The notes beneath the pieces were generated by a model. That model was not told the origin of the DNA, made no database searches, and saw only the letters and a list, made by a program, of their open reading frames with translations. A stretch of 64,000 nucleotides of DNA from Caenorhabditis remanei (lineage: Eukaryota > Nematoda > Chromadorea > Rhabditida > Rhabditidae): assembly GCF_010183535.1 (NCBI RefSeq), contig NC_071331.1:5084001-5148000 (forward strand), written 5' to 3'. Below, piece by piece: positions 1-64,000 of the stretch (within the stretch, counting starts at the first letter, position 1; each line of letters starts with the position of its first letter). The translations under genes and the position numbers were made by a program.

Positions 1-2296
1 GATATTGGGGGTCATAGTTAGGGGGATTGATGAGTTCTGAAAAGCAAACATATAAAAATGGAAAAATTTATGGAACTCAAAAACTATTTTCAGGTCACTG
101 ATTAATTTTCCGCAGGTGGTGCGTCCTAAAAGCAGAAGTAATTTCAAATTTACTTTCTGCTTCACGGAGTAAGTTTAGTTGATTAGCATTCTCTACTGTA
201 GTCATGCGAGAAAATTTATGCATTTTTTCAATCAGCCAGCAGGCCCTCCATGCGATATACTCTTACTGATGTAAAAGTTATTTCTATCAGAATTTATCCG
301 ATTCTAATCATATAAATAAAATGTTATTCTAATGGAATTCCCTCTGATTTATGAACAGTGATAAATCTGAGACCTGCTCTAAATTATCTATATTGTTGTA
401 TTATTCTGTTTTAGGTATGTTTCAAAAGTTGCATGTAACCGAAACTTTTAATAAAACCACAGTTGAATTGACTTTTCATTTGTAAATTACTATAAAAACC
501 GTTTTTTTATCGTTGCAAATTTTGTGTACTTGAAATAATAATTCTCTCACATTACCAACTCCTTTGCCACATTCAATTGTTCTTATGGATAAAAACAGTA
601 ATTATTAATTTGTCTGTTTTACACTTTTTTCATAAATAGACAGATAATTTTCTTTACTGGTAGTTGGTTTGGCTCAGCTATGTGTTGACAACATTATTCA
701 TATTCAACCGATCCTAATCAAATTTATGAATTTTCTGTTGAAACATGTCACTGGCAAATAGAACTGTTGGATTTAATCGAATATGAATTTTCATACATTT
801 TCAGCTCAAATGTTAAACTATTAACAATGTCGGACGCTTTGAAAAAACGTCTGTTGGCAGTGTAACGGTCATACAATTTCAGTTTGAGTTTTGAAATTGC
901 GCCGAACAATTTTGGAGCTTTAAATTAATTTCTGTTGACAGTGTTAAAGTTTCTATATTTTTTCTTGTTTGTTAAAACTCCGTTTCTCGATTTTTTTTGT
1001 TTCAAGAAAACTGTATGAGTTTTCTCTTTTTGTAAATTTGTTGAGCAATTCATCTGGTCTCTATCCACATATTTTGTCCTTTTTTCTGATTCAATTCACC
1101 TGTCTCTCTGGTGACAGATCATTTAGACCGAAATGTACACATTTTCCTTGGCGGAGATAAAAAGATAATCGCCCACAAAAAGTTTCCATTAACACAGAGA
1201 TCAGAATCTTGTTTTCTCGATACGGTACCTAGAGCTAATTGATATTGACAGATGAGGTCGGGGCATACATAGGAAGCGGCTTGATCAGCTAGATGAATTG
1301 TATCAGAGATCTAAATGTTAATGCGTGGTTAATCGGAAAGTAATTTAAAATCTGTTTTCTTATGTTATAGAGAGAACAAAACAGAAAACAATCATTAATT
1401 TAGGGCTCGACCAAGAAAAAAAAATTAACCAACGAATGAAATTAACAAATAGAAACAGATTTTTTTGAACATACAACTTTTTTTTCTGTTTCTTTACACT
1501 GAATTGCTTCCAGTATTTTCTCACCTGATGGTACTGAGGAAACAAGCGAGAATTCGAAGCTTTTTCTGAAATGTTCTCTGTTATCACTTAGAAATGTTCA
1601 AGAGAGTTTTATGATTATTTCAAACCAGAATTTTTTCGGTTATTCCGATTTTCGAGATTTAAAATACGATAATGTTTCTCATAGTTTATAAGTAGTTTTT
1701 TTCTGTGATGGCGGATCGATCAGATTAAGATTCATACAAATTTCTAACGGAGATAAGAGAATAACATCAAAAATCTCAGTGTTACCGCATGTACATGCTA
1801 TGAATTTGGGATAAACCGAAAATTAATATGAATGGCAAGGTTTAATATTTGATAGATCGTTGAAACATAATCAATGGATTGAAGACAAAAAACACCTAAA
1901 AACCTATGAGAAACGCCCAAATAGGAAGCTGACACTGCTCAAATGAGAAGAAGTGAAAAAAACTTGAAAATTAATATCGCAAGGATTACATTATATATCA
2001 GTTTCAAGGTGTCTATATGCCTGGTCCCTATAAAAAATCATCACTAATTGTATTGTTGCGGTAGCCAACAATTCTCTAGTGTCAACGAGAATCAAGTTCA
2101 AGTCCTTCGTTCTACCCGTTTCGTGACACTGTTAATTTCGCGTAGAGCTTCGAAATCCAGTTGGTTTCGCATTATATTTAGTTTTCAAATATTATAAATT
2201 TCTCCTTTTTTTAAGGGGATCACTCGTTTTATTTTTCATTCGCAGCAGTGTTTTTTGAATTTTTAACACGCTTATCGTTTTATACTAAATCTTATT

Positions 2297-2361
2297 CTGT
2301 TTCACTAATCTCACTGAATGTATTCAAGACGTTGCTCTGCTTATGCAGAACATTCTTTTTT
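2297..2361 (+). ncRNA. Candidate type I 21U-RNA (piRNA) locus
   Basis: A perfect CTGTTTCA core (2297-2304) is followed 37 nt later by a T at 2341 in a TGCT (YRNT) context. The predicted 21U-RNA begins TTATGCAGAACA. In Caenorhabditis such loci are single transcription units in which this core recruits SNAPc-related factors and the U becomes the 5' end of the PRG-1-bound piRNA. The block B paralogue at 10197 keeps the core but lacks a good start. The call rests on motif and spacing only. Confidence 0.6.
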
Positions 2362-4615
2362 AAACAATCGGATCACGAAAACCTGTTCAGTGGGTTTTTC
2401 AATCCCAGGTAATTCATTTTATTAGACAAATTGAAAATTTCCTCTGTTTTATTCTCCTTGTAATCTGTAAACCTTTTAATGGTCGAAACTTCTCTGCCAT
2501 GAATATCGTTGTCCCCAATTTTCCAGGAACCTTTCTCGTGATGATGGTTTCAAAGTAATTGTACTAGGCTTCACAATAGTAATAAGTTCTTGCAAACATG
2601 TTCATCTGAGAAGAAAATATTTTGTACGGCAATGGAAACTAGACGAAATAGCTTTAATAAAGGTTGTAAGGTAGCAATGTTGTTGTTTTCAGACTTTTTC
2701 TCGGTTTCTGACGATCCAAAAAGCTGGTTACTTTATTTTCATTCACTGGGTTCAGTTTTTGAAAACAATATGAGTAAAGTTTGTTGTTTAAAAAATGTTT
2801 TCTGACGACTTTCTGTGAGTTATCTCCAACAGACGCAAAAATAGTGTTTCAACACCATTTGAACAAATCGTGTATACCCTGCTGTGTTGTATGAATCCTG
2901 CCTGGAGGATTAAATGAAATTTTATTTTTTATTTTTATAACTAATAATGTGATTGCTGTATGAAAACGAAAATAACTGTGTTCTGTTTCGGCTCCCCTAT
3001 AAAGTTTAACATAAATAATTTTTTGTAATACCAGCTAGAATAATCGTGGCAATTACGAAAGATTATTTTTGTTCCGCAAAACAACAGATTCAATTTTTAA
3101 AAGGAATCCCTAGTTAGATCTACGAAAAAAAATCATACAATAGCAATACTAAAGGAAAACGTCTAAATAATAATAGAAACAATAAAACATTTAACATCTG
3201 AAAGTCATACTACTCTTGAAAAAAAAGAAGGAAGGAGAGGAAAGGCTTGTGAAGACAGCACAAGTAAGTCATTTCGAAATGTTTTGAAAATTTATCATTT
3301 CTAAAGTTGTAGTTTCGATTGCGTTCTGTCATTTATCGAATTGTGAACATTTGGTGGATTCCCTAATTTCTAAAGTAGCGAAAATAAAAACCATACAACC
3401 TCAAATAACGATTCCTATTATAATAAAGACCGGTCTTTACGGTAGTTTTCAATCATAATTTGTAAAATCAATTTTTACGGCTTCTACCTTGTTATGAAGT
3501 TGCCTGTCTTTTTAGTTTATAAATGTTGTTGATATTTGTAAAAATTGGAAAATTTTGAAGAACTTTCATGCGGACAATCGAATTTAATAGTTAGATATGA
3601 ACAAGGTAAATCTCTTTGTTATCGGAGCGTTAATAGAAATCGTTAAACAGTTAGAAAATGAAATTAAAATTTCTAAACAGTAAATAGAGTGAAACAATCA
3701 GTTATATTAGTTTGTGCTAAAGCGGGTCATCCCGACGGTGACATGGTTTCCAACGATTTACGAAAAACAGTGCATTTTCAGTAGAGTGTTGTCACGCGAG
3801 AATCAGCCTCGGCACTTTTCGGACGGTGACATGTTCCAGTTTCAGAGCCATTGCTAATACTGAAGATAATCGAATCGAAAAAATTTCTTCCGAGCATTTT
3901 TCTAGTTTTTTCACTGTTGCCTCAAGTTCCTATCTATCATCTCTCCATTTTGAGCTAACAGTCCTTTTTGCGCGTCGTATTTGAGATGGCTTGGGAAAGA
4001 GAACAGTAAGTCTTAAGTAGACAGACTATCTTGTTTCAAAATTTCCATAAATGTTTCTTCAATGAAAAGTCTAGTAATGATGTTTGCTGTTAGGAGGTTC
4101 ACAGTTTTTTTTAAAAACGATTTTGTGTGAGTTTACTGAACAACGTTTCAATTACTGAAAGTTACTGTTTTAAAGAGTCTAAAAAGATTCTCTGAAATGA
4201 GGAATGAATATTCCATTTGATAAGTTTGTAAACGTTAGTATGCCAATTCTTTCAAGATTTCTTTTTCGTTTATTTTGTCGTGTTTCGAACGATTTCTGGC
4301 GTGTCTCGTTTGATTGCTGAAATTCGGCCAACCTTATGTTTGAAGTTTTGTTGAACTCGTACACACCATTTCCATTTCTCCTCCTAGAAGCCTTTTCCGT
4401 AATAAATTCAACTTTTAGATTAATCTTTCATGATTGCCGTTTTGCTATTCCGAGACGTGCATGGCTGTAGTAATCAATGTGTCCCTCTGAAAACCAATAA
4501 ATAAGAACTCTACAACCGTAATTTTATGAAAAAATGGCCTACGAGGATTTATTGAATAAACGGTAAAATTTCAATTCAACAAGGAAAATTATAAAAAAAC
4601 AAATAAATTTCAAAT

Positions 4616-4679
4616 GGAATACATAAGTATTTACCAATAGTTAACAGAACACTGTAATAATCTAAAATACTTGAAACAG
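4616..4679 (-). ncRNA. Candidate 21U-RNA locus
   Basis: The core TGAAACAG at 4672-4679 reads CTGTTTCA on the minus strand. A T at 4636, 36 nt downstream in a TATT context, would start TGGTAAATACTT. Paralogues in block B (near 12670) and block C (26299-26306, TGAAACAT) have lost the exact core while the flanks remain recognisable. Confidence 0.6.
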
Positions 4680-4922
4680 ATTCAAAACTTTTTCGACTAT
4701 TTAGTTTTCCGACCCATAAACTTAATCTTGTTAGGTAGGTATCACAAATTTTGCGGGCCTTTGAAAAATGTCGGAAAATTTTTATTCCTACAATATCGCA
4801 CTACAAAAATAACGTCATTTGACACATTTGACATCCGAAACGAGTGCTACCGTAATAATTTGGTGTAAAATTTAAAGATTAATCACATCATCTGTGGAGA
4901 TTATTGAAGAAAGCAGAATATT

Positions 4923-4988
4923 CTACAGGAAAGGACTTCATGAGCAACCAGCAGAAGAGACTCTGATAATCTAAAACACTTGAAACAG
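4923..4988 (-). ncRNA. Candidate 21U-RNA locus
   Basis: The minus-strand core lies at 4981-4988. A TGCT context 38 nt downstream places the U at 4943, starting TCATGAAGTCCT. The flank between core and start resembles the loci at 13130 and 26732 in blocks B and C, so this is probably one ancestral locus kept in all three blocks. Confidence 0.6.
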
Positions 4989-5089
4989 GTTGATAATTTT
5001 TTGGCGAATTCGGTTTCATAGTCCCGATTTGTAATCTTTAATCGTTTTAGTTATTATATATTCTGGCTATCTTCTAATATGTTTTTTCT

Positions 5090-5560
5090 TGCAGCCGGTT
5101 TGGCTAGTTTCAGTTAGGTTTTGCGTTTATCGCTGGTTTGGATTGATTTTCTCGTGTTCCCCTGGGAATTCTAAGAATTTTATACTATACCACATCAGGC
5201 TCTGCCCCTTTTGACCTACCGAAACGATCGATTGAAGTAAAAAAATGAATGAGTGTCTAGAACAACCTCCCCAGATTTCAGTGGCTAGCCGAGTTATGAT
5301 CAAAAAAGTGACGAAATTTGATGCATTTCAACGTACCCCTCCATGTTAAAAAAATGGCTAGGTGACGAAAATCAAAAATATTTCTGATTTGAGTTATTCA
5401 GAGTTAGAATAGTATTCACACAACTTTTCAGACAATTCTGCCCATGTTTCAGTGAGTTACAGACACTTCCTCCACTTTTTCGACTCAAAAAGTTTGAGCT
5501 CTCGTGACTTTTCAGGTTATGAATTAAAATGTTGGAAAGTTCAAGGAAATACTGGAATAT
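5090..5560. repeat. Diverged half-copy of the TTAA palindrome family
   Basis: The run of motifs (GGGAATTCTAAGAATTTTAT, the 'cccctttgacctacc' segment, the 'gagttatgatcaaaaaagtg' segment, and 'caacgtacccctccatg') follows the arm of the palindrome at 27856-29473 in order. I see no second arm and no terminal GAGACAAT, so it is a truncated old copy. Confidence 0.6.
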
Positions 5561-7468
5561 AATTTAAAAAACACAAATACCTATTTATGTATGCATTTCT
5601 TCGACTATCACATGTTTAAAATAGGAAATAAATATGTATTAAAATCAAGATACACATTTGAATGAATTATAAGAATCAAATCGATTAGAAAACAAAAACA
5701 AAGATTGCAAGCTTAAATAGAAAAAAGTTGGTTACATGGAGATTCGCGAATATTTTTACACCAATCCATTTTATGAAACTGAAAATATTTCAATTTTTAA
5801 ACTGGCCTGGTCATGGAAAATTTTGTTAGTTACTAATCCATCTTTACCGTGTATTTTTGTGTTTTAGATGAGTTCATATGAATCACTGGAATTTAATACT
5901 TCTGCTGTTCTTGAACTGCTACAAATATAAATGTGTGGATTTGCATTTGATAACAAGGTTGAAAACCATGATTTATTCGAAGGTAAAACAACAATGTTGA
6001 GTGTTCTTCATGGTTTTCAATCTTCATTTTAAAAACTGAAAAACAAGTTGTAAGCAGGGTTTCGGGTTTTTGAAGGCTTTGCAACAGACACATTATGTAT
6101 CTGTTGATCTCTAAATGAATTAGACTAGCATATAGGTCTCATAGTGAAATGATTGTTTTATAACCATTGAAATGATCCATCAACTACAGATAAACTTGTT
6201 TATGAGTAATTATGAAGAAAACTATATTTGATCAATCACAATTGAGAGTTCGAGTTAATTTTTTGAACTTGCGTAACAGGCGATTAACTTTTTACAAATC
6301 AATTGGAGACTCTAGTCAACTTAATTACGTAAAACCTTTTGAGCTTTCAGAAAAAAAGTAATTCGGTTTTCGTATTTTGTTGACGATGAATCTTTATTTC
6401 ACGATGAAACTTTATTTCAGAGTATTTCGTCTATTCAAAGGATAAGTCATTCACTGGAAAAATAAGATCGCAATATGAAACAAGACGAAGCAATATATTA
6501 ACTGCTGTTTGAAACATTGTAAAGCTTTCTGTGAATCTTTCAATAATTTCTGGTTGAACTGATGAAAGCATTTTTAAGTTTCAGTGACGATGTAAAAATA
6601 TAACTGCGCGACTCGATAACAACATTAATATTGTGGAAACTCCGCGTGTATAAGTTGCGGATGAAACGGTCAAAATTTTTTAAAATTTCAATGAATTTGT
6701 TAATTCAAGTGTGCTTTCCATTCCACAATGAAAAATCGTCTCTTCCACCTTTCTCTCAACTCTCATTAGTCCCAATTTATTTCTTAAACAATGGCCTTCG
6801 TTGGTCTGCTCTTACCCGTCTCCATGACATCGCAACGTCTTGAAAAATATTGGCTTAGAATCCTATAGACATCAAAACCTTACATGCAGATACAGAACTT
6901 TTTCCGCTTTAATTTGTTCATTAATTGTCATTGCATCTGAAATCGTTTTGCTAATATAATAAGATTGGTTTCAATTTGCTGATTTTGAAAATAATTTCGA
7001 ATGAACAGATACATTTACAGGCGAACTCAAACAACACAACCTTTGGAAACTCATGTGAAAAATTAATCCAAACATTTTTTCCTTCAAAAATCATTTTTCA
7101 ATAATTATTCAAATTTCGAACGAATTTTGGTGTAGTCCAAAATTGGTGAGCTTATTATTACGGCAAATCAAAAACGGTAAAAATACTTGTAGACCGGATG
7201 ACGTAGCCGATTTCAGAAAAAATTTCAAAAATGGATGTGTAATTGTAAAACATTGTACTGGTAATACGCTGAATTAAAAACAGGGAAAAATTGTTCTGCA
7301 AGAGTTTTTCAATTTCTTCTGTTTCAAAGTTCTTATGAATTTTTAGAATCATGAATATTATGATCCCCGATTCACTCGCGATGGAAAAATAGACAGCTAC
7401 AAAAATTTTCAAATTTGTTTCATTTTCGCGTCTATCGTGAAACTTTTTTTCTGTTTTCCAGATTAGAA

Positions 7469-7536
7469 GAAGTTACAACTTTTCGTTAATCACTTCAATC
7501 AGTCCAATAATTGAAAGTATGTGTGTATTGAAACAG
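7469..7536 (-). ncRNA. Candidate 21U-RNA locus
   Basis: The core is TGAAACAG at 7529-7536. The nearest YRNT at usual spacing is TGAT with the T at 7489 (40 nt), starting TTAACGAAAAGT. The locus lies between blocks A and B and I found no paralogue. Confidence 0.5.
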
Positions 7537-7870
7537 CATTTCTATAGAGCGAAGTTGTAAAACCTGTGGCATCACACTTTTCAAAAGAAATACACAGAGA
7601 GATCAGAATCTTGTTTTCCGGTATGGTATATAGAGCTAAATGGTATTGACAGACGAGGTTTGATCAGCTAGAAGAATTGGATCATAGATCTAAATTTTAC
7701 TGCGTAATTTTTTTGATATTGGGGGTCACAGTTCGGTGGATTGAGGAGTTCTGAAAAGCAAACATATAAAAATGGATAAATTTATGGAACTCAAAAACTA
7801 TTTTCAGGTCACTGATTAAATTTCCGCAGGTGGTCCGTCCTAAAAACAAATGTAATTTCAAATTGGCGTT

Positions 7871-7937
7871 CTGTTTCATAGAGTGTTCTAAGTTGATTAA
7901 CATACTTTACTAGTACTCCAGGCGATGGCGTGTCAAA
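7871..7937 (+). ncRNA. Candidate 21U-RNA locus
   Basis: Perfect core at 7871-7878. Two overlapping starts are possible: T 7914 (TAGT, 36 nt) or T 7917 (TACT, 39 nt). The block A counterpart at 158-165 reads CTGCTTCA, one substitution away, so one copy has lost or never had the motif. Confidence 0.6.
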
Positions 7938-10196
7938 AAAGTTTTCAATTTATCCGCTGAATGATAAATCTGAGTCCTGCTCTAAATGCTGGATGAATAT
8001 TGTTGTATTATTCTGTTTGGAGTTTCAAAAGTTTCATGTAACCTAAACTTTAAAAAAAACCACTTTGGATGTGAATTTTAAATTTGCAAATTGCTAAAAA
8101 ACCCTTTTTATCGTTGCGAATTTTTAGTACTTGAAATAATAGTTCTCTCACATTACCAACTCCTTTGCCACATTCAATTGTTCTTATGGATAAAAAACAG
8201 TAAACTTTCAAAATTGTCTGTTTTTCATTTGTTTCATTTTCAGACAGATCATTTTCTTTACTGGTAGTCGGTTCGGTTCAGCTATGTGTGGACAACATTA
8301 TTCATATTCAATCGATCCGAATCAAATTTATAAATTTTCTGTTGAAACATGTCACTGGCAAATAGAACTGTTAGGTTTCATCGAATATGAATTTTCATAC
8401 AATTTCAGTTTGAGTTTTGAAATTGCGCCGAACAATTTTGGAGCTTTAAATTAATTTCTGTTGACAGTGTTAAAGTTTCTATATTTTTTCTTGTTTGTTA
8501 AAACTCCGTTTCTCGATTTTTTTTGTTTCAAGAAAACTGTATGAGTTTTCTCTTTTTGTAAATGTGTTGTACGATTTATCGTTTCCCTATCTATGCACCT
8601 ATTTTTCTTGTTTTCTGATTCAATTAACTTGTTTCTGTGGTGACAGATCATTTAGGCTATTTACACCCTGACTTTCCCTTGACGGAGATAAAAAGATAAT
8701 CGCCCACAAAAAGGCTCCATTATCACAGAGATCAGAATCTTGTCTTGTCGGTACGGTACCTAGAGCTAATTGATATTGACAGATGAGGTCGGGGCATACA
8801 AAGGAAAAGGTTTGATCAGCTAGATGAATTGTATCAGAGATCTAAATGTTAATGCGGGGTTTATACAAAAATTTTGAAGTTCAGTAATTTGAAATCTGAT
8901 TTCTTATGTTATAGAGAGAACAAAACAGAAAGCAATCATTAATTTAGGGCTCGACCAAAAAAAATTAACCAACGAATGAAATTAACAAATAGAAACAGAT
9001 TATTTTTTGGACATACATTTTTTTTCTGTTTCTTTACACTGAATTGCTTCCAGTTTTTTCTCACCTGACGGTACTGAGAAAACAAGCTAAATTCTAAGAT
9101 TTTTTCTGAAATGTTTTTTGTGCCACCTAAATAGTACATTGAAAAGATCAAGAAAGGTTTATGATAGCTTCGAATCCGAAATATTGTTTGGTGATTCTTG
9201 TTTTTTGAGTTCTAAAATACGATAATGTTTCTCGTCTTTCAAAAGTAATTTTGTCGTTCTTAAAGTTAATTTTTTGATTGATTGTGTTGGTTCCTCTGAT
9301 GGCGGATCGATCACATCAAAATTTATACAACTTTCTAACGGAAATAAGACAAAAATGAGACAGTGTGAGCTATATAAGTGTGAGCTATATCAAAGATCCT
9401 GTTTTCCGATACACAGAGCTAATTGGTCAGGTCGAAGCGTCCCTAGAAGAAATTGGGTGGCTAGGAGAATAACATAAAAAATCTCAGTGTTACTGCATGT
9501 ACATGTTATGAATTTGGGATAAACCGAAAATTAATATGAATGGCAAGGTTTAATATTTGATAGATCGTTGAAATAGTAAGTCAATGAATTGAAAGAACAA
9601 AATACCAACAAAAAAACCGTTAAAACCCGTGAAAATGCCTAAATAGGAAGTTGACCCAGATCAGAAGTGAACAAAAACTTGAAAATTAACATCGCAAGGA
9701 CTACACTTTATATCAGTTTCAAGGTGTCTATATGCCTAGTCACTTTGAAAAGTCATTACTAACAATATGTAGGTTGTAAGCTAGCTTCAAAAACGTTCAA
9801 AAATACAGTTGGAAGCTATGAGAAGTGGTTAAAAATGAAGATTCATTCAGTTTACATTGCCTGGCGTAATCTCCATTATATCCGGGACGAACGAGAATCA
9901 AGTTCTAATCTTTCGTTTTACCCGTTTCATGAAACTGTTAATTTTGCGTAGAAGTTCGAAATCTGTTATTGGTTGAACCTATTTTTCAAAAACTTTTCAA
10001 AATGAAACGATATTACTCACCCTCGAAAAATCTAGTCCAAAGTTATAAATTTCTCATTCTCAGTGTTTTTTTGTTTTCTGGAGTTTAACATTTTTCTGTT
10101 TTAGATCATCATTCAGCAAGTAACTCGTTTAATTTTGTATTAGCAGTTTTTTCGGTGAGTTTTAAAAAAGCTTATCTTCAAAAATGTAATCTTATT

Positions 10197-10252
10197 CTGT
10201 TTCACCAAATAAAGCATTGGATCACGAAAATCTTAAAACCGGATTTTTCAAT
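10197..10252 (+). ncRNA. Weak 21U-RNA candidate (core without a good start)
   Basis: Perfect core at 10197-10204, paralogous to 2297. No YRNT lies 33-42 nt downstream and the first is at 10252 (48 nt). It may use a non-canonical start or be decaying. Confidence 0.3.
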
Positions 10253-10312
10253 CCCATTGGTAGGGCATACAACTATTTCATTTTAGTAGTATTTTAGTAA
10301 AATTGATATTCT

Positions 10313-10380
10313 CTGTTTCATTCTGCTTGTAATCAGTAAGCCTGTTTAATGCTCGTCACTTCTATGTGGAAACGAAATGT
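10313..10380 (+). ncRNA. Candidate 21U-RNA locus
   Basis: Core at 10313-10320. CACT places the U at 10360 (40 nt), starting TTCTATGTGGAA. The block A counterpart near 2452 reads CTGTTTTA, which differs from the functional 8-mer by one base. Confidence 0.55.
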
Positions 10381-13070
10381 TACTGCACATAAATTTTGTC
10401 GAGAATTAATATGAACAGTAAGTTTTAATCTTCGATAAATAGTTGAAACAAGAAGAAAACGCAATCAATGGATTGAATAGCAACAAAATATCAAAAAACC
10501 CGTGAGGATTGTGAAAAATCGTACTAAGACAACAGAAATAAGGAATAACAAGTAATTCGAGCTTTTAAAAAAGTTGTGATTTCTACAGTTGCAGTCTCAA
10601 TTTCGTTCTGTCATTCATCGAAATGATTTTAAAATCTAGCATTTTGTTAAACTGGTTTAAATATTACAAGCAGAATGAAATCGAGCAATTTTTTCTTAAA
10701 TACAACGATCCCTATGACAGACCGGTATTTTCGGTAGTTTTCAATCATAATTTGTAAAATCAACTTTCACAGTTTTTTCCATGTGATAAAGTTGTCTGTG
10801 ATAAAGTTGTCTGTGTTTTAATTTATCAATTCTGTTATGGATTTTTGTGCAACTGATTCTCCAATTTCTGCCATTCAGTTACCTAGTTTCTTCTAAACAA
10901 TAATGGCAAGCTAATTTTGAGGCTACACATTCAGTGAAGTGGAAAACTGTCTATAGCGTTGAGAGAATTGTTGGTAGTCATCTAGCCAAAGCTTTGTGCA
11001 TGTCAAAATTTAGTTGATCGAGCAGTTACTGAATTTCGGAGTCATAATAAGTGGCAAAGCGATAGTTTGAATAAGAATGTGGCAAAACTGCGGAAATAAT
11101 ATTATATGTACTGTTGCGTTGTTTATAGCTGATTATCAGTGTCACCTTTTTTTAAATTGATTGTACAAATAATTGTTATATTACATTGACATCCTGTTTT
11201 ACTGTTGCTTTCCTTGTTTTTGTAAATTTTTAAGGCCAATAACTCGATTCCTTGCACTGATAGAATGTGTAACATATTTTCATTTCTTTTTTTCATTATG
11301 TTCACGATGTTATTCTTCGAATCACATTCACTGCTAAGAAAACAAAAAAAAAGTTCGGACAGTCGCACCATATATTTCTGTATCACAACTATAAAAAACG
11401 CCTGTAGTGAACGTTTATGGAATTTACAGTCGTGTGTTGATTGGTGTAAATTCTTATTTTTGGATTAACAATACATTTTTCTTGTATATCAAAACTATGT
11501 TACTAATGAACAGTTGCACTAACGATTCGTCTCTTGCTAGCTGTTTTAGGACTGGCCTAAAACAGTGGAAAAAAATTAAAACAGTGAAAAAAGGTATTTT
11601 AAAAGGACATTTGAAACGGAATGAAACGGAACATGAGAATAAAATTGGAAAATTTTGAAGAAGTGGAAAACCGATTATTCACAAGTTGCACCATCGTTGT
11701 CCCGAACAAGTAAAATATTTCAACTGTTCTAAAAATGAAATGAAAATTTTGAACCAGTAAATGGGTGGAACATTCTATTATTTTAGCTTATTCTCAAATG
11801 GGCATCCCGACGATGACCAGGTTTCCAAAATTTGCGAAAATCGGAGCACTCTAGAGTGTCTCGCGGGAATAAGTTTCAGCGCAGTAAATAATTAAATCTT
11901 AACTAAACAGACTATCTTGTTTCAAGATTTTCATAAATTTGTGTTCAAATAAAACGCTTACTATCAGTGTTAGTCGCGGTGCGGTAAACTGGTTTTCAGT
12001 TTTTAAAACGATCGTTTGAGTTTGAATTCTGAAAAAAATTTCCATTACTGAAACTTTTAAAGAGCTTACAAAATGGTGAATGAGTATTCGATTGCATTCC
12101 TTGTTAACCATACGTGAATTTCTTCAAGATTTCTTCTCCGTTTTATTCGTTAAAAAACTTCCAATTTTAAAAGGTGACGAACTTGAATTCACTGATTTAA
12201 AATGATAAGAAACTAATCCTGAGTACCATTCTGAAATTACTTTTTAGGTTTGACTTCGACAGGATTTATGTATTTTTGTTTAAATAACATAAAAATGTTA
12301 AAACACTCGATTTGATAGAATCTCTGAGATCTGCATAGAAAATTTGTTTGGTATTTTGTTAAACTCATGCACACCCTAGCCGTTTTTGTGGTCTCTTAAT
12401 GGAGGCGTTTTCCGTAAAAAATCAACTTTTAGATTAATCTTTCATGATTGCCGCTTTGCTATTTTACTATTGTAGTAATCAATGCCTCCCTCTGAAAACC
12501 AATATAAGAACTCTGCAACAGTCACCTTCTGAAACATTTTGGGCTGCGAGGATTTATGAGATAAACGGTAAAATTTCAATTCAACAAGGAGATTATAAAA
12601 AACCTAAATTTTAAATGGCATAAGCATTTACCAATAGTTAACAGAACAATGTAATAATCCGAAATACTTGAAAAGATTCACAATTTTAATGACTATTTCG
12701 GTTTCATAGTCATGATTTCTAATCTTTGATCATTTTGATTCGGTACTCTAGTTCTTTCTTCTACATAGACATCATGATATATATCGGAATAAAAAGTGAA
12801 ATTTTCCAAAGCCCGCTAAATTGTCGTCCTGTGATCTCTGACACGCCCACTTGCCATCCGCAGGTGGCAGAACGGTTCATGAAGAGTAGGCGTGTTGGAG
12901 ATTACGAATTTGGCGACCTTTGAAAATAGTCGGAAAATTTTTATTCCGACAATATCGCACTACAAAAATATCGTCATTTGACACTGGTGAAAGGAGTGCT
13001 GCCGTAATGTTTTGGTCCAAAATTTGATGATTCATTACATCATCGGAGAAATTTTCAACAAGAAAGGAGG

Positions 13071-13137
13071 TGCATAATAAATCATCGCATAATAAATTAT
13101 CAGAAATCACAGTAATAACACATAATACTTGAAACAG
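13071..13137 (-). ncRNA. Candidate 21U-RNA locus
   Basis: Core TGAAACAG at 13130-13137. TATT with the T at 13091 (39 nt) starts TATGCGATGATT. It is paralogous to 26732 in block C, where the core is also perfect but the predicted 21-mer differs, so the two would produce different piRNAs. Confidence 0.6.
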
Positions 13138-13990
13138 AATTCTAGCTTTTTAGACGATTTCGGTTTCATAATCGTGATATCTAATCTTTAATCTTTTTGG
13201 TAATGTTCCGGAGTTTTAATCGTGTCTTACTTGAACACTTCTTGAAATTCACAGTTCACTGTCTTCGATTCTACAAAACAGTTGTTTTTGGAGTGTGCTG
13301 GTAACTCTGAGTATAATTTTTCGATAATTTGAAAAACTGAAAGTATTAGTTGGGCACGAATAACAGTTTTTGCTTGTAGTTCCAATAAAACAAACTGTTC
13401 GAAACGGAAACGTTTTTTCCTTGAAAATTCCCTATTTTAATAATTCCAAATCTTCAAACGAGTCAAGGTATCGTGCTGAAATATATAATTTGATTACGGA
13501 ACGTTTTGGGCTAAAATCTGACAAACAACTTGTGAAACAAGTCACCAGAAAACGATCAGAGAGCTCAATTACTATTTTAGTAAGTTCTTTTTTTGCAACA
13601 AGAAAAGTAATTTTCGACTCTACAAAAATGATCAGAGCATTCACAGAATACATTACTACACTCGCAGCGTTTATTATCCCAAAACTGTTTTTTTGGAGAG
13701 AAGTAGAGCAGTAGTTTTCACTGATCTTTCGACAGAAAAACTGAAGAATTTACTTATAGCCAATTATGTGAAACTGTAAATATTTCAATTTTTATTCTGA
13801 ATCGGAAGGTTTTATCCATCCTCACTATGTTTTTATGTTTCAGATAAGTTCATATGAATCTCTGAAATTTAATACTTCTGCTGTTCTTGAAAAGCTACAT
13901 TTATGTATTTGCTTTTGTTGATAAGTAGGAATTTTCAACCATTTTATTCTATGGATAAGAATAATGTTGAGTGTTCTTCATGGTGCCCGC

Positions 13991-14564
13991 CAGAGCTGTG
14001 CGGAATTCCTTCCTTCGACTTCCTTCTTTCTTCTTCCGGGCTTTTTTTACTTTTTTATTCCTTCTTCCTTCTTCCCTTTTGAAAGATTTACTTCCTTCTT
14101 CCTTCTTCGTTCTTCCCTTTTGAAAAAAATTATTTCCTTCTTCCTTGTTCCTTCTTCTGTTGAAAAGTTTACTAAAATTTTGTAATTTTCGACGGAATTT
14201 TGGCGGAATTTTGGTGGTTTTTGACGGAATTTTGTATGAAATAACATCAAAATTCGTTTTCAGAGATGACTAGATAAAAGTTCCCTCAAATTCGTCATTT
14301 TCAAAATTAACTTCCGATTTCCCGGTTCGAAACCCAACTTCTTTCTTCCTTCCTTCTTCCTTCCTTCTTTCTTCTTCCGGGCTTTTTTCACATTTTTCTT
14401 CCTTCTTCCTTCTTCCCTTTTGAAAAAGTTATTTCTTTCTTCCTTCTTCCTTTTTGAAAAAGTTATTTCTTTCTTCCTTCTTCCTTCTTCCTTTTTGAAA
14501 ATTTCATTTCCTTCTTCCTTCTTCCTTCTTCCCTTTCAAAAAATTTTACTTCCGCACAGCTCTG
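13991..14564. mobile_element. hAT-like MITE with polypyrimidine interior, 8-bp target duplication
   Basis: The inverted termini CAGAGCTGTGCGGAA and TTCCGCACAGCTCTG are exact. The flanks repeat GTGCCCGC at 13983-13990 and 14565-14572, an 8-bp target duplication typical of hAT transposases. The 574-bp interior is dominated by TTCCTTC repeats and encodes nothing. Block A gives the uninterrupted site near 6018. The same family recurs at 49685-50219. It is non-autonomous and no transposase is in the window. Confidence 0.85.
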
Positions 14565-16386
14565 GTGCCCGCTGTTCAATCTTAATTTTAAACACTGACA
14601 AATTAATTGTAAGCCGAGTTTCTGAAACATGGTATTTATTATGAAGCTGTTTTTTGAAGTCTCTTCAATAGACTTAATATGTATCTGTTGATCTCCAACT
14701 GAGTGGGTCCAGCACATCGGTCACATAGTGAAATGAATGTTTTATAACCATTGAAATGATCCCTCAAAAACAGTAGAACTTAATGATGAGTTGCTGCTGT
14801 TTGAAACATTGTTAAAATTTCTGTGAAACTTGAACTGTTGAATTCTTGTTTGAGTTTCTGTGTATGTTGCGAATGAAACGGTGAATCGAATTTTTTCAAA
14901 ATTTCAATGAAAATGCACATGAATTTGAGTTTGTTTTCTAACCCACAATGAAAAATAACATCATCTAATTGACACACCACCTCCATATCTTCTCCAAATC
15001 AAATATTAAATTGGCTCCGGACAAATCAAAAACAACTTTCGAAAAATTATGTGTTAGGATCCTGGTTGGGAAGGTGACATTTTTTCATGTTTCACGTTCT
15101 TTTGATTTATCAGTACAGCTCTCTGTTTTGATTTGTCTGAATAATTTGCAATTTTGTTTATACTTTCCAAAGAAAATATGCATTCACAAATGAACTGAAA
15201 CAACATAGAAACTCATGACAAAAGAGATTCAATTTTTTTTGTTGCACATATACTTACTTTAGGGATTGAAATTGTGATGCTTGTTCATTTTGCACATTAA
15301 ATTTCGTATTCTAACAATTTCACCATACAAATTATGTAGTTATTATATAGCTTGTGCCCAGTTCCTTTTCTCAAATCTGAATAAGAACAGTAAATCTTCC
15401 ATCTTCTGTTTTGAGAAGCGTATAAGTTAACAATCTGAATATTATTATTGGAAAATACTGCTTCTATGATACTGTAAACAAGTACTCGGTGGGATGAATA
15501 TGTCAATCCTGGATCAGAAGTATGTTATAAAGAAGCTTCCAGACCTAATTTTTCTGTGAGCACATTTTTTGAAAAAGATTCCAAAGAAACTACATTGAGC
15601 CATCCCTCAGGCAAACTTTTTATGATTACGCGGTTTCATTGCTGCAATGAATGTGATGTGTTCTCATGAGTTACATTTTGACGATTTTTTTTACAAGAGT
15701 TCCTGTTTCCTCATGATGATTTTAGGATGCGGGTTGAAAACTACTGTTCTCATGGTCATTTTTCTGAAATTCTTTTTTCAACAATAGAAAAATTTCAGCT
15801 TTCAGATAGCATCAAATGACAGAAGTTGTAAACCAATATTCATTTAAAGAAACATTTCACAATTTCAAAATGGTTTTTTAAAACTTCGCGGAAAGTTTAG
15901 ATTTATTAAATACTGGCAAATGAAAAGTGCTTGCTTCTGCGGTTGATCAAAAATTTTGGTTTTGAATAATTTCTCGTGTGTTGTGTTTGGTTTCTGGCAT
16001 TTAATGATGTTTATGATTGAACCAATCCAGTTCATATTGATATCAATTTTTGTTTCTAGAAAAGAATGGTCAGTGATTATTGAGAGCTCCGATTTTCCGA
16101 AAATAAAGAATTTGAACTCCTGGAATAATAAGAAACCAATTCTTGTCTTGAAAGTACTAATTGAGATAAAAATTTTCAATTGAAACCCATTCATGGAAAC
16201 GGTATTAATAATGTTTTTGAAAAGAAATTAGCTGTTATGATATGCGTTTCCGTTTGAACAATGAAAGGAAAAGTATTAATTCTATTGAATTTCTGTGAGC
16301 TAGAAACTTCTCGTGTTTTTTTAAAATTCGTGCAAACTATATTTTTGTGGTTTCCTTATGGAAGTATTTTTCGTAACTAGTTCAAA

Positions 16387-16452
16387 TTTTAGAGTGATCT
16401 TTTTCCAATAATTAGCAGAAGTCCCTCTCATAATCCAAAATACTTGAAACAG
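16387..16452 (-). ncRNA. Candidate 21U-RNA locus
   Basis: Core at 16445-16452. TATT with the T at 16407 (38 nt) starts TGGAAAAAGATC. The block C partner at 31420 keeps both core and spacing but has a different 21-mer. Confidence 0.65.
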
Positions 16453-16896
16453 AGTCATAATTTTATTGTTGGACGATTTTGGATTCAGGATTTATTTGAA
16501 TAATCATTGAAAGTCATCAGCAATACATTTGCTTCGATAAAAATGTTTTAATACTTTGTGAAACTGAAACCATAAAATAATAATTTTCAAGCACTTCAGA
16601 TCAGTAATCTGGAACCGATTTGAAATTTCTGTTCGAGGAATTTCACTTAAAAAATCTGATTCATGCATTGCCACAATGTTTCCAGTTTGGATCTTGAATT
16701 CCCTGTAATGATCAAGTTGCATCTCAACTCTAAGTTTAATACCTAGAAATTGAGTATCGGTTCAAATAAATAAGTTTTGATGTTTTGTCTCCATCGTCGT
16801 TCAGTCTGAAAAATCAATTCAAGAATAACAGTTTTCACTTGTTGCTCCAACTAAACAAAGTGTTCGCGGCGGAAGCATTGTTTTCTTCAAAAATCC

Positions 16897-16962
16897 CTGT
16901 TTCAATAATTTCAAATTTTTGAGCGAGCCTATGTGTTTTGCTGGTGTCGACGTGTTAATTTG
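16897..16962 (+). ncRNA. Candidate 21U-RNA locus
   Basis: Core at 16897-16904. TGCT places the U at 16942 (38 nt), starting TGGTGTCGACGT. The block C counterpart at 31614-31621 reads CGGTTTCA, so the motif is broken there. Confidence 0.65.
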
Positions 16963-17189
16963 ACCGCAGAACGTTTGAGGTGGAAATCAAAGAAAAGTTA
17001 CTGTTTTTCGACTTTAATATAGTTGTAGATTTCTATTCAAAAAACGTTAACATCATTTTCCGGGAATTACTATTTTATGTTTGATTACTATTTTATTTAA
17101 TGTTTCTTATCGGTTTTTTCATCTCGAATAGCATAAGATTGTAAATAATGTACAGTCTTTGATGCCTACTTTACTCCCGCCATACTCCC

Positions 17190-17384
17190 TCCATCAAAAA
17201 ACTTCGAAAGTTACATGTATTGAGTGAGTTTCACCACATTATATGTAAAGAATTATTTCTAACGTTTTGATCATGTCGACGAAATGCTGAAAAACTAATT
17301 ACAAATGAATGATGTGCTCCAAATCCGCGTTGGAAGTGATTTCCAAATCAAATGGGAATCACCACAACAGCTATTGTGAGAGAG
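17190..17384 (+). pseudogene. Block B relic of the coding fragment at 32240-32518
   Basis: It matches the second half of the 32240 fragment but carries an in-frame stop after MLKN and a shift near TTCTAACG. The shared peptide NSLQMNDV/WESPQQLL is still visible by conceptual reading. The first exon-like half is missing. The protein family is unrecognised. Confidence 0.45.
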
Positions 17385-18206
17385 GTAGAACAGTAGTTTT
17401 AATCTTTGTCTATTTCAATAAAACATTAAATTTGATTATGTTGTGACTATAACAGTTAATATGTGTTTTACTGTTCTTACAAGGAGAACAGCATACACTT
17501 GGAGCAAGAAGTTGATGAAGTGAATTTTGAATTTCAACTTTAAAATTCTGCATCAGTTTCATGTTCTATTTAAAGTGTGTAATCTAGCCCTCATGTCGTT
17601 AATAGATTAACTCCTATTGCAAAAATTATTTGTAGCAAATAATTTGTTTTGAAAAAAAAAATAATGCAATAGCACTCCATCAACTTTTATAAACAATTAA
17701 CAGTCATCATGACACTGTGTTTTCGAACAATAATCTTTAGAACAATCGCAATGTTTCAGCGATTCAATATGTTCTAGGCTGGACTTTAGATTTACTATAA
17801 TAGTTAGTTGTCTATTCTGTTGAGATGCATAATTTTGAAAATAAAGTGAAAGCGTCACTCAATTTTTTAGTTCAACTCTTGAAGATGCCACGAACTGAAT
17901 TGACAAAACCTATGTATTCAATTACACCTTCCCAGAAATAGTAGAAAATTTGAGACTACCATTCAAAGAACTTATTGGAATAAATTGTTTTTGAAAAGTA
18001 CTCATACTTTTTAGTTGCTAGGGTCTTGCTCGTGAGCAAACTTACGGTTTCCGAGATAGTTTAATAGTTTGGATGTTTTTGATTGTGTTGATTCGATTAC
18101 TAGTGGATCTGCCCGCGAAGAAAACTTGCCTATTCACGATCGAAAAATAATGCATTCATTTTCGATTTTAGTGTGAGGGAATCAATGAGATTGGCAAAAT
18201 CTGGCA

Positions 18207-18290
18207 ATACAATCATACTTGCGATAGGCCGGCCGGGATTTGGACATTTTCACCGGCCCGGAACGGTTCATCCTTGTTTCAATACAAAAA
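18207..18290. mobile_element. Partial GC-rich hAT-like MITE (shared with block C)
   Basis: CATACTTGC, the terminus of the GGCCGG MITE family, is followed by GGCCGGCCGGG and CCGGCCCGG. The right terminus is not visible. The same insertion occurs in block C at 34095, so it predates the B/C duplication. Confidence 0.5.
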
Positions 18291-18505
18291 TTGAACATTT
18301 TGAACGGTTTTCGAACTTTCAGCTAAAATCGAATGATTGACTCGAATGTCAGCATAATAATTTTAAGTAGTTTCTGAAATTGGAATAATGAAAAGAAGAT
18401 TTTAACAGCTTCAGACCATCAGTATTTGATATCAGTTAACAATATTTTCAAAGCTATACATATCTTATCAACTCCGAAGAAACTTATGTGTCTACCAACT
18501 GCAAC

Positions 18506-19471
18506 ATCTTTACTAATAATATTCAGCAGATCCGTTTGTCTGTCCGTCTGTCGCCGACTCTAGCGCCCTCTGTACTGAACCGTTTTTAATGAAACTTACA
18601 CAGATCGCTTGGAAATTTTCCCCGGATGATGCCCGTCATTTTTTTTTAGTTAGAATAGTTCGAAACCAGGTCACTACGTGAAAAAATGTGGTTTTCAAGC
18701 CTTTCATTGCCTTTAATTTTCGAAATAGGTAAATAGGAGTTCACGGGAAAAATAGTTATGGAAACATTTCATTCTTCGAATAAATTCATTTCTTTAAATT
18801 GTCAGGAAAAATGCGTGGGTTTAAAACAATTTTTTTGGCTCTATTCAAGGTTAGATATCCTTTAAAAACTCGAACGTTCCATGAAACACTAAGACGTCCC
18901 TTAAAACACTTAAACGCCCTGTCATGCCCTAAATTTTTTCCAAAAGTTAAGACGTCCTTTCAAGTGTTCAAACGTCCCAAAAAACATTTATCTTTACTAA
19001 TAATATTCAGCAGATCCGTTTGTCTGTCCGTCTGTCGCCGACTCTAGCGCCCTCTGTACTGAACCGTTTTTAATGAAACTTACACAGATCGCTTGGAAAT
19101 TTTCCCCGGATGATGCCCGTCATTTTTTTTAGTTAGAATAGTTCGAAACCAGGTCACTACGTGAAAAAATGTGGTTTTCAAGCCTTTCATTGCCTTTAAT
19201 TTTCGAAATAGGTAAATAGGAGTTCACGGGAAAAATAGTTATGGAAACATTTCATTCTTCGAATAAATTCATTTCTTTAAATTGTCAGGAAAAATGCGTG
19301 GGTTTAAAACAATTTTTTTGGCTCTATTCAAGGTTAGATATCCTTTAAAAACTCGAACGTTCCATGAAACACTAAGACGTCCCTTAAAACACTTAAACGC
19401 CCTGTCATGCCCTAAATTTTTTCCAAAAGTTAAGACGTCCTTTCAAGTGTTCAAACGTCCCAAAAAACATT
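18506..19471 (+). repeat. 483-bp tandem duplication of the Helitron-like 5' end
   Basis: 18506-18988 and 18989-19471 appear identical, including a shared open frame (18799 and 19282). The second copy again begins A followed by TCTTTAC, so the element has two successive 5' termini. The same arrangement is mirrored at 39156-40121, showing that it existed before the inverted pair arose. Confidence 0.85.
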
Positions 19472-19900
19472 TAGACGTCCCAAAAACGTTTAAAAGTTCC
19501 ATGAAATGTTTAGACGTGGTTTCCTTAAAACATAGACACACTGATGCTTGCTTGCACTTTTTTCCATAACTTTAAGCTAGATGGTTGATGTCTCTGTGTT
19601 AAGGAATCCACTACTTCCCGGGTGCTGAGCCATTATCATGTCAAGATTCAAGGACGTTTTTGTTTTTAGGCAATCACTACTTCCAGGTGCCACAGCAAGC
19701 TCTTGGTTTTGAAAGTTTAAGCGACGTCCAAATATTTTTTGAACGACTAATTGGTTAAATACAATTTTGGGATTTTAAGGGACATCTAAACGGTTTTGGG
19801 ACGTCTAAACATTTCTGAGCATTTTTGGGACCCCAAAGAACGTTTAAGTGTTTTAAAGGACGTTTAAGTGTTTTAAGGGACGTTCGAGTTTTCAAAAGAC
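19350..19900. repeat. Degenerate ACGTCC/GGACGT minisatellite inside the Helitron-like element
   Basis: Units of about 20-22 bp built on AAACGTCCCAAAAAACATTT run in one orientation up to about 19520. The complementary GGACGT units follow from about 19720, so the region forms an imperfect large palindrome. The same unit forms an array outside the element at 62690-63005. Confidence 0.65.
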
Positions 19901-20884
19901 ATCTAAACTGGAATAGAGTCTCTTTTCTTGACACCCTTTCAAAGTTGGACATTTTTAACTGAGAAACGGTCAAAGTTGTTCGATTTATGGCCATGACTGT
20001 ACTCAATTTTTACCGGCTGTCTAACTTTCACACTTAGAAATATGTAGAATAGCTTTGAAGTCTTTCAGAGAAAAAAAATATCAGAAAGCAGAACAGTTCA
20101 GATCAAACCAGACTGAAGAGAAGATTTCCGTGTATATGAGAAACAATCTTGAAAAATTTTGGGGAGGGAGGCGGCATCGCTGCCGATCAGTCAAAAACTT
20201 AAAAGTAGTACTTTAGGTTAATTTTTTAAAGATGTGAATAGGAAAATTTCCAAATTTCTAAGCTTCAGTAAAAGAGTTGGTAAGGCTTTCTCAGTCTGAA
20301 GCCAAAAAAGTCATTTGCTGTGTTTAGTACCATTCATTCTGAGACTTCGGACGTCTCCATCATTGAAGAAGTTGCAACAGTCAGAAGTTTAATAGAAATA
20401 AATTGAATGAAAAAACACTACTCAAAGAGTGGTGGTGATTTGTGAATAAGTAACTTTGTCGTTGATCAGTTACCTTCAAAAGGTAATAATTTCTAGGATG
20501 AGGATTTGTTAAAACATGGTCTCAGGCTGCCATATTCAGAGAAGGGAGACAGCATTGTCGCCGAAGTTTGACATTAATATTTGAAAGATGACTCGCCTCT
20601 TGAGGAGGGAGAAAGGAGAGTTAAAAGTTCCTGTTCTTTTGAAATAGTGTTAGATAAAGCAGAAAAAATGAATACAGTTTCGATTAGTGAATTGAAAACT
20701 GCTCATATTGAAATCCATTTTTCCTCAGGATAGAAAAGTCACCGAGTAAATTTGTCGAAATCGTATCAGAAAAGCAGAGATGTTTTAATTGCTCTCTACC
20801 GGAACGGGCTGTTTAGCTAACAAAAACTACCGACAAGTGAAAAAAATTAATACGATCCAGGAGAAGGAGAAAATTCTGAGACCT

Positions 20885-20987
20885 CGATAGTTTGAACCAT
20901 TTAAGAAGCGCCGCAGGCGCTGTAACACCCAGAAGGGTGGTGTAGAGAAGGAGGTTGAGCAGCCGTTAGGCTGCGTTAACCGACTGG
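20885..20987 (+). other. Triple-hairpin 3' end of Helitron-like copy 1
   Basis: In 5' to 3' order the hairpins are GCGCC/GGCGC with a 3-nt loop, CACCC/GGGTG with a 4-nt loop, and GCAGCC/GGCTGC with a 4-nt loop. They are followed by GTTAACCGACTGG. The last is the canonical Helitron-type terminator hairpin. The other two are additional. Confidence 0.65.
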
Positions 20988-21022
20988 TTTTATTAATAAT
21001 ACAATACAAACCCATGAAACAG
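20959..21022 (-). ncRNA. 21U-RNA locus apparently disrupted by the Helitron-like insertion
   Basis: The minus-strand core is TGAAACAG at 21015-21022. The expected start (about 20975-20979) now falls in the Helitron-like terminus that ends at 20987. A CGGT context with a T at 20979 exists by chance. The block C counterpart (34314-34321) has a mutated core. Confidence 0.3.
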
Positions 21023-21670
21023 TGATTTTTTTCAGTAACTGTCTTCAAAACTAACTATGTATAATAAACAATACAATGTCTCCAATATTACAGATGTACT
21101 AATTCGAATAATTCGAAACGGAAACTTTTTCCAAGAAAAAGGAAGTTTTGAAGTATGCAGTACGCGACTTGAACAATTGATTGTAACAGTTTTTATTTAA
21201 AATAATAGGGATTTTAAAAGATTATCAGACTTTTCATTAACTATTTACATTTGTGAGGACATCGAAACAGTAGGTTTACAAAACATCAGTTTCAAGGATA
21301 TCATGATTTGGATAACTCAAATTATATTTTTTAATTATCATATTTTTCATACTTTCAAACCCATAATACAGTTAATTTCTTTCAGTAACTGTCTTCAAAA
21401 CGAACTATGTATAAACAGTACAATCTCTCCACTATTACAGATGTAATAATTCGAAGAATTCGAAACGGACACTTTTTCCAAGAAAATTATGTTTCAAAAT
21501 TGTGATTTATTCATTAATTTATTTTTGCAAACGGTTGTGCGTAATTTTTCAAACTTCTTTATGAAAGATATCTTTGTGAACTCCGTCTTGACCACAACCA
21601 TAAAATTTACTGTTTTTACATCCCAATTGAAACAATTGATTGTAACAGTTTTTATTTACGAAGCATTAAA
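20995..21670. repeat. Two tandem copies of a 200-300 bp segment
   Basis: The segment starting ACCCATGAAACAGTGATT at 21010 recurs at 21360 with CCCATAATACAG in place of the core. The segment GATTGTAACAGTTTTTATTT recurs at about 21178 and 21636, and again at 35120 in block C. Only the first copy keeps the piRNA core. Confidence 0.6.
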
Positions 21671-21722
21671 ATCACCAGTAATAATAACATGAAAATTAGT
21701 ATGCACAAAAAATAATTCCATC

Positions 21723-21786
21723 AATCGAGTAATTTCGAATGAATTAGAATATCATGAAAAAAAAATAAGTAGAGTAATTGAAACAG
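21723..21786 (-). ncRNA. Candidate 21U-RNA locus
   Basis: Core at 21779-21786. TAAT with the T at 21743 (36 nt) starts TTCATTCGAAAT. It lies in unique AT-rich sequence between blocks B and C. Confidence 0.55.
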
Positions 21787-22025
21787 AAAAAGTTTACAGG
21801 GTGGGAATAGGAAGTTGGGACACTTTTTGTAGATAATTAGATAATAATTATTGGAATCTGATTTCTTTTTTTCCAAAATGCATGACCAAAAAAATTTTTT
21901 TAAAGATTAAATTAATGAAAATAAATTTTTTAGTAGATTCCTGTTACAAGACATTCACATCATTGATTGAACAGCTAACACAACATTATGTCTTACTCGT
22001 TTTTTTCACTCATAAAGCTTTAGGT

Positions 22026-22092
22026 TCAAACTTTAGGTTGGACTGATCGGTTCCCAAAAGCAATGAATTTATTGATAAAGGATTTGAAACAG
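22026..22092 (-). ncRNA. Candidate 21U-RNA locus
   Basis: Core at 22085-22092. CGAT with the T at 22046 (39 nt) starts TCAGTCCAACCT. It forms a close divergent pair with the plus-strand core at 22163, 70 bp away. Confidence 0.6.
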
Positions 22093-22162
22093 TGTATTGT
22101 TGAACTCACACTTCAGAGATTCAAAATCACTAGTTGAACTTTTGTAAAGTTTGTGGGAAGTG

Positions 22163-22230
22163 CTGTTTCATAATATCTAGATTTGCAAAAATGTCATATC
22201 ATCAGGGTTACATGAATACAAAAATGGAAA
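22163..22230 (+). ncRNA. Weak 21U-RNA candidate (core without a YRNT start)
   Basis: Perfect core at 22163-22170 in AT-rich sequence. The only nearby T at usual spacing (22208) has a GGGT context, which is not YRNT. Confidence 0.35.
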
Positions 22231-22299
22231 AAATTATGGTCCCCTCGAGAAAACATGTCAAGTGTTTTTTCCTGTTTTACTATTCCCATCTACTTTTGA

Positions 22300-23850
22300 A
22301 CAAATGACTGATTATGCTTCAAGAATCTCCTGATTTTTAGTTGTTTCCTGTTTTTGTATTAATTCATTATCACGAAAAGGCATTGACGTCTTTTATAGTA
22401 GTCTAACAATCAATGAAGAAAAATAAACTTTTGCAGTAAAAAAACGCAAACAGACTTCTGAATAACTTTGAAAATCAGTGTCCTATATTCCTATTTTCAA
22501 AAAGTCCTATATCCTAAAAGTCCTGTATTTAGCAAGTGAGCATGATAAATTGTAAAAAAAATGCTGTCAGTGAAACTGTCATTAAATATGGATAGAATTG
22601 ACCGACTTGTGGGTTCAATTACCGTATTTACTCCGATAGACCAGCAAACTCACTGACTCTTGCTCGTACAGGTTCCACTCTAGTTTTCAAAAACTTTGGT
22701 AGGTACATATAAACAGCTAGTCTATTACAGTGGACACGGTACTCAGTTTTGCTTCGAGATCAATTGGTTAAATTTTATCCATTTCAAATCATACATTGTA
22801 GGTTTCTGATCGCTTGCCGAGTACTCGTAACAATTTTATCATCTATTTAGCCATTTCCTGAAACTCAATTTCACTATAATTGTTGATCCATATATTTTAT
22901 GAATAAAGTACAAAAGTGTGTTAAAAATGTTTAGGTTGATTAATTATTAACAAAAAAAAAAAAAAAAAAAAAAAATTGAAGAAAAATTCCTGTAACTAAC
23001 AGTGAATAAATTGTTTCAGGTCACAATCAGAATTTGTTTTATCCATTCAGCTATTTCAATTTCATGTGCGCCCCAGATCCATTGCAAAAGATAGTTTAAC
23101 CCCTTTCCACCACAATCCTTTAATATTTTCATATCCCCTCATTTGTTTTTCTTTTCTTTTCAAACCTTTTCTTTCCAATCTCCATCCCCACAATAACAAA
23201 ACAGCATCACAGGCTCTTTGAGCTATGCTCTCTTCATATATGCACACATTCCTTGAAATTCAAGGATCTCCGTCTCTTCTCTCTAACTACTACTTGTTTT
23301 TGCAGACACGAATGGATAACAAATTAGGAGAGAGGGAGAAAAAGAGGGATTTGAGAAGTAGAGGCATGGCACATAATAACAAGTAATAGGAATTGGGAGC
23401 AGACTTGGTACGAAGAAATGAAGAACAGTGACTGGAAGAAAAAGTTCGAAATGAGTAGGGCTGTCTAGAGGTAGATTTGGGAAACCTTGCACGGATATGG
23501 TAGTTTGGAAAATAATATCAGTTTCACGAGTGACTTAAAATATTTTTGACTACTTTAATATTGATAACAACGAGGAACCAAACAATCTATGTGGTTGCTA
23601 AAATTGCGAAATGAGCAGTTGCGAAACCTAGGTAAGTCGCGAAAAAATAAATTGGCTTTCAGAGAAATTTTGTGGTTCTAGGAACTCATTAAAATTAAAC
23701 AGAAAAATTCCTTTTTGGACGTTCTATTTGCCGATCTAGAGGCTACTGTCATATTCATGAATTCTGAGCATAGATGGAATGCCGTCATAACACAGTTTTT
23801 ACGGTGTTTTGAAAAGTGAACTAGAACTCCCAAGGAAAGACATAGTGATT
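22300..23850. other. Unassigned AT-rich stretch with a 24-base A tract
   Basis: An uninterrupted A run lies at about 22951-22974. At 23305-23313 the sequence TTTTTGCAG resembles a nematode splice acceptor. It is followed by a short highly charged frame (starting MDNKLGEREKKRD) that stops after 24 codons, and then by a shifted frame rich in W, E and K. This may be an eroded exon, but no gene can be supported. Confidence 0.3.
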
Positions 23851-23858
23851 CGAAAAAA

Positions 23859-23924
23859 TTACCTACCGTTCCGCAATTATTACGTCCTGAAAAACTTCAG
23901 TTCAAAAAGAACATGCTGAAACAG
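23859..23924 (-). ncRNA. Candidate 21U-RNA locus
   Basis: Core at 23917-23924. TAAT with the T at 23879 (38 nt) starts TAATTGCGGAAC. No paralogue was found in the window. Confidence 0.6.
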
Positions 23925-24652
23925 TTGTTATAACTGTAAGGTGGTTTAGGAAAACTCGTGTTGTTCGTTTAAATAATTTTTCTGATTCTAAGTCTCAATA
24001 TTTCTGAAGTTTGTAATGTGCAGGAATGAGCCTTTTCAATTTAGTCTTAACCACTATAACAATTTATCAAAGTTATTGTTCAGCAATAATTGACATCGAA
24101 AGAGTGTAAAGGATAATTGTGAAGTGTTCCAGTTTCAAATGTCTGTCATTTAAACTTTCGAATACAAAATTTGATACGGTAGGATGAGAATTTAGAATTT
24201 AATATAAACTTGCAACAATCTAAGACTGCTTAAAATACAAAATTGTGATTTGAAAAAAATGAATTAAACTAGTATTTACCATTGAAGTTATGCAACAGTT
24301 TTATTTGATATGCAGTTTTTAGTTTTATTTCTGATAGTAACAGTTTCAGTTTCAGTTTATGTGAAGTGAAGTTTTTTAATGTCACTCCATCTGTCGATCT
24401 TATTGATTTGAACTACTATAATGCATTTTTGATCTGCTTTGCCCACAAAAGAAAACCTGTGATTTCAAAATTCTGTTCAACCTGAAAATTTAAGCTATCT
24501 AGGAACAGATTTGTCGTCATTCAAATTATATGAAAAAAATTTCAAACAGAACATGTTTCAATGAAACGTTAAAACATTTTGAACTGTTGCAGAGTTCATT
24601 GTGTTTTGGCCCCAGATTGCAATTTCAAACTATTTTCAACGAAATCTCCCAA

Positions 24653-24910
24653 GTAATAAGAATTACAAATTCTCGAGAGAACTTGCAACACTTATTAGCT
24701 AAAACGATGAGAAAAACACAAGAACGCAAGAGGAATCACGAATTTCACACAACGGAACAAAATTAGCGAGAAAATCAATATAATTTATATCAAAACCACG
24801 TTCTGATATAAATTCAATCTGAAACGCGCAACACAACACAAAACACAGCTTTTTGAGGAATAAACTATTTATTCCAACCAAACGACTAAAACCCACTAAA
24901 ACAATAATAA
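24653..24910. repeat. Left member of a 1.1-kb-spaced direct repeat (possible LTR)
   Basis: The segment containing TTCTCGAGAGAACTTGCAAC and, about 160 bp on, GAAACGCGCAA and ACCCACTAAA recurs in the same order at 25757-25970. The two copies differ by small indels. A short retroelement with long terminal repeats or an internal tandem duplication could produce this. No gag or pol motif is readable between them. Confidence 0.45.
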
Positions 24911-25756
24911 AACTATAAAATTGGTCTAAAAACCAAAAGAAAGAGGTAAAATCTACTAACGAGAATAACGGAGCACCTAACGTGCCTCCGCCAGCGCCCA
25001 AGAGTCCCGAAAATCTCCATTTTGAAAGCGAAATTGACAAAATAGCTGCGAGAAATGCGTGCGCGCCCGTAGGTCAAACGCGGCACACAGTGACATACGG
25101 AGTGAGTCTAGAAACTCAAGCGACTTTAAAGAATTGTTTAGAAGAACACACGGTGCCAACCGTACATCTCCCTTCTTTTCGAGTCCCTCCTGACACAGTG
25201 CTCCCTCGAATGAGGTGCTATTTGTATGTCATAAGAAAGTATGGAGGCATTCTTACATGATAAAGGAATGAAATGGGTAATAATGATAAAATAGAAAACC
25301 TAATAGGGAACCTAGAACTTAAGAAATAATATCCTAAACTTAAAAGGGTGGGGATTCTTAATAAGAGAAATAATTTAACAAATATCCACTGAAAATAATA
25401 TGAGAACATGACTTAGAATGATAGATAAAACGAGAAGATAGATACATTATAAAACTTTGAAAACATAAAACGAAAATATTAGTTATGGCATCCAGCGAGA
25501 TGAGATGGTGCGTGTCCAATCAGCAACTGATGAGATTCCTTGTTGTATCCTGCAGCCGATTTCCCTCGTTCCGACATCCGAATAGATTCCCATGATGACC
25601 ATACTGTTGAGACGGTGACATCGGAGGGTCCTTATGAGGTCGATTCTCCTCCTTCGTACGTCTCCATGTGGTATTGACCATCATACCCGAATGTGGAGGA
25701 TCCTTCCGAGGACGAGGTTCTTCCTTGACTCTTCCGGTCTTGTTGTCACTCCAATA
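24911..25756. other. Interval between the direct repeats, no recognised gene
   Basis: This segment is somewhat richer in GC and reads partly open on both strands. The minus frame at 25520-25759 encodes 79 charged, proline-rich residues in which a unit resembling EEPRPRKDPP/EENRPHKDPP occurs twice. I see no catalytic motif. It may be the remnant of a retroelement tail or a captured exon. Confidence 0.3.
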
Positions 25757-25970
25757 CAAAAGTAATAAGAACTACAAATTCTCGAGAGAACTTGCAACAC
25801 TTATTAGCTAAAATCAACGAGAGAAACACACGAAACAAGCGAGAAAAACGACGAAGTCAAAAGAGAAATCAATACAATCTGAAACGCGCAAGAACCACAC
25901 AAAACACAATTTCTTGTTGAAATAACCAATTTATTTCAAGCCAACTGGCTAAAAACCCACTAAATGAAAA
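25757..25970. repeat. Right member of the direct repeat pair (possible LTR)
   Basis: It starts with the same AGTAATAAGAACTACAAATT segment as the left copy and ends with AAAACCCACTAAA. A GC-rich MITE remnant follows at about 26030. Confidence 0.45.
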
Positions 25971-26027
25971 ATTGAAAATTGAAAAAAAAATTGAAATTTT
26001 TTCTCAAAAATCCCATATCCCTGACAA

Positions 26028-26094
26028 AACGGGCCTGACGGGCCGGACCCGGGCCGAAGCTTTTCAGGCCCGGCCCGTCATTTGACAAGTATGT
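26028..26094. mobile_element. Partial GC-rich (GGCCGG) hAT-like MITE
   Basis: GGGCCGGACCCGGGCCG and GGCCCGGCCCGTC are followed by TTTGACAAGTATG, which is the right terminus of the family. The left terminus is degraded (CCCTGACAAAACGGG). No target duplication is visible. Confidence 0.5.
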
Positions 26095-26215
26095 AAAATT
26101 CCACCTAACTTTTGAACAAGCGGTAATGATATTCACGATAAATTTGAAAAAAATTTATTCAAAAATAGTTTTAAAAAATCCAGTTTCTCTTAAGGTCGCT
26201 TTTTTCCCGAATTTC

Positions 26216-26243
26216 TTCTAAGCTCGAGCTAGTCAGAGATTGT
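26216..26243. mobile_element. Right terminus of a TTAA palindrome-family element
   Basis: AGATTGTCTC followed by TTAA matches the right end of the 27856-29473 element. Immediately beyond, the sequence matches blocks A and B (ATGGCATTTACC). The left end is not in place, probably replaced by the insertions at 24.6-26.1 kb. Confidence 0.5.
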
Positions 26244-26673
26244 CTCTTAAATGGCATTTACCAATAGTTAACAGAACACTGTAATAATCTAAAATACTTG
26301 AAACATGTTCATTATTTTTTGACTATTTCGGTTTCATAGTCATGATTTTTATCTTGTTAGTTTCTCAATATGTTAGTTCTACACTTTCCTTAAACTCGGT
26401 CATCGCAGTATTTACGGAACGAAAAAGTATTGACATTTTTCAAAGGCCTGCGAATTTGTCGCTGACACAGGTTGCAGAACGATTCATGGAGAGTAAGCGT
26501 GTCGGAGATAACAAACTCCGCGGGTCTTTGAAAATAGTCGGAAAATTTTTATTCCGGCAATATCGCACTACAAAAATAACGTCATTTGACACTGCTGAAA
26601 GGAGTGCTGCCGCAATATTTTGGTCCAAAATTTAATGATGTATTACATTATCAGTTAAATTTTTACTAGAAAG

Positions 26674-26739
26674 GAGACACATGGTAAATCACTAATAGTT
26701 AACAGAAGTAACTGTAATAACACATAATACTTGAAACAG
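26674..26739 (-). ncRNA. Candidate 21U-RNA locus
   Basis: Core at 26732-26739. TATT with the T at 26694 (38 nt) starts TAGTGATTTACC. It is the block C paralogue of 13130 and 4981. Confidence 0.65.
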
Positions 26740-27855
26740 ATTTATAACTTTTTTGACGATTTCGGTTTCATAACCGTGATTTCTAATCTTTAATCTTTTT
26801 GGTAATGTTCCGGAGTTTTAATCGTGTATTACTTGAACACTTCTTGAAATTCACAATTCACTGTTTTCGATTCTACAAACCAGTTGTTTTTGTAGTGCGC
26901 TGGTAACTCTGAGTAGAATTTTTCGATAATTTGAAAAACTGAAACAATGAAAGTACGGTTTCGAGTGCTTTAAATCTGGAAGCTGGTATTGGTCGGGAAC
27001 TTCATTGGAGAAGGGGACAAATTCAAATTTTTATTTAAAAAAAAACTGTGACAAGCCTTAATACGTGTCACTATGAGTTTGGTTTAGTAATAGAAACTAT
27101 CCTAATTGAAAAATAACATTGAAATCACTCGTTTGCTTTATTAAAAGTTTTAATAGCCATATCAAATTTAGTTTAGTCTGAAAAAAAGTATTAGTTGGTC
27201 ACGAACAACAGCTTTCGCTTGTAGTTCCAATAAAACAAACTGTTCGAAACAGAAACGTTTTTTCCTTCAAAATTCTAATAATTCAAAACCTTCAAACGAG
27301 CCAAGGTATCGTGCTGAAATATAAAATTTGATTATAGATCGTTTTAGGGTAAGATCTGAAAGTCCCCAGAAAACGATCAGACGGCTCAATTACTGTTTTA
27401 GTAAATTCTTCTTTTGCAACAAGGTAAATAATTTTCGCCTCTACAAAAATGATCAGAGCATTCACAGAATACATTACCACATTCGCAGCGTTTATTATTC
27501 CAAAACTGTCTTTTGTGAGAGAAGTAGAGCAGTAGTTTTCAGCTAATTGTAAGCGGAGTTTCCGAAACATCGTATTTATTATGAAGCTGTTTTTTGAAGT
27601 CTCTGCAAGAGACTTAATATATTTATGGTTGAACTGTTGAATTCTTGTTTGAGTTTCTGTGACATGGGCGGCCAAATAAAATCGATTGACTAAAATATTG
27701 TGGACACCCCCCAGTTTATGTTGAGGATGAAACGGTGAATCGAATTTGTTTAGTTTCCATGAATATGCAGTTGTTTGTTTTCCATTCAACAATGATTTTT
27801 TAAATCCACCCACCACCTCCATCTCATCTCCTTTCAGTCTCAGTTTGATTCTTTA

Positions 27856-29473
27856 GAGACAATCTCTGACTGGCTCGAGCATAGGCCTACAGGCCATGTT
27901 ACACATGTACCAAGTTGATCCGTTTTGGCTGATTTTTTGATATGCTAGTATCCTAGGAATTCTAAGATTTTTATACCATACCAGATTAGGCCCCCTTTGA
28001 CCTACCAAAACGATCGATTGAAGTTGAAAAATTAAATTTTTACCTTTGAAAGATAGGACCGAAATCACTTCAGAAATGAATTGCCAGCCTCATTTTGTGC
28101 ATTTTATAAGATAAACTATTTTTTCTAGCTCCCTTGCATCATATCGAAAAAATCAGTTTTTTGAAAATTTTCTCAATTTTTTCATGTTTTTTGGATTTTT
28201 CGGGATGACGAAGTACTGCGGTCCGAAGCAGATTTATGATGGTTAGATACGTATTTGTGTTGGCTATTTGAAAATATAAACATCCTCCCCAGATTTTAGT
28301 GTCTAGCCGAGTTATGATCAAAAAAGTGACGAAATTTGATGCATTTCAACGTACCCCTCTCCATGGTAAAAAATGGCTGGATGACGAAAATCAAAAATAT
28401 TTTAGATTTGAGTTATACAAAACTAGAGTAGTGCTCACACAACTTTTCTGCCAATTCTGACCTTGTTACTGTGAGTTACAGACACTTCGTCCATTTTTTC
28501 GAGACAAAAAGTTTGACCTTTCGTAACTTTCCAGATTATGGCTCAAAATCTTAGAAACACCTGGATAACAGTGAAATATACTTTAAAAACAAAAATACAT
28601 GAATGAATGACAGTTTTTGCCGTTTTGTTCAACTTTGGTTTCAGTTCATATCTGATAGCTTCATGGGTCTACAATAGTGAGACACTCTGAGACATGAAAT
28701 ACCAGAATTCTATCTTAAAATTAATTTTCATTTATGTATTTTTGTTTTTAAAGTATACTTCACTGTTATCCAGGTGTTTCTAAGATTTTGAGCCATAATC
28801 TGGAAAGTTACGAAAGGTCAAACTTTTTGTCTCGAAAAAATGGACGAAGTGTCTGTAACTCACAGTAACAAGGTCAGAATTGTCAGAAAAGTTGTGTGAG
28901 TACTACTCTAGTTTTGTATAACTCAAATCTAAAATATTTTTGATTTTCGTCATCCAGCCATTTTTTACCATGGAGGGGGATACGTTGAAATGCATCAAAT
29001 TTCGTCACTTTTTTGATCATAACTCGGCTAGACACTAAAATCTGGGGAGGATGTTTATATTTTCAAATAGCCAACACAAATACGTATCTAACCATCATAA
29101 ATCTGCTTCGGACCGCAGCACTTCGTCATCCCGAAAAATCCAAAAAACATGAAAAAATTGAGAAATTTTTCAAAAAACTGATTTTTTCTATATGATGCAG
29201 GGGAGCTAGAAAAAATAGTTTATCTTATAAAATGCACAAAATGAGGCTGGCAATTCATTTCTGAAGTGATTTCGGTCCTATCTTTCAAAGGTAAAAATTT
29301 AATTTTTCAACTTCAATCGATCGTTTTGGTAGGTCAAAGGGGGCGGAGCCTAATCTGGTATGGTATAAAAATCTTAGAATTCCTATGGTACTAGCATATC
29401 AAAAAATCAGCCAAAACGGATCAACTTGGTACATGTGTAACATGGCCTGGTGGCTTGAGCGAGAAATTGTCTC
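27856..29473. mobile_element. TTAA-flanked palindromic element (piggyBac-like target), 1.6 kb
   Basis: Two arms of about 740 bp are inverted copies of each other. Identical 60-codon open frames lie at 28139-28321 (-) and 29013-29195 (+). The arms are separated by a spacer of about 130 bp. The termini read GAGACAAT and ATTGTCTC, flanked by TTTA (27852-27855) and TTAA (29474-29477). Block A preserves the uninterrupted site with a single TTAA at 6784-6787. TTAA targets are used by piggyBac-type transposases, but none is encoded here. Partial relatives are at 5090, 26216 and 63010. Confidence 0.8.
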
Positions 29474-29756
29474 TTAAACAGGTTCCTCTGTTGGTCGGCT
29501 CTCATCCTTCTGCCTGACACCGAAACATCAAATTCTTACATGTGTCGTTGCAGAAGTTGTATTCTGCTTTAATTTGTTAATTAATTGCAATAGCATCTGA
29601 AAGACGGAGATTGGTCTCTTTTAATCGTTGAAATAAAATATTGAATTGGCTCCGGACAAACCAAAAACAACTTTCGAAAAACTGTATGTTTTAGGATCCT
29701 GGTTTTGAAGGTGACATTTTTTCATGTTTCACGTTCTTTTGATTTATGGACCTATT

Positions 29757-29856
29757 CTCGACCTATTCACAAGGTAGCAAAAAAAGCAAAACACTATTTT
29801 TTACTACTAGCAAAAAATAGTTTTTTGCTTTTTTTGCTACCTTGTGAATAGGCCCA
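29757..29856. mobile_element. Small foldback insertion (near-perfect hairpin)
   Basis: Arms of about 30 bp, CCTATTCACAAGGTAGCAAA and its complement, flank a short AT-rich centre. Block B (about 15105) lacks the insertion, placing it between GATTTAT and AGTACAG. The transcript would form a strong hairpin, but nothing indicates a microRNA. Confidence 0.6.
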
Positions 29857-30524
29857 TTAGTACAGCTCTCTGTTTTGATTAGTCTGAATAATTCGCATAT
29901 TTTGTTTATAATTTCCAAAGAAAATATACATTCACAAACGATCTGAAACAACACACATTTGTAAACTCATGAGAACAAGAGATTCAAAAAATATTTTTGT
30001 AGCACATATACTTACTTTCTTTGCTCTAAAAAACCGCAACTTTTGAATGCTTGTTGGTTTGTTCATTGTGCACCTTATGTTCCGTATTCTTGACTATTTC
30101 ACAATAAAAGTTATGTATCTGAAGACCAGTTCCTTTTCTCAAATCTGAATGAGAACATCAAATCTTCCATCTTCTGTTTTGAGAAGCGTATTAGTTTCAA
30201 CTTTAGTAAACAATCTGTATTACAGAAAAATACTGTGTCTGTGATACTGTAAACGAGTACTCGGTAGGATGCATATGTTAATCGTGGATCTGGAGTATGT
30301 ATTATAAAAGCTTTCAGACAGATCCGTCTCTCCTAATTTTTCCGTGAGCACATTTTTTAAAAAAGATTCCGAAGAAACTACAATGAGCCACTCCTTAAGC
30401 ATACTGCCGTTTCAGATTTGATAATGTTTTAATTTTTATGATTACGCGGTGTCGTTGCCCCAATGAATGAGTTCACAAGATATTAATTTGATGAGTTGTT
30501 TTGGCCAATTTTTTACAACAGTAT

Positions 30525-30591
30525 CTGTTTCATTGAGATAGTTTGAGAATAACTGTTTTTTGAGAACTGCTATTCTTCTATATTGGTGTTT
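30525..30591 (+). ncRNA. Candidate 21U-RNA locus
   Basis: Core at 30525-30532. TGCT places the U at 30571 (39 nt), starting TATTCTTCTATA. The block B counterpart at 15703-15710 reads CTGTTTCC, one base off. Confidence 0.65.
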
Positions 30592-31361
30592 TCTTAAATT
30601 CGTTTTTGAACTATACGAATTTTAGCCAGATTTTTTTTGATCGCATTGACTGAAGTTGAGAAACCAATATTCCTTTACACTTCTGCAGAAACAGTGTACA
30701 ATTGGGAAATACTTTTTTTATTTTGCAGAAAATTTAGCATCATTATGGACAAATTAAAAGTACATCGTTAGATCAAAAATGTTGGATTACAATAATTTCT
30801 GGTGTGTCATTGAACTTTATAATTGAATAAATATCTAGTTCATATTGATACCAATTATTGTTTCTAGAAAATAATGGTCAGTGGTTATTGAGAAATCTCC
30901 GAACTTCAGAAATCAAAAAATTTGAACTCTTGGATGTAAAATGATAAGAAACTAATCTTGCCTTGAAAGTATTAATTGAAATTCAATTTTTTAATTGAAA
31001 CCCATTCATGGAAACGGTATTAAAGAACTTAAAAAAATAAATCAGCGTTTATAATATGCATTTCTGTTTGAAAAAAGAAAGAAAAAGCGTTTTAATTCTA
31101 ATAAATTTCGACGCGCTAGAAATAGTTTTTCTTTTTGTAACCATTGTCATTTTTGTTTTTTCTCAAATGGAAGTCTTTGTTGCAACAAATTCAAATTTTG
31201 AGTGATGTTTCTGGATGGAGATTATCTAATAATGTATTTAATGCCTTCCTCTCAAATTAAAAAAAATTCTGCAACCGTAATTTTATGAACAGTTTTTGGT
31301 TCCTAGGATTCATTATATGAACAAAAAAAAAAGTGAATTGAACATAGAAAAATTTCGCGTC

Positions 31362-31427
31362 ACACGTCCAAAAGTAAGACCAATAATAAGCATAAGTCAC
31401 TCTAATAATCCAAAATTCTTGAAACAG
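31362..31427 (-). ncRNA. Candidate 21U-RNA locus
   Basis: Core at 31420-31427. TATT with the T at 31382 (38 nt) starts TGGTCTTACTTT. Paralogous to 16445, with the same spacing and a diverged 21-mer. Confidence 0.65.
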
Positions 31428-32239
31428 ATTCAAAATTAACAAAAAATTTGTTTCGATATGAATTTTTCGATACCGAAACTAAAATCATAAAAAATGTCTT
31501 CAAACCCTTCAGATCTGTAATCTGGTACTGTTTCGAAACTTCAGTTTAAGAAGTTTTCATTTGTTGTTTCAATCAAACAATCGGTTTGAAACGGAAACTT
31601 TTTTCGAAGATCTCGGTTTCAATAATTTCAAATCTGCGAACGAGTCTAGGTGTTGTGCTGAAATCTATAGCGAAACGTTTCGGGTTGAAATCAAAAAAAG
31701 TTACTGTTTTTCGACTTTAATATTGTTGTAGGTTTCTATTCAAAAAACGTTAACAACATCGGTTTTAAGGGATCAACTTCAACGTGTTTGTTTGATTACT
31801 ATTTTATTTAATGCCTCTTATCGGTTTTTTTCTGTATCTCGAATAACATAAGATTGTCAATGATGTACAGTCTTTGATCCCTACTTTACTCCCGCCATAC
31901 TCCCCCTATCCACCAAATAAATAAATTTGAAAACTTGCATAGTAACAAGATGGTTCCATCGAGATTTACAAATAAGTTTGTATCAAACTTAGTAGCAATT
32001 AGAAAGACTTTCAATATTTTCAGGACGTCTTGAAACATTTATTCTCTTTAAAAATAGAAAAAAAATCCGCATTTGAAGAACATCGTAGGTTTGCAACAAG
32101 ATAAATTATTTGCGTCTTTACTAAAATGAGAGAAGTATTCACAAGACAAGACATCGTACGAAGCAGCATTTCTTATTCACAAACAGTCCATTGTGAGAGA
32201 AGTAGATCATTCGCAAAATCGAAATTGACATAAAAAATT

Positions 32240-32518
32240 ATGAAAAAGAATTACTTCAAAGAATTGGATAAAGAATTGTTGACTTGTGCTCGTCTCGTCA
32301 AAGAAGTTGATGAAGTCGAGAACATGCTCAAAGACTTTCGCCCAACTCTCAAAAAACTTCGAAAGTTACATGTATTGAGTGAGTTTCACCACATTATATG
32401 TAAAGAATTATTTGTAACGTTTTGATCATGTCGACGAAATGCTGAAAAACTCATTACAAATGAATGATGTGTTCCAAATCCGAGATGGAAGTGTTTTTCG
32501 AATCAAATGGGAATCACC
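32240..32518 (+). pseudogene. Coding-like fragment, unrecognised family, frame broken
   Basis: An open frame of 61 codons from ATG 32240 is charged and likely helical (LDKELLTCARLVKEVDEVEN). It is followed, about 50 nt after a possible GTGAGT donor (32383), by a second coding-like stretch. That stretch contains MLKNSLQMND and IKWESPQQLL and ends at a TGA. The second stretch is in another frame with an intervening TAA, and no consensus TTTCAG acceptor is present. It is therefore probably a two-exon relic. The block B copy (17190-17384) has an extra stop, which supports decay. The function is unknown. Confidence 0.45.
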
Positions 32519-32723
32519 ACAACAGCTATTGTGAAAGAAGTACAACGGTTGTTTTTCCAATCCGTCTATTTCAATGAAACATTCAATTTGATGATTCCGG
32601 TTGTGCTGTGATTATAACAGTATTTTTTACTGTTTTAATAAAAAAATTTATACACTCGGAGCAAGAGGATAGGATCGTCGCCAAATATTCAAAAGTTCGA
32701 ATGCCAACTTCAAAATTCTGCAT

Positions 32724-32789
32724 CTGTTTCATGTTCTGTTCAAAGCGTGTAATCTAACCCAATGTCATTCATTGATTAACTCTTACAAA
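32724..32789 (+). ncRNA. Candidate 21U-RNA locus
   Basis: Core at 32724-32731. CATT places the U at 32769 (38 nt), starting TCATTGATTAAC. Block B at 17554-17561 reads CAGTTTCA, so the duplicate has lost one base of the core. Confidence 0.65.
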
Positions 32790-33365
32790 ACTTTTTTCGA
32801 GAATATTTCGCTTTGGACGAAGCATTTTTTTTTAAATAAAACAATTTTTCATTTTATTTATTCACGCGAAGTAGTTTCAATTTTTCTTTCAACAATTTTT
32901 TTTACTCCATCCACCTCTTGATGGTCGGATTCTCGAAATATTCTCAAAAAAAGTTTTCGTTTTTTTGTCATGACTGCTTCCTGAACACACAATCAATTTT
33001 CGATGATTCAAAATTCAAGAAATGTATTTTAAGCCAATACGAAGTTCATTAAAATTAAAACTCAAAAAAGCAAAAAAAGATTTTCGGGGAGAGGAACCGT
33101 ACCCACCATCTTCCCAACACCGCACCCCCTCACTATCATTGCGCCATCTTCGCTGTTTTTTATATTGAGAAAAGGAGAATCAAGAGAGGGATGCCACGCG
33201 GACAAAATGAGGCTTGGATTTCCAGAATTTTCAGATCGAGATTTCTAGCCAATGAGCATAACTCTGCAAATTCTGACAACGCCATTCAATTAGGCACATT
33301 TGAAAGTGTATGTGTGCCAAGTTTCAGCAAAATCTCAACCATCGTATGAAAAAGGTTCCCTTGTT
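32787..33365. mobile_element. Insertion in block C with a hairpin end and a tRNA-like segment
   Basis: Block B runs straight from TTAACTC to GCAAAAATTATTTG (about 17605-17630), whereas block C has about 580 extra bases. The insert begins with an inverted pair (TTTTTTCGAGAATATTTCG near 32790 and its complement near 32934) and contains the tRNA-like segment at 33088-33155. The right edge is near GTTAGGGC. It is an unclassified element and could be SINE-related. Confidence 0.5.
33088..33155 (-). pseudogene. tRNA-like segment with A-box and B-box-like motifs
   Basis: On the minus strand TGGCGCAATGA (33136-33146) fits the tRNA A-box except its last base. GGTTCCTCTCC (33088-33098) resembles the B-box, 37 nt downstream. 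The cloverleaf does not pair well, so it is not a functional tRNA gene. A tRNA-derived SINE head or pol III relic is the best guess. Confidence 0.3.
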
Positions 33366-33946
33366 AGGGCAAAAATTATTTGTAGCAAATAATTTGTTTT
33401 GAAAAAAAAAATTCAATAGCACTCCATCAACTTTTAAAACCAATTAAAAGTCACCATGAAACTGTGTTTTCGACCAACAACCTCCAAAACAGTTTCGCGG
33501 TTTCAGCGAGTTTTGCGGTTTCAGCGATTCAATATGTTCTAGGCTAAAATTTAGATTCACTTTTTTTTTTCATTTGTCTATTCTGTTGAAATGCCTAATT
33601 TTGAAAGTTAAGTGAAAGCGTCACTCAATTTTTTAGTTCAACTCTTGAAGATGCCACGAAGTGAATTGACAAAACCTATATATTCAATTACACCTTCCCA
33701 GAAATAGTAGAAAATTTGAAACTACCATTCATAGAACTTATTGGAATCAATTGTTTTGTGAAAAAATTACAAATGAAACTGTTTTTGAAAAGTACTCATA
33801 CGTTTTAGTTGCTAGGGTCTCGTGAGTAAAGTTACGGTTTCAGAGATAGTTTAATAGTTTGGATTGTTTTTGATTGTGCTGATTCGATTTCTAAACCTTT
33901 CGTTGATTGTATTTTATTTGTCAAAAGTAAAAAAAAGTGTTTCAAA

Positions 33947-34010
33947 CTTTTTATGTTGTCAAGTAAATCGTAATCTATCGAATAAAATAATTCCGTTGAA
34001 CTTGAAACAG
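33947..34010 (-). ncRNA. Candidate 21U-RNA locus
   Basis: Core at 34003-34010. CGAT with the T at 33967 (36 nt) starts TTTACTTGACAA. It lies in a segment of block C that block B lacks (about 18095), so it may be a block C gain or a block B deletion. Confidence 0.55.
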
Positions 34011-34094
34011 AGTTTTTTTTCTTTTTTTTTGACCACCTAGTGTAATTTTCGATTTTAGTGTGAGGGAATCAATGAGGCAAATTCTGGTAATACA

Positions 34095-34175
34095 ATCATA
34101 CTTGCTACAAGCTAGGTCGGGCCGATTTGAAAATATTCATCGGGCCGGATTGACAAAAATTGAACGTTTTGAACA
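34095..34175. mobile_element. Partial GC-rich hAT-like MITE shared with block B
   Basis: CATACTTGC followed by GGTCGGGCCG and CGGGCCGGA matches 18207 in position and order. It is heavily decayed and has no right terminus. Confidence 0.45.
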
Positions 34176-35156
34176 GTTTTCGAACTTTCGACTATGTTTG
34201 CAAATTTCGAATCAAATTCGAATTTGCAATACGATTTCTGACTATTTTTGATGAAAATTGCAAAAATGTCAAATATTCTGTGAAAAACTTGCGCATAATA
34301 CAATACAAACCCATGATACCGTAAGTTTTTTTTTCAATAAACATCTTCAACACTTACAACAGGCCGGGAATTCAGAATTGAAAAATCAAATTTAAAAAAA
34401 AAATGTTGTTGATTTCAAAGTCTTTGGAGACGCCACTTTCAAACGTTGAATAAATTCGTTCATATGTATTTTCGACCACGAGGAGTCCATTTCTGCAGTC
34501 TAAACCTGCTAAATGTATCTGCGAGCCGAGTTATGAGCGCACAAACGTTTCATATGGATAAGCTTTTTCACATGGAATACCAAATCGGCCGCATTTACGC
34601 CATCGCGCGGATCCATTTGTGTTCCCCAGCGGTTTACCTGTGCTAATACGTTGCAAAAATGAAAATATCTTGCGTATAATACTTGTGGATTTGGAATTCC
34701 ATGTGAAAAAGCTTATACAGAAACATGTTTCAAACATGTGATTTAGTCTTTCGTTTACAATTGAAAACGGTGGAGTTTTCAACTTCTCAAAAGTTTTTAT
34801 GAAACAATCCAGATATCTGTGGGAACTCCGTTTTGACATGTTTGAAAAACCACAACCTTAAAAGTCCCTGTTTTTACATTTACAAAAATAGTTACTGTCA
34901 TTAAATCGATCACTGATGTTTTTTTGAAATTACATTGAGAAGGAAATTCCTCAAAATGATTCTCTCACCTAATTTTTTTATTTTGTTAGTGATACTTTCT
35001 CACTTTATTGAATCTCTCTAAATTTGTACTCAATGATGTATCCTACCAATTAATTTGCCATTTCTGCCAACACAACCTTTATTGGAAGTTTGGAAGTATT
35101 CATTATGCGAGTAAAACAATTGATTGTAACAGTTTTTATTTAAAATAATAGGGATC

Positions 35157-37639
35157 TTTACTAATAATATTCAACAGATTCCGCCTGTCTGTTTGTATGT
35201 TGCCAGCCATAACTCCCTCCATAATGGACCGATTTTTATGAGACCTGGATAGATAGATTGGAAATTTGACTTAGTTGATGCCCGAACTTTTCCTTTTTCA
35301 AAAATATCAAATTTGAAGTCTTCTGGAGACGGTGACGTTTTTAGAGCTGAATTGTAGGCTTTCCATCCGGGCGGCGAAATGCCCGCCCGACCCGCCCTAG
35401 GGCGGGCGGCGACCCGCCCTAAGGCGGCCCTACCGCCTCTCTTTTCTTTGCGTGACACCCTACTTTCTTCACCCCCCTTTCCCCTCTTTCTCGTCAAGCG
35501 AAGGCACAGGTAAAACGGGGATGCCGAGAAATGGGGTGATCGGCGGCTTGAGAACCGCAAACAGGCGAAGAATGGCCGCTCGGCAGCCGAAAAACCGCGA
35601 AATGCTGAAGGGTGGCCGACTGGTGGCCGGCAGGCCGCAAACAGCCCAAAAGTGGTCCACAGTAAAAATTGTTAGAATTCTATAGAAACTCGCAACTTTT
35701 GTGTAAAAAAATTTGTGTACGATACCTCTGAATCCTTTCTAGTCTAATGACAGTCTTTATTTCTAAAAATAGAAGAATTTTGATAAAGTGGCTGATTGGC
35801 GGCTGAACGGTGGTTGAAGAACCGCGGGTTGGTCAGTGGTGGTTCGTCGGCAGGCCAGTGGTGGCCGAATGGTGGTTCAAGTTGTGTGTCTCTAGTGATT
35901 TTAACAAGTCCTTGTAATCAGGTTTCTGATAGAGAGTGAAGAAAAAAAAAGAAAATGTTTTTGAAAGAATGAAGATTATGATAGCAAGATTAGATACTGT
36001 AAACCCTCTAATAGAGGAGCTCCCAGTAGCAAGAGTTCGGAGCACAATATCTTAACTCCCTCATGAGTTATCACATTTTTTCCAACTGAAGAAATATTTT
36101 ATAAGTCTTCAGCTATATTTTGTCTGTTCGCAACTTTTTGATATCTCCTTTAAGAAAAAAGATATACCGCGTTGATCATACTTCTCTGTGGTCACCTCTA
36201 TTAGAGGCGTTACGGTAAACTATACACTGTAGCTTACAATTCTAGTTAGTTTTGCCAAATTCCTAATGCTCGTAAATATTGCCCAAAGTACTAAATGACT
36301 CATGAATCAACCTAATGTTTCTAGTTACACTACTGGGATCTTAATAAGTATTAGGACAATGGAACTACTGTTTGTTTTCCGATACTTGTAAAAAGTGATT
36401 TTCATTCGAAATGATGTGTTCTTTCTCTGATTCTTTCTGTTTTCTGTGAAAAATTCGCTTTAAAACCTGTTCTGTAATAACTAACTGACTCACAACCAGG
36501 CAAGCAGTAAAGCCTCTACTATAAAACGCAACGACACTCCGGTATCCCGGCCGAGCGTGTTGTTTACCGTAAACCCACACCACATTTATTTTATTCGCCG
36601 GCCATCTTTTTTTCCGATTTTCAGAGCGTATTTCGCTTAAACTCGACTTTTTTCACTGAAAACAAGTTACAAAATGTTGATAAAAATTAAATGTACCTAT
36701 TGAAAACTGGCGGAAGCTATTTCCGACACAAAATTGGCTTTTCGAAAATCAAAATAGAGTTTCTCTCCGATTTTCATTTCGGAACAGTGTAATATATAAT
36801 TTCAGGTGGATAAAAAGGTAAGCGAGTAAGTTTGAACTGCTCCGAAATGAAAATTGGTTGAAAATTCTTAATTTTGGGGCTTGTGGCGGAAGTTGGTTTT
36901 CAAACACTTTTAAATGAAAATGGGGTTGTTTCCCTAACTTTCTTATTGAAACGAAATTAATATATTTTAGTTGGAAATGAGGTAGGTTGGTAAGTTATCG
37001 TTTCAAAAAGAAAATTAGTCAAAAACAACAGCCGTAACTTGTTTTTATGTGAAAAAGATTGAGTGAAAATCGGAAAAAATCACAAGTCCGGAGAATAGAT
37101 GGGAAAATGAACGATGAAGGAATTACAATATTACATTAAAACACATTGTTAACTAAATATAGGACTAATTAGGTAGAAATCGTATTCAGAACGAAGTATA
37201 ATACCAATAATAGGGGGTAGGTGCTGCCCAAATTTTGAACCGCCAGCAGCCCAAAGGCAGGCTGCCGGCAGCCCGGGGTTTGAACTGCCAGTTGTTCCCT
37301 GGCAGGTCTCCCCCGGGCTGCCGATCACCCCATTTCTCGGCTTCCCCGTTTTACCTGTGCACGGAAAACGCAAGTCAAAGAAAGGAAAGAAATGACGACG
37401 CTTAGGCCGACAGTTTCACGCCACTTTTTCCGTTTTTCATTCCCTTATGCTTTATCAGTGTTTTTGGCTCAGAAGGCGTCATTTTGAGAATTTTGAAAAA
37501 AGAAAAAGACGGGCATCATTAAGAGAAAATTTCTGATCTTTTGGTCCAAATTTGAAGAAAATCGGTTCAGTAGGGAGGGCGGTAGGATCGGCGACACACA
37601 AACAAACATACAGAATCTGGTGTTTGTTAATAGTAAAGA
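35157..37639. mobile_element. 2.48-kb element with Helitron-type 5' sequences at both ends
   Basis: The left end TCTTTACTAATAATATTC and the right end (minus strand TCTTTACTATTAACAAAC) are inverted relatives of the Helitron-like 5' terminus, and each is followed by a similar subterminal sequence. A second inverted pair lies inward: the GGGGTGATCGGC segment at 35535 and its complement at 37323. The interior includes GC-rich palindromes (GCCCGCCCTAGGGCGGGC type, 35380-35430) and otherwise unassigned sequence. It directly abuts Helitron-like copy 2. The left junction can be compared with the uninterrupted site near 21212. Confidence 0.6.
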
Positions 37640-40120
37640 CCAGTCGGTTAACGCAGCCTAACGGCTGCTCAACCTCCTTCTCTACACCACCCTTCTGGGT
37701 GTTACAGCGCCTGCGGCGCTTCTTAAATGGTTCAAACTATCGAGGTCTCAGAATTTTCTCCTTCTCCTGGATCGTATTAATTTTTTTCACTTGTCGGTAG
37801 TTTTTGTTAGCTAAACAGCCCGTTCCGGTAGAGAGCAATTAAAACATCTCTGCTTTTCTGATACGATTTCGACAAATTTACTCGGTGACTTTTCTATCCT
37901 GAGGAAAAATGGATTTCAATATGAGCAGTTTTCAATTCACTAATCGAAACTGTATTCATTTTTTCTGCTTTATCTAACACTATTTCAAAAGAACAGGAAC
38001 TTTTAACTCTCCTTTCTCCCTCCTCAAGAGGCGAGTCATCTTTCAAATATTAATGTCAAACTTCGGCGACAATGCTGTCTCCCTTCTCTGAATATGGCAG
38101 CCTGAGACCATGTTTTAACAAATCCTCATCCTAGAAATTATTACCTTTTGAAGGTAACTGATCAACGACAAAGTTACTTATTCACAAATCACCACCACTC
38201 TTTGAGTAGTGTTTTTTCATTCAATTTATTTCTATTAAACTTCTGACTGTTGCAACTTCTTCAATGATGGAGACGTCCGAAGTCTCAGAATGAATGGTAC
38301 TAAACACAGCAAATGACTTTTTTGGCTTCAGACTGAGAAAGCCTTACCAACTCTTTTACTGAAGCTTAGAAATTTGGAAATTTTCCTATTCACATCTTTA
38401 AAAAATTAACCTAAAGTACTACTTTTAAGTTTTTGACTGATCGGCAGCGATGCCGCCTCCCTCCCCAAAATTTTTCAAGATTGTTTCTCATATACACGGA
38501 AATCTTCTCTTCAGTCTGGTTTGATCTGAACTGTTCTGCTTTCTGATATTTTTTTTCTCTGAAAGACTTCAAAGCTATTCTACATATTTCTAAGTGTGAA
38601 AGTTAGACAGCCGGTAAAAATTGAGTACAGTCATGGCCATAAATCGAACAACTTTGACCGTTTCTCAGTTAAAAATGTCCAACTTTGAAAGGGTGTCAAG
38701 AAAAGAGACTCTATTCCAGTTTAGATGTCTTTTGAAAACTCGAACGTCCCTTAAAACACTTAAACGTCCTTTAAAACACTTAAACGTTCTTTGGGGTCCC
38801 AAAAATGCTCAGAAATGTTTAGACGTCCCAAAACCGTTTAGATGTCCCTTAAAATCCCAAAATTGTATTTAACCAATTAGTCGTTCAAAAAATATTTGGA
38901 CGTCGCTTAAACTTTCAAAACCAAGAGCTTGCTGTGGCACCTGGAAGTAGTGATTGCCTAAAAACAAAAACGTCCTTGAATCTTGACATGATAATGGCTC
39001 AGCACCCGGGAAGTAGTGGATTCCTTAACACAGAGACATCAACCATCTAGCTTAAAGTTATGGAAAAAAGTGCAAGCAAGCATCAGTGTGTCTATGTTTT
39101 AAGGAAACCACGTCTAAACATTTCATGGAACTTTTAAACGTTTTTGGGACGTCTAAATGTTTTTTGGGACGTTTGAACACTTGAAAGGACGTCTTAACTT
39201 TTGGAAAAAATTTAGGGCATGACAGGGCGTTTAAGTGTTTTAAGGGACGTCTTAGTGTTTCATGGAACGTTCGAGTTTTTAAAGGATATCTAACCTTGAA
39301 TAGAGCCAAAAAAATTGTTTTAAACCCACGCATTTTTCCTGACAATTTAAAGAAATGAATTTATTCGAAGAATGAAATGTTTCCATAACTATTTTTCCCG
39401 TGAACTCCTATTTACCTATTTCGAAAATTAAAGGCAATGAAAGGCTTGAAAACCACATTTTTTCACGTAGTGACCTGGTTTCGAACTATTCTAACTAAAA
39501 AAAATGACGGGCATCATCCGGGGAAAATTTCCAAGCGATCTGTGTAAGTTTCATTAAAAACGGTTCAGTACAGAGGGCGCTAGAGTCGGCGACAGACGGA
39601 CAGACAAACGGATCTGCTGAATATTATTAGTAAAGATAAATGTTTTTTGGGACGTTTGAACACTTGAAAGGACGTCTTAACTTTTGGAAAAAATTTAGGG
39701 CATGACAGGGCGTTTAAGTGTTTTAAGGGACGTCTTAGTGTTTCATGGAACGTTCGAGTTTTTAAAGGATATCTAACCTTGAATAGAGCCAAAAAAATTG
39801 TTTTAAACCCACGCATTTTTCCTGACAATTTAAAGAAATGAATTTATTCGAAGAATGAAATGTTTCCATAACTATTTTTCCCGTGAACTCCTATTTACCT
39901 ATTTCGAAAATTAAAGGCAATGAAAGGCTTGAAAACCACATTTTTTCACGTAGTGACCTGGTTTCGAACTATTCTAACTAAAAAAAAATGACGGGCATCA
40001 TCCGGGGAAAATTTCCAAGCGATCTGTGTAAGTTTCATTAAAAACGGTTCAGTACAGAGGGCGCTAGAGTCGGCGACAGACGGACAGACAAACGGATCTG
40101 CTGAATATTATTAGTAAAGA
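37640..40120 (-). mobile_element. Helitron-like element, copy 2 (identical to copy 1, inverted)
   Basis: Every position x in copy 1 maps to 58627 minus x, with no indel. Four pairs of open frames agree exactly, and the stretches I compared base by base show no mismatch. On the minus strand it begins TCTTTACTAATAATATTC after an A and ends with CTGG before a T. The 3' end touches the element at 35157-37639. Identity over 2.48 kb, amid blocks that have diverged strongly, means a very recent copy, gene conversion, or an assembly effect. Confidence 0.75.
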
Positions 40121-40123
40121 TTG

Positions 40124-40235
40124 TTTGAAGGAAGTAGACTCCTTTCCATACAAAACAAAACACATTTGGGGACTCGAGTACAGAACAAAAGCTTATACAG
40201 CGTACTTCCCTCACTACTTTGCTCTCCCGTTTCAT
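40124..40235 (-). pseudogene. Fragment of a family also seen at 45340-45500 and 47600-47751
   Basis: On the minus strand it contains a segment close to CGAGTCCCCAAATGTGTTTT followed by a TATGGAAAGGAG segment, as in the two plus-strand copies. The reading frames differ between copies. The inverted orientation shows that the repeated units here are not all head-to-tail. Confidence 0.4.
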
Positions 40236-40293
40236 TACATGGATAAGTTCTAATCTTTGATTTACACTAGTATTCTGATTTTTTCAAGTTTAT

Positions 40294-40560
40294 CTACTTT
40301 TCACGAAAAAAAACAATGAAAATCGATTCTTTCATTTTTCCGATCACATCAGCTTCGCTTCCTTCAAAAATTGATGGTGTGGCTAAAATAGATATGGGGC
40401 ATGTACCAGTTCTTGAAAATGTGCTCCACGGCAATTCTTTTTCGATACAAATACGGACCCAGTAAAACGCGTCTAACGCGCACCAGCGATGCTTTGAGTT
40501 GAGTGATAACTTCAATTGATGACGAAAAGCCTCGAATAATCAGAATCCAACAAATAAAGA
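40294..40560 (-). pseudogene. Relic exon of the SLVRVRRV gene family (minus copy 1)
   Basis: It contains the conserved GCGCGTTAGACGCGTTTTAC segment that encodes LVRVRRVL in better copies, followed by a frame with ILATPSIFEGSEADVIGKMK. The first part is out of frame. Counterparts of the latter part recur at 45131-45225 and 52030-52120. The family is unrecognised. Confidence 0.45.
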
Positions 40561-40571
40561 GAGGGAACTAA

Positions 40572-40637
40572 AACATTTTCAATATAAGATTATCAATGCG
40601 AAACTTTGGGTGAAGATAAATGACCCGAATGAAACAG
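40572..40637 (-). ncRNA. Candidate 21U-RNA locus
   Basis: Core at 40630-40637. TGAT with the T at 40592 (38 nt) starts TAATCTTATATT. It lies between two minus-strand gene relics, matching the promoter-relic spacing of the plus-strand units. Confidence 0.6.
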
Positions 40638-40818
40638 AGTGCCTTTAAAAAATTATGCATTTTCAAAATGTTGATTTTATCACTATTTTTGAAACCCCAC
40701 TCGTTCTAGAGTCACTAAACTATCTTCCCGTTTTTTACACTGCAAGCTTATCTATGGAGCGCAGTTGCAGTATTCCTTATCGTTGATTTGTTCTCGTTGC
40801 CATCAGAGCGCATTTGCA

Positions 40819-41157
40819 TCAGCCCTCATTCCAATCTGAAATACCTGAAACTTTCGGTTTCTCAACCTTCTCTTTCGTAAACAGTTCTGTATTTTTTAGT
40901 TTGATATACAAGAAATCGTTCACTATCTCTTCAATATGAACACTGCTTGATAACATCGTTATAATGTGCGTCATTTTTTCCAGATTATTTTTTTTCAGTA
41001 CAAATCGGGATCCCCGTAAAACGCGTCTAACGCGCACCAGAGATTCCTGTAATTGAGAGATAACTTCAATTGTTGATAACAAATAATCAGTATCCAACAA
41101 GAAAGAGAGGGAAAGTTCCAAATGAAATAGTGGCTTTAAAAAAATTAGCGTTTTCAA
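40819..41157 (-). pseudogene. Best-preserved relic of the SLVRVRRV family (112-codon open frame)
   Basis: The frame is uninterrupted. It contains LSTIEVISQLQESLVRVRRV, then NLEKMTHIITMLSSSVHIEE, then EKVEKPKVS, and ends at a TGA shared by other copies (SISHWNE-type ending). These three segments recur in at least six plus-strand copies, often separated by frame shifts. This points to an ancestral protein-coding gene whose copies have mostly decayed. I see no known domain. It may be a partial gene, because upstream exons and a start are not identifiable. Confidence 0.45.
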
Positions 41158-41254
41158 AATTTACATTTTATTAGTATTTTTTTAATATTTCGATTACAAG
41201 AGATTACACACGGTCTAATTTTCCCCGTTCCTAATCTTATCAAACTACATACAA

Positions 41255-41460
41255 GAAACGGTACTCCCTGTGAGTCGGAAGCCGATGGCGGTGCGCCTCT
41301 CAATGTCGGCACGGACCATGGTGCCCATCGAAGAAGAGGAAGGCCAAAAAATGAGATATCAAAAAATGTGACAACGAGGTAAGTGCGCTCTACCGAACTT
41401 TCCTTGACTTCTAGGCGAAGAACAGTGAAGATAAGAACAGTGAAGATAAGAACAAAAAGA
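41255..41460 (+). pseudogene. Decayed paralogue of the small basic-protein gene at 59696-60355
   Basis: The segment GGTGCGCCTCTCAATG, its downstream GAAGAGGAAGG, the splice donor followed by GCGCTCTACCGAAC, and the 3' end AATGGTTCAAAATGATTGTG all align with the 59.7-kb gene. The frame is disrupted, the intron is reduced to about 35 bp, and most of exon 2 is missing. Immediately downstream lies a piRNA core (41549), as in the intact copy (60442). Confidence 0.7.
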
Positions 41461-41548
41461 AGAAAAATGGTTCAAAATGATTGTGATCCCCAAAAATGAA
41501 AATAAAATGAAAAATTCTGAAAATGCATAACTTTTTGAAAGACACTCT

Positions 41549-41615
41549 CTGTTTCAGCTGGGTATTATTATTCGGGATTCGAAGTTTGGAATGATAGTTC
41601 ACAAAAATTTTGACA
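41549..41615 (+). ncRNA. Candidate 21U-RNA locus
   Basis: Core at 41549-41556. TGAT places the U at 41595 (39 nt), starting TAGTTCACAAAA. It belongs to a family in which the start consistently sits in an AATGATA-type context (42488, 47883, 51227, 60487). Confidence 0.7.
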
Positions 41616-41639
41616 CGTATCGTAATTAGAAGAATGAGA

Positions 41640-42020
41640 TCAGGATATTCTGGTATTTCATGTAGTACGGAAGCAAGTGCGCTCTATTGGACCAGCTCAG
41701 ACCGATCCCTCTCTTGTAGGATTCTGAACATTCGAGTCTTGTCGTCATCAATTAAAGTTCTCACTCAATTCAAAGCATCGCTGGTGCGCGTTTTAAAGGA
41801 GCCAGAGTTGTATCGAAAAAGAATCTATTGCGCTTTCAGAAAAATTTAATCTATGGTCATCCTATAACGATGTTATTGAGCAGTGTTCATTTTGAAATGT
41901 GAGTGGAAAAGATACAATTTTGAGATGTTAATCGCAATGAAGCCGATTCACTGAAAAAAACTGATTATGGAAGACAAGTTTGCGAAACTGAAGAATTTCA
42001 ATTAATTTACATTTGTATGA
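41640..42020 (+). pseudogene. Relic exons of the SLVRVRRV family
   Basis: LTQFKASLVRV is readable at about 41760-41795. The following GACGCG segment is deleted, and the SSSVHFE and ETEEF-like portions are out of frame. The unit ends with the conserved GAGGTTTGATGCAAATGCGC segment. Confidence 0.45.
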
Positions 42021-42442
42021 GGTTTGATGCAAATGCGCTCTGATCGCAACGAAAAATAAATCAACAATAATGAATACTCCAGGTGCGCTTCATAGTCAAG
42101 CTTGTTTGACATTGAACCGCATTTGCTTTTCGTCCCACTGTTTATTTTTGAGAATAACATAAAGAACCCTCCCAATGAAAATGGAAAAGGAGAAGCACAT
42201 TTTCGGAAATATTTAAATTAACACATTCTTGCCACTAATTGTAAAATTTATACATGGTATGAAACGGGAAGACAGTTTAGTGGGGGATTACTTGAAGAAA
42301 ATTGTCGGATTCTGAAATTCACGTGGAGCCCAAAAAGATAAATATGAGAAAAAGGACTGCGTTGTGGAAGTACAATAATGATTGCGATAAAAAATAGTAA
42401 TAAAACGAAAATGTTGAAAATGTATAATTTTTGAAAAACATT

Positions 42443-42508
42443 CTGTTTCATTTGGGTCATTTATCTAGACCCGAAATTTTGCAATGATAATCTTACAATT
42501 ACTCTTTT
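42443..42508 (+). ncRNA. Candidate 21U-RNA locus
   Basis: Core at 42443-42450. TGAT places the U at 42488 (38 nt), starting TAATCTTACAAT. A relic exon begins about 20 nt beyond the predicted 21-mer. Confidence 0.7.
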
Positions 42509-42890
42509 TGGTTGGATTCTAACTATTTGGGTCCTGTGTTATCAATGGAAATTCTAACTCAATTCAAAACATCGCTGGTGCGCGTTAGACGCGTTTTACG
42601 AGGGTTCTCGATTTGTAAGAAGAACCTATACAGCAAACGATAATCTGGAAAACATGGTTCACAATATAACGATAGTAAAAAACAGTGTTCAGTTTGAAGA
42701 GTAAGTGAAAGAGATAAAATTTGAAGATGCTATTTGGAATGAAGTCAATAATCAATCGATTATGGAATTTAGAATTGAAATATGGAAATAATTAAAGCTG
42801 AAATACTGAAAAATATAGAACTGTCTGTGGAAGACAATGTTGAGAAACCGAAAGTTTCAAGTATTTCACATTGGAATGAGGTTTGATGCA
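42500..42890 (+). pseudogene. Relic exons of the SLVRVRRV family
   Basis: LTQFKTSLVRVRRVLRG is readable from about 42545, then a stop. The NLENMVHNIT-like and KVSSISHWNEV-like portions follow in shifted frames, ending at the conserved TGA near 42890. Confidence 0.5.
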
Positions 42891-43217
42891 AATGCGCTCT
42901 GATCGCAACGAAAAATAAGTCAACGTGAAGGGATAATGAATGTGCGCTTGATTGATAAGCTTGTTTTGCAATGGAGCGCATTTGTATATACCCCACGATT
43001 GTTTTCGTCGCAGTATCTGTTTTTGAGAATAACATGAAGGCGTCAGTGAAATGGAAGAAACTAAACAAATTTTTGATTTCTCAGAACAAACTACAATGAC
43101 GACTAAAGTGTAAAATTTATCCAAACAAGGTCAAGGACAGGAATGATTGGGAATTAAAAATAGTAATAAAAGAACATTTTGAAAATGTATAATATTTGAA
43201 AAAACATCCTGTTTCGT

Positions 43218-43466
43218 TTGGTTCATTCATTTAGACCCAAGTTGGAGTCTGATTATGGAAGTGTTGTAGTTTTCACTCAATTCAAAGCATCGCTGGTGCG
43301 CGTTAAACGCGTTTTACGAGGATCCCGATTTGTATCAAGAAATAATCTATTTTGCGTTTCAGAAAGCGATAATCTGGAAAAAATGACGCACATTATAAGG
43401 ATGTTATCAAGCAGTGTTCATATTGAAGAGATAGAGAACGACTTGTGATATCAGACTAAACAAATG
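43218..43466 (+). pseudogene. Relic of the SLVRVRRV family, split by a retrotransposon
   Basis: The frame TQFKASLVRVKRVLRGSRFV and NLEKMTHIIRMLSSSVHIEE is continuous to a TGA at 43446. Its 3' part continues at 44991 (ELVMEEKVEKPKASSI) after the reverse-transcriptase element. A CTGTTTCG at 43209-43216 upstream is a one-base-decayed piRNA core. Confidence 0.5.
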
Positions 43467-43474
43467 AAGAACTG

Positions 43475-44830
43475 TCTCGGGGTTCTGTTCCAAAAGTGTG
43501 GAAACACTCTTACATCCTTCCTCTCAATAAAACTGCTAAGCCCTCGCAACCGTCAGACTTCAGACCTATTTCTATCACTTCCCAAATATGCCGAATCTAC
43601 GAAAGATTTCTATTGAAACAGATCATAGCGCATCTTGACTCAATCAACTTTTGGAGCGACGAGCAGCACGGTTTCCGCCCCAGGAGGTCTACAGTATCAT
43701 GCATGTTAACCGCATTAAACGACTGGACAGATAATATAGATAGAGGTAACCAAGTAGACATTGTTTACTTAGATTATGCTAAAGCTTTTGATCGCGTACA
43801 AAATGACTTACTACTAGCTAAACTTGTCGAAGTTAGACTGAATCCGTCACTAATCAGGTGGATCGATTCATTTCTTTCCGAGAGATATTTTGAGGTTAAG
43901 GTGGGAAAATCATATTCAGCTAAACGTAAGGCACTATGCGGAGTCCCGCAAGGTTCAGTCCTATCCCCCATTCTTTTCGGCATTTTCGTCAATGATGTCC
44001 CAAAAACGTTACCACCTGGAGTCAAATGCCGTCAGTTTGCAGACGACCTAAAAATTTATGCCTCCTTCTCCAACTCAGATTCTAACTCTCTTCCTAATCG
44101 TCTCCAATTAGCTTTAGATTCTGTAATTCTATGGTCCAAAAAAGCAAAATTAGACTTGAACAATAGTAAAACCGAATGCATTACCCTAGGCAACAGAAGA
44201 GCTATGAATACCTACACTATAGACGGTAATACTGTTAGTCAGAAAACACTGATAAGAGATCTTGGGTTCCTCATAAGCCCCAAACTTGACTTCAGTGAAC
44301 ATTGGCACAAGGCCACCAACGCAGCTAAATTCCTCGTCTCCCAAATATTTACTAAATACAATAGTAACGACTCTAAAATCATGACTCTTTTGTATAAAAC
44401 CTTCATTAGACCAGTTCTAGAGTATGGAACGGAAGTAAGCAGCCCGTACAAAAAATGCGATATCAGGGCAATTGAATCTATTCAAAATTCGTTCACACGC
44501 CGCCTCCTCAGCAGACAGATCGGGAGGTATCTTACACCATCCGACCCGGACTACTTGTCAGCCAATCAACGTAACGACAAATATGGCCTAGCCTCTCTGG
44601 AGCACCGCAGACAAACAACAGACTACAAAATGATTCTCAAAATGCAACTAGGCAAAATTGATATTAACACTGAAGACTTCTTCACGACCAACACATTCAC
44701 TAAAACACGCAGTAACAACACATTCCACTGGAAAGCAGGAAAAACTAAAACTAGGCGCAACTTCTTTATTCACCGCACACTTAGCCGCGTTGCCATCAGC
44801 TCTGACCGACCGCCCATCTCTCCTAACTGA
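43475..44830 (+). CDS. Reverse transcriptase of a CR1/jockey-type retrotransposon (N-terminally truncated)
   Basis: This is an RNA-directed DNA polymerase used in target-primed reverse transcription. It is open from the element's first codon to a TGA at 44828, with no internal stop. Recognisable blocks in order are P..WK..YILPL.K near the start, DFRPISI, EQHGFRPRRST, the catalytic aspartate in VDIVYLDYAKAFD, GVPQGSVLSPILF, and the active-site FADD (QFADDLKIY). A conserved C-terminal region RDLGFLISPKLDFS and a basic tail follow. The endonuclease domain and ORF1 are missing through 5' truncation, so it cannot move by itself. The lack of disabling mutations suggests a recent insertion. No ATG starts the frame, and GTG 43496 is merely the first alternative start. 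Confidence 0.9.
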   Translation, partial: SRGSVPKVWKHSYILPLNKTAKPSQPSDFRPISITSQICRIYERFLLKQIIAHLDSINFWSDEQHGFRPRRSTVSCMLTALNDWTDNIDRGNQVDIVYLDYAKAFDRVQNDLLLAKLVEVRLNPSLIRWIDSFLSERYFEVKVGKSYSAKRKALCGVPQGSVLSPILFGIFVNDVPKTLPPGVKCRQFADDLKIYASFSNSDSNSLPNRLQLALDSVILWSKKAKLDLNNSKTECITLGNRRAMNTYTIDGNTVSQKTLIRDLGFLISPKLDFSEHWHKATNAAKFLVSQIFTKYNSNDSKIMTLLYKTFIRPVLEYGTEVSSPYKKCDIRAIESIQNSFTRRLLSRQIGRYLTPSDPDYLSANQRNDKYGLASLEHRRQTTDYKMILKMQLGKIDINTEDFFTTNTFTKTRSNNTFHWKAGKTKTRRNFFIHRTLSRVAISSDRPPISPN

Positions 44831-44982
44831 TCCCACTACGATAGCTATTCTTTTGTCTTTTTCTTGGCATTTAACATCCCGTTTAACTCCTCCCCTGATG
44901 CTCATATTTTCTGTATATTCTTTTCTTTTCTTACTTTCACGATACTCGAGATCGTATTCAATAAATAAATAAATAAATAAAT
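43475..44982 (+). mobile_element. 5'-truncated non-LTR retrotransposon with an 8-bp target duplication
   Basis: AAGAACTG flanks both sides (43467-43474 and 44983-44990). The right end is an ATAAATAAATAAATAAATA tail, typical of CR1/jockey-group elements that lack poly-A. The element begins inside the reverse-transcriptase frame, so it was 5'-truncated on insertion, and it keeps a 3' untranslated region of about 150 bp. It interrupts a host gene relic and is therefore younger than that relic. Confidence 0.9.
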
Positions 44983-44990
44983 AAGAACTG

Positions 44991-45060
44991 GTTATGGAAG
45001 AAAAGGTTGAGAAACCGAAAGCTTCAAGTATTTAAAATTGGAATGAGGACTGATGCAAAT
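44991..45060 (+). pseudogene. 3' part of the split SLVRVRRV relic
   Basis: ELVMEEKVEKPKASSI then a stop, continuing the relic at 43218-43466 across the retrotransposon. It is followed by the unit's usual GATGCAAATGCGCT segment. Confidence 0.5.
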
Positions 45061-45302
45061 GCGCTATCAACGTGAAGGAATAATGCAAGTGCGCTTCATA
45101 GACAGACTGGTTTTGCCGAGACGCACATTTTCAAGAACTCGTATATGCCCCATATATATTTTAGCCACACCATCATTTCTTGAAGAAGTTGCTGTAAGCG
45201 GAAAAATGAAAGAATCGATTTGCATTGATTGAAACGTAAGTAAAAACATCAAAAATACAGCGGAATAATAGTCCAAAACAAAGATGAAAACCTATCCATG
45301 TC

Positions 45303-45500
45303 ATGAAACGGGAGAGTAAAGTAGTGATGGACGTTAGCTGTATTACCGTCTGTATTATACTCGAGTCCCCAAATGTTCTATGTTCTGTATGGAAAGTAGT
45401 TTACTTTCTTAAAAGGTATTTTAGAAAATGGTGTGACGGATTCAGAATCGGCTGGAGTACCCGAAAAAAGAAGAATTACGGGTTAGTTGCCCTCGAATGA
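45303..45500 (+). pseudogene. Unrecognised repeated open frame, copy 1
   Basis: A 65-codon frame whose DNA closely matches 47510-47755, including TCCCCAAATGTTCTATGTTC and the GATTCAGAATCGGCTGGAGT segment. The frames used by the two copies differ, so at least one is broken. A minus-strand TGAAACGG (45304-45311), a decayed version of the core at 47510, overlaps its start. Confidence 0.35.
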
Positions 45501-45567
45501 CTAATAATAAGATCTCAAATATACAACCAAAATGAAGGTTTTGAAACTGCATATTTATTCTAATAAT

Positions 45568-45575
45568 CTGTTTCA
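45568..45575 (+). promoter_or_regulatory. piRNA core motif separated from its start by a MITE insertion
   Basis: The perfect CTGTTTCA is followed two bases later by the GC-rich MITE (45578-45778). The expected AT-rich spacer and start reappear at 45787, beyond the insertion (GGGCTATTATTCTGCACTC). The intact paralogue is 47838-47903. This locus is probably dead or redirected. Confidence 0.75.
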
Positions 45576-45577
45576 TC

Positions 45578-45778
45578 CATACTTGTCAAATCACGGGCCG
45601 GCCCGCGGGCCGGGCCGGGCCGGGCCGGGCTCTCTGAAAATTTCAGGGCCCGGGCCGGCCCGCAGGGCCCGCAGCAAGCTTTTTTTTCAATATTTTGACG
45701 GGCCGGCCCGGGCCGGGCCGGGCCGGGCCGGGCCGGAAGATTTTTTTAGCGGGCCCGGCCCGGCCCGTGACAAGTATG
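45578..45778. mobile_element. GC-rich hAT-like MITE, complete, with an 8-bp target duplication
   Basis: The termini CATACTTGTCA and TGACAAGTATG are exact inverted repeats. GTTTCATC is duplicated at 45570-45577 and 45779-45786. The 201-bp interior is almost entirely GGCCGG/GGGCC repeats, very different from the AT-rich host sequence. It encodes nothing. Confidence 0.9.
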
Positions 45779-46073
45779 GTTTCATCAGGGCTATTATTCT
45801 GCACTCAAAATCTTAGAGTGATGCCTCGAACGGTTTCCACATATTTAGCAAATGAGAAAGTGCGCTCTATCAAACTAGATCAGATCCCGTTGTGGTGTAA
45901 ATTACTGTGTTAAAATAATTCATGTTTTGCATGAGTACTGGACGAAATTCGGAGTAGAGTTGCAGAACATTGTGAACGTGAAGCAACTACAGTAGGAGAA
46001 ATATGTGAAATACCTTTCATGAAGTGAGATGTAATGACGTTTGGTTGTACTGGAAATCTCTGATGACCACTTA

Positions 46074-46939
46074 CTCGGCTACTTTCCGCTACAGTTGCGC
46101 AGCACTAACGCAGCAGTTATTCGTAGAGTTTACTCCTGCTGCGTCAGAGGCGCACAAGTGTTGCATGAATGCTGCACAGTTGTTGCATCAGTGCTGCCGG
46201 TGTGCTGCATGCGTTCATTGCTTCTCGTTTCTAATCAGTATAGTTAATTTGTGAACAGAATAACATAAATAACTATTAATATTTATTTTAAGAATATTAA
46301 ATTTAAAAAAATTAAAGCAAAAACAAAAAACTTAGAAACGTCATTGAAATTCCATTGTGACCGACAGTCGATGAAGTTTCCAAGTTCCTACTATCTGTAG
46401 ACGTCCGGTGCCCCAAGCTCATCGACTCTAGAACTGAAAAAGAATGTTTCAATGAAATTCGGTTGGAAAAAACTCACATTTTTAGATCATCTCTTGCTGA
46501 AAACGCTTCAAAAGTCCAAGTTTTTTATCGAATAGGCGAATTATGTTGATCAGCTGCTCTCTCTGACTCGTTTCTGCCATCCAGAGACATTCTTCTTCTG
46601 AAAAATAATATTTTCATAAAATAGAGTAAAAATAAGTAGGAAAAATGATAAAACTTGTTAAATAGACAATAAATATCATTGGAAAAAAAATGAAAAATGC
46701 AGCCAAAGTCCAATTTGCATTGGAGCGAATATACAGTTGCTGCACGACTGTTGTGAGATTGTTGCACAACTGGTGCATGCCCCAAAAACAAGGGAACCAT
46801 CAGTCGCAGTGACGTGAAAGCTGTGTAACTGTTGCATATGTTCTGATTTTTCCTAATTGCTGTGGAACTGTTGCAATCTTGTCGCGTAACTGTTGCAAAA
46901 GCTATGAATGCTGCGTAACTGTTGCGGGAAGTAGCCGAG
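46074..46939. mobile_element. DNA transposon remnant with CTCGGCTACTT termini
   Basis: Imperfect terminal inverted repeats of about 30 bp begin CTCGGCTACTTTCCGC and end GCGGGAAGTAGCCGAG. Interior subrepeats of AACTGTTGC occur on both sides. The paralogous unit at 48133-48150 (GACCACTTAAGTACTTAAG) is the uninterrupted site, giving an insertion between CTTA and AAGT with a target duplication of at most one or two bases. A second copy runs off the window end at 63709. It carries no transposase. Confidence 0.7.
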
Positions 46940-46964
46940 AAGTACTTAAGAATGAAAATCAGAA

Positions 46965-47031
46965 AAAGAACAGTGGAAAAACAAACCATTCGTATTTAAA
47001 AGTTGGTGCTAAAATGAACATTTTGAAACAG
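46965..47031 (-). ncRNA. Candidate 21U-RNA locus
   Basis: Core at 47024-47031. TGGT with the T at 46985 (39 nt) starts TTTGTTTTTCCA. It pairs with the plus core at 47053, forming a divergent pair 22 bp apart. The same pair recurs at 48224/48253. Confidence 0.65.
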
Positions 47032-47052
47032 CATGCATATTTCATGAAGACT

Positions 47053-47119
47053 CTGTTTCATCTCGGTGATTACATGTTTCAGAATGATAGTTTCGCGGTT
47101 ATTTATAGACCTATGACCA
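47053..47119 (+). ncRNA. Candidate 21U-RNA locus
   Basis: Core at 47053-47060. The usual AATGATAG start has moved too close (28-31 nt) because of a 7-bp deletion relative to 48253. A new CGGT context places a U at 47099 (39 nt), starting TTATTTATAGAC. It borders the MITE at 47118. Confidence 0.5.
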
Positions 47120-47432
47120 TACTTGTCACGGGCCGGGCTGGGCCAAAATTAGGACGAGCGGCCCGGCCCGCTCGTCCCGTTTTGAAACAGTTTTGAAAAT
47201 TTGATGTTTTTTTAAAAAAATTTTGAAAAAAAAAGTTTTCGAATAAAAATTCAAAATTCAATAAAAAGGTAAATATGTATGATAATTTATGCATTTTTAC
47301 TCAAAATTTTCGAAAAAAAATTGGTAAAAATGAGTACCCATTTTTGAATCCGGGCCGACCGGGCCGGACCAAGAGAAATTTCGGCCCGGCCCGGCCCGAT
47401 TTTTTGGCCCGGCCCGATTTTTGACAAGTCTG
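47118..47432. mobile_element. GC-rich hAT-like MITE, longer form, target duplication not visible
   Basis: Left terminus CATACTTGTCA, right terminus TGACAAGTCTG. GGCCGG tracts lie at both ends around an AT-rich centre, as in 54653-54946. The 8-bp flanks do not match (CCTATGAC versus ATTTTAAG), suggesting recombination or a deletion at one edge. Confidence 0.65.
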
Positions 47433-47439
47433 ATTTTAA

Positions 47440-47751
47440 GTGGTAGTCAGAAACCTGGTGAGTCCAGTAGAACCAGGCGCCATTCAAAGATTAAAATCTA
47501 TCCATGTTATGAAACAGAAGAACAAATACTTAAAGAAATTCAGGCTAGGGGTTCAAGACAATGCACAAACTACAGTAAGAAAATTAAGAGAGTGTATTCT
47601 TACGAAATCAAAGGTACTGTATTCGAGTCACCAAATGTTTTGTGTTTTGTATGGAAAGGAGTATACTTCCGTTAAAAAACATTCAAAAAAAAATGGTAGG
47701 ACTGATTCAGAATCGGCTGGAGTACCCGAAAAAAGAAGAATTACGGGCTAG
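47440..47751 (+). pseudogene. Unrecognised repeated open frame, copy 2 (103 codons)
   Basis: An open frame with a basic C-terminal part ending GRTDSESAGVPEKRRITG. Its DNA is shared with 45303-45500 (+) and a fragment at 40124-40235 (-). The codon pattern near the end looks coding, but the start lies at a MITE edge, so the frame is probably a fused relic. No family is recognised. Confidence 0.35.
47452..47517 (-). ncRNA. Candidate 21U-RNA locus
   Basis: Core at 47510-47517. TGGT with the T at 47472 (38 nt) starts TTCTACTGGACT. The copy at 45304 has TGAAACGG and is presumably inactive. Confidence 0.6.
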
Positions 47752-47837
47752 TTGCACACGAATGACTAATAATAAGATCTCAAATATATTATACAACCAA
47801 AATGAAGGTTTTGAAACTGCATATTTATTCCAATAAT

Positions 47838-47903
47838 CTGTTTCATCTGGGCTATTATTCTGCACTCAAAATCTTAGAATGATACCTTGAACGGTTTCCA
47901 CAT
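47838..47903 (+). ncRNA. Candidate 21U-RNA locus
   Basis: Core at 47838-47845. TGAT places the U at 47883 (38 nt), starting TACCTTGAACGG. This is the uninterrupted paralogue of the MITE-split locus at 45568, and it is close to 60442. Confidence 0.7.
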
Positions 47904-48164
47904 ATTTAGCAAAGGAGAAAGTGCGCTCTATCGAACTATATCAAATTCCGCTGTAGTGTAAATTAAAGTGTACAAATGAACCATGCTATGGATGAGTACT
48001 GGACGAAATTCGGGGTACAGTTGCAGAACTCTGTGAACGTGAAGCAACTACTGTAGGACGAATATGTGAGTGCCCTCTTTTGAAGTGAGATGTAATGGTG
48101 TCTGGTTGTACTGGATTCACCAAATTTCTGATGACCACTTAAGTACTTAAGAATGAAAATCAGA

Positions 48165-48231
48165 AAAAGAAGGTTAGTACAAACACCATTCCTATTTAAA
48201 AATTGGTGCTAAAATGAACATTATGAAACAG
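48165..48231 (-). ncRNA. Candidate 21U-RNA locus
   Basis: Core at 48224-48231. TGGT with the T at 48185 (39 nt) starts TGTTTGTACTAA. Divergent partner of 48253 and paralogue of 47024. A third copy at 52923-52930 reads TGAAACTG. Confidence 0.65.
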
Positions 48232-48252
48232 TATGCATATTTCATGAAGACT

Positions 48253-48318
48253 CTGTTTCATCTCGGTCATTACTGACGCAATGTTTCAGAATGATAGTTT
48301 GGCGTACACCTATTTGTG
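48253..48318 (+). ncRNA. Candidate 21U-RNA locus
   Basis: Core at 48253-48260. TAGT places the U at 48298 (38 nt), starting TTGGCGTACACC; TGAT with the T at 48295 is an alternative. The third copy (52952-52959) reads CTGTCTCA. Confidence 0.65.
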
Positions 48319-48389
48319 AACAATTAGACTTATAACAGATTCTAAAGAAGCATTCACACTCTGTTGGACTATATCAGGCTGATTTAATC

Positions 48390-49075
48390 TCGCCCATTTT
48401 TGATTGACTCTGATTGTCCTGGTCCTGTTTTCATCAATAGAAGTTGTTAATTATATCATCGCTGGTGTGCCTTTAGGGCGTTCAGTCGCAAAGAAAAGAT
48501 TGCTGACTTGTGCGGAAGTGATTTTTCTAAAACGGAAGTCGGAAATTGGAAATCGGAAGTCGGAAGTCGGTAGTAGTTTTTTGCAACTATTCACAACTCC
48601 AAGAGACAAATCGTAAAATTCGCAAAAATCAGTGGAAAAATAATTTTTGGCAGGAGAAAAGCCTATTTCCTGTCCTTTAGATCATTTTTCAATGTATTTC
48701 TGCAAAATGCATTCTTCCTAAATTCGCCTGTTATGGAATGACGGAAGTCGGAAGTCGGAAGCAAACTTTTCAAAACGGAAGTAGGAAGTGGGAAGTCGGA
48801 ATTCTGCTCAATTCTAGTGAAAATCAGAAGATAAAATATATTAATACTCTGAAACGGGGGGAAACAAATTAATAAGGGAATACTTTATGTAAATTAGGTG
48901 TAGTGGTTCCGGATATTGAAAAAAACAACTGTAGGGTAATTGTGCGAGTGCCTGGCGCGCCAAGGACGCGTTTTGATTTGTCATGATAAGGTGTCTACTG
49001 TTACAAAAAACTCTTACGGTTTCGAAAGTTACATAGAAAAAACGTGTACTAAAGCAGTTGATGAAACGTGAAAGA
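48390..49075 (+). pseudogene. Relic exons of the gene family, interrupted by a GGAAGTCGG element
   Basis: An SSIEVVNYIIAGVPLG-like frame occurs at 48430-48480. After the low-complexity insertion (48516-48815) comes the CTGGCGCGCCAAGGACGCG segment and an FESYIEKTCTKAVDE-like frame, as at 60805. Several stops separate the parts. Confidence 0.4.
48516..48815. repeat. Diverged MITE of GGAAGTCGG type
   Basis: It opens with GTGCGGAAGT, closes with GGAATTCTGCTCAATTCT, and holds runs of GGAAGTCGGAAG. The ends resemble the hAT-like family at 13991 (GTGCGGAATTCC), so it is probably an old relative. A shorter remnant lies at 60558-60606. Confidence 0.5.
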
Positions 49076-49079
49076 ACTC

Positions 49080-49660
49080 GCAACTTTTTATTTGAAATTT
49101 ATTAAAAAGCGGGCAAACGAGTTTCTATTTAAAACCTGTTTCTGATTGTTTTGATTGGTAGCGGGTTAGTGGATACCTAATGGTTGAGTCAGTTTGTTTG
49201 TCAAACACATGTAACATTTTATGAAGGAAGGTGACGGTAGACAAAATGTTTGAATGTAACTTCAATGTGAGGGGTGTTTGAACAAATACGCTCTGATGAT
49301 AAAACTGCACTAATTGATATAGGACCACAGTAAATAGTTTTCAGTTTCGTCGTATATTTTTCTGATAAACTTTAGTAAGACAAATGATTTGCGGTAGATG
49401 CAACTAACCAGCCGGGGATATTGGAAATTTGAGTGTAACTCACAAATATTTGGAAGACGTTTAAAAATACGGACGACGTTCAAAAATACGTATCCAAGTT
49501 CTTCACTGTAAACGTCTTTATTTTGAAACATAATATTTTCAAAATGTTTCTTTCTGAGAACACCAAAGTCAAACACCGAGAACGAAAAAGAAACAAGTTT
49601 CGGAATGAAGTTTTAAATTTATCAGCATTATGAATCAGAACATGGAAGAAATAACGTTTG
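49080..49660. other. AT-rich stretch with no assigned feature
   Basis: This interval between a gene relic and a MITE carries only short unrelated open frames, one ACGCTCTGATGA word near 49288, and a TGAAACAT one base off the minus-strand core near 49524. I see no gene. Confidence 0.4.
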
Positions 49661-49684
49661 ATATTGGTATTTTATTCAAAAAAA

Positions 49685-50219
49685 CAGAGCTGTGCGGAAT
49701 TCCTTCCTTCGACTTCCTTCTTCCTTCTTCCGGGCTTTTTTCACGTTTTTATTCCTTCTTCCTTCTTCCATTTTGAAAATTTCACTTCCTTCTTCCTTCT
49801 TCCTTCTTCCTTTTCTAAAATTTCACTTCCTTCTTCCTTCTTCCCTCTTCCTTTTCTAAAATTTCACTTCCTTCTTCCTTCTTCCTTTTTCCGTTGAAAA
49901 GTTTACTAAAATTTTGTAATTTTCGACGGAATTTTGGCGGAATTTTGGTGGTTTTTGACGGAATTTTGTATGAAACAACATCAAAATTCGTTTTCAGAGA
50001 TGACTAGAACAAAGTTTCCTCAAATTTGTCATTTTAAAAATTAACTTCGAATTTCCCGGTTCGGAACTCAACTTCCTTCTTCCTTCCTTCTTCCTTCTTC
50101 CGGGCTTTTTTCACTATTTTCTTCCTTCTTCCTTCTTCCTTCTTCCCTTTTGAAAAATTTACTTCCTTCTTCCTTCTTCCTTCTTCCCTTTTCAAAAATT
50201 TTACTTCCGCACAGCTCTG
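49685..50219. mobile_element. hAT-like MITE with polypyrimidine interior, second copy
   Basis: Termini CAGAGCTGTGCGGAA and TTCCGCACAGCTCTG. The flanks are CAAAAAAA (49677-49684) and CAAAGAAA (50220-50227), an 8-bp target duplication with one mismatch. The interior TTCCTTC tracts and the central TTTTGGCGGAATTTTGGTGG segment match 13991-14564. Confidence 0.85.
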
Positions 50220-50379
50220 CAAAGAAATAATCAGTAAAAGTCCAGAGAATTCCCTTCACGAGACTAAACCTGAGAAAAGGAAAGAAAATTATAACGGTAG
50301 GAGTTGAGCAAGGGGAAGGAGAATAGAACAATGAGATATCAAAATCGTACAATTTAATTCACAAGACGAATTCTGAAGA

Positions 50380-50620
50380 GCAAAGGAAATGAAAATAATC
50401 AGAAAAATTATAATCTGGAAAAGATTGCCGTTATCAAACGATTTTATCAATCAGTGTTTCATTTTGAAGAGTTAGTGAAAGGGATACATTTTGAAGATGT
50501 TAATGACAATAAAGCAAATAAACTAAATAGTATACAACTAATTATGGAAGACAAGGTTGAGAAACCGAAAAATTTCAAGTAATTTACATTGGAATGAGGT
50601 TTGATGCAAATGCGCTCTGA
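50380..50620 (+). pseudogene. Relic of the SLVRVRRV family (3' exons only)
   Basis: DNA for the ITTIYNLEK-, VHFEELVK- and EDKVEKPK-like segments is present up to GAGGTTTGATGCAAATGCGC. The SLVRVRRV exon is absent. Its one-base-off core (GTGTTTCA near 50456) sits within the exon-like DNA. Confidence 0.35.
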
Positions 50621-50665
50621 TAGCAACATAACATAAAGAACCCTCCCAATGAAAACGGAAAAGAA

Positions 50666-50931
50666 CATACTTGCAACGGCCCGGCCCGAAGGCCCGGCTG
50701 AAAAATTTGAACTGAAATTTTGAACGAAAATTTGAATTTAAAAAAAAAATTACCCAAAAGTGTCGAATTTTTGACTATACTTCAGAATTCAATCAAACAA
50801 TAGTTATGCATCAAAAAATCGAAATTTGTAAAGTAAAATTTCAAAAAAATTCAAAACATTTGGTAACAAATAGGTACCTTTTTTTGAAGCCGGGCCTTCG
50901 GGCCGGGCCGGGCCGTAAATTTGCAAGTATG
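50666..50931. mobile_element. GC-rich hAT-like MITE, complete, with an 8-bp target duplication
   Basis: Termini CATACTTGCAA and TTGCAAGTATG, with GAAAAGAA duplicated at 50658-50665 and 50932-50939. The paralogous unit at 42171-42200 (AAAATGGAAAAGGAGAAGC) shows the site without the insertion. GGCCGG tracts are confined to the ends. Confidence 0.9.
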
Positions 50932-51181
50932 GAAAAGAAGAAGCACATTTTCGGAAATATTTAAATTAACACATTCTTGCCATTAATTGTAAAACTCACA
51001 CATTGTATGAAACGGGAAGACAGTTTAGTGGGGGATTACTTGAAGAAAATTGATGGATTCGGAAATTCATGGTGATCCCAAATAATAGGAAAATAAATAT
51101 CTGCGGAAGTGCAAGAATGATTGCGATAAAAAATAGTAATAAAATTAACATTCTGAAAATGCATAATTTTTGAAAAATCTT

Positions 51182-51247
51182 CTGTTTCATTTTGGTCATT
51201 TACCTAGACAAAAAGTTTCGGGATGATAAAATTTGACGGAATTTTCC
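51182..51247 (+). ncRNA. Candidate 21U-RNA locus
   Basis: Core at 51182-51189. TGAT places the U at 51227 (38 nt), starting TAAAATTTGACG. It is the counterpart of 42443, with identical architecture and a downstream relic exon. Confidence 0.7.
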
Positions 51248-51249
51248 CC

Positions 51250-51560
51250 CATTCTTTATTTGTTGCATTCTGGTTATCTGGGTCCTGTAGTTATCAATTG
51301 GAGTTATCACCTCAATTCAAATCATCGCTGGGGTGCGTTAGACGCGTTTTACGAGGACCCCGATTTGTTAGAATAATGCATTGCGCTCTCAGAAAATGAG
51401 AATCTCGAAAATATGGCCATCTTATAACGATAGTATCAAGCATAGTTTATGTTGAAGAGTTAGTGAAAGAGATAAGACTCGTGATACCGAACTGAAAAAA
51501 TTAGAACTGATAATGTAAGAAAAGGATGAGAAACCGAAAGTTTCCAGTATGTCGAAAATG
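51250..51560 (+). pseudogene. Relic of the SLVRVRRV family
   Basis: The GTTAGACGCGTTTTACGAGG segment is kept, but an extra G in the preceding CTGGGGTGCG shifts the frame. NLENMAIL- and KDEKPKVSSM-like parts follow out of frame. Confidence 0.4.
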
Positions 51561-51595
51561 AAGATTCTGAAAATGCATAATTTTCAATAAATATT

Positions 51596-51661
51596 CTGTT
51601 TCATTTTGATCATTATTCGGGACTCAACGTTTCGTGATGGTTGTTTTACAACGGTTTAAAT
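51596..51661 (+). ncRNA. Candidate 21U-RNA locus
   Basis: Core at 51596-51603. TGGT places the U at 51641 (38 nt), starting TTGTTTTACAAC. A competing TGAT start lies at 51638 (35 nt). It is only 414 bp from the previous locus, a tandem duplicate. Confidence 0.65.
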
Positions 51662-51925
51662 GAAAGTTATCACTCAATTCAAAGCATCGCTGGTGCGCGT
51701 TAGACGCGTTTTAAGGGGTTCCCCGATTTTTATCGAAAAGTAATCTATAGAGCTTTCAGAAAATGACAATCTGGGAAATATGGTCATTTTATAACGATAG
51801 TATCGAGAACTGTTCATTGTGAAGTGTGAGTAAACGCGATACTACTAAATATAGAATTGATTATGGAAGACAAGGTTTAGAAACCGAAAATTTTCAAATA
51901 AGTTACATTGAAATGAGGTTTGATG
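51655..51925 (+). pseudogene. Relic of the SLVRVRRV family
   Basis: TQFKASLVRVRRVLRG is readable at 51675-51720. The later parts are shifted, and the unit ends in the usual GAGGTTTGATGCAAATGCGC. Confidence 0.45.
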
Positions 51926-52738
51926 CAAATGCGCTCCAGTCGCAACCGTAACTGAATCAACGTGAAGGGATAATGCAAGTGCGCTTCATCGACAGACTGG
52001 TTTAGCTGTGGAGCGTATTTTCAAGAACGTTTACATGTCCCATATCTATTTTAGTCACACCATTATTTCATGAGGAAACAAAGCTACTGTGAGCGATAAA
52101 ATGAAAGAATCGGTTTGCATTGATTTGAAAAAATAAACTTTATAAATTAATCAGAATTCCAGTGAAAACCAAAGATTAAGTTCTTTTCTTGACACACATC
52201 AATGGTAGGCGTAAGGACCGCGAGGAACAGATTTGAATTTTTCCGAGTCGCGTTGCGTGCGAGTCACGGTTTATATTGAAAGATACGACAAAAAATGTGA
52301 AAATCAAATTTGGCACTCAGCTAAGTCTTTTTGGCACCGTGCCAACCGTTGTGCGACGGAGCGCGTTTACGCGACCTTACGCCTTGTACTGCTGGTTGAC
52401 ATATTTTATTTGACGGAAGATTGCAGTCTAATGATTACGATTACAATGAGAAGTTTATACCAACTCAGAGAAATAGTGAATCACATAATTAAAATGAAGA
52501 ACTTGTTTTTTTTAGAATGGACGTTTTACTATAAGCAAACATCAAATGTGAATTCTGAAAATGCTAAATTCAACTCATCTGTTTCCTCTCGTGAAAACGG
52601 TAATTCTCTTTAGTACGGACTGGAAACAAGTACTCATTTCACTAGATTCTGAAAACGTAAAAACAGAACAATGTAAATGGATTATTCCCTCGAAAATAAG
52701 ATTATTGTGAAGGTTCTGAAATCACATAGTTTTTTGTT

Positions 52739-52800
52739 CTGTTTCATTGACGCTGGCGGCTCATTCCGGACAAATATGTGAGTGCCCTCTCATGAAGGGA
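52739..52800 (+). ncRNA. Weak 21U-RNA candidate
   Basis: Perfect core at 52739-52746, but the spacer is unusually GC-rich (CGCTGGCGGCTCATTCC) and no YRNT lies at 33-42 nt. It may be non-functional. Confidence 0.25.
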
Positions 52801-53099
52801 GATGTATTGCCGTCTGGTTGTACTGGAATCACCAATTCTCTGACTACCACTTAAAATAAAAAAGGACTACAATTTTTTAATACCGAAACCATTCGTATTT
52901 AAAAATTGTTGCTAAAATGTTTTGAAACTGTATGCATACTTCTTGAATACTCTGTCTCACCAGGCGTATTGTTATGGACTCAATACTTCAGAATGATAGT
53001 TTGGCGTACACATATTTGTGAACAATTAGACTTATAACAGATTCTAAACAAGCAATCCCACTCGGCTGTACTATATCAGATTGATTCAATCTCACCCAT

Positions 53100-53411
53100 T
53101 TTTGATTGACTTTGATTGTCCTTGTCCTGTTTTCATTAATAGAAGTTCTGAATTATATCATCGCTGGTGTGCATTTAGCGAGCTCTTGTCGCAAAGAAAA
53201 GATTGCTGATCTTTCAAAAAAAAATGTTTTGGAGAAGATGAGACAAGTTGAAAGAGGGATACCACATCATTCCAATGCGCGAGTGCCTGGCGCTCCACAG
53301 ACGCGTTTTGAAATGTTCATGATTCGTCATGGCCTGCTGTTACAAAAGTGCTTACGGTTTCAAAAGTTACACAGAAAAAGTGTACTAATGATGTCGATAA
53401 TCGTACGATAA
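53100..53411 (+). pseudogene. Relic exons of the gene family
   Basis: A 101-codon open frame with LIEVLNYIIAGVHLASS and EKMRQVERGIPHHSNARVPG. Its DNA aligns with 48404-49075 and with 60610-60960, where a different frame looks native (FESYLEKTCTKAVDGDRN). This copy is therefore probably shifted. Confidence 0.4.
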
Positions 53412-53493
53412 ATATATACAAGAATCGGAATGCAGTGATTGGTAATTGCGAAAATAAATATATGAAAAATGTGAAATTGCGAATTTTCGAAAT

Positions 53494-53561
53494 CTGTTTC
53501 ATTTAGATCATGTATTTTTTGTTTTAACTAGGAATGATGATAGTAATGGTCTTTAAATTTT
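53494..53561 (+). ncRNA. Candidate 21U-RNA locus
   Basis: Core at 53494-53501. Overlapping TGATGAT gives a U at 53538 (37 nt) or 53541 (40 nt). The duplicate at 62210-62217 reads TTGTTTCA. Confidence 0.6.
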
Positions 53562-53699
53562 CTGAAAAAAAAACTATGAAAATTTATTTAAAAACGGGCG
53601 AACGAAGAATTGAGCCAACAAATTTTGTCCGAGAGGACTACACGGCCACGCGGAAATACAATTCCACCAAATCTCCTTTTGAGTAAGGAGACCGGGAAT

Positions 53700-53765
53700 T
53701 GTGACATAATTGAATAATGACTATTATCATTCCCAGCTAAAAAATTAATGATCTAGATGAAACAG
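53700..53765 (-). ncRNA. Candidate 21U-RNA locus
   Basis: Core at 53758-53765. TAGT with the T at 53720 (38 nt) starts TCATTATTCAAT. It converges on the plus locus at 53494 and is paralogous to 62400, whose 21-mer differs at a few positions. Confidence 0.65.
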
Positions 53766-54652
53766 GTTCCGAAAAATTCGCAGTTTCTAAATTTTCATAA
53801 TCTGCGATAAAAAATATGACTTCAGTCGAATCTTTTTGAACTCATTCATTGAATCCGCTTGATTTTTTGGTAATTTTTTTTACACACCGTGTTTAATAAT
53901 GGATGAAAATTAATAAGGTTATGTATATAAACATTTTTATATGAAGAGTGGTCGAAAAAGAAGCCATTATACTCAACGTCACGAACTAAAAAATAAAATC
54001 GACAGTGAAAGAAATGATTGAAAAACCAAACGTTCAATTATCCCCTTCTGAGAATTAATGCTATGCAAACGTGTCCTATCGTTAATTAGTTCAGCAGGAG
54101 AATGCATTTGCCAGACAAAAAGTAAAGCGCATTCGGTGTTTTTTACGTTTTGAAAAGTTTTATAAATCGGCGAACTGAAATGTTGTTAATGTTTGAGCGA
54201 GTACAAAAATATTATTGAGGAACACACGGAGCCGACACTACTGTATTTTGGAAAACAAATTATGTTCTGACCATAGTGTTGTTTGGAAGTTGCAAATACG
54301 TTATTTTTTCTGTTTCTTCAACTAGTGTTCTAAAAATAACTTGATTTTTCGATAATCAGTTGTTGAGATTGCTCTCAATCTAATTAACTAATTTTGCAAA
54401 TCATAAAGAATGCATTTTTCAGCTTGTTGGTGGTGGAAGATCTATCAACCCGTCTATTATCAATTAGGTAGGGATCTGATTGATTACTTCTTGAAAATCC
54501 TTCTTTCTTGAAGAACGATTCTGAAAATGTCTTAAAAAAGGTTTTTGTACTTCTTATTCAGTTTCAGCATCAACATTTTTAGGCATTACAATAATGTTAG
54601 GCAGTCATATTGCTTCTAGTCGAATTTTATAATACGTAATTATAGTTATAAC

Positions 54653-54946
54653 CAGACTTGTCACGGGCCGGGCCGGGCCGAAATCAGGAAAAATTTTGGG
54701 CCGGCCCGGCCCGGCTCTTTTGAAACATTTTGAGTATTTTTTTTGGAAATTTTTTGAAATTTTAGGAAAATGTGAATATGTATGATAATTTAAGCATTTT
54801 TACTCTATTTTTTTCGAAAAATTTCAAATAAAATTTGGTAAAAACGGGTTCCCATTTTTTGAAATCAGGAAACATTTTGGCCCGGCCCGGCCCGGCCCGC
54901 CGGGACAAACTCAAGAAAAATCTCGGCCCGATTTTTGACAAGTCTG
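54653..54946. mobile_element. GC-rich hAT-like MITE, complete, with an 8-bp target duplication
   Basis: Termini CAGACTTGTCA and TGACAAGTCTG, with GTTATAAC duplicated at 54645-54652 and 54947-54954. The termini differ by one base from the CATACTTGTCA subfamily. Both ends changed together, so the inverted repeat is intact. Confidence 0.9.
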
Positions 54947-55030
54947 GTTATAACTTCTCTCGAAAACTGTAAAATAAGCAGTGGACATGTGTATCAATCA
55001 GATGGTTTTCTCATACACCAGTCGGTTGAC

Positions 55031-55105
55031 GCAGCCTACGGCTGCTCAACCTCCTTTTCTACACCATCCTTCTGGATGTTACAGCGCCTGCGGCGCTTCT
55101 CAAAT
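55031..55105 (-). other. Triple-hairpin 3' end of Helitron-like copy 3
   Basis: Stems are GCAGCC/GGCTGC (55031-55045), CATCC/GGATG (55065-55078) and GCGCC/GGCGC. In copies 1 and 2 the middle stem is CACCC/GGGTG. The C-G pair became T-A by two substitutions, preserving pairing. Confidence 0.65.
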
Positions 55106-55973
55106 AGTTCAGACTATCGAGGTCTCAGAATTCTTCTCTTCTCCTGGATCGTATAACTTATTCACTTGTTGGTAGTTTTTGTTAGCTAAGCAGCCCGTTC
55201 CGTAGAGAACAATTAAAACACATTTGTTTTTCTGATAATTTTTTGACAAATTTTCTTAATGACTTATTCAGTATGAGCGGTTTCTTCACTTCTAGATTTT
55301 GTTACTTTTTGAAGGTAACCGAGCTGCGGCAAAAATTCCTTAGTCACAAATCACCATCACTTCTTGAGCTGGAATTTGTTTTACTATTTTTTTTTCTGTT
55401 TGAACATATTTTTCTGAAGCTTAGGAATTTGGACACTCTCCTATTCACATATTGAAAAAATGCGCTTGAAGTATCTTTTTTAGGTTTTGACTGATCGGCG
55501 GCGATGTCGCCTCCCTCTCTAAAAACGTTCAAGATGTTTTCCATATACACGGAAATCTTCTTCTTACTGTTAGTCTGGTTTGATCCAAAAAGCTCTGCTT
55601 TCCGAATTTTAACTATTCGGCGGCGATGCCGCCTCTCTTCTCTGGAATAGGGAGAAATGCTCTTTACGGACTCTTTTTGAGTTTTTGACTGATCGGCGGC
55701 GATGCCGCCTCCCTTCCCCAAGAAGATGCGGACGAAAGTATTATGGATAAATCAGTTTCTGACTCGGCGTTGGCAGGGTTGCAATTTTTGAACACCGTTT
55801 AAGTTGGAACTCAATCACCCACTATGGCAGAATTGTAACGGTGTGAACAGTGAAAAAATACTCTTGCAGACGTAACCCTTTTGTCCTACTAATCTCGACT
55901 ATAAAAAGTTATTTACTACTTTCATATACTGGCTATCTATGTTCTTATCAAAACAAAAAAACTAAAAAAGATT

Positions 55974-56046
55974 TCCTACCGGGCGAGAATGAACTCACCA
56001 CCCCATGTGTGTGAGTCATCTGCGTAGACCGCTACACTAAATCTGC
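55974..56046 (-). pseudogene. tRNA-Val(CAC)-like pseudogene or SINE head
   Basis: On the minus strand TAGTGTAGCGG (56029-56039) fits the tRNA A-box exactly. The D-arm GCGGTCTACGC, an anticodon-loop-like CTCACAC, and a T-arm GGTGAG/TTCATT/CTCGCC follow in tRNA order. The order and the TAGTGTAG start resemble tRNA-Val(CAC). The acceptor ends do not pair and the T-loop is one base short, so it is not a working tRNA. It lies inside Helitron-like copy 3. Confidence 0.5.
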
Positions 56047-56399
56047 GCGGCCGCGGCGCTCTCGAGAACGCAGTTAAGAAACACCGAGTCAGTAGTTTTG
56101 CACTTTCTACCACCCTGTCGGGACACACCTTTCTCCACGCTTTCTACTGTTGAAATCGACATCGTCTCCAGAAGACGTCAAAATCAACTTTTTCAAAAAA
56201 AGAAAAGTTCGGGCATCAACTAATAAAAATTTCCTATCTGTCTATCTAGGTTTCATCGAAATCGGCCCACTACGGAAGGAGTTATGATCGGCGACAAATA
56301 AACAGACAGGCGGAATCTGTTGATTATTATTAGTAAAGATTATTCATTTTTGAAAAATTAAGGATCTTGGTATTATTTAAGACCTGTTTCTGATTGAGT

Positions 56400-57380
56400 C
56401 TGACAAATGAAACGTGTTATGGAGGAAGGCGGCAGTAACTTTATTTATTTATTTAAAAAGAGCTTTGAGTCACCCTTTTTTGCTTCTTCTCGGTTTTGGT
56501 TGGGCTACAGTGATTGTTTGGCACACTGTAGCTTCTTCTCGGCTTTGAATTGTCTTGTCGGTTTCAGCTTTGTGCTTCCAGTTGCCACGCGGATTTACTT
56601 CTGGCCTTAGTTCGATCGGTGTCGATGCACCATGTGACGAATGGGGGTTCTGGCTCGCACTGACTGGAGGGACACTTTGTAGTGAAACCTAGTATGACTC
56701 GATACCTCAAACTTGGGTAATTAAACCGTTTATTATAACAATAAAGAGATCTAAGTTAAAATAAACAAGGATTGAAACAATTGAGATGTAAGCTTCTTGG
56801 GAAGCTTACCAATTTGGAGATATGTAGAGGAAACTTCTTGATGAAGTTTCCTAGAGATTGGAATGGGGGAAAAGGAGAGGAAACTTCTTGATGAAGTTTC
56901 CTAGATATTGGAATGGGGGAAAAAGAGAGGAAACTTCTTGATGAAGTTTCCTAGAGATTGGAAGGTGAGGAAAAGGGGGAAAAAAGGGGGAGAAAAAAGG
57001 GGGGAAGCTTTGCTACCAGCTTCTGGTGGAGAATGGTAGGAAAGAATGAAACAATCTCGCACTCGCCCCCAAGGGGCGTGGCCAGACTGTCTCATGATAG
57101 ATTGAGAGGGGGAGAGAAAGACAGAAGAAAAGAGAGTGTTAGCCAGGAGCTAAGAGAGTTCTCTCTTCTTCAACAGTTGAATGTGTTGGGGGGAAAAGGG
57201 GGGAAATAGTGTAGACTCTTTGAGAGTCATGAGACAAAGGTCATTCAGAGAGAGGGGGAGAGAGGGTCCCTTATGTGTTAGGACCGTCTCTCTTTACCCC
57301 ACTGAATGACGTGAATGATTAGAGGAGGAAAGGTACTCAGATGTTCTGAGTACATTTATTCTGGATCCTGAAGCCTTCAC
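56400..57380. other. Purine-rich stretch with a 50-bp palindromic triplicate
   Basis: GGAAACTTCTTGATGAAGTTTCC, itself a palindrome, occurs three times at about 56829, 56880 and 56931 within a repeated unit of about 51 bp. A related CTTCTTGGGAAGCTT lies at 56790. The surrounding sequence is rich in GGGGGAAA and GAGAGAGG. The only open frames are short or low-complexity, so I call no gene. Confidence 0.5.
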
Positions 57381-57386
57381 GTAGAG

Positions 57387-58245
57387 TTAAGCACTGTTCA
57401 ATCCGGCAATGTTTTCTCCAGCATAATTGAGAAGGTTTCCTTTTCCATTTGGCGAGAGCATGTATGGCAACTGGTCAACTTCCTATAAACAAGACATTTA
57501 GAACTTGAAAGTGTGAAGCGCGGAACTCACGTTTTTAAGTTAGACGAAAGTGAAATCTTGTGTTTCCAATTCAATGTTGGTGGCGGACGCAATCAGATTT
57601 GCATTGGTGTTGTGAGGTTGTCCATTTATTGGAAGCTGGTTCTGGTGCAAATATGTCTCTAGTCTCCGCTCGGAAGATTTCAAGGTCGGTCATCTGACTT
57701 TCTCTCATCTTTGCATAAACTGAAAAAGTTTCGTCTTAAAATCTTTAGCACCACAGGTTGTCTAGAAATTCAAAGATTCTAATAGACTGACCTTCTTTGG
57801 CATAGTTGATACCATTGTTGAGCCAGTCCACAAAGGTTTTGAGTGGAAAACCTTTTTCAGTTACGTTGCCGATGATCGTCCATTTCTTTGGATGCTCATT
57901 TTTATCATCGCGGTTGAAGTTGGAGGTTGTCGGTTGGGGCAACTGGTGCATGAGTGGATGCACGAAATTGGGCTTCCATTTAACCAGCAACGCTGGGCTG
58001 AATTTCTTCTCGTCGAATCCAGTAACGTTGGCCAAACCAGTTATCACGCACATGCTGGTTTTCATCAGATGTTTGTGCAACTTTTGATGACGCATGATTG
58101 GATGCACGAAATCGGGCTTCCATTTAGCCAGAATGAAGGGCAGGACAGCAAATACCAGAAAAAGGAATAAAAGTGAATGATTTAGTAAAAATAAAAGAGT
58201 CGATTGTCGACTGCCATGTCCGGGAGGCAAGTCTTGGAATGACAA
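57387..58245 (-). pseudogene. Three-exon gene for a secreted-type protein, broken by a frameshift and a stop
   Basis: Exon 1 is 57792-58245 (ATG at 58243-58245), intron 57720-57791 (GTCAGT...TTTTTCAG), exon 2 is 57531-57719, intron 57483-57530 (GTGAGT...TTTATAG) and exon 3 is 57387-57482. The N-terminus has a hydrophobic stretch (LLFLFLVFAVLPFILA) usable as a signal peptide. An internal duplication follows, KWKPDFVHPIM and KWKPNFVHPLM, then GFPLKTFVDWLNNGINYAKE. In exon 2 the native-looking frame (YLHQNQLPINGQPHNTNANL) is +1 to the incoming frame. A TAA precedes the splice into exon 3, which reads EVDQLPYMLSPNGKGNLLNY. The gene is therefore probably dead, unless the sequence has an error. No family is recognised. 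Much of the region is also open on the other strand, but less plausibly. Confidence 0.6.
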
Positions 58246-58572
58246 GAAACGGTGAGAAAGATGTCTTTTAACACTAAACCACGCTTATTATGCTCCAGGG
58301 AAAAAGTGGGCGTGGCTGTGCAGTTGTCGTTCTCATGGGTATTAGGAAAACCAATTAGTCTTGCAATTAGTACCAATATTAATGGGTCGGAGTGGGGTTG
58401 AGTGGAGGATGATGGCTACAGTATTCCCACGGAGCAGATTGAGAAAGAATAGACAGCTGTGACGGTTGTAAATCATGAAGAAAAAACTGTTGATCTCACA
58501 ATTAGAGAGTAACACAGTGACATCAGAAAATAAAGTAAGGTGGAAGGATTCCCATTAACAAAACGGTGAAAT

Positions 58573-58637
58573 GCCAAGCACAGTTAATCAGTACTAGTTT
58601 CAGAAAAAGTTTAACATAGACCCTCATGATGAAACAG
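58573..58637 (-). ncRNA. Candidate 21U-RNA locus
   Basis: Core at 58630-58637. TAGT with the T at 58593 (37 nt) starts TACTGATTAACT; TACT at 58590 is the alternative. It is divergent from 58772. Confidence 0.6.
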
Positions 58638-58771
58638 AAAATTGGAGAACAACTAATCCGTTTTTCAGAATTTAGAGTACATCATAATACTGTACTTTTG
58701 TAAAAAAAAATACTTGGGAACATTGTGAATGAGAGCAAGAGAAGGTTGGGAAATATATAATAATTTTTAAC

Positions 58772-58838
58772 CTGTTTCACCTGGGTCATAACTTCCTTAA
58801 CTATTAAAACTCGATGTTCCTTCGTCGCATAACATAGT
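58772..58838 (+). ncRNA. Candidate 21U-RNA locus
   Basis: Core at 58772-58779. TGTT places the U at 58818 (39 nt), starting TCCTTCGTCGCA; CGAT at 58815 (36 nt) is the alternative. Confidence 0.6.
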
Positions 58839-59695
58839 TATATTTGTTTCTCTGTCAGATTTTGTTTATCATAAGAGGAACTGCGATTCAAATAAACGTG
58901 CATCATGGAAAACACTTGAATTCTAATTGACCATTTTCAGAATTTCACAGAAACTAAACAATTAATTAGAAAAATTACTTTCAGTTTCATGTTCACGATG
59001 AAACGGAGAGTTGGAGATAACTTTCGAGAAAAACACTTTTAGGCTGAAAAGTTTAGCACAATGAGTGCAATCTGCATAGGATCACGTTTCTTTAAAATCA
59101 TATTAAATAATGAAGTGAACAGACAATTAAATACCTTCAAAACATGTTAAAAAATATTATTTCGATTGGCTGAAAGACACCTTCATTGATAAGAAAATTG
59201 TCCTGGTGAAACTGTGAGGCTTCATTTCCATATTTTTGCCAATTTTTCCCCCTTTTTTTCTGTTTTTGTTCCTTTTCCCCTTGTTGTTTTGTTATTTTCC
59301 TCTTTTTCTGCACATTTTTTAGTTTAGTTTCATAAAAATGCTAAAATATACGAGCTCATGTGACCCGATTTAGCAATTTTCAGGACAACTGGCGTGCCGT
59401 GGACGCGGTTTCAGGTGGATAGGATTAACAGTACATCGGGAGGAAAAAGAAGCTTCGAAACCTGGAAAAAATCAGTTTTTTAATGCAATTTTGTCGGAAA
59501 ATCGGAAAATGAGAAAATTTTAGCCAAAAAAGCGTTTTAATTAAAATTATTTTTCAAAATTTGAATAATATTATAAAAAATGACCACGCCAGCAGCCTGA
59601 ATTAAAAAATCTTCTTATCTATCAATCGAATCTCTCAAGATCGATTTTTCATGAAAATTATTTATTTCATAATTCAAAAATCTTCTGATGAAAAA

Positions 59696-60355
59696 ATGGC
59701 TGATTTGAAGAAAGAGCGAAAACGAAAACGCCTCGAGACGGTTCTCCCGGTGAGTCCGAAGCCGAAGACGGTGCGCCTCTCAATGCCTACGAGGACTATG
59801 GCGCCGATTGTTGAAGAGGAAGGAACCAAAAAAGAAGCAAATGTAACCATGAGGTAAGGGCGCTCTACCGAACTTTCTTTGGCACTTATGCAAACGCGCT
59901 CTATCGCTAAATAGGCAACACGTGATATGAGCTCGGCACAGTTCTCACAACTGCTCATCCCCAAAACGCCCTTGAAAAATGTCTCTTTTTCTCTAAGTCT
60001 CTCAATTTCGCACACATTTTTCTTCGACTTCGGTAGAGCGCGCTTGTAAGAAGCGTGTCTTGCTAATAGAGCGCAGTTCCCTTTGCGCTCTACCGAACTT
60101 TTCTTGGTGCAGACGTTCTTCGCGCTCTACCGGTAGTTAGCGATAGAGCGCAGTTACGTTATCATCCAAAAAATATCTTCTTATTCTCACAGACGTCCTC
60201 TGCGTGGTTGTTCGCTCTCGATTGTCGAGGAAAGTGAGGAGGTTTCCGAGGATTCGAAAAATTCGGAGATGCCAGAAATCAAGAAAATGGAACCAGAAAA
60301 ACCAAAAAATGTGGCGAAAATTGAGGTGGCGAAGAAGAAAAGCGATTCAAAATGA
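59696..60355 (+). CDS. Two-exon gene for a small, basic, low-complexity protein
   Basis: Exon 1 is 59696-59853 and exon 2 is 60193-60355, joined by a 339-bp intron with GTAAGG and TTCTCACAG boundaries. The frame runs on exactly through an AGA codon split by the intron and gives about 106 residues. The N-terminus (MADLKKERKRKR) resembles a nuclear localisation signal. The centre has a VRLSMPTRTMAPIVEEE segment and the C-terminus is a KPKN/EVAKKK-rich charged tail. No domain is recognised, so a nuclear or chromatin role is only a guess. I prefer ATG 59696, with AAAAA before it, over the in-frame ATG 59651, whose extension is hydrophobic and AT-rich. A decayed paralogue at 41255-41460 shares the splice donor and 3' end. 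A piRNA core lies 87 bp downstream. Confidence 0.65.
59854..60192 (+). repeat. Intron packed with GCGCTCTAYCG words in both orientations
   Basis: GCGCTCTACCGAAC or close variants occur at about 59860, 60084 and 60122, GCGCTCTATCG near 59900, and the complement (GTAGAGCGC, ATAGAGCGC) near 60035, 60065 and 60145. Single or double copies also accompany the relic gene units at 40-52 kb. The meaning is unknown; the inverted pairs could fold. Confidence 0.5.
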
Positions 60356-60441
60356 TTGTGATCCCTAAAAATGAAATGAAAATAAACTGAAATGAAACAA
60401 CTAAAATGAACGTTTTGAAACTGCATATTTATTCTAATAAT

Positions 60442-60507
60442 CTGTTTCATCTGGGTTATTATTCTGCACTCAAAATCTCAGAATGATTCCTGTCCTTTAG
60501 ACCATTT
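60442..60507 (+). ncRNA. Candidate 21U-RNA locus
   Basis: Core at 60442-60449. TGAT places the U at 60487 (38 nt), starting TTCCTGTCCTTT. It lies just past the 3' end of the 59.7-kb gene and could overlap its 3' untranslated region. Confidence 0.7.
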
Positions 60508-60804
60508 TTCCAAGTATTTCTGCAAAATGCATTCTTCCTTAATTCCCCTGTTATGGAATGACGGAAGTTGGAAGTCGGAAGTAGGAAGTCGGAATTCCGC
60601 TCAACTCTGAAAGCTGATCTTTCAAAAATTATATTTTAGAATGGGTGAGGCAAGTTAAAACCACATAGCCGATTCTAGTGTAAATCAGAAGGTAAAATAT
60701 ATTAATATTCTGAAACGGGGGGAAACAAATTAATAAGGGAATACTTTATGTAAATTAGGTGTAGTGGTTCCGGATATTGAAAAAAAAACCACTGTACGGT
60801 TATT

Positions 60805-61036
60805 GTGCGAGTGCTGGCGCGCCACGGACGCGTTTCGATTTGTCATGATAAGGCGTCTACTGTTACAAAAAATTCTTACGGTTTCGAAAGTTACTTAGAA
60901 AAAACGTGTACTAAAGCAGTTGATGGTGATAGAAATCGCAACATTGAAATACTTCATGCGAAAGTGAATGAAGAATTGATAAAGTTGAGTAGGAGAGTAA
61001 GACTCTCAGAGCGATTGGGATTTCCAAAAGTATGTA
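60805..61036 (+). pseudogene. Relic exon of the gene family, cut by a palindromic transposon
   Basis: It is open for 77 codons and looks coding (FESYLEKTCTKAVDGDRNRN and ELIKLSRRVRLSERLGFPK). The DNA start (GTGCTGGCGCGCCACGGACG) corresponds to the GCGCG..GACGCGTTT segment of the SLVRVRRV copies. The frame runs into the element at 61037. Duplicates at 48925 and 53270 are more decayed. Confidence 0.5.
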
Positions 61037-62170
61037 CAGTAGCGAGCATAAGTGAGTATACCTCCATACTTTCATATGTAACTCAGCTGAAACAAGTCCG
61101 TTTTGCACATACTTTTTTTTCAAAGATAGCTGAAACATCCAGTAAAATTGACATACGTTTTTTGTTTGTAGTGATCGGCTGATTTTTTTGATTATCGATT
61201 TTTCTTGATCTTGATTTAAAAATCCGAAAAAAAACTTTTTATTTTTGAACTGGACCCTATGATTTTTTAAGTTGAAAATGTTGAGTAACGTTCATAAAAA
61301 CAAAATATGATGTTAGAATGCTTCTGTAAATCTTGATCATCGTGCTACAGCTCCAGAAGCTCAAAATGATATGTATAGCTAAATCGTTATAACTCATTGC
61401 AAAATGGTCCGAATAAGCCGAAAAATGCGGGAAAAGATGCGTATTATGTTTATCATCAATCTTATGTTCAAAAATAATAATTTCGAGAAAATTTTTTTTT
61501 CGAATTTTTTTCACTCGAAAAATTTTGGTTTCCAATTTTTGCCCAATTTTTCATGTTTTTTGATTATAAAACAGTAACAATTTGCGAGTTTGAGTTGAAT
61601 TTCACATGAAACATCAAATTTAGATTTTCATTAATTTAATTACAGCTGTTTCATAATCAAAAAACACGAAAAATTGGGCAAAAATTGGAAACCAAAATTT
61701 TTCGAGTGAAAAAAAATCGAAAAAAAATTTTTCTCGAAATTATTATTTTAAAATATAAGATTGTTGATAAACATAATACGCATCTTTTCCCGCATTTTTC
61801 GGCTTATTCGGACCATTTTGCAATGAGTTATAACGATTTAGCTATACATATCATTTTGAGCTTCTGGAGCTGTAGCACGATGATCAAGATTTACAGAAGC
61901 ATTCTAACATCATATTTTGTTTTTATGAACGTTACTCAACATTTTCAACTTAAAAAATCATAGGGTCCAGTTCAAAAATAAAAAGTTTTTTTTCGGATTT
62001 TTAAATCAAGATCAAGAAAAATCGATAATCAAAAAAATCAGCCGATCACTACAAACAAAAAACGTATGTCAATTTTACTGGATGTTTCAGCTATCTTTAT
62101 GCAAGACGGACTTGTTTCAGCTGAGATACATATGAAAGTATGGAGGTATACTCACTTATGCTCGCTACTG
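61037..62170. mobile_element. TA-flanked palindromic element (Tc1/mariner-like target)
   Basis: The termini CAGTAGCGAGCATAAGTGAG and its complement are flanked by TA (61035-61036 and 62171-62172). The arms are about 540 bp, with matching 92-codon open frames at 61257-61535 (-) and 61685-61963 (+), and a spacer of about 75 bp. A TA target and CAGT ends are typical of Tc1/mariner transposition. No transposase is encoded, so it is a foldback, non-autonomous form. The uninterrupted paralogue is near 53400. Confidence 0.8.
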
Positions 62171-62340
62171 TAGATATATGAACAATTTGAAATTGTAAAT
62201 TTTCGGAATTTGTTTCATCTTTACCATTTCTTTTTTTCTTTGAACTAGGAATAATAATAATAATAATGGTATCAAATTTTCAGAAAAACTATGGAAATTT
62301 ATTAAAAAGCGGGCAAACGAGGAACTAAGAGAACGGATAT

Positions 62341-62407
62341 TGTGACATAATTAAATCACGACTATTATCATTTCTAGTTGAAAAAATAAATAATCTGGAT
62401 GAAACAG
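62341..62407 (-). ncRNA. Candidate 21U-RNA locus
   Basis: Core at 62400-62407. TAGT with the T at 62361 (39 nt) starts TCGTGATTTAAT. Paralogue of 53758. The convergent plus-strand partner here has decayed to TTGTTTCA (62210-62217). Confidence 0.65.
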
Positions 62408-62689
62408 GTTCCGAAAAATTTCAGTTTCTAAATTTTCATAATCTGCGATAAAACATATGACTTCAGTCTTTCTTCATCACGTTGAGGCCCAGGCTACCTA
62501 TCCGAACACGCTCTAACGAGAAACTACGTGGAAGTTAAAATAATAATATAGTGTTCTAAAAACAACTTGATTTCTCAATAATAAGCGATCTATCAACCCG
62601 TCTATTATTAAATTTACAACGAAATGTGTCAATCAGGTAGGGATCTGACTGATTACTTCTTAAAAATTCGGCTCTATTCCAGTTCAGAT

Positions 62690-63005
62690 GTCCTTTAAAA
62701 ACTCAAACGTCCCAAAAACACTTAAACGTCCCTTGAAACACTTAAACGTCCTTTTAAACTATTTTTTTTAACGTCCTTTCAAAAGTTTAGAGGTCCCAAA
62801 AAACGTTTAAACGTCCCATGAAATGTTTAGACGTCCCTTGAAATCCCAAAACATAGTTCTGAAGATTTAGACGTCCCAAAAAACATTTAGACGTCCCAAG
62901 AAACATTTGAACGTCCCAAAAAATATTTAGACGTCCCTTGAACACTTTCAGTGACTTTTAGTATTGAAAAGACGTCTAAACTTTTTTTGGGACGTCTAAT
63001 TATTT
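62690..63005. repeat. ACGTCCC minisatellite
   Basis: About 12-14 degenerate units of 20-24 bp of the form AAACGTCCCAAAAAACATTT. The last units appear in the complementary orientation (AAAAGACGTCTAAAC and GGGACGTCTAA). The same unit occurs inside Helitron-like copies 1 and 2, and the left edge (GGCTCTATTCCAGTTCAGAT) matches that element's interior (about 38705), so this may be a fragment of it. Confidence 0.6.
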
Positions 63006-63009
63006 AAGA

Positions 63010-63655
63010 GACAATGTCAGTATTTCTCGAACTGCCCATAGAACACATCGGCCAAACGCTATTAGCCCATTCGGTTTTTTGATATTATGGGTCCATATGA
63101 TGACCTTATGAAAAAACCGTACAGCTTTTTAGGCTCCGCCCCCTTTGACATATAGAAAAAAATCGGAGGAGTGAAAAAATTAATTTTTTCCCTTCAACTT
63201 ATATCTGAAAAATAAGTTCAGAAATGAGTTTTAAGCGTGTTTTTGAACATTTTTTGTGTTGACAACTTTTGAAAAATCTTCTGGCATCAGTAAAAAAAAA
63301 GTGATTTTTTGAAAAAAATTTCAGTTTTTTGCATACCCCCAACAATTTTATAATTAGTTCCAAAAAGTTTTTTATGCCAGTTTGATTGTCTTCAGACCGT
63401 CCAACTTTGTGCCAATTTTTATCCCGAAATTCGAGGACCTTTTTTTTCTATAAGCCAAAATGTGTGTTTTTTCCCGAAATTTTCACGTACCCCCCTCCAT
63501 GGTGAAAAAAGTGAAAGTCTCAAAATTTCAAGAAACTTTGTATATAAGTTCACCTAACAGTAATTGAAAGGTTCACCAAATATGAAAAAATTTTATGCAT
63601 TTCTTCTGAAGTTATGAGACCTCAAACACTCAATATCACTATTTTCAGATGGAGC
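63010..63655. mobile_element. Truncated TTAA palindrome-family element
   Basis: It begins GAGACAATGTCAG directly after TTAA. The 'ttttttgatattatgg', 'gcccctttgac' and 'acgtacccccctccatgg' segments follow in the order of the 27856 element's arm. Only one arm is visible. Confidence 0.55.
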
Positions 63656-63708
63656 TGTAAAAATCAGATATTTTTCAAACTTTCATCAATTTATTACTTT
63701 TAATATCT

Positions 63709-64000
63709 CGGCTACTTCCCGCAACAGTTACGCAGCATTCACAGCTTTTGCAACAGTTACGCGACACAATCGCTACAGTTCCACCGCAATAACGACAAAT
63801 CAGAGCATATGCAACAGTTATGCAGCATTCACGGTATTGCGACTGATGGTTCCCTTGTTTTTGGGGTGCGCACCAGTTGTGCAACAATCTCACAACAGTC
63901 GCGCAGCAACTGTATATTCGCTCCAATGCAAATTGAACTGTGGCTGCATTTTTCATTTTTTCCAACGTATATTTCTTGTCTATTTTACAAATTTTATCAT
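63709..64000. mobile_element. Partial element with CTCGGCTACTT terminus, runs off the window
   Basis: The left terminus CTCGGCTACTTCCCGCAAC is followed by the AACAGTTACGCAGC and CGCTCCAATGCAAATT segments. These match 46690-46939 in reverse orientation. It continues beyond position 64000. Confidence 0.7.

Follow-up and report, generated by a model that had tools for sequence, protein, structure and literature searches.

Retained promoters and changed products among predicted type I 21U-RNA loci on chromosome IV of Caenorhabditis remanei

The window, i.e., the whole stretch of 64,000 nucleotides analysed, lies on chromosome IV (C4) of C. remanei PX506 and probably belongs to a type I cluster of that chromosome which has grown by duplication, its promoters being kept and its products rewritten. 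Each locus would constitute a tiny gene composed of a CTGTTTCA core, a spacer of about 38 nt, a YRNT start, and a 21-nt product. Local duplication has enlarged the cluster, and the promoter (from about -75 to the start base) would be retained afterwards, presumably because the core-to-start spacing matters. The product segment changes more than the DNA on both sides of it, mainly via short indels, and in one case it has apparently been replaced through a larger deletion with one end at the start. Synthetic 21U-RNAs of C. elegans, as described in passages of PMC3597512, indicate that the promoter accepts other following sequences; an indel or deletion event could therefore make a new piRNA. Such retention of promoters and rewriting of products may be the way in which new guard RNAs arise. 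The new element here, suggested by sequence comparison, is a set of paralogous loci with the predicted 21-nt product as a hotspot of change. We infer that the loci are expressed, that their starts are correctly placed, and that the excess of change carries weight for piRNA diversity.

Core words and spacing in the window

Type I 21U-RNA genes yield 21-nt RNAs with a 5' U that are bound by PRG-1, while the capped precursor begins 2 nt upstream. The genes depend on PRDE-1 and SNPC-4, carry an A/T-rich terminator signal downstream, and have an exact spacing value of 38 nt.

The window contains 43 perfect CTGTTTCA cores (22 on the plus strand and 21 on the minus strand), the first at position 2297 and the last at 62400-62407. 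The original prediction had listed 42, with 21 per strand, which holds for the minus strand and falls one short on the plus strand. Base composition leads to an expectation of 2.5 copies and an order-1 Markov model to 4.2; orders 3, 4, and 5 give 9.7, 16.3, and 22.1, expectations that partly include the word itself. Scoring against shuffled sequence, proposed together with the original count, gave a mean of 2.8 and a maximum of 13 copies in 200 permutations of the window letters. The whole genome contains 19,000 cores, compared with 6,781 copies of the reversed word, and the window exceeds the genome mean of 9.3 cores per 64 kb by a factor of 4.6, so that the equal genome-wide density named earlier as evidence against a piRNA cluster is not what is found. 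Chance occurrence of the word is ruled out by the composition, genome, and permutation counts.

YRNT occurs 35-41 nt downstream of 38 of the 43 cores, compared with 43% of random positions, and its T is located at 38 or 39 nt in 28 of the 43; the same test at distances of 60-119 nt yields a mean of 6.9 cores and a maximum of 12. Both counts are near those reported before (34 of 39, and 26, respectively).

The density of cores along chromosome IV was surveyed in twenty 10-kb samples. Eleven samples between 1.5 and 13 Mb contain 56 cores, 31 of them with YRNT at 38/39 (none of these in the samples at 3.5 and 11 Mb), while eight samples between 15 and 23 Mb contain 2 cores, neither with YRNT at 38/39, and the sample at 0.5 Mb contains none. 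Among the twenty samples, 38/39-spaced loci are thus confined to 1.5-13 Mb, and the window, with 6.7 cores per 10 kb versus 5.1 in this domain, is typical rather than exceptional.

The core word, the YRNT spacing, the use of both strands, the clustering on chromosome IV, and the nematode host support the earlier assignment of the window, as a set of predicted loci, to a type I 21U-RNA (piRNA) cluster. A non-piRNA role of the 8-mers, e.g., as part of a repeat family or of promoters of another type, would suit the location of many cores in duplicated DNA, but it is extremely improbable: families without detectable relation have the core and the YRNT spacing in common, one-mismatch cores keep that spacing (YRNT at 38/39 in 66 of 206, with 30 expected), core density tracks the chromosome IV domain, and scans of the window revealed neither an Rfam family nor a tRNA. 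A Pfam scan covered 10 of the 51 open reading frames listed in the window, one of which has a domain.

Relation to known piRNA clusters

The Ruby-motif (type I) clusters of C. elegans and C. briggsae, as far as the passages cited here describe them, have the same core word, spacer, YRNT, two-strand arrangement, and location on chromosome IV. The spacer from core to 21U is about 40 nt according to a passage of PMC3597512, YRNT is given as the initiator in a passage of PMC6436959, and PMC9683057, in the part concerned, places megabase clusters of 21U-RNAs on chromosome IV, with another one on chromosome I in C. briggsae. What differs here is that paralogy among the C. remanei loci is plain to see, and that their bodies are compared with the flanks for rate of change. 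A search of titles, abstract openings, and passages of the literature found no such body-versus-flank comparison for 21U loci. The presence of 21U-RNA loci in C. remanei is the ordinary part of these results; 21U-RNAs are already known there (review PMC6468775), and the passages of that review on them do not describe local duplication or product replacement of the genes.

Fly clusters, which gain piRNAs by transposon insertion (PMC9683057, in the passage concerned), likewise acquire new product sequence, whereas in C. remanei a gene with a single product would undergo a small indel or a deletion at its start. The way in which worm piRNA genes newly arise is posed as a question for C. briggsae in a passage of PMC9683057, which suggests a yet undiscovered mechanism; duplication of a promoter cassette followed by indels in the product would be a concrete, testable answer.

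Predicted loci and their paralogues

The 28 strict starts constitute the predicted loci, and each range below extends from the core through the end of the predicted 21U. Many of them are paralogues by local duplication, in blocks that align over up to 3.7 kb; the replaced 21U segments had not been mentioned in the original prediction. Members of paralogue pairs are located at 4613..4679 (minus strand, core at 4672-4679), 4923..4988 (minus), 7319..7384 (plus), and 7871..7937 (plus, with indels within the 21U). The locus at 13071..13137 (minus) is an 88% paralogue of that at 26732 over 483 nt, with a changed 21U, and the latter (26674..26739, minus) is a paralogue of both 13130 and C4:5264256. 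A near-identical copy of 16387..16452 (minus) is present at C4:5267648, while the copy of 16897..16962 (plus) at C4:5268088 has 99.3% identity outside the 21U and a 4-nt indel inside it. Homology of 31362..31427 (minus) to 16445 stops at the 21U start. The locus at 42443..42508 (plus) is a 79% paralogue, over 559 nt, of that at 51182..51247 (plus). Two loci have divergent partners: 47053..47119 (plus), a paralogue of 48253, is paired with 46965..47031 (minus), their core starts being 29 nt apart, and 48253..48318 (plus), which has a 12-nt indel in the 21U relative to C4:5015726, is paired with 48165..48231 (minus). Extras of 43 and 16 nt distinguish the 21U region of 53700..53765 (minus) from C4:4964442, and 62341..62407 (minus) is a paralogue of 53758. 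Further predicted loci are found at 22026..22092, 23859..23924, 40572..40637, and 47452..47517 on the minus strand, and at 30525..30591, 32724..32789, 41549..41615, 51596..51661, and 58772..58838 on the plus strand.

The promoter of 47838..47903 (plus) has copies at 60442, C4:5012589, C4:4955583, and other places. The copy at 60442..60507 (plus) appears to be a deletion fusion: on its left side, 60397-60486 matches 47793-47882 (94%), and on its right side, 60487-60576 matches 48667-48756 (93%), which amounts to a 784-nt deletion relative to 47838. At the junction, 60486/60487, the promoter meets new DNA exactly where the predicted 21U begins; this 21U was apparently created by the event. Another member of the family, at 45568..45800 (plus), is a promoter copy split just after the core by a GC-rich insertion whose ends are inverted, and the locus is probably dead.

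Among 592 directed, non-independent pairs, with those having YRNT counted, BLAST alignments of one promoter with another terminate 0..+4 nt from the predicted start of the 21U in 108 cases; the adjacent 5-nt bins contain 24 and 20. A transposable-element terminus at the start base, with insertions making piRNAs from flanking DNA, would account for promoter homology, up to 94%, breaking off no more than 4 nt from the 21U start at seven of eight further places of one family, as well as for 5' homology ends mostly at -80 to -30. The 3' ends pile up at the 21U start. The 5' ends, however, are diffuse and reach -300; many paralogue pairs have both flanks in common; the eight further places (seven copies, of which one is interrupted) of the one family searched span at most 200 kb rather than being dispersed; and 60442 is best read as a deletion. 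The distribution of copies and the shared flanks make a mobile promoter very unlikely.

Change within the predicted 21U body

The main test set consists of 33 non-overlapping full-length paralogue pairs, with a body of 20 nt. Pairs with unaligned cores or with an alignment falling short of 60 nt past the body were left out, as were the chromosome III loci L036 and L037; each locus was used once, pairs being taken best score first. The pairs, which have no locus in common, represent a limited number of families in one genome, mostly at 4.95-5.27 Mb; two alignments are weak (scores of 113 and 75), and the stretches at 5.53-5.54 Mb were picked via searches with whole 10-kb samples.

Indels of at least 4 nt are present in the body of 20 of the 33 pairs, while 7.3 are expected from their own flanks (none of 20,000 draws reaches 20). 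Decoy words, kept only if more than 80 nt away from any true start of a predicted 21U, have such indels in 23 of 120 cases (Fisher P=8.6e-6), and ten shifted windows have 2-9, none significantly above the expected 7.2-7.3. The excess persists with a fixed start (20/36 versus 7.6 expected), upon removal of the 5.5 Mb region (16/27 versus 6.2), and when the scoring is changed to any of four alternatives (18-20 of 32-41 versus 6.0-9.9). Change events in the body number 128 against 86.4 +/- 10.2 expected (P=5e-5), and body identity is 0.729 against 0.836 (P=1.5e-4). Substitutions alone rise marginally under default scoring (0.129 versus 0.105, P=0.055). The remaining five runs give them P values between less than 0.001 and 0.12; how the change divides between indels and substitutions therefore varies with the scoring. 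Just 13 of 23 pairs have a lower identity in the body than in the upstream flank; for the downstream flank, counted by family, 10 of 16 do (P=0.012).

Drift at the ordinary rate in unconstrained 21U bodies next to constrained promoters would agree with the little selective pressure on piRNA sequences inferred from species comparison in a passage of PMC9683057. The end of the promoter blocks at the start base would then need no further cause, and the marginal substitution excess fits as well. Such neutrality is nevertheless distinctly unlikely, as full-length duplicates change more in the body than in flanks and decoy sites, and identity recovers past about +21. Diversifying selection, in which a new 21U is favoured (by new targets or escape from self-targeting) and body-rewriting indels are fixed more often, is conceivable though doubtful. 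The excess falls on the product and stops near +21, and the ratio of total change events is 1.82 where both cores are perfect versus 1.21. However, identity is lowest at +10..+12 with the seed (+1..+7) less changed, the rise in substitutions at default scoring is small, and indels of at least 4 nt are also raised with one degenerate core (10 of 13 pairs versus 3.8 expected, compared with 7 of 15 versus 2.7 where the second core is perfect).

Repeated Pol II initiation and pausing at the starts could quite possibly be responsible, causing small indels in the first ~25 nt. The indel excess is limited to the +1..+20 window, and Pol II pausing and ~28-nt precursors at piRNA genes are described in passages of PMC6436959. 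Against this stand the indel excess at pairs with one degenerate core, which is not weaker, and the similar appearance of five pairs that have a core and lack YRNT (indels in 2 of 5, identity 0.64); the reach past the start comes from the 33 pairs. Locally templated insertions are likewise not in evidence: none of the 17 body indels of at least 6 nt has a significantly longer local copy than segments drawn at random from the stretch in question (lowest P 0.17), by which a templated or tandem source of the inserted pieces is rejected. We slightly favour a hotspot of mutation in the transcribed start region as the driver, because the excess is most consistent in its indel component. A mutational origin of the excess would tie piRNA transcription to heritable sequence diversification. 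A further step, in which type I piRNA genes would serve as built-in generators of diversity, is rather unlikely: germline initiation and pausing would make the first 20-odd nt indel-prone, the promoter being protected by selection on spacing, and the 21U-RNA repertoire would be continually rewritten at fixed promoters, loosely like the variable parts of antigen receptors, but heritably and over generations.

By eye, one locus in the 5.5 Mb region seems to adjoin an exon, in which case its flank would be conserved. With a lenient alignment scheme, set aside as it ran through unrelated DNA, the means also dip in the body.

Predicted 21U-RNA loci in the window

The 8-mer core CTGTTTCA occurs in perfect form 43 times in the window, 22 times on the + strand and 21 times on the - strand; the original prediction of 42 perfect cores with 21 per strand was correct for the - strand, while the count for the + strand and the total are revised. 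The word is in surplus over its permutations (200 permuted words have a mean of 2.8 copies each in the window) and over the genome, its density in the window being 4.6 times the genome mean. In the 130,466,896 bases counted (186 contigs), CTGTTTCA occurs 19,000 times and the word read backwards 6,781 times. The preferred T at 38 or 39 nt from the core is borne out: a YRNT T is found there in 28/43 cases, compared with a mean of 6.9 at distances 60-119. The spacing signal extends to one-mismatch cores (66/206 observed, 30 expected), so the window probably contains more loci than the perfect words reveal.

The same sequence marks characterize the type I 21U-RNA genes of C. elegans and C. briggsae (excerpts of PMC9683057, PMC6436959, and PMC3597512), and the loci of the window are predicted to be type I 21U-RNA genes, in line with the earlier assignment. 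Since C. remanei 21U-RNAs have already been profiled, at 2-3 times the C. elegans number (review PMC6468775, in excerpt), the predicted loci as such belong to a known kind. On chromosome IV (C4), the window (C4:5084001-5148000) falls within the left arm, and this arm ends at 8.6 Mb (Table 1 of PMC10461856). In twenty 10-kb samples along this chromosome, cores with the 38/39 spacing are present only at 1.5-13 Mb (9/11 samples there, 0/9 outside), and core density in the window is approximately at the average level of this domain.

Duplicated loci and their product segments

Printed in register, many loci are related to one another. A locus-versus-locus BLAST groups them into families, with many of the pairwise matches ending near the predicted 21U start: among 592 directed pairs, which are non-independent, 108 end at 0 to +4 from the start, compared with 24 and 20 in the adjoining bins. 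One promoter has 8 further places in the genome, all at 4.95-5.14 Mb of the same chromosome, corresponding to 7 copies, one of them split by an insertion; in 7/8 places the aligned part of the 129-nt query stops at position 96-100, the 21U start being 96. Conservation of promoters, with bodies (20-nt windows of the predicted product after the start T) merely free to drift, could be sufficient by itself for such a pile-up. Some pairs, however, are duplicates covering both flanks, for which drift alone predicts a body similar to those flanks.

The C4 sequence compared, 318.6 kb in all (148 cores, 122 with YRNT), provided 33 pairs, with no locus used twice and the alignment extending at least 60 nt beyond the body. 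Their bodies contain 128 change events, whereas windows drawn at random from these alignments contain 86.4 +/- 10.2 (P=5e-5), and 20/33 bodies have indels of at least 4 nt versus 7.3 expected (0/20,000 draws as high); mean identity is 0.729 versus 0.836 expected. This excess in both events and indels argues against drift at the flank rate. In ten windows offset by -81 to +127 nt, such indels number 2-9, never significantly over expectation, and only the window at -21 shows a nominal event excess (P=0.047). The same treatment of forty decoy words yields 23/120 with indels (Fisher P=8.6e-6 versus real cores). The indel result is robust to a fixed start, removal of the 5.5 Mb region, and four other scoring schemes. 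An initial version gave 17/28 versus 6.4 expected; the 5.5 Mb stretches joined the set afterwards, and six pairs there account for 4 of the 20.

Other comparisons are less pronounced. Substitutions alone are hardly elevated at default scoring (P=0.055; from below 0.001 to 0.12 in other runs). In the 28-pair set, conservation of the body is below that of the downstream flank in 20/28 pairs and below that of the upstream flank in only 13/23; by family, it is below the downstream flank in 10/16. The indel excess is seen whether the core of the other pair member is perfect (7/15 versus 2.7) or degenerate (10/13 versus 3.8), and five pairs with a core and without YRNT are similar to the rest; it therefore has no demonstrable dependence on current activity.

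Origin of the excess

The loci have duplicated and kept their promoters, with surplus indels in the product segment and one apparent deletion fusion. Every body change would yield a new piRNA; in C. elegans, a synthetic 21-mer placed behind core and spacer as a minimal unit is expressed (PMC3597512, in excerpt). The excess might originate from mutation, with paused Pol II in the start region, or from selection. We lean slightly towards mutation because indels are the most consistent component of the excess. Conservation is lowest at +10 to +12 rather than in the seed, which is not the simplest prediction of selection on targeting, though gap placement is arbitrary and too much should not be made of the precise minimum. 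The inserted pieces show no sign of being local copies (17 body indels of 6 nt or more). The origin of new piRNA genes is named as an open question in the part of PMC9683057 available; a search by title and abstract opening, mostly of literature outside subscription, found no report of such a paralogue test.

The apparent fusion concerns locus 60442 (loci are named by the window position of the core start), which is 94% identical to 47838 over the 90 nt that lead up to, and exclude, the first base of the predicted 21U. Beyond this point, 60487-60576 instead matches 48667-48756 (93%), and identity flips at 60486/60487 from 0.97/0.27 to 0.35/0.95. Additional DNA, related to the 47838 segment, also separates the two parts in the copy at C4:4955538. 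The most economical explanation is therefore that the 60442 copy underwent a 784-nt deletion, which would have fused the promoter to formerly downstream DNA and created a new predicted 21U sequence in a single step.

Additional features

Two duplicated divergent promoter pairs, with core starts 29 nt apart, are located at 47024-47060 and 48224-48260; within each pair the two cores share the intervening DNA, and the pairs are possibly natural bidirectional piRNA promoters. At 45568-45800, the 45568 promoter is split by a GC-rich element of ~200 nt with inverted ends CCATACTTGTCA / TGACAAGTATGG (by eye), which has a 6-8 nt direct repeat on either side; a relative lies at about 47110-47190, directly downstream of the predicted 47053 product. 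At site 6086 (-) of L006, a stretch examined in addition to the window, the predicted piRNA is seemingly intronic, just ahead of a 3' splice site (by eye), and has paralogues with a different 21U segment. In L002, another such stretch, about 1339-5113 has many relatives on C4 and on contigs C1, C2, and C5, several of them tandem with steps of ~1.2-1.5 kb. Within the window, a 483-nt unit is present in two tandem copies at 18506-19473 (99% identity), and 14563-18271 (3.7 kb) is 99.4% identical to C4:5265758-5269459, reflecting either duplication in the recent past or a haplotype left uncollapsed. A 456 aa open frame, stop to stop, at 43460-44830 (+) contains a reverse transcriptase domain (Pfam RVT_1).
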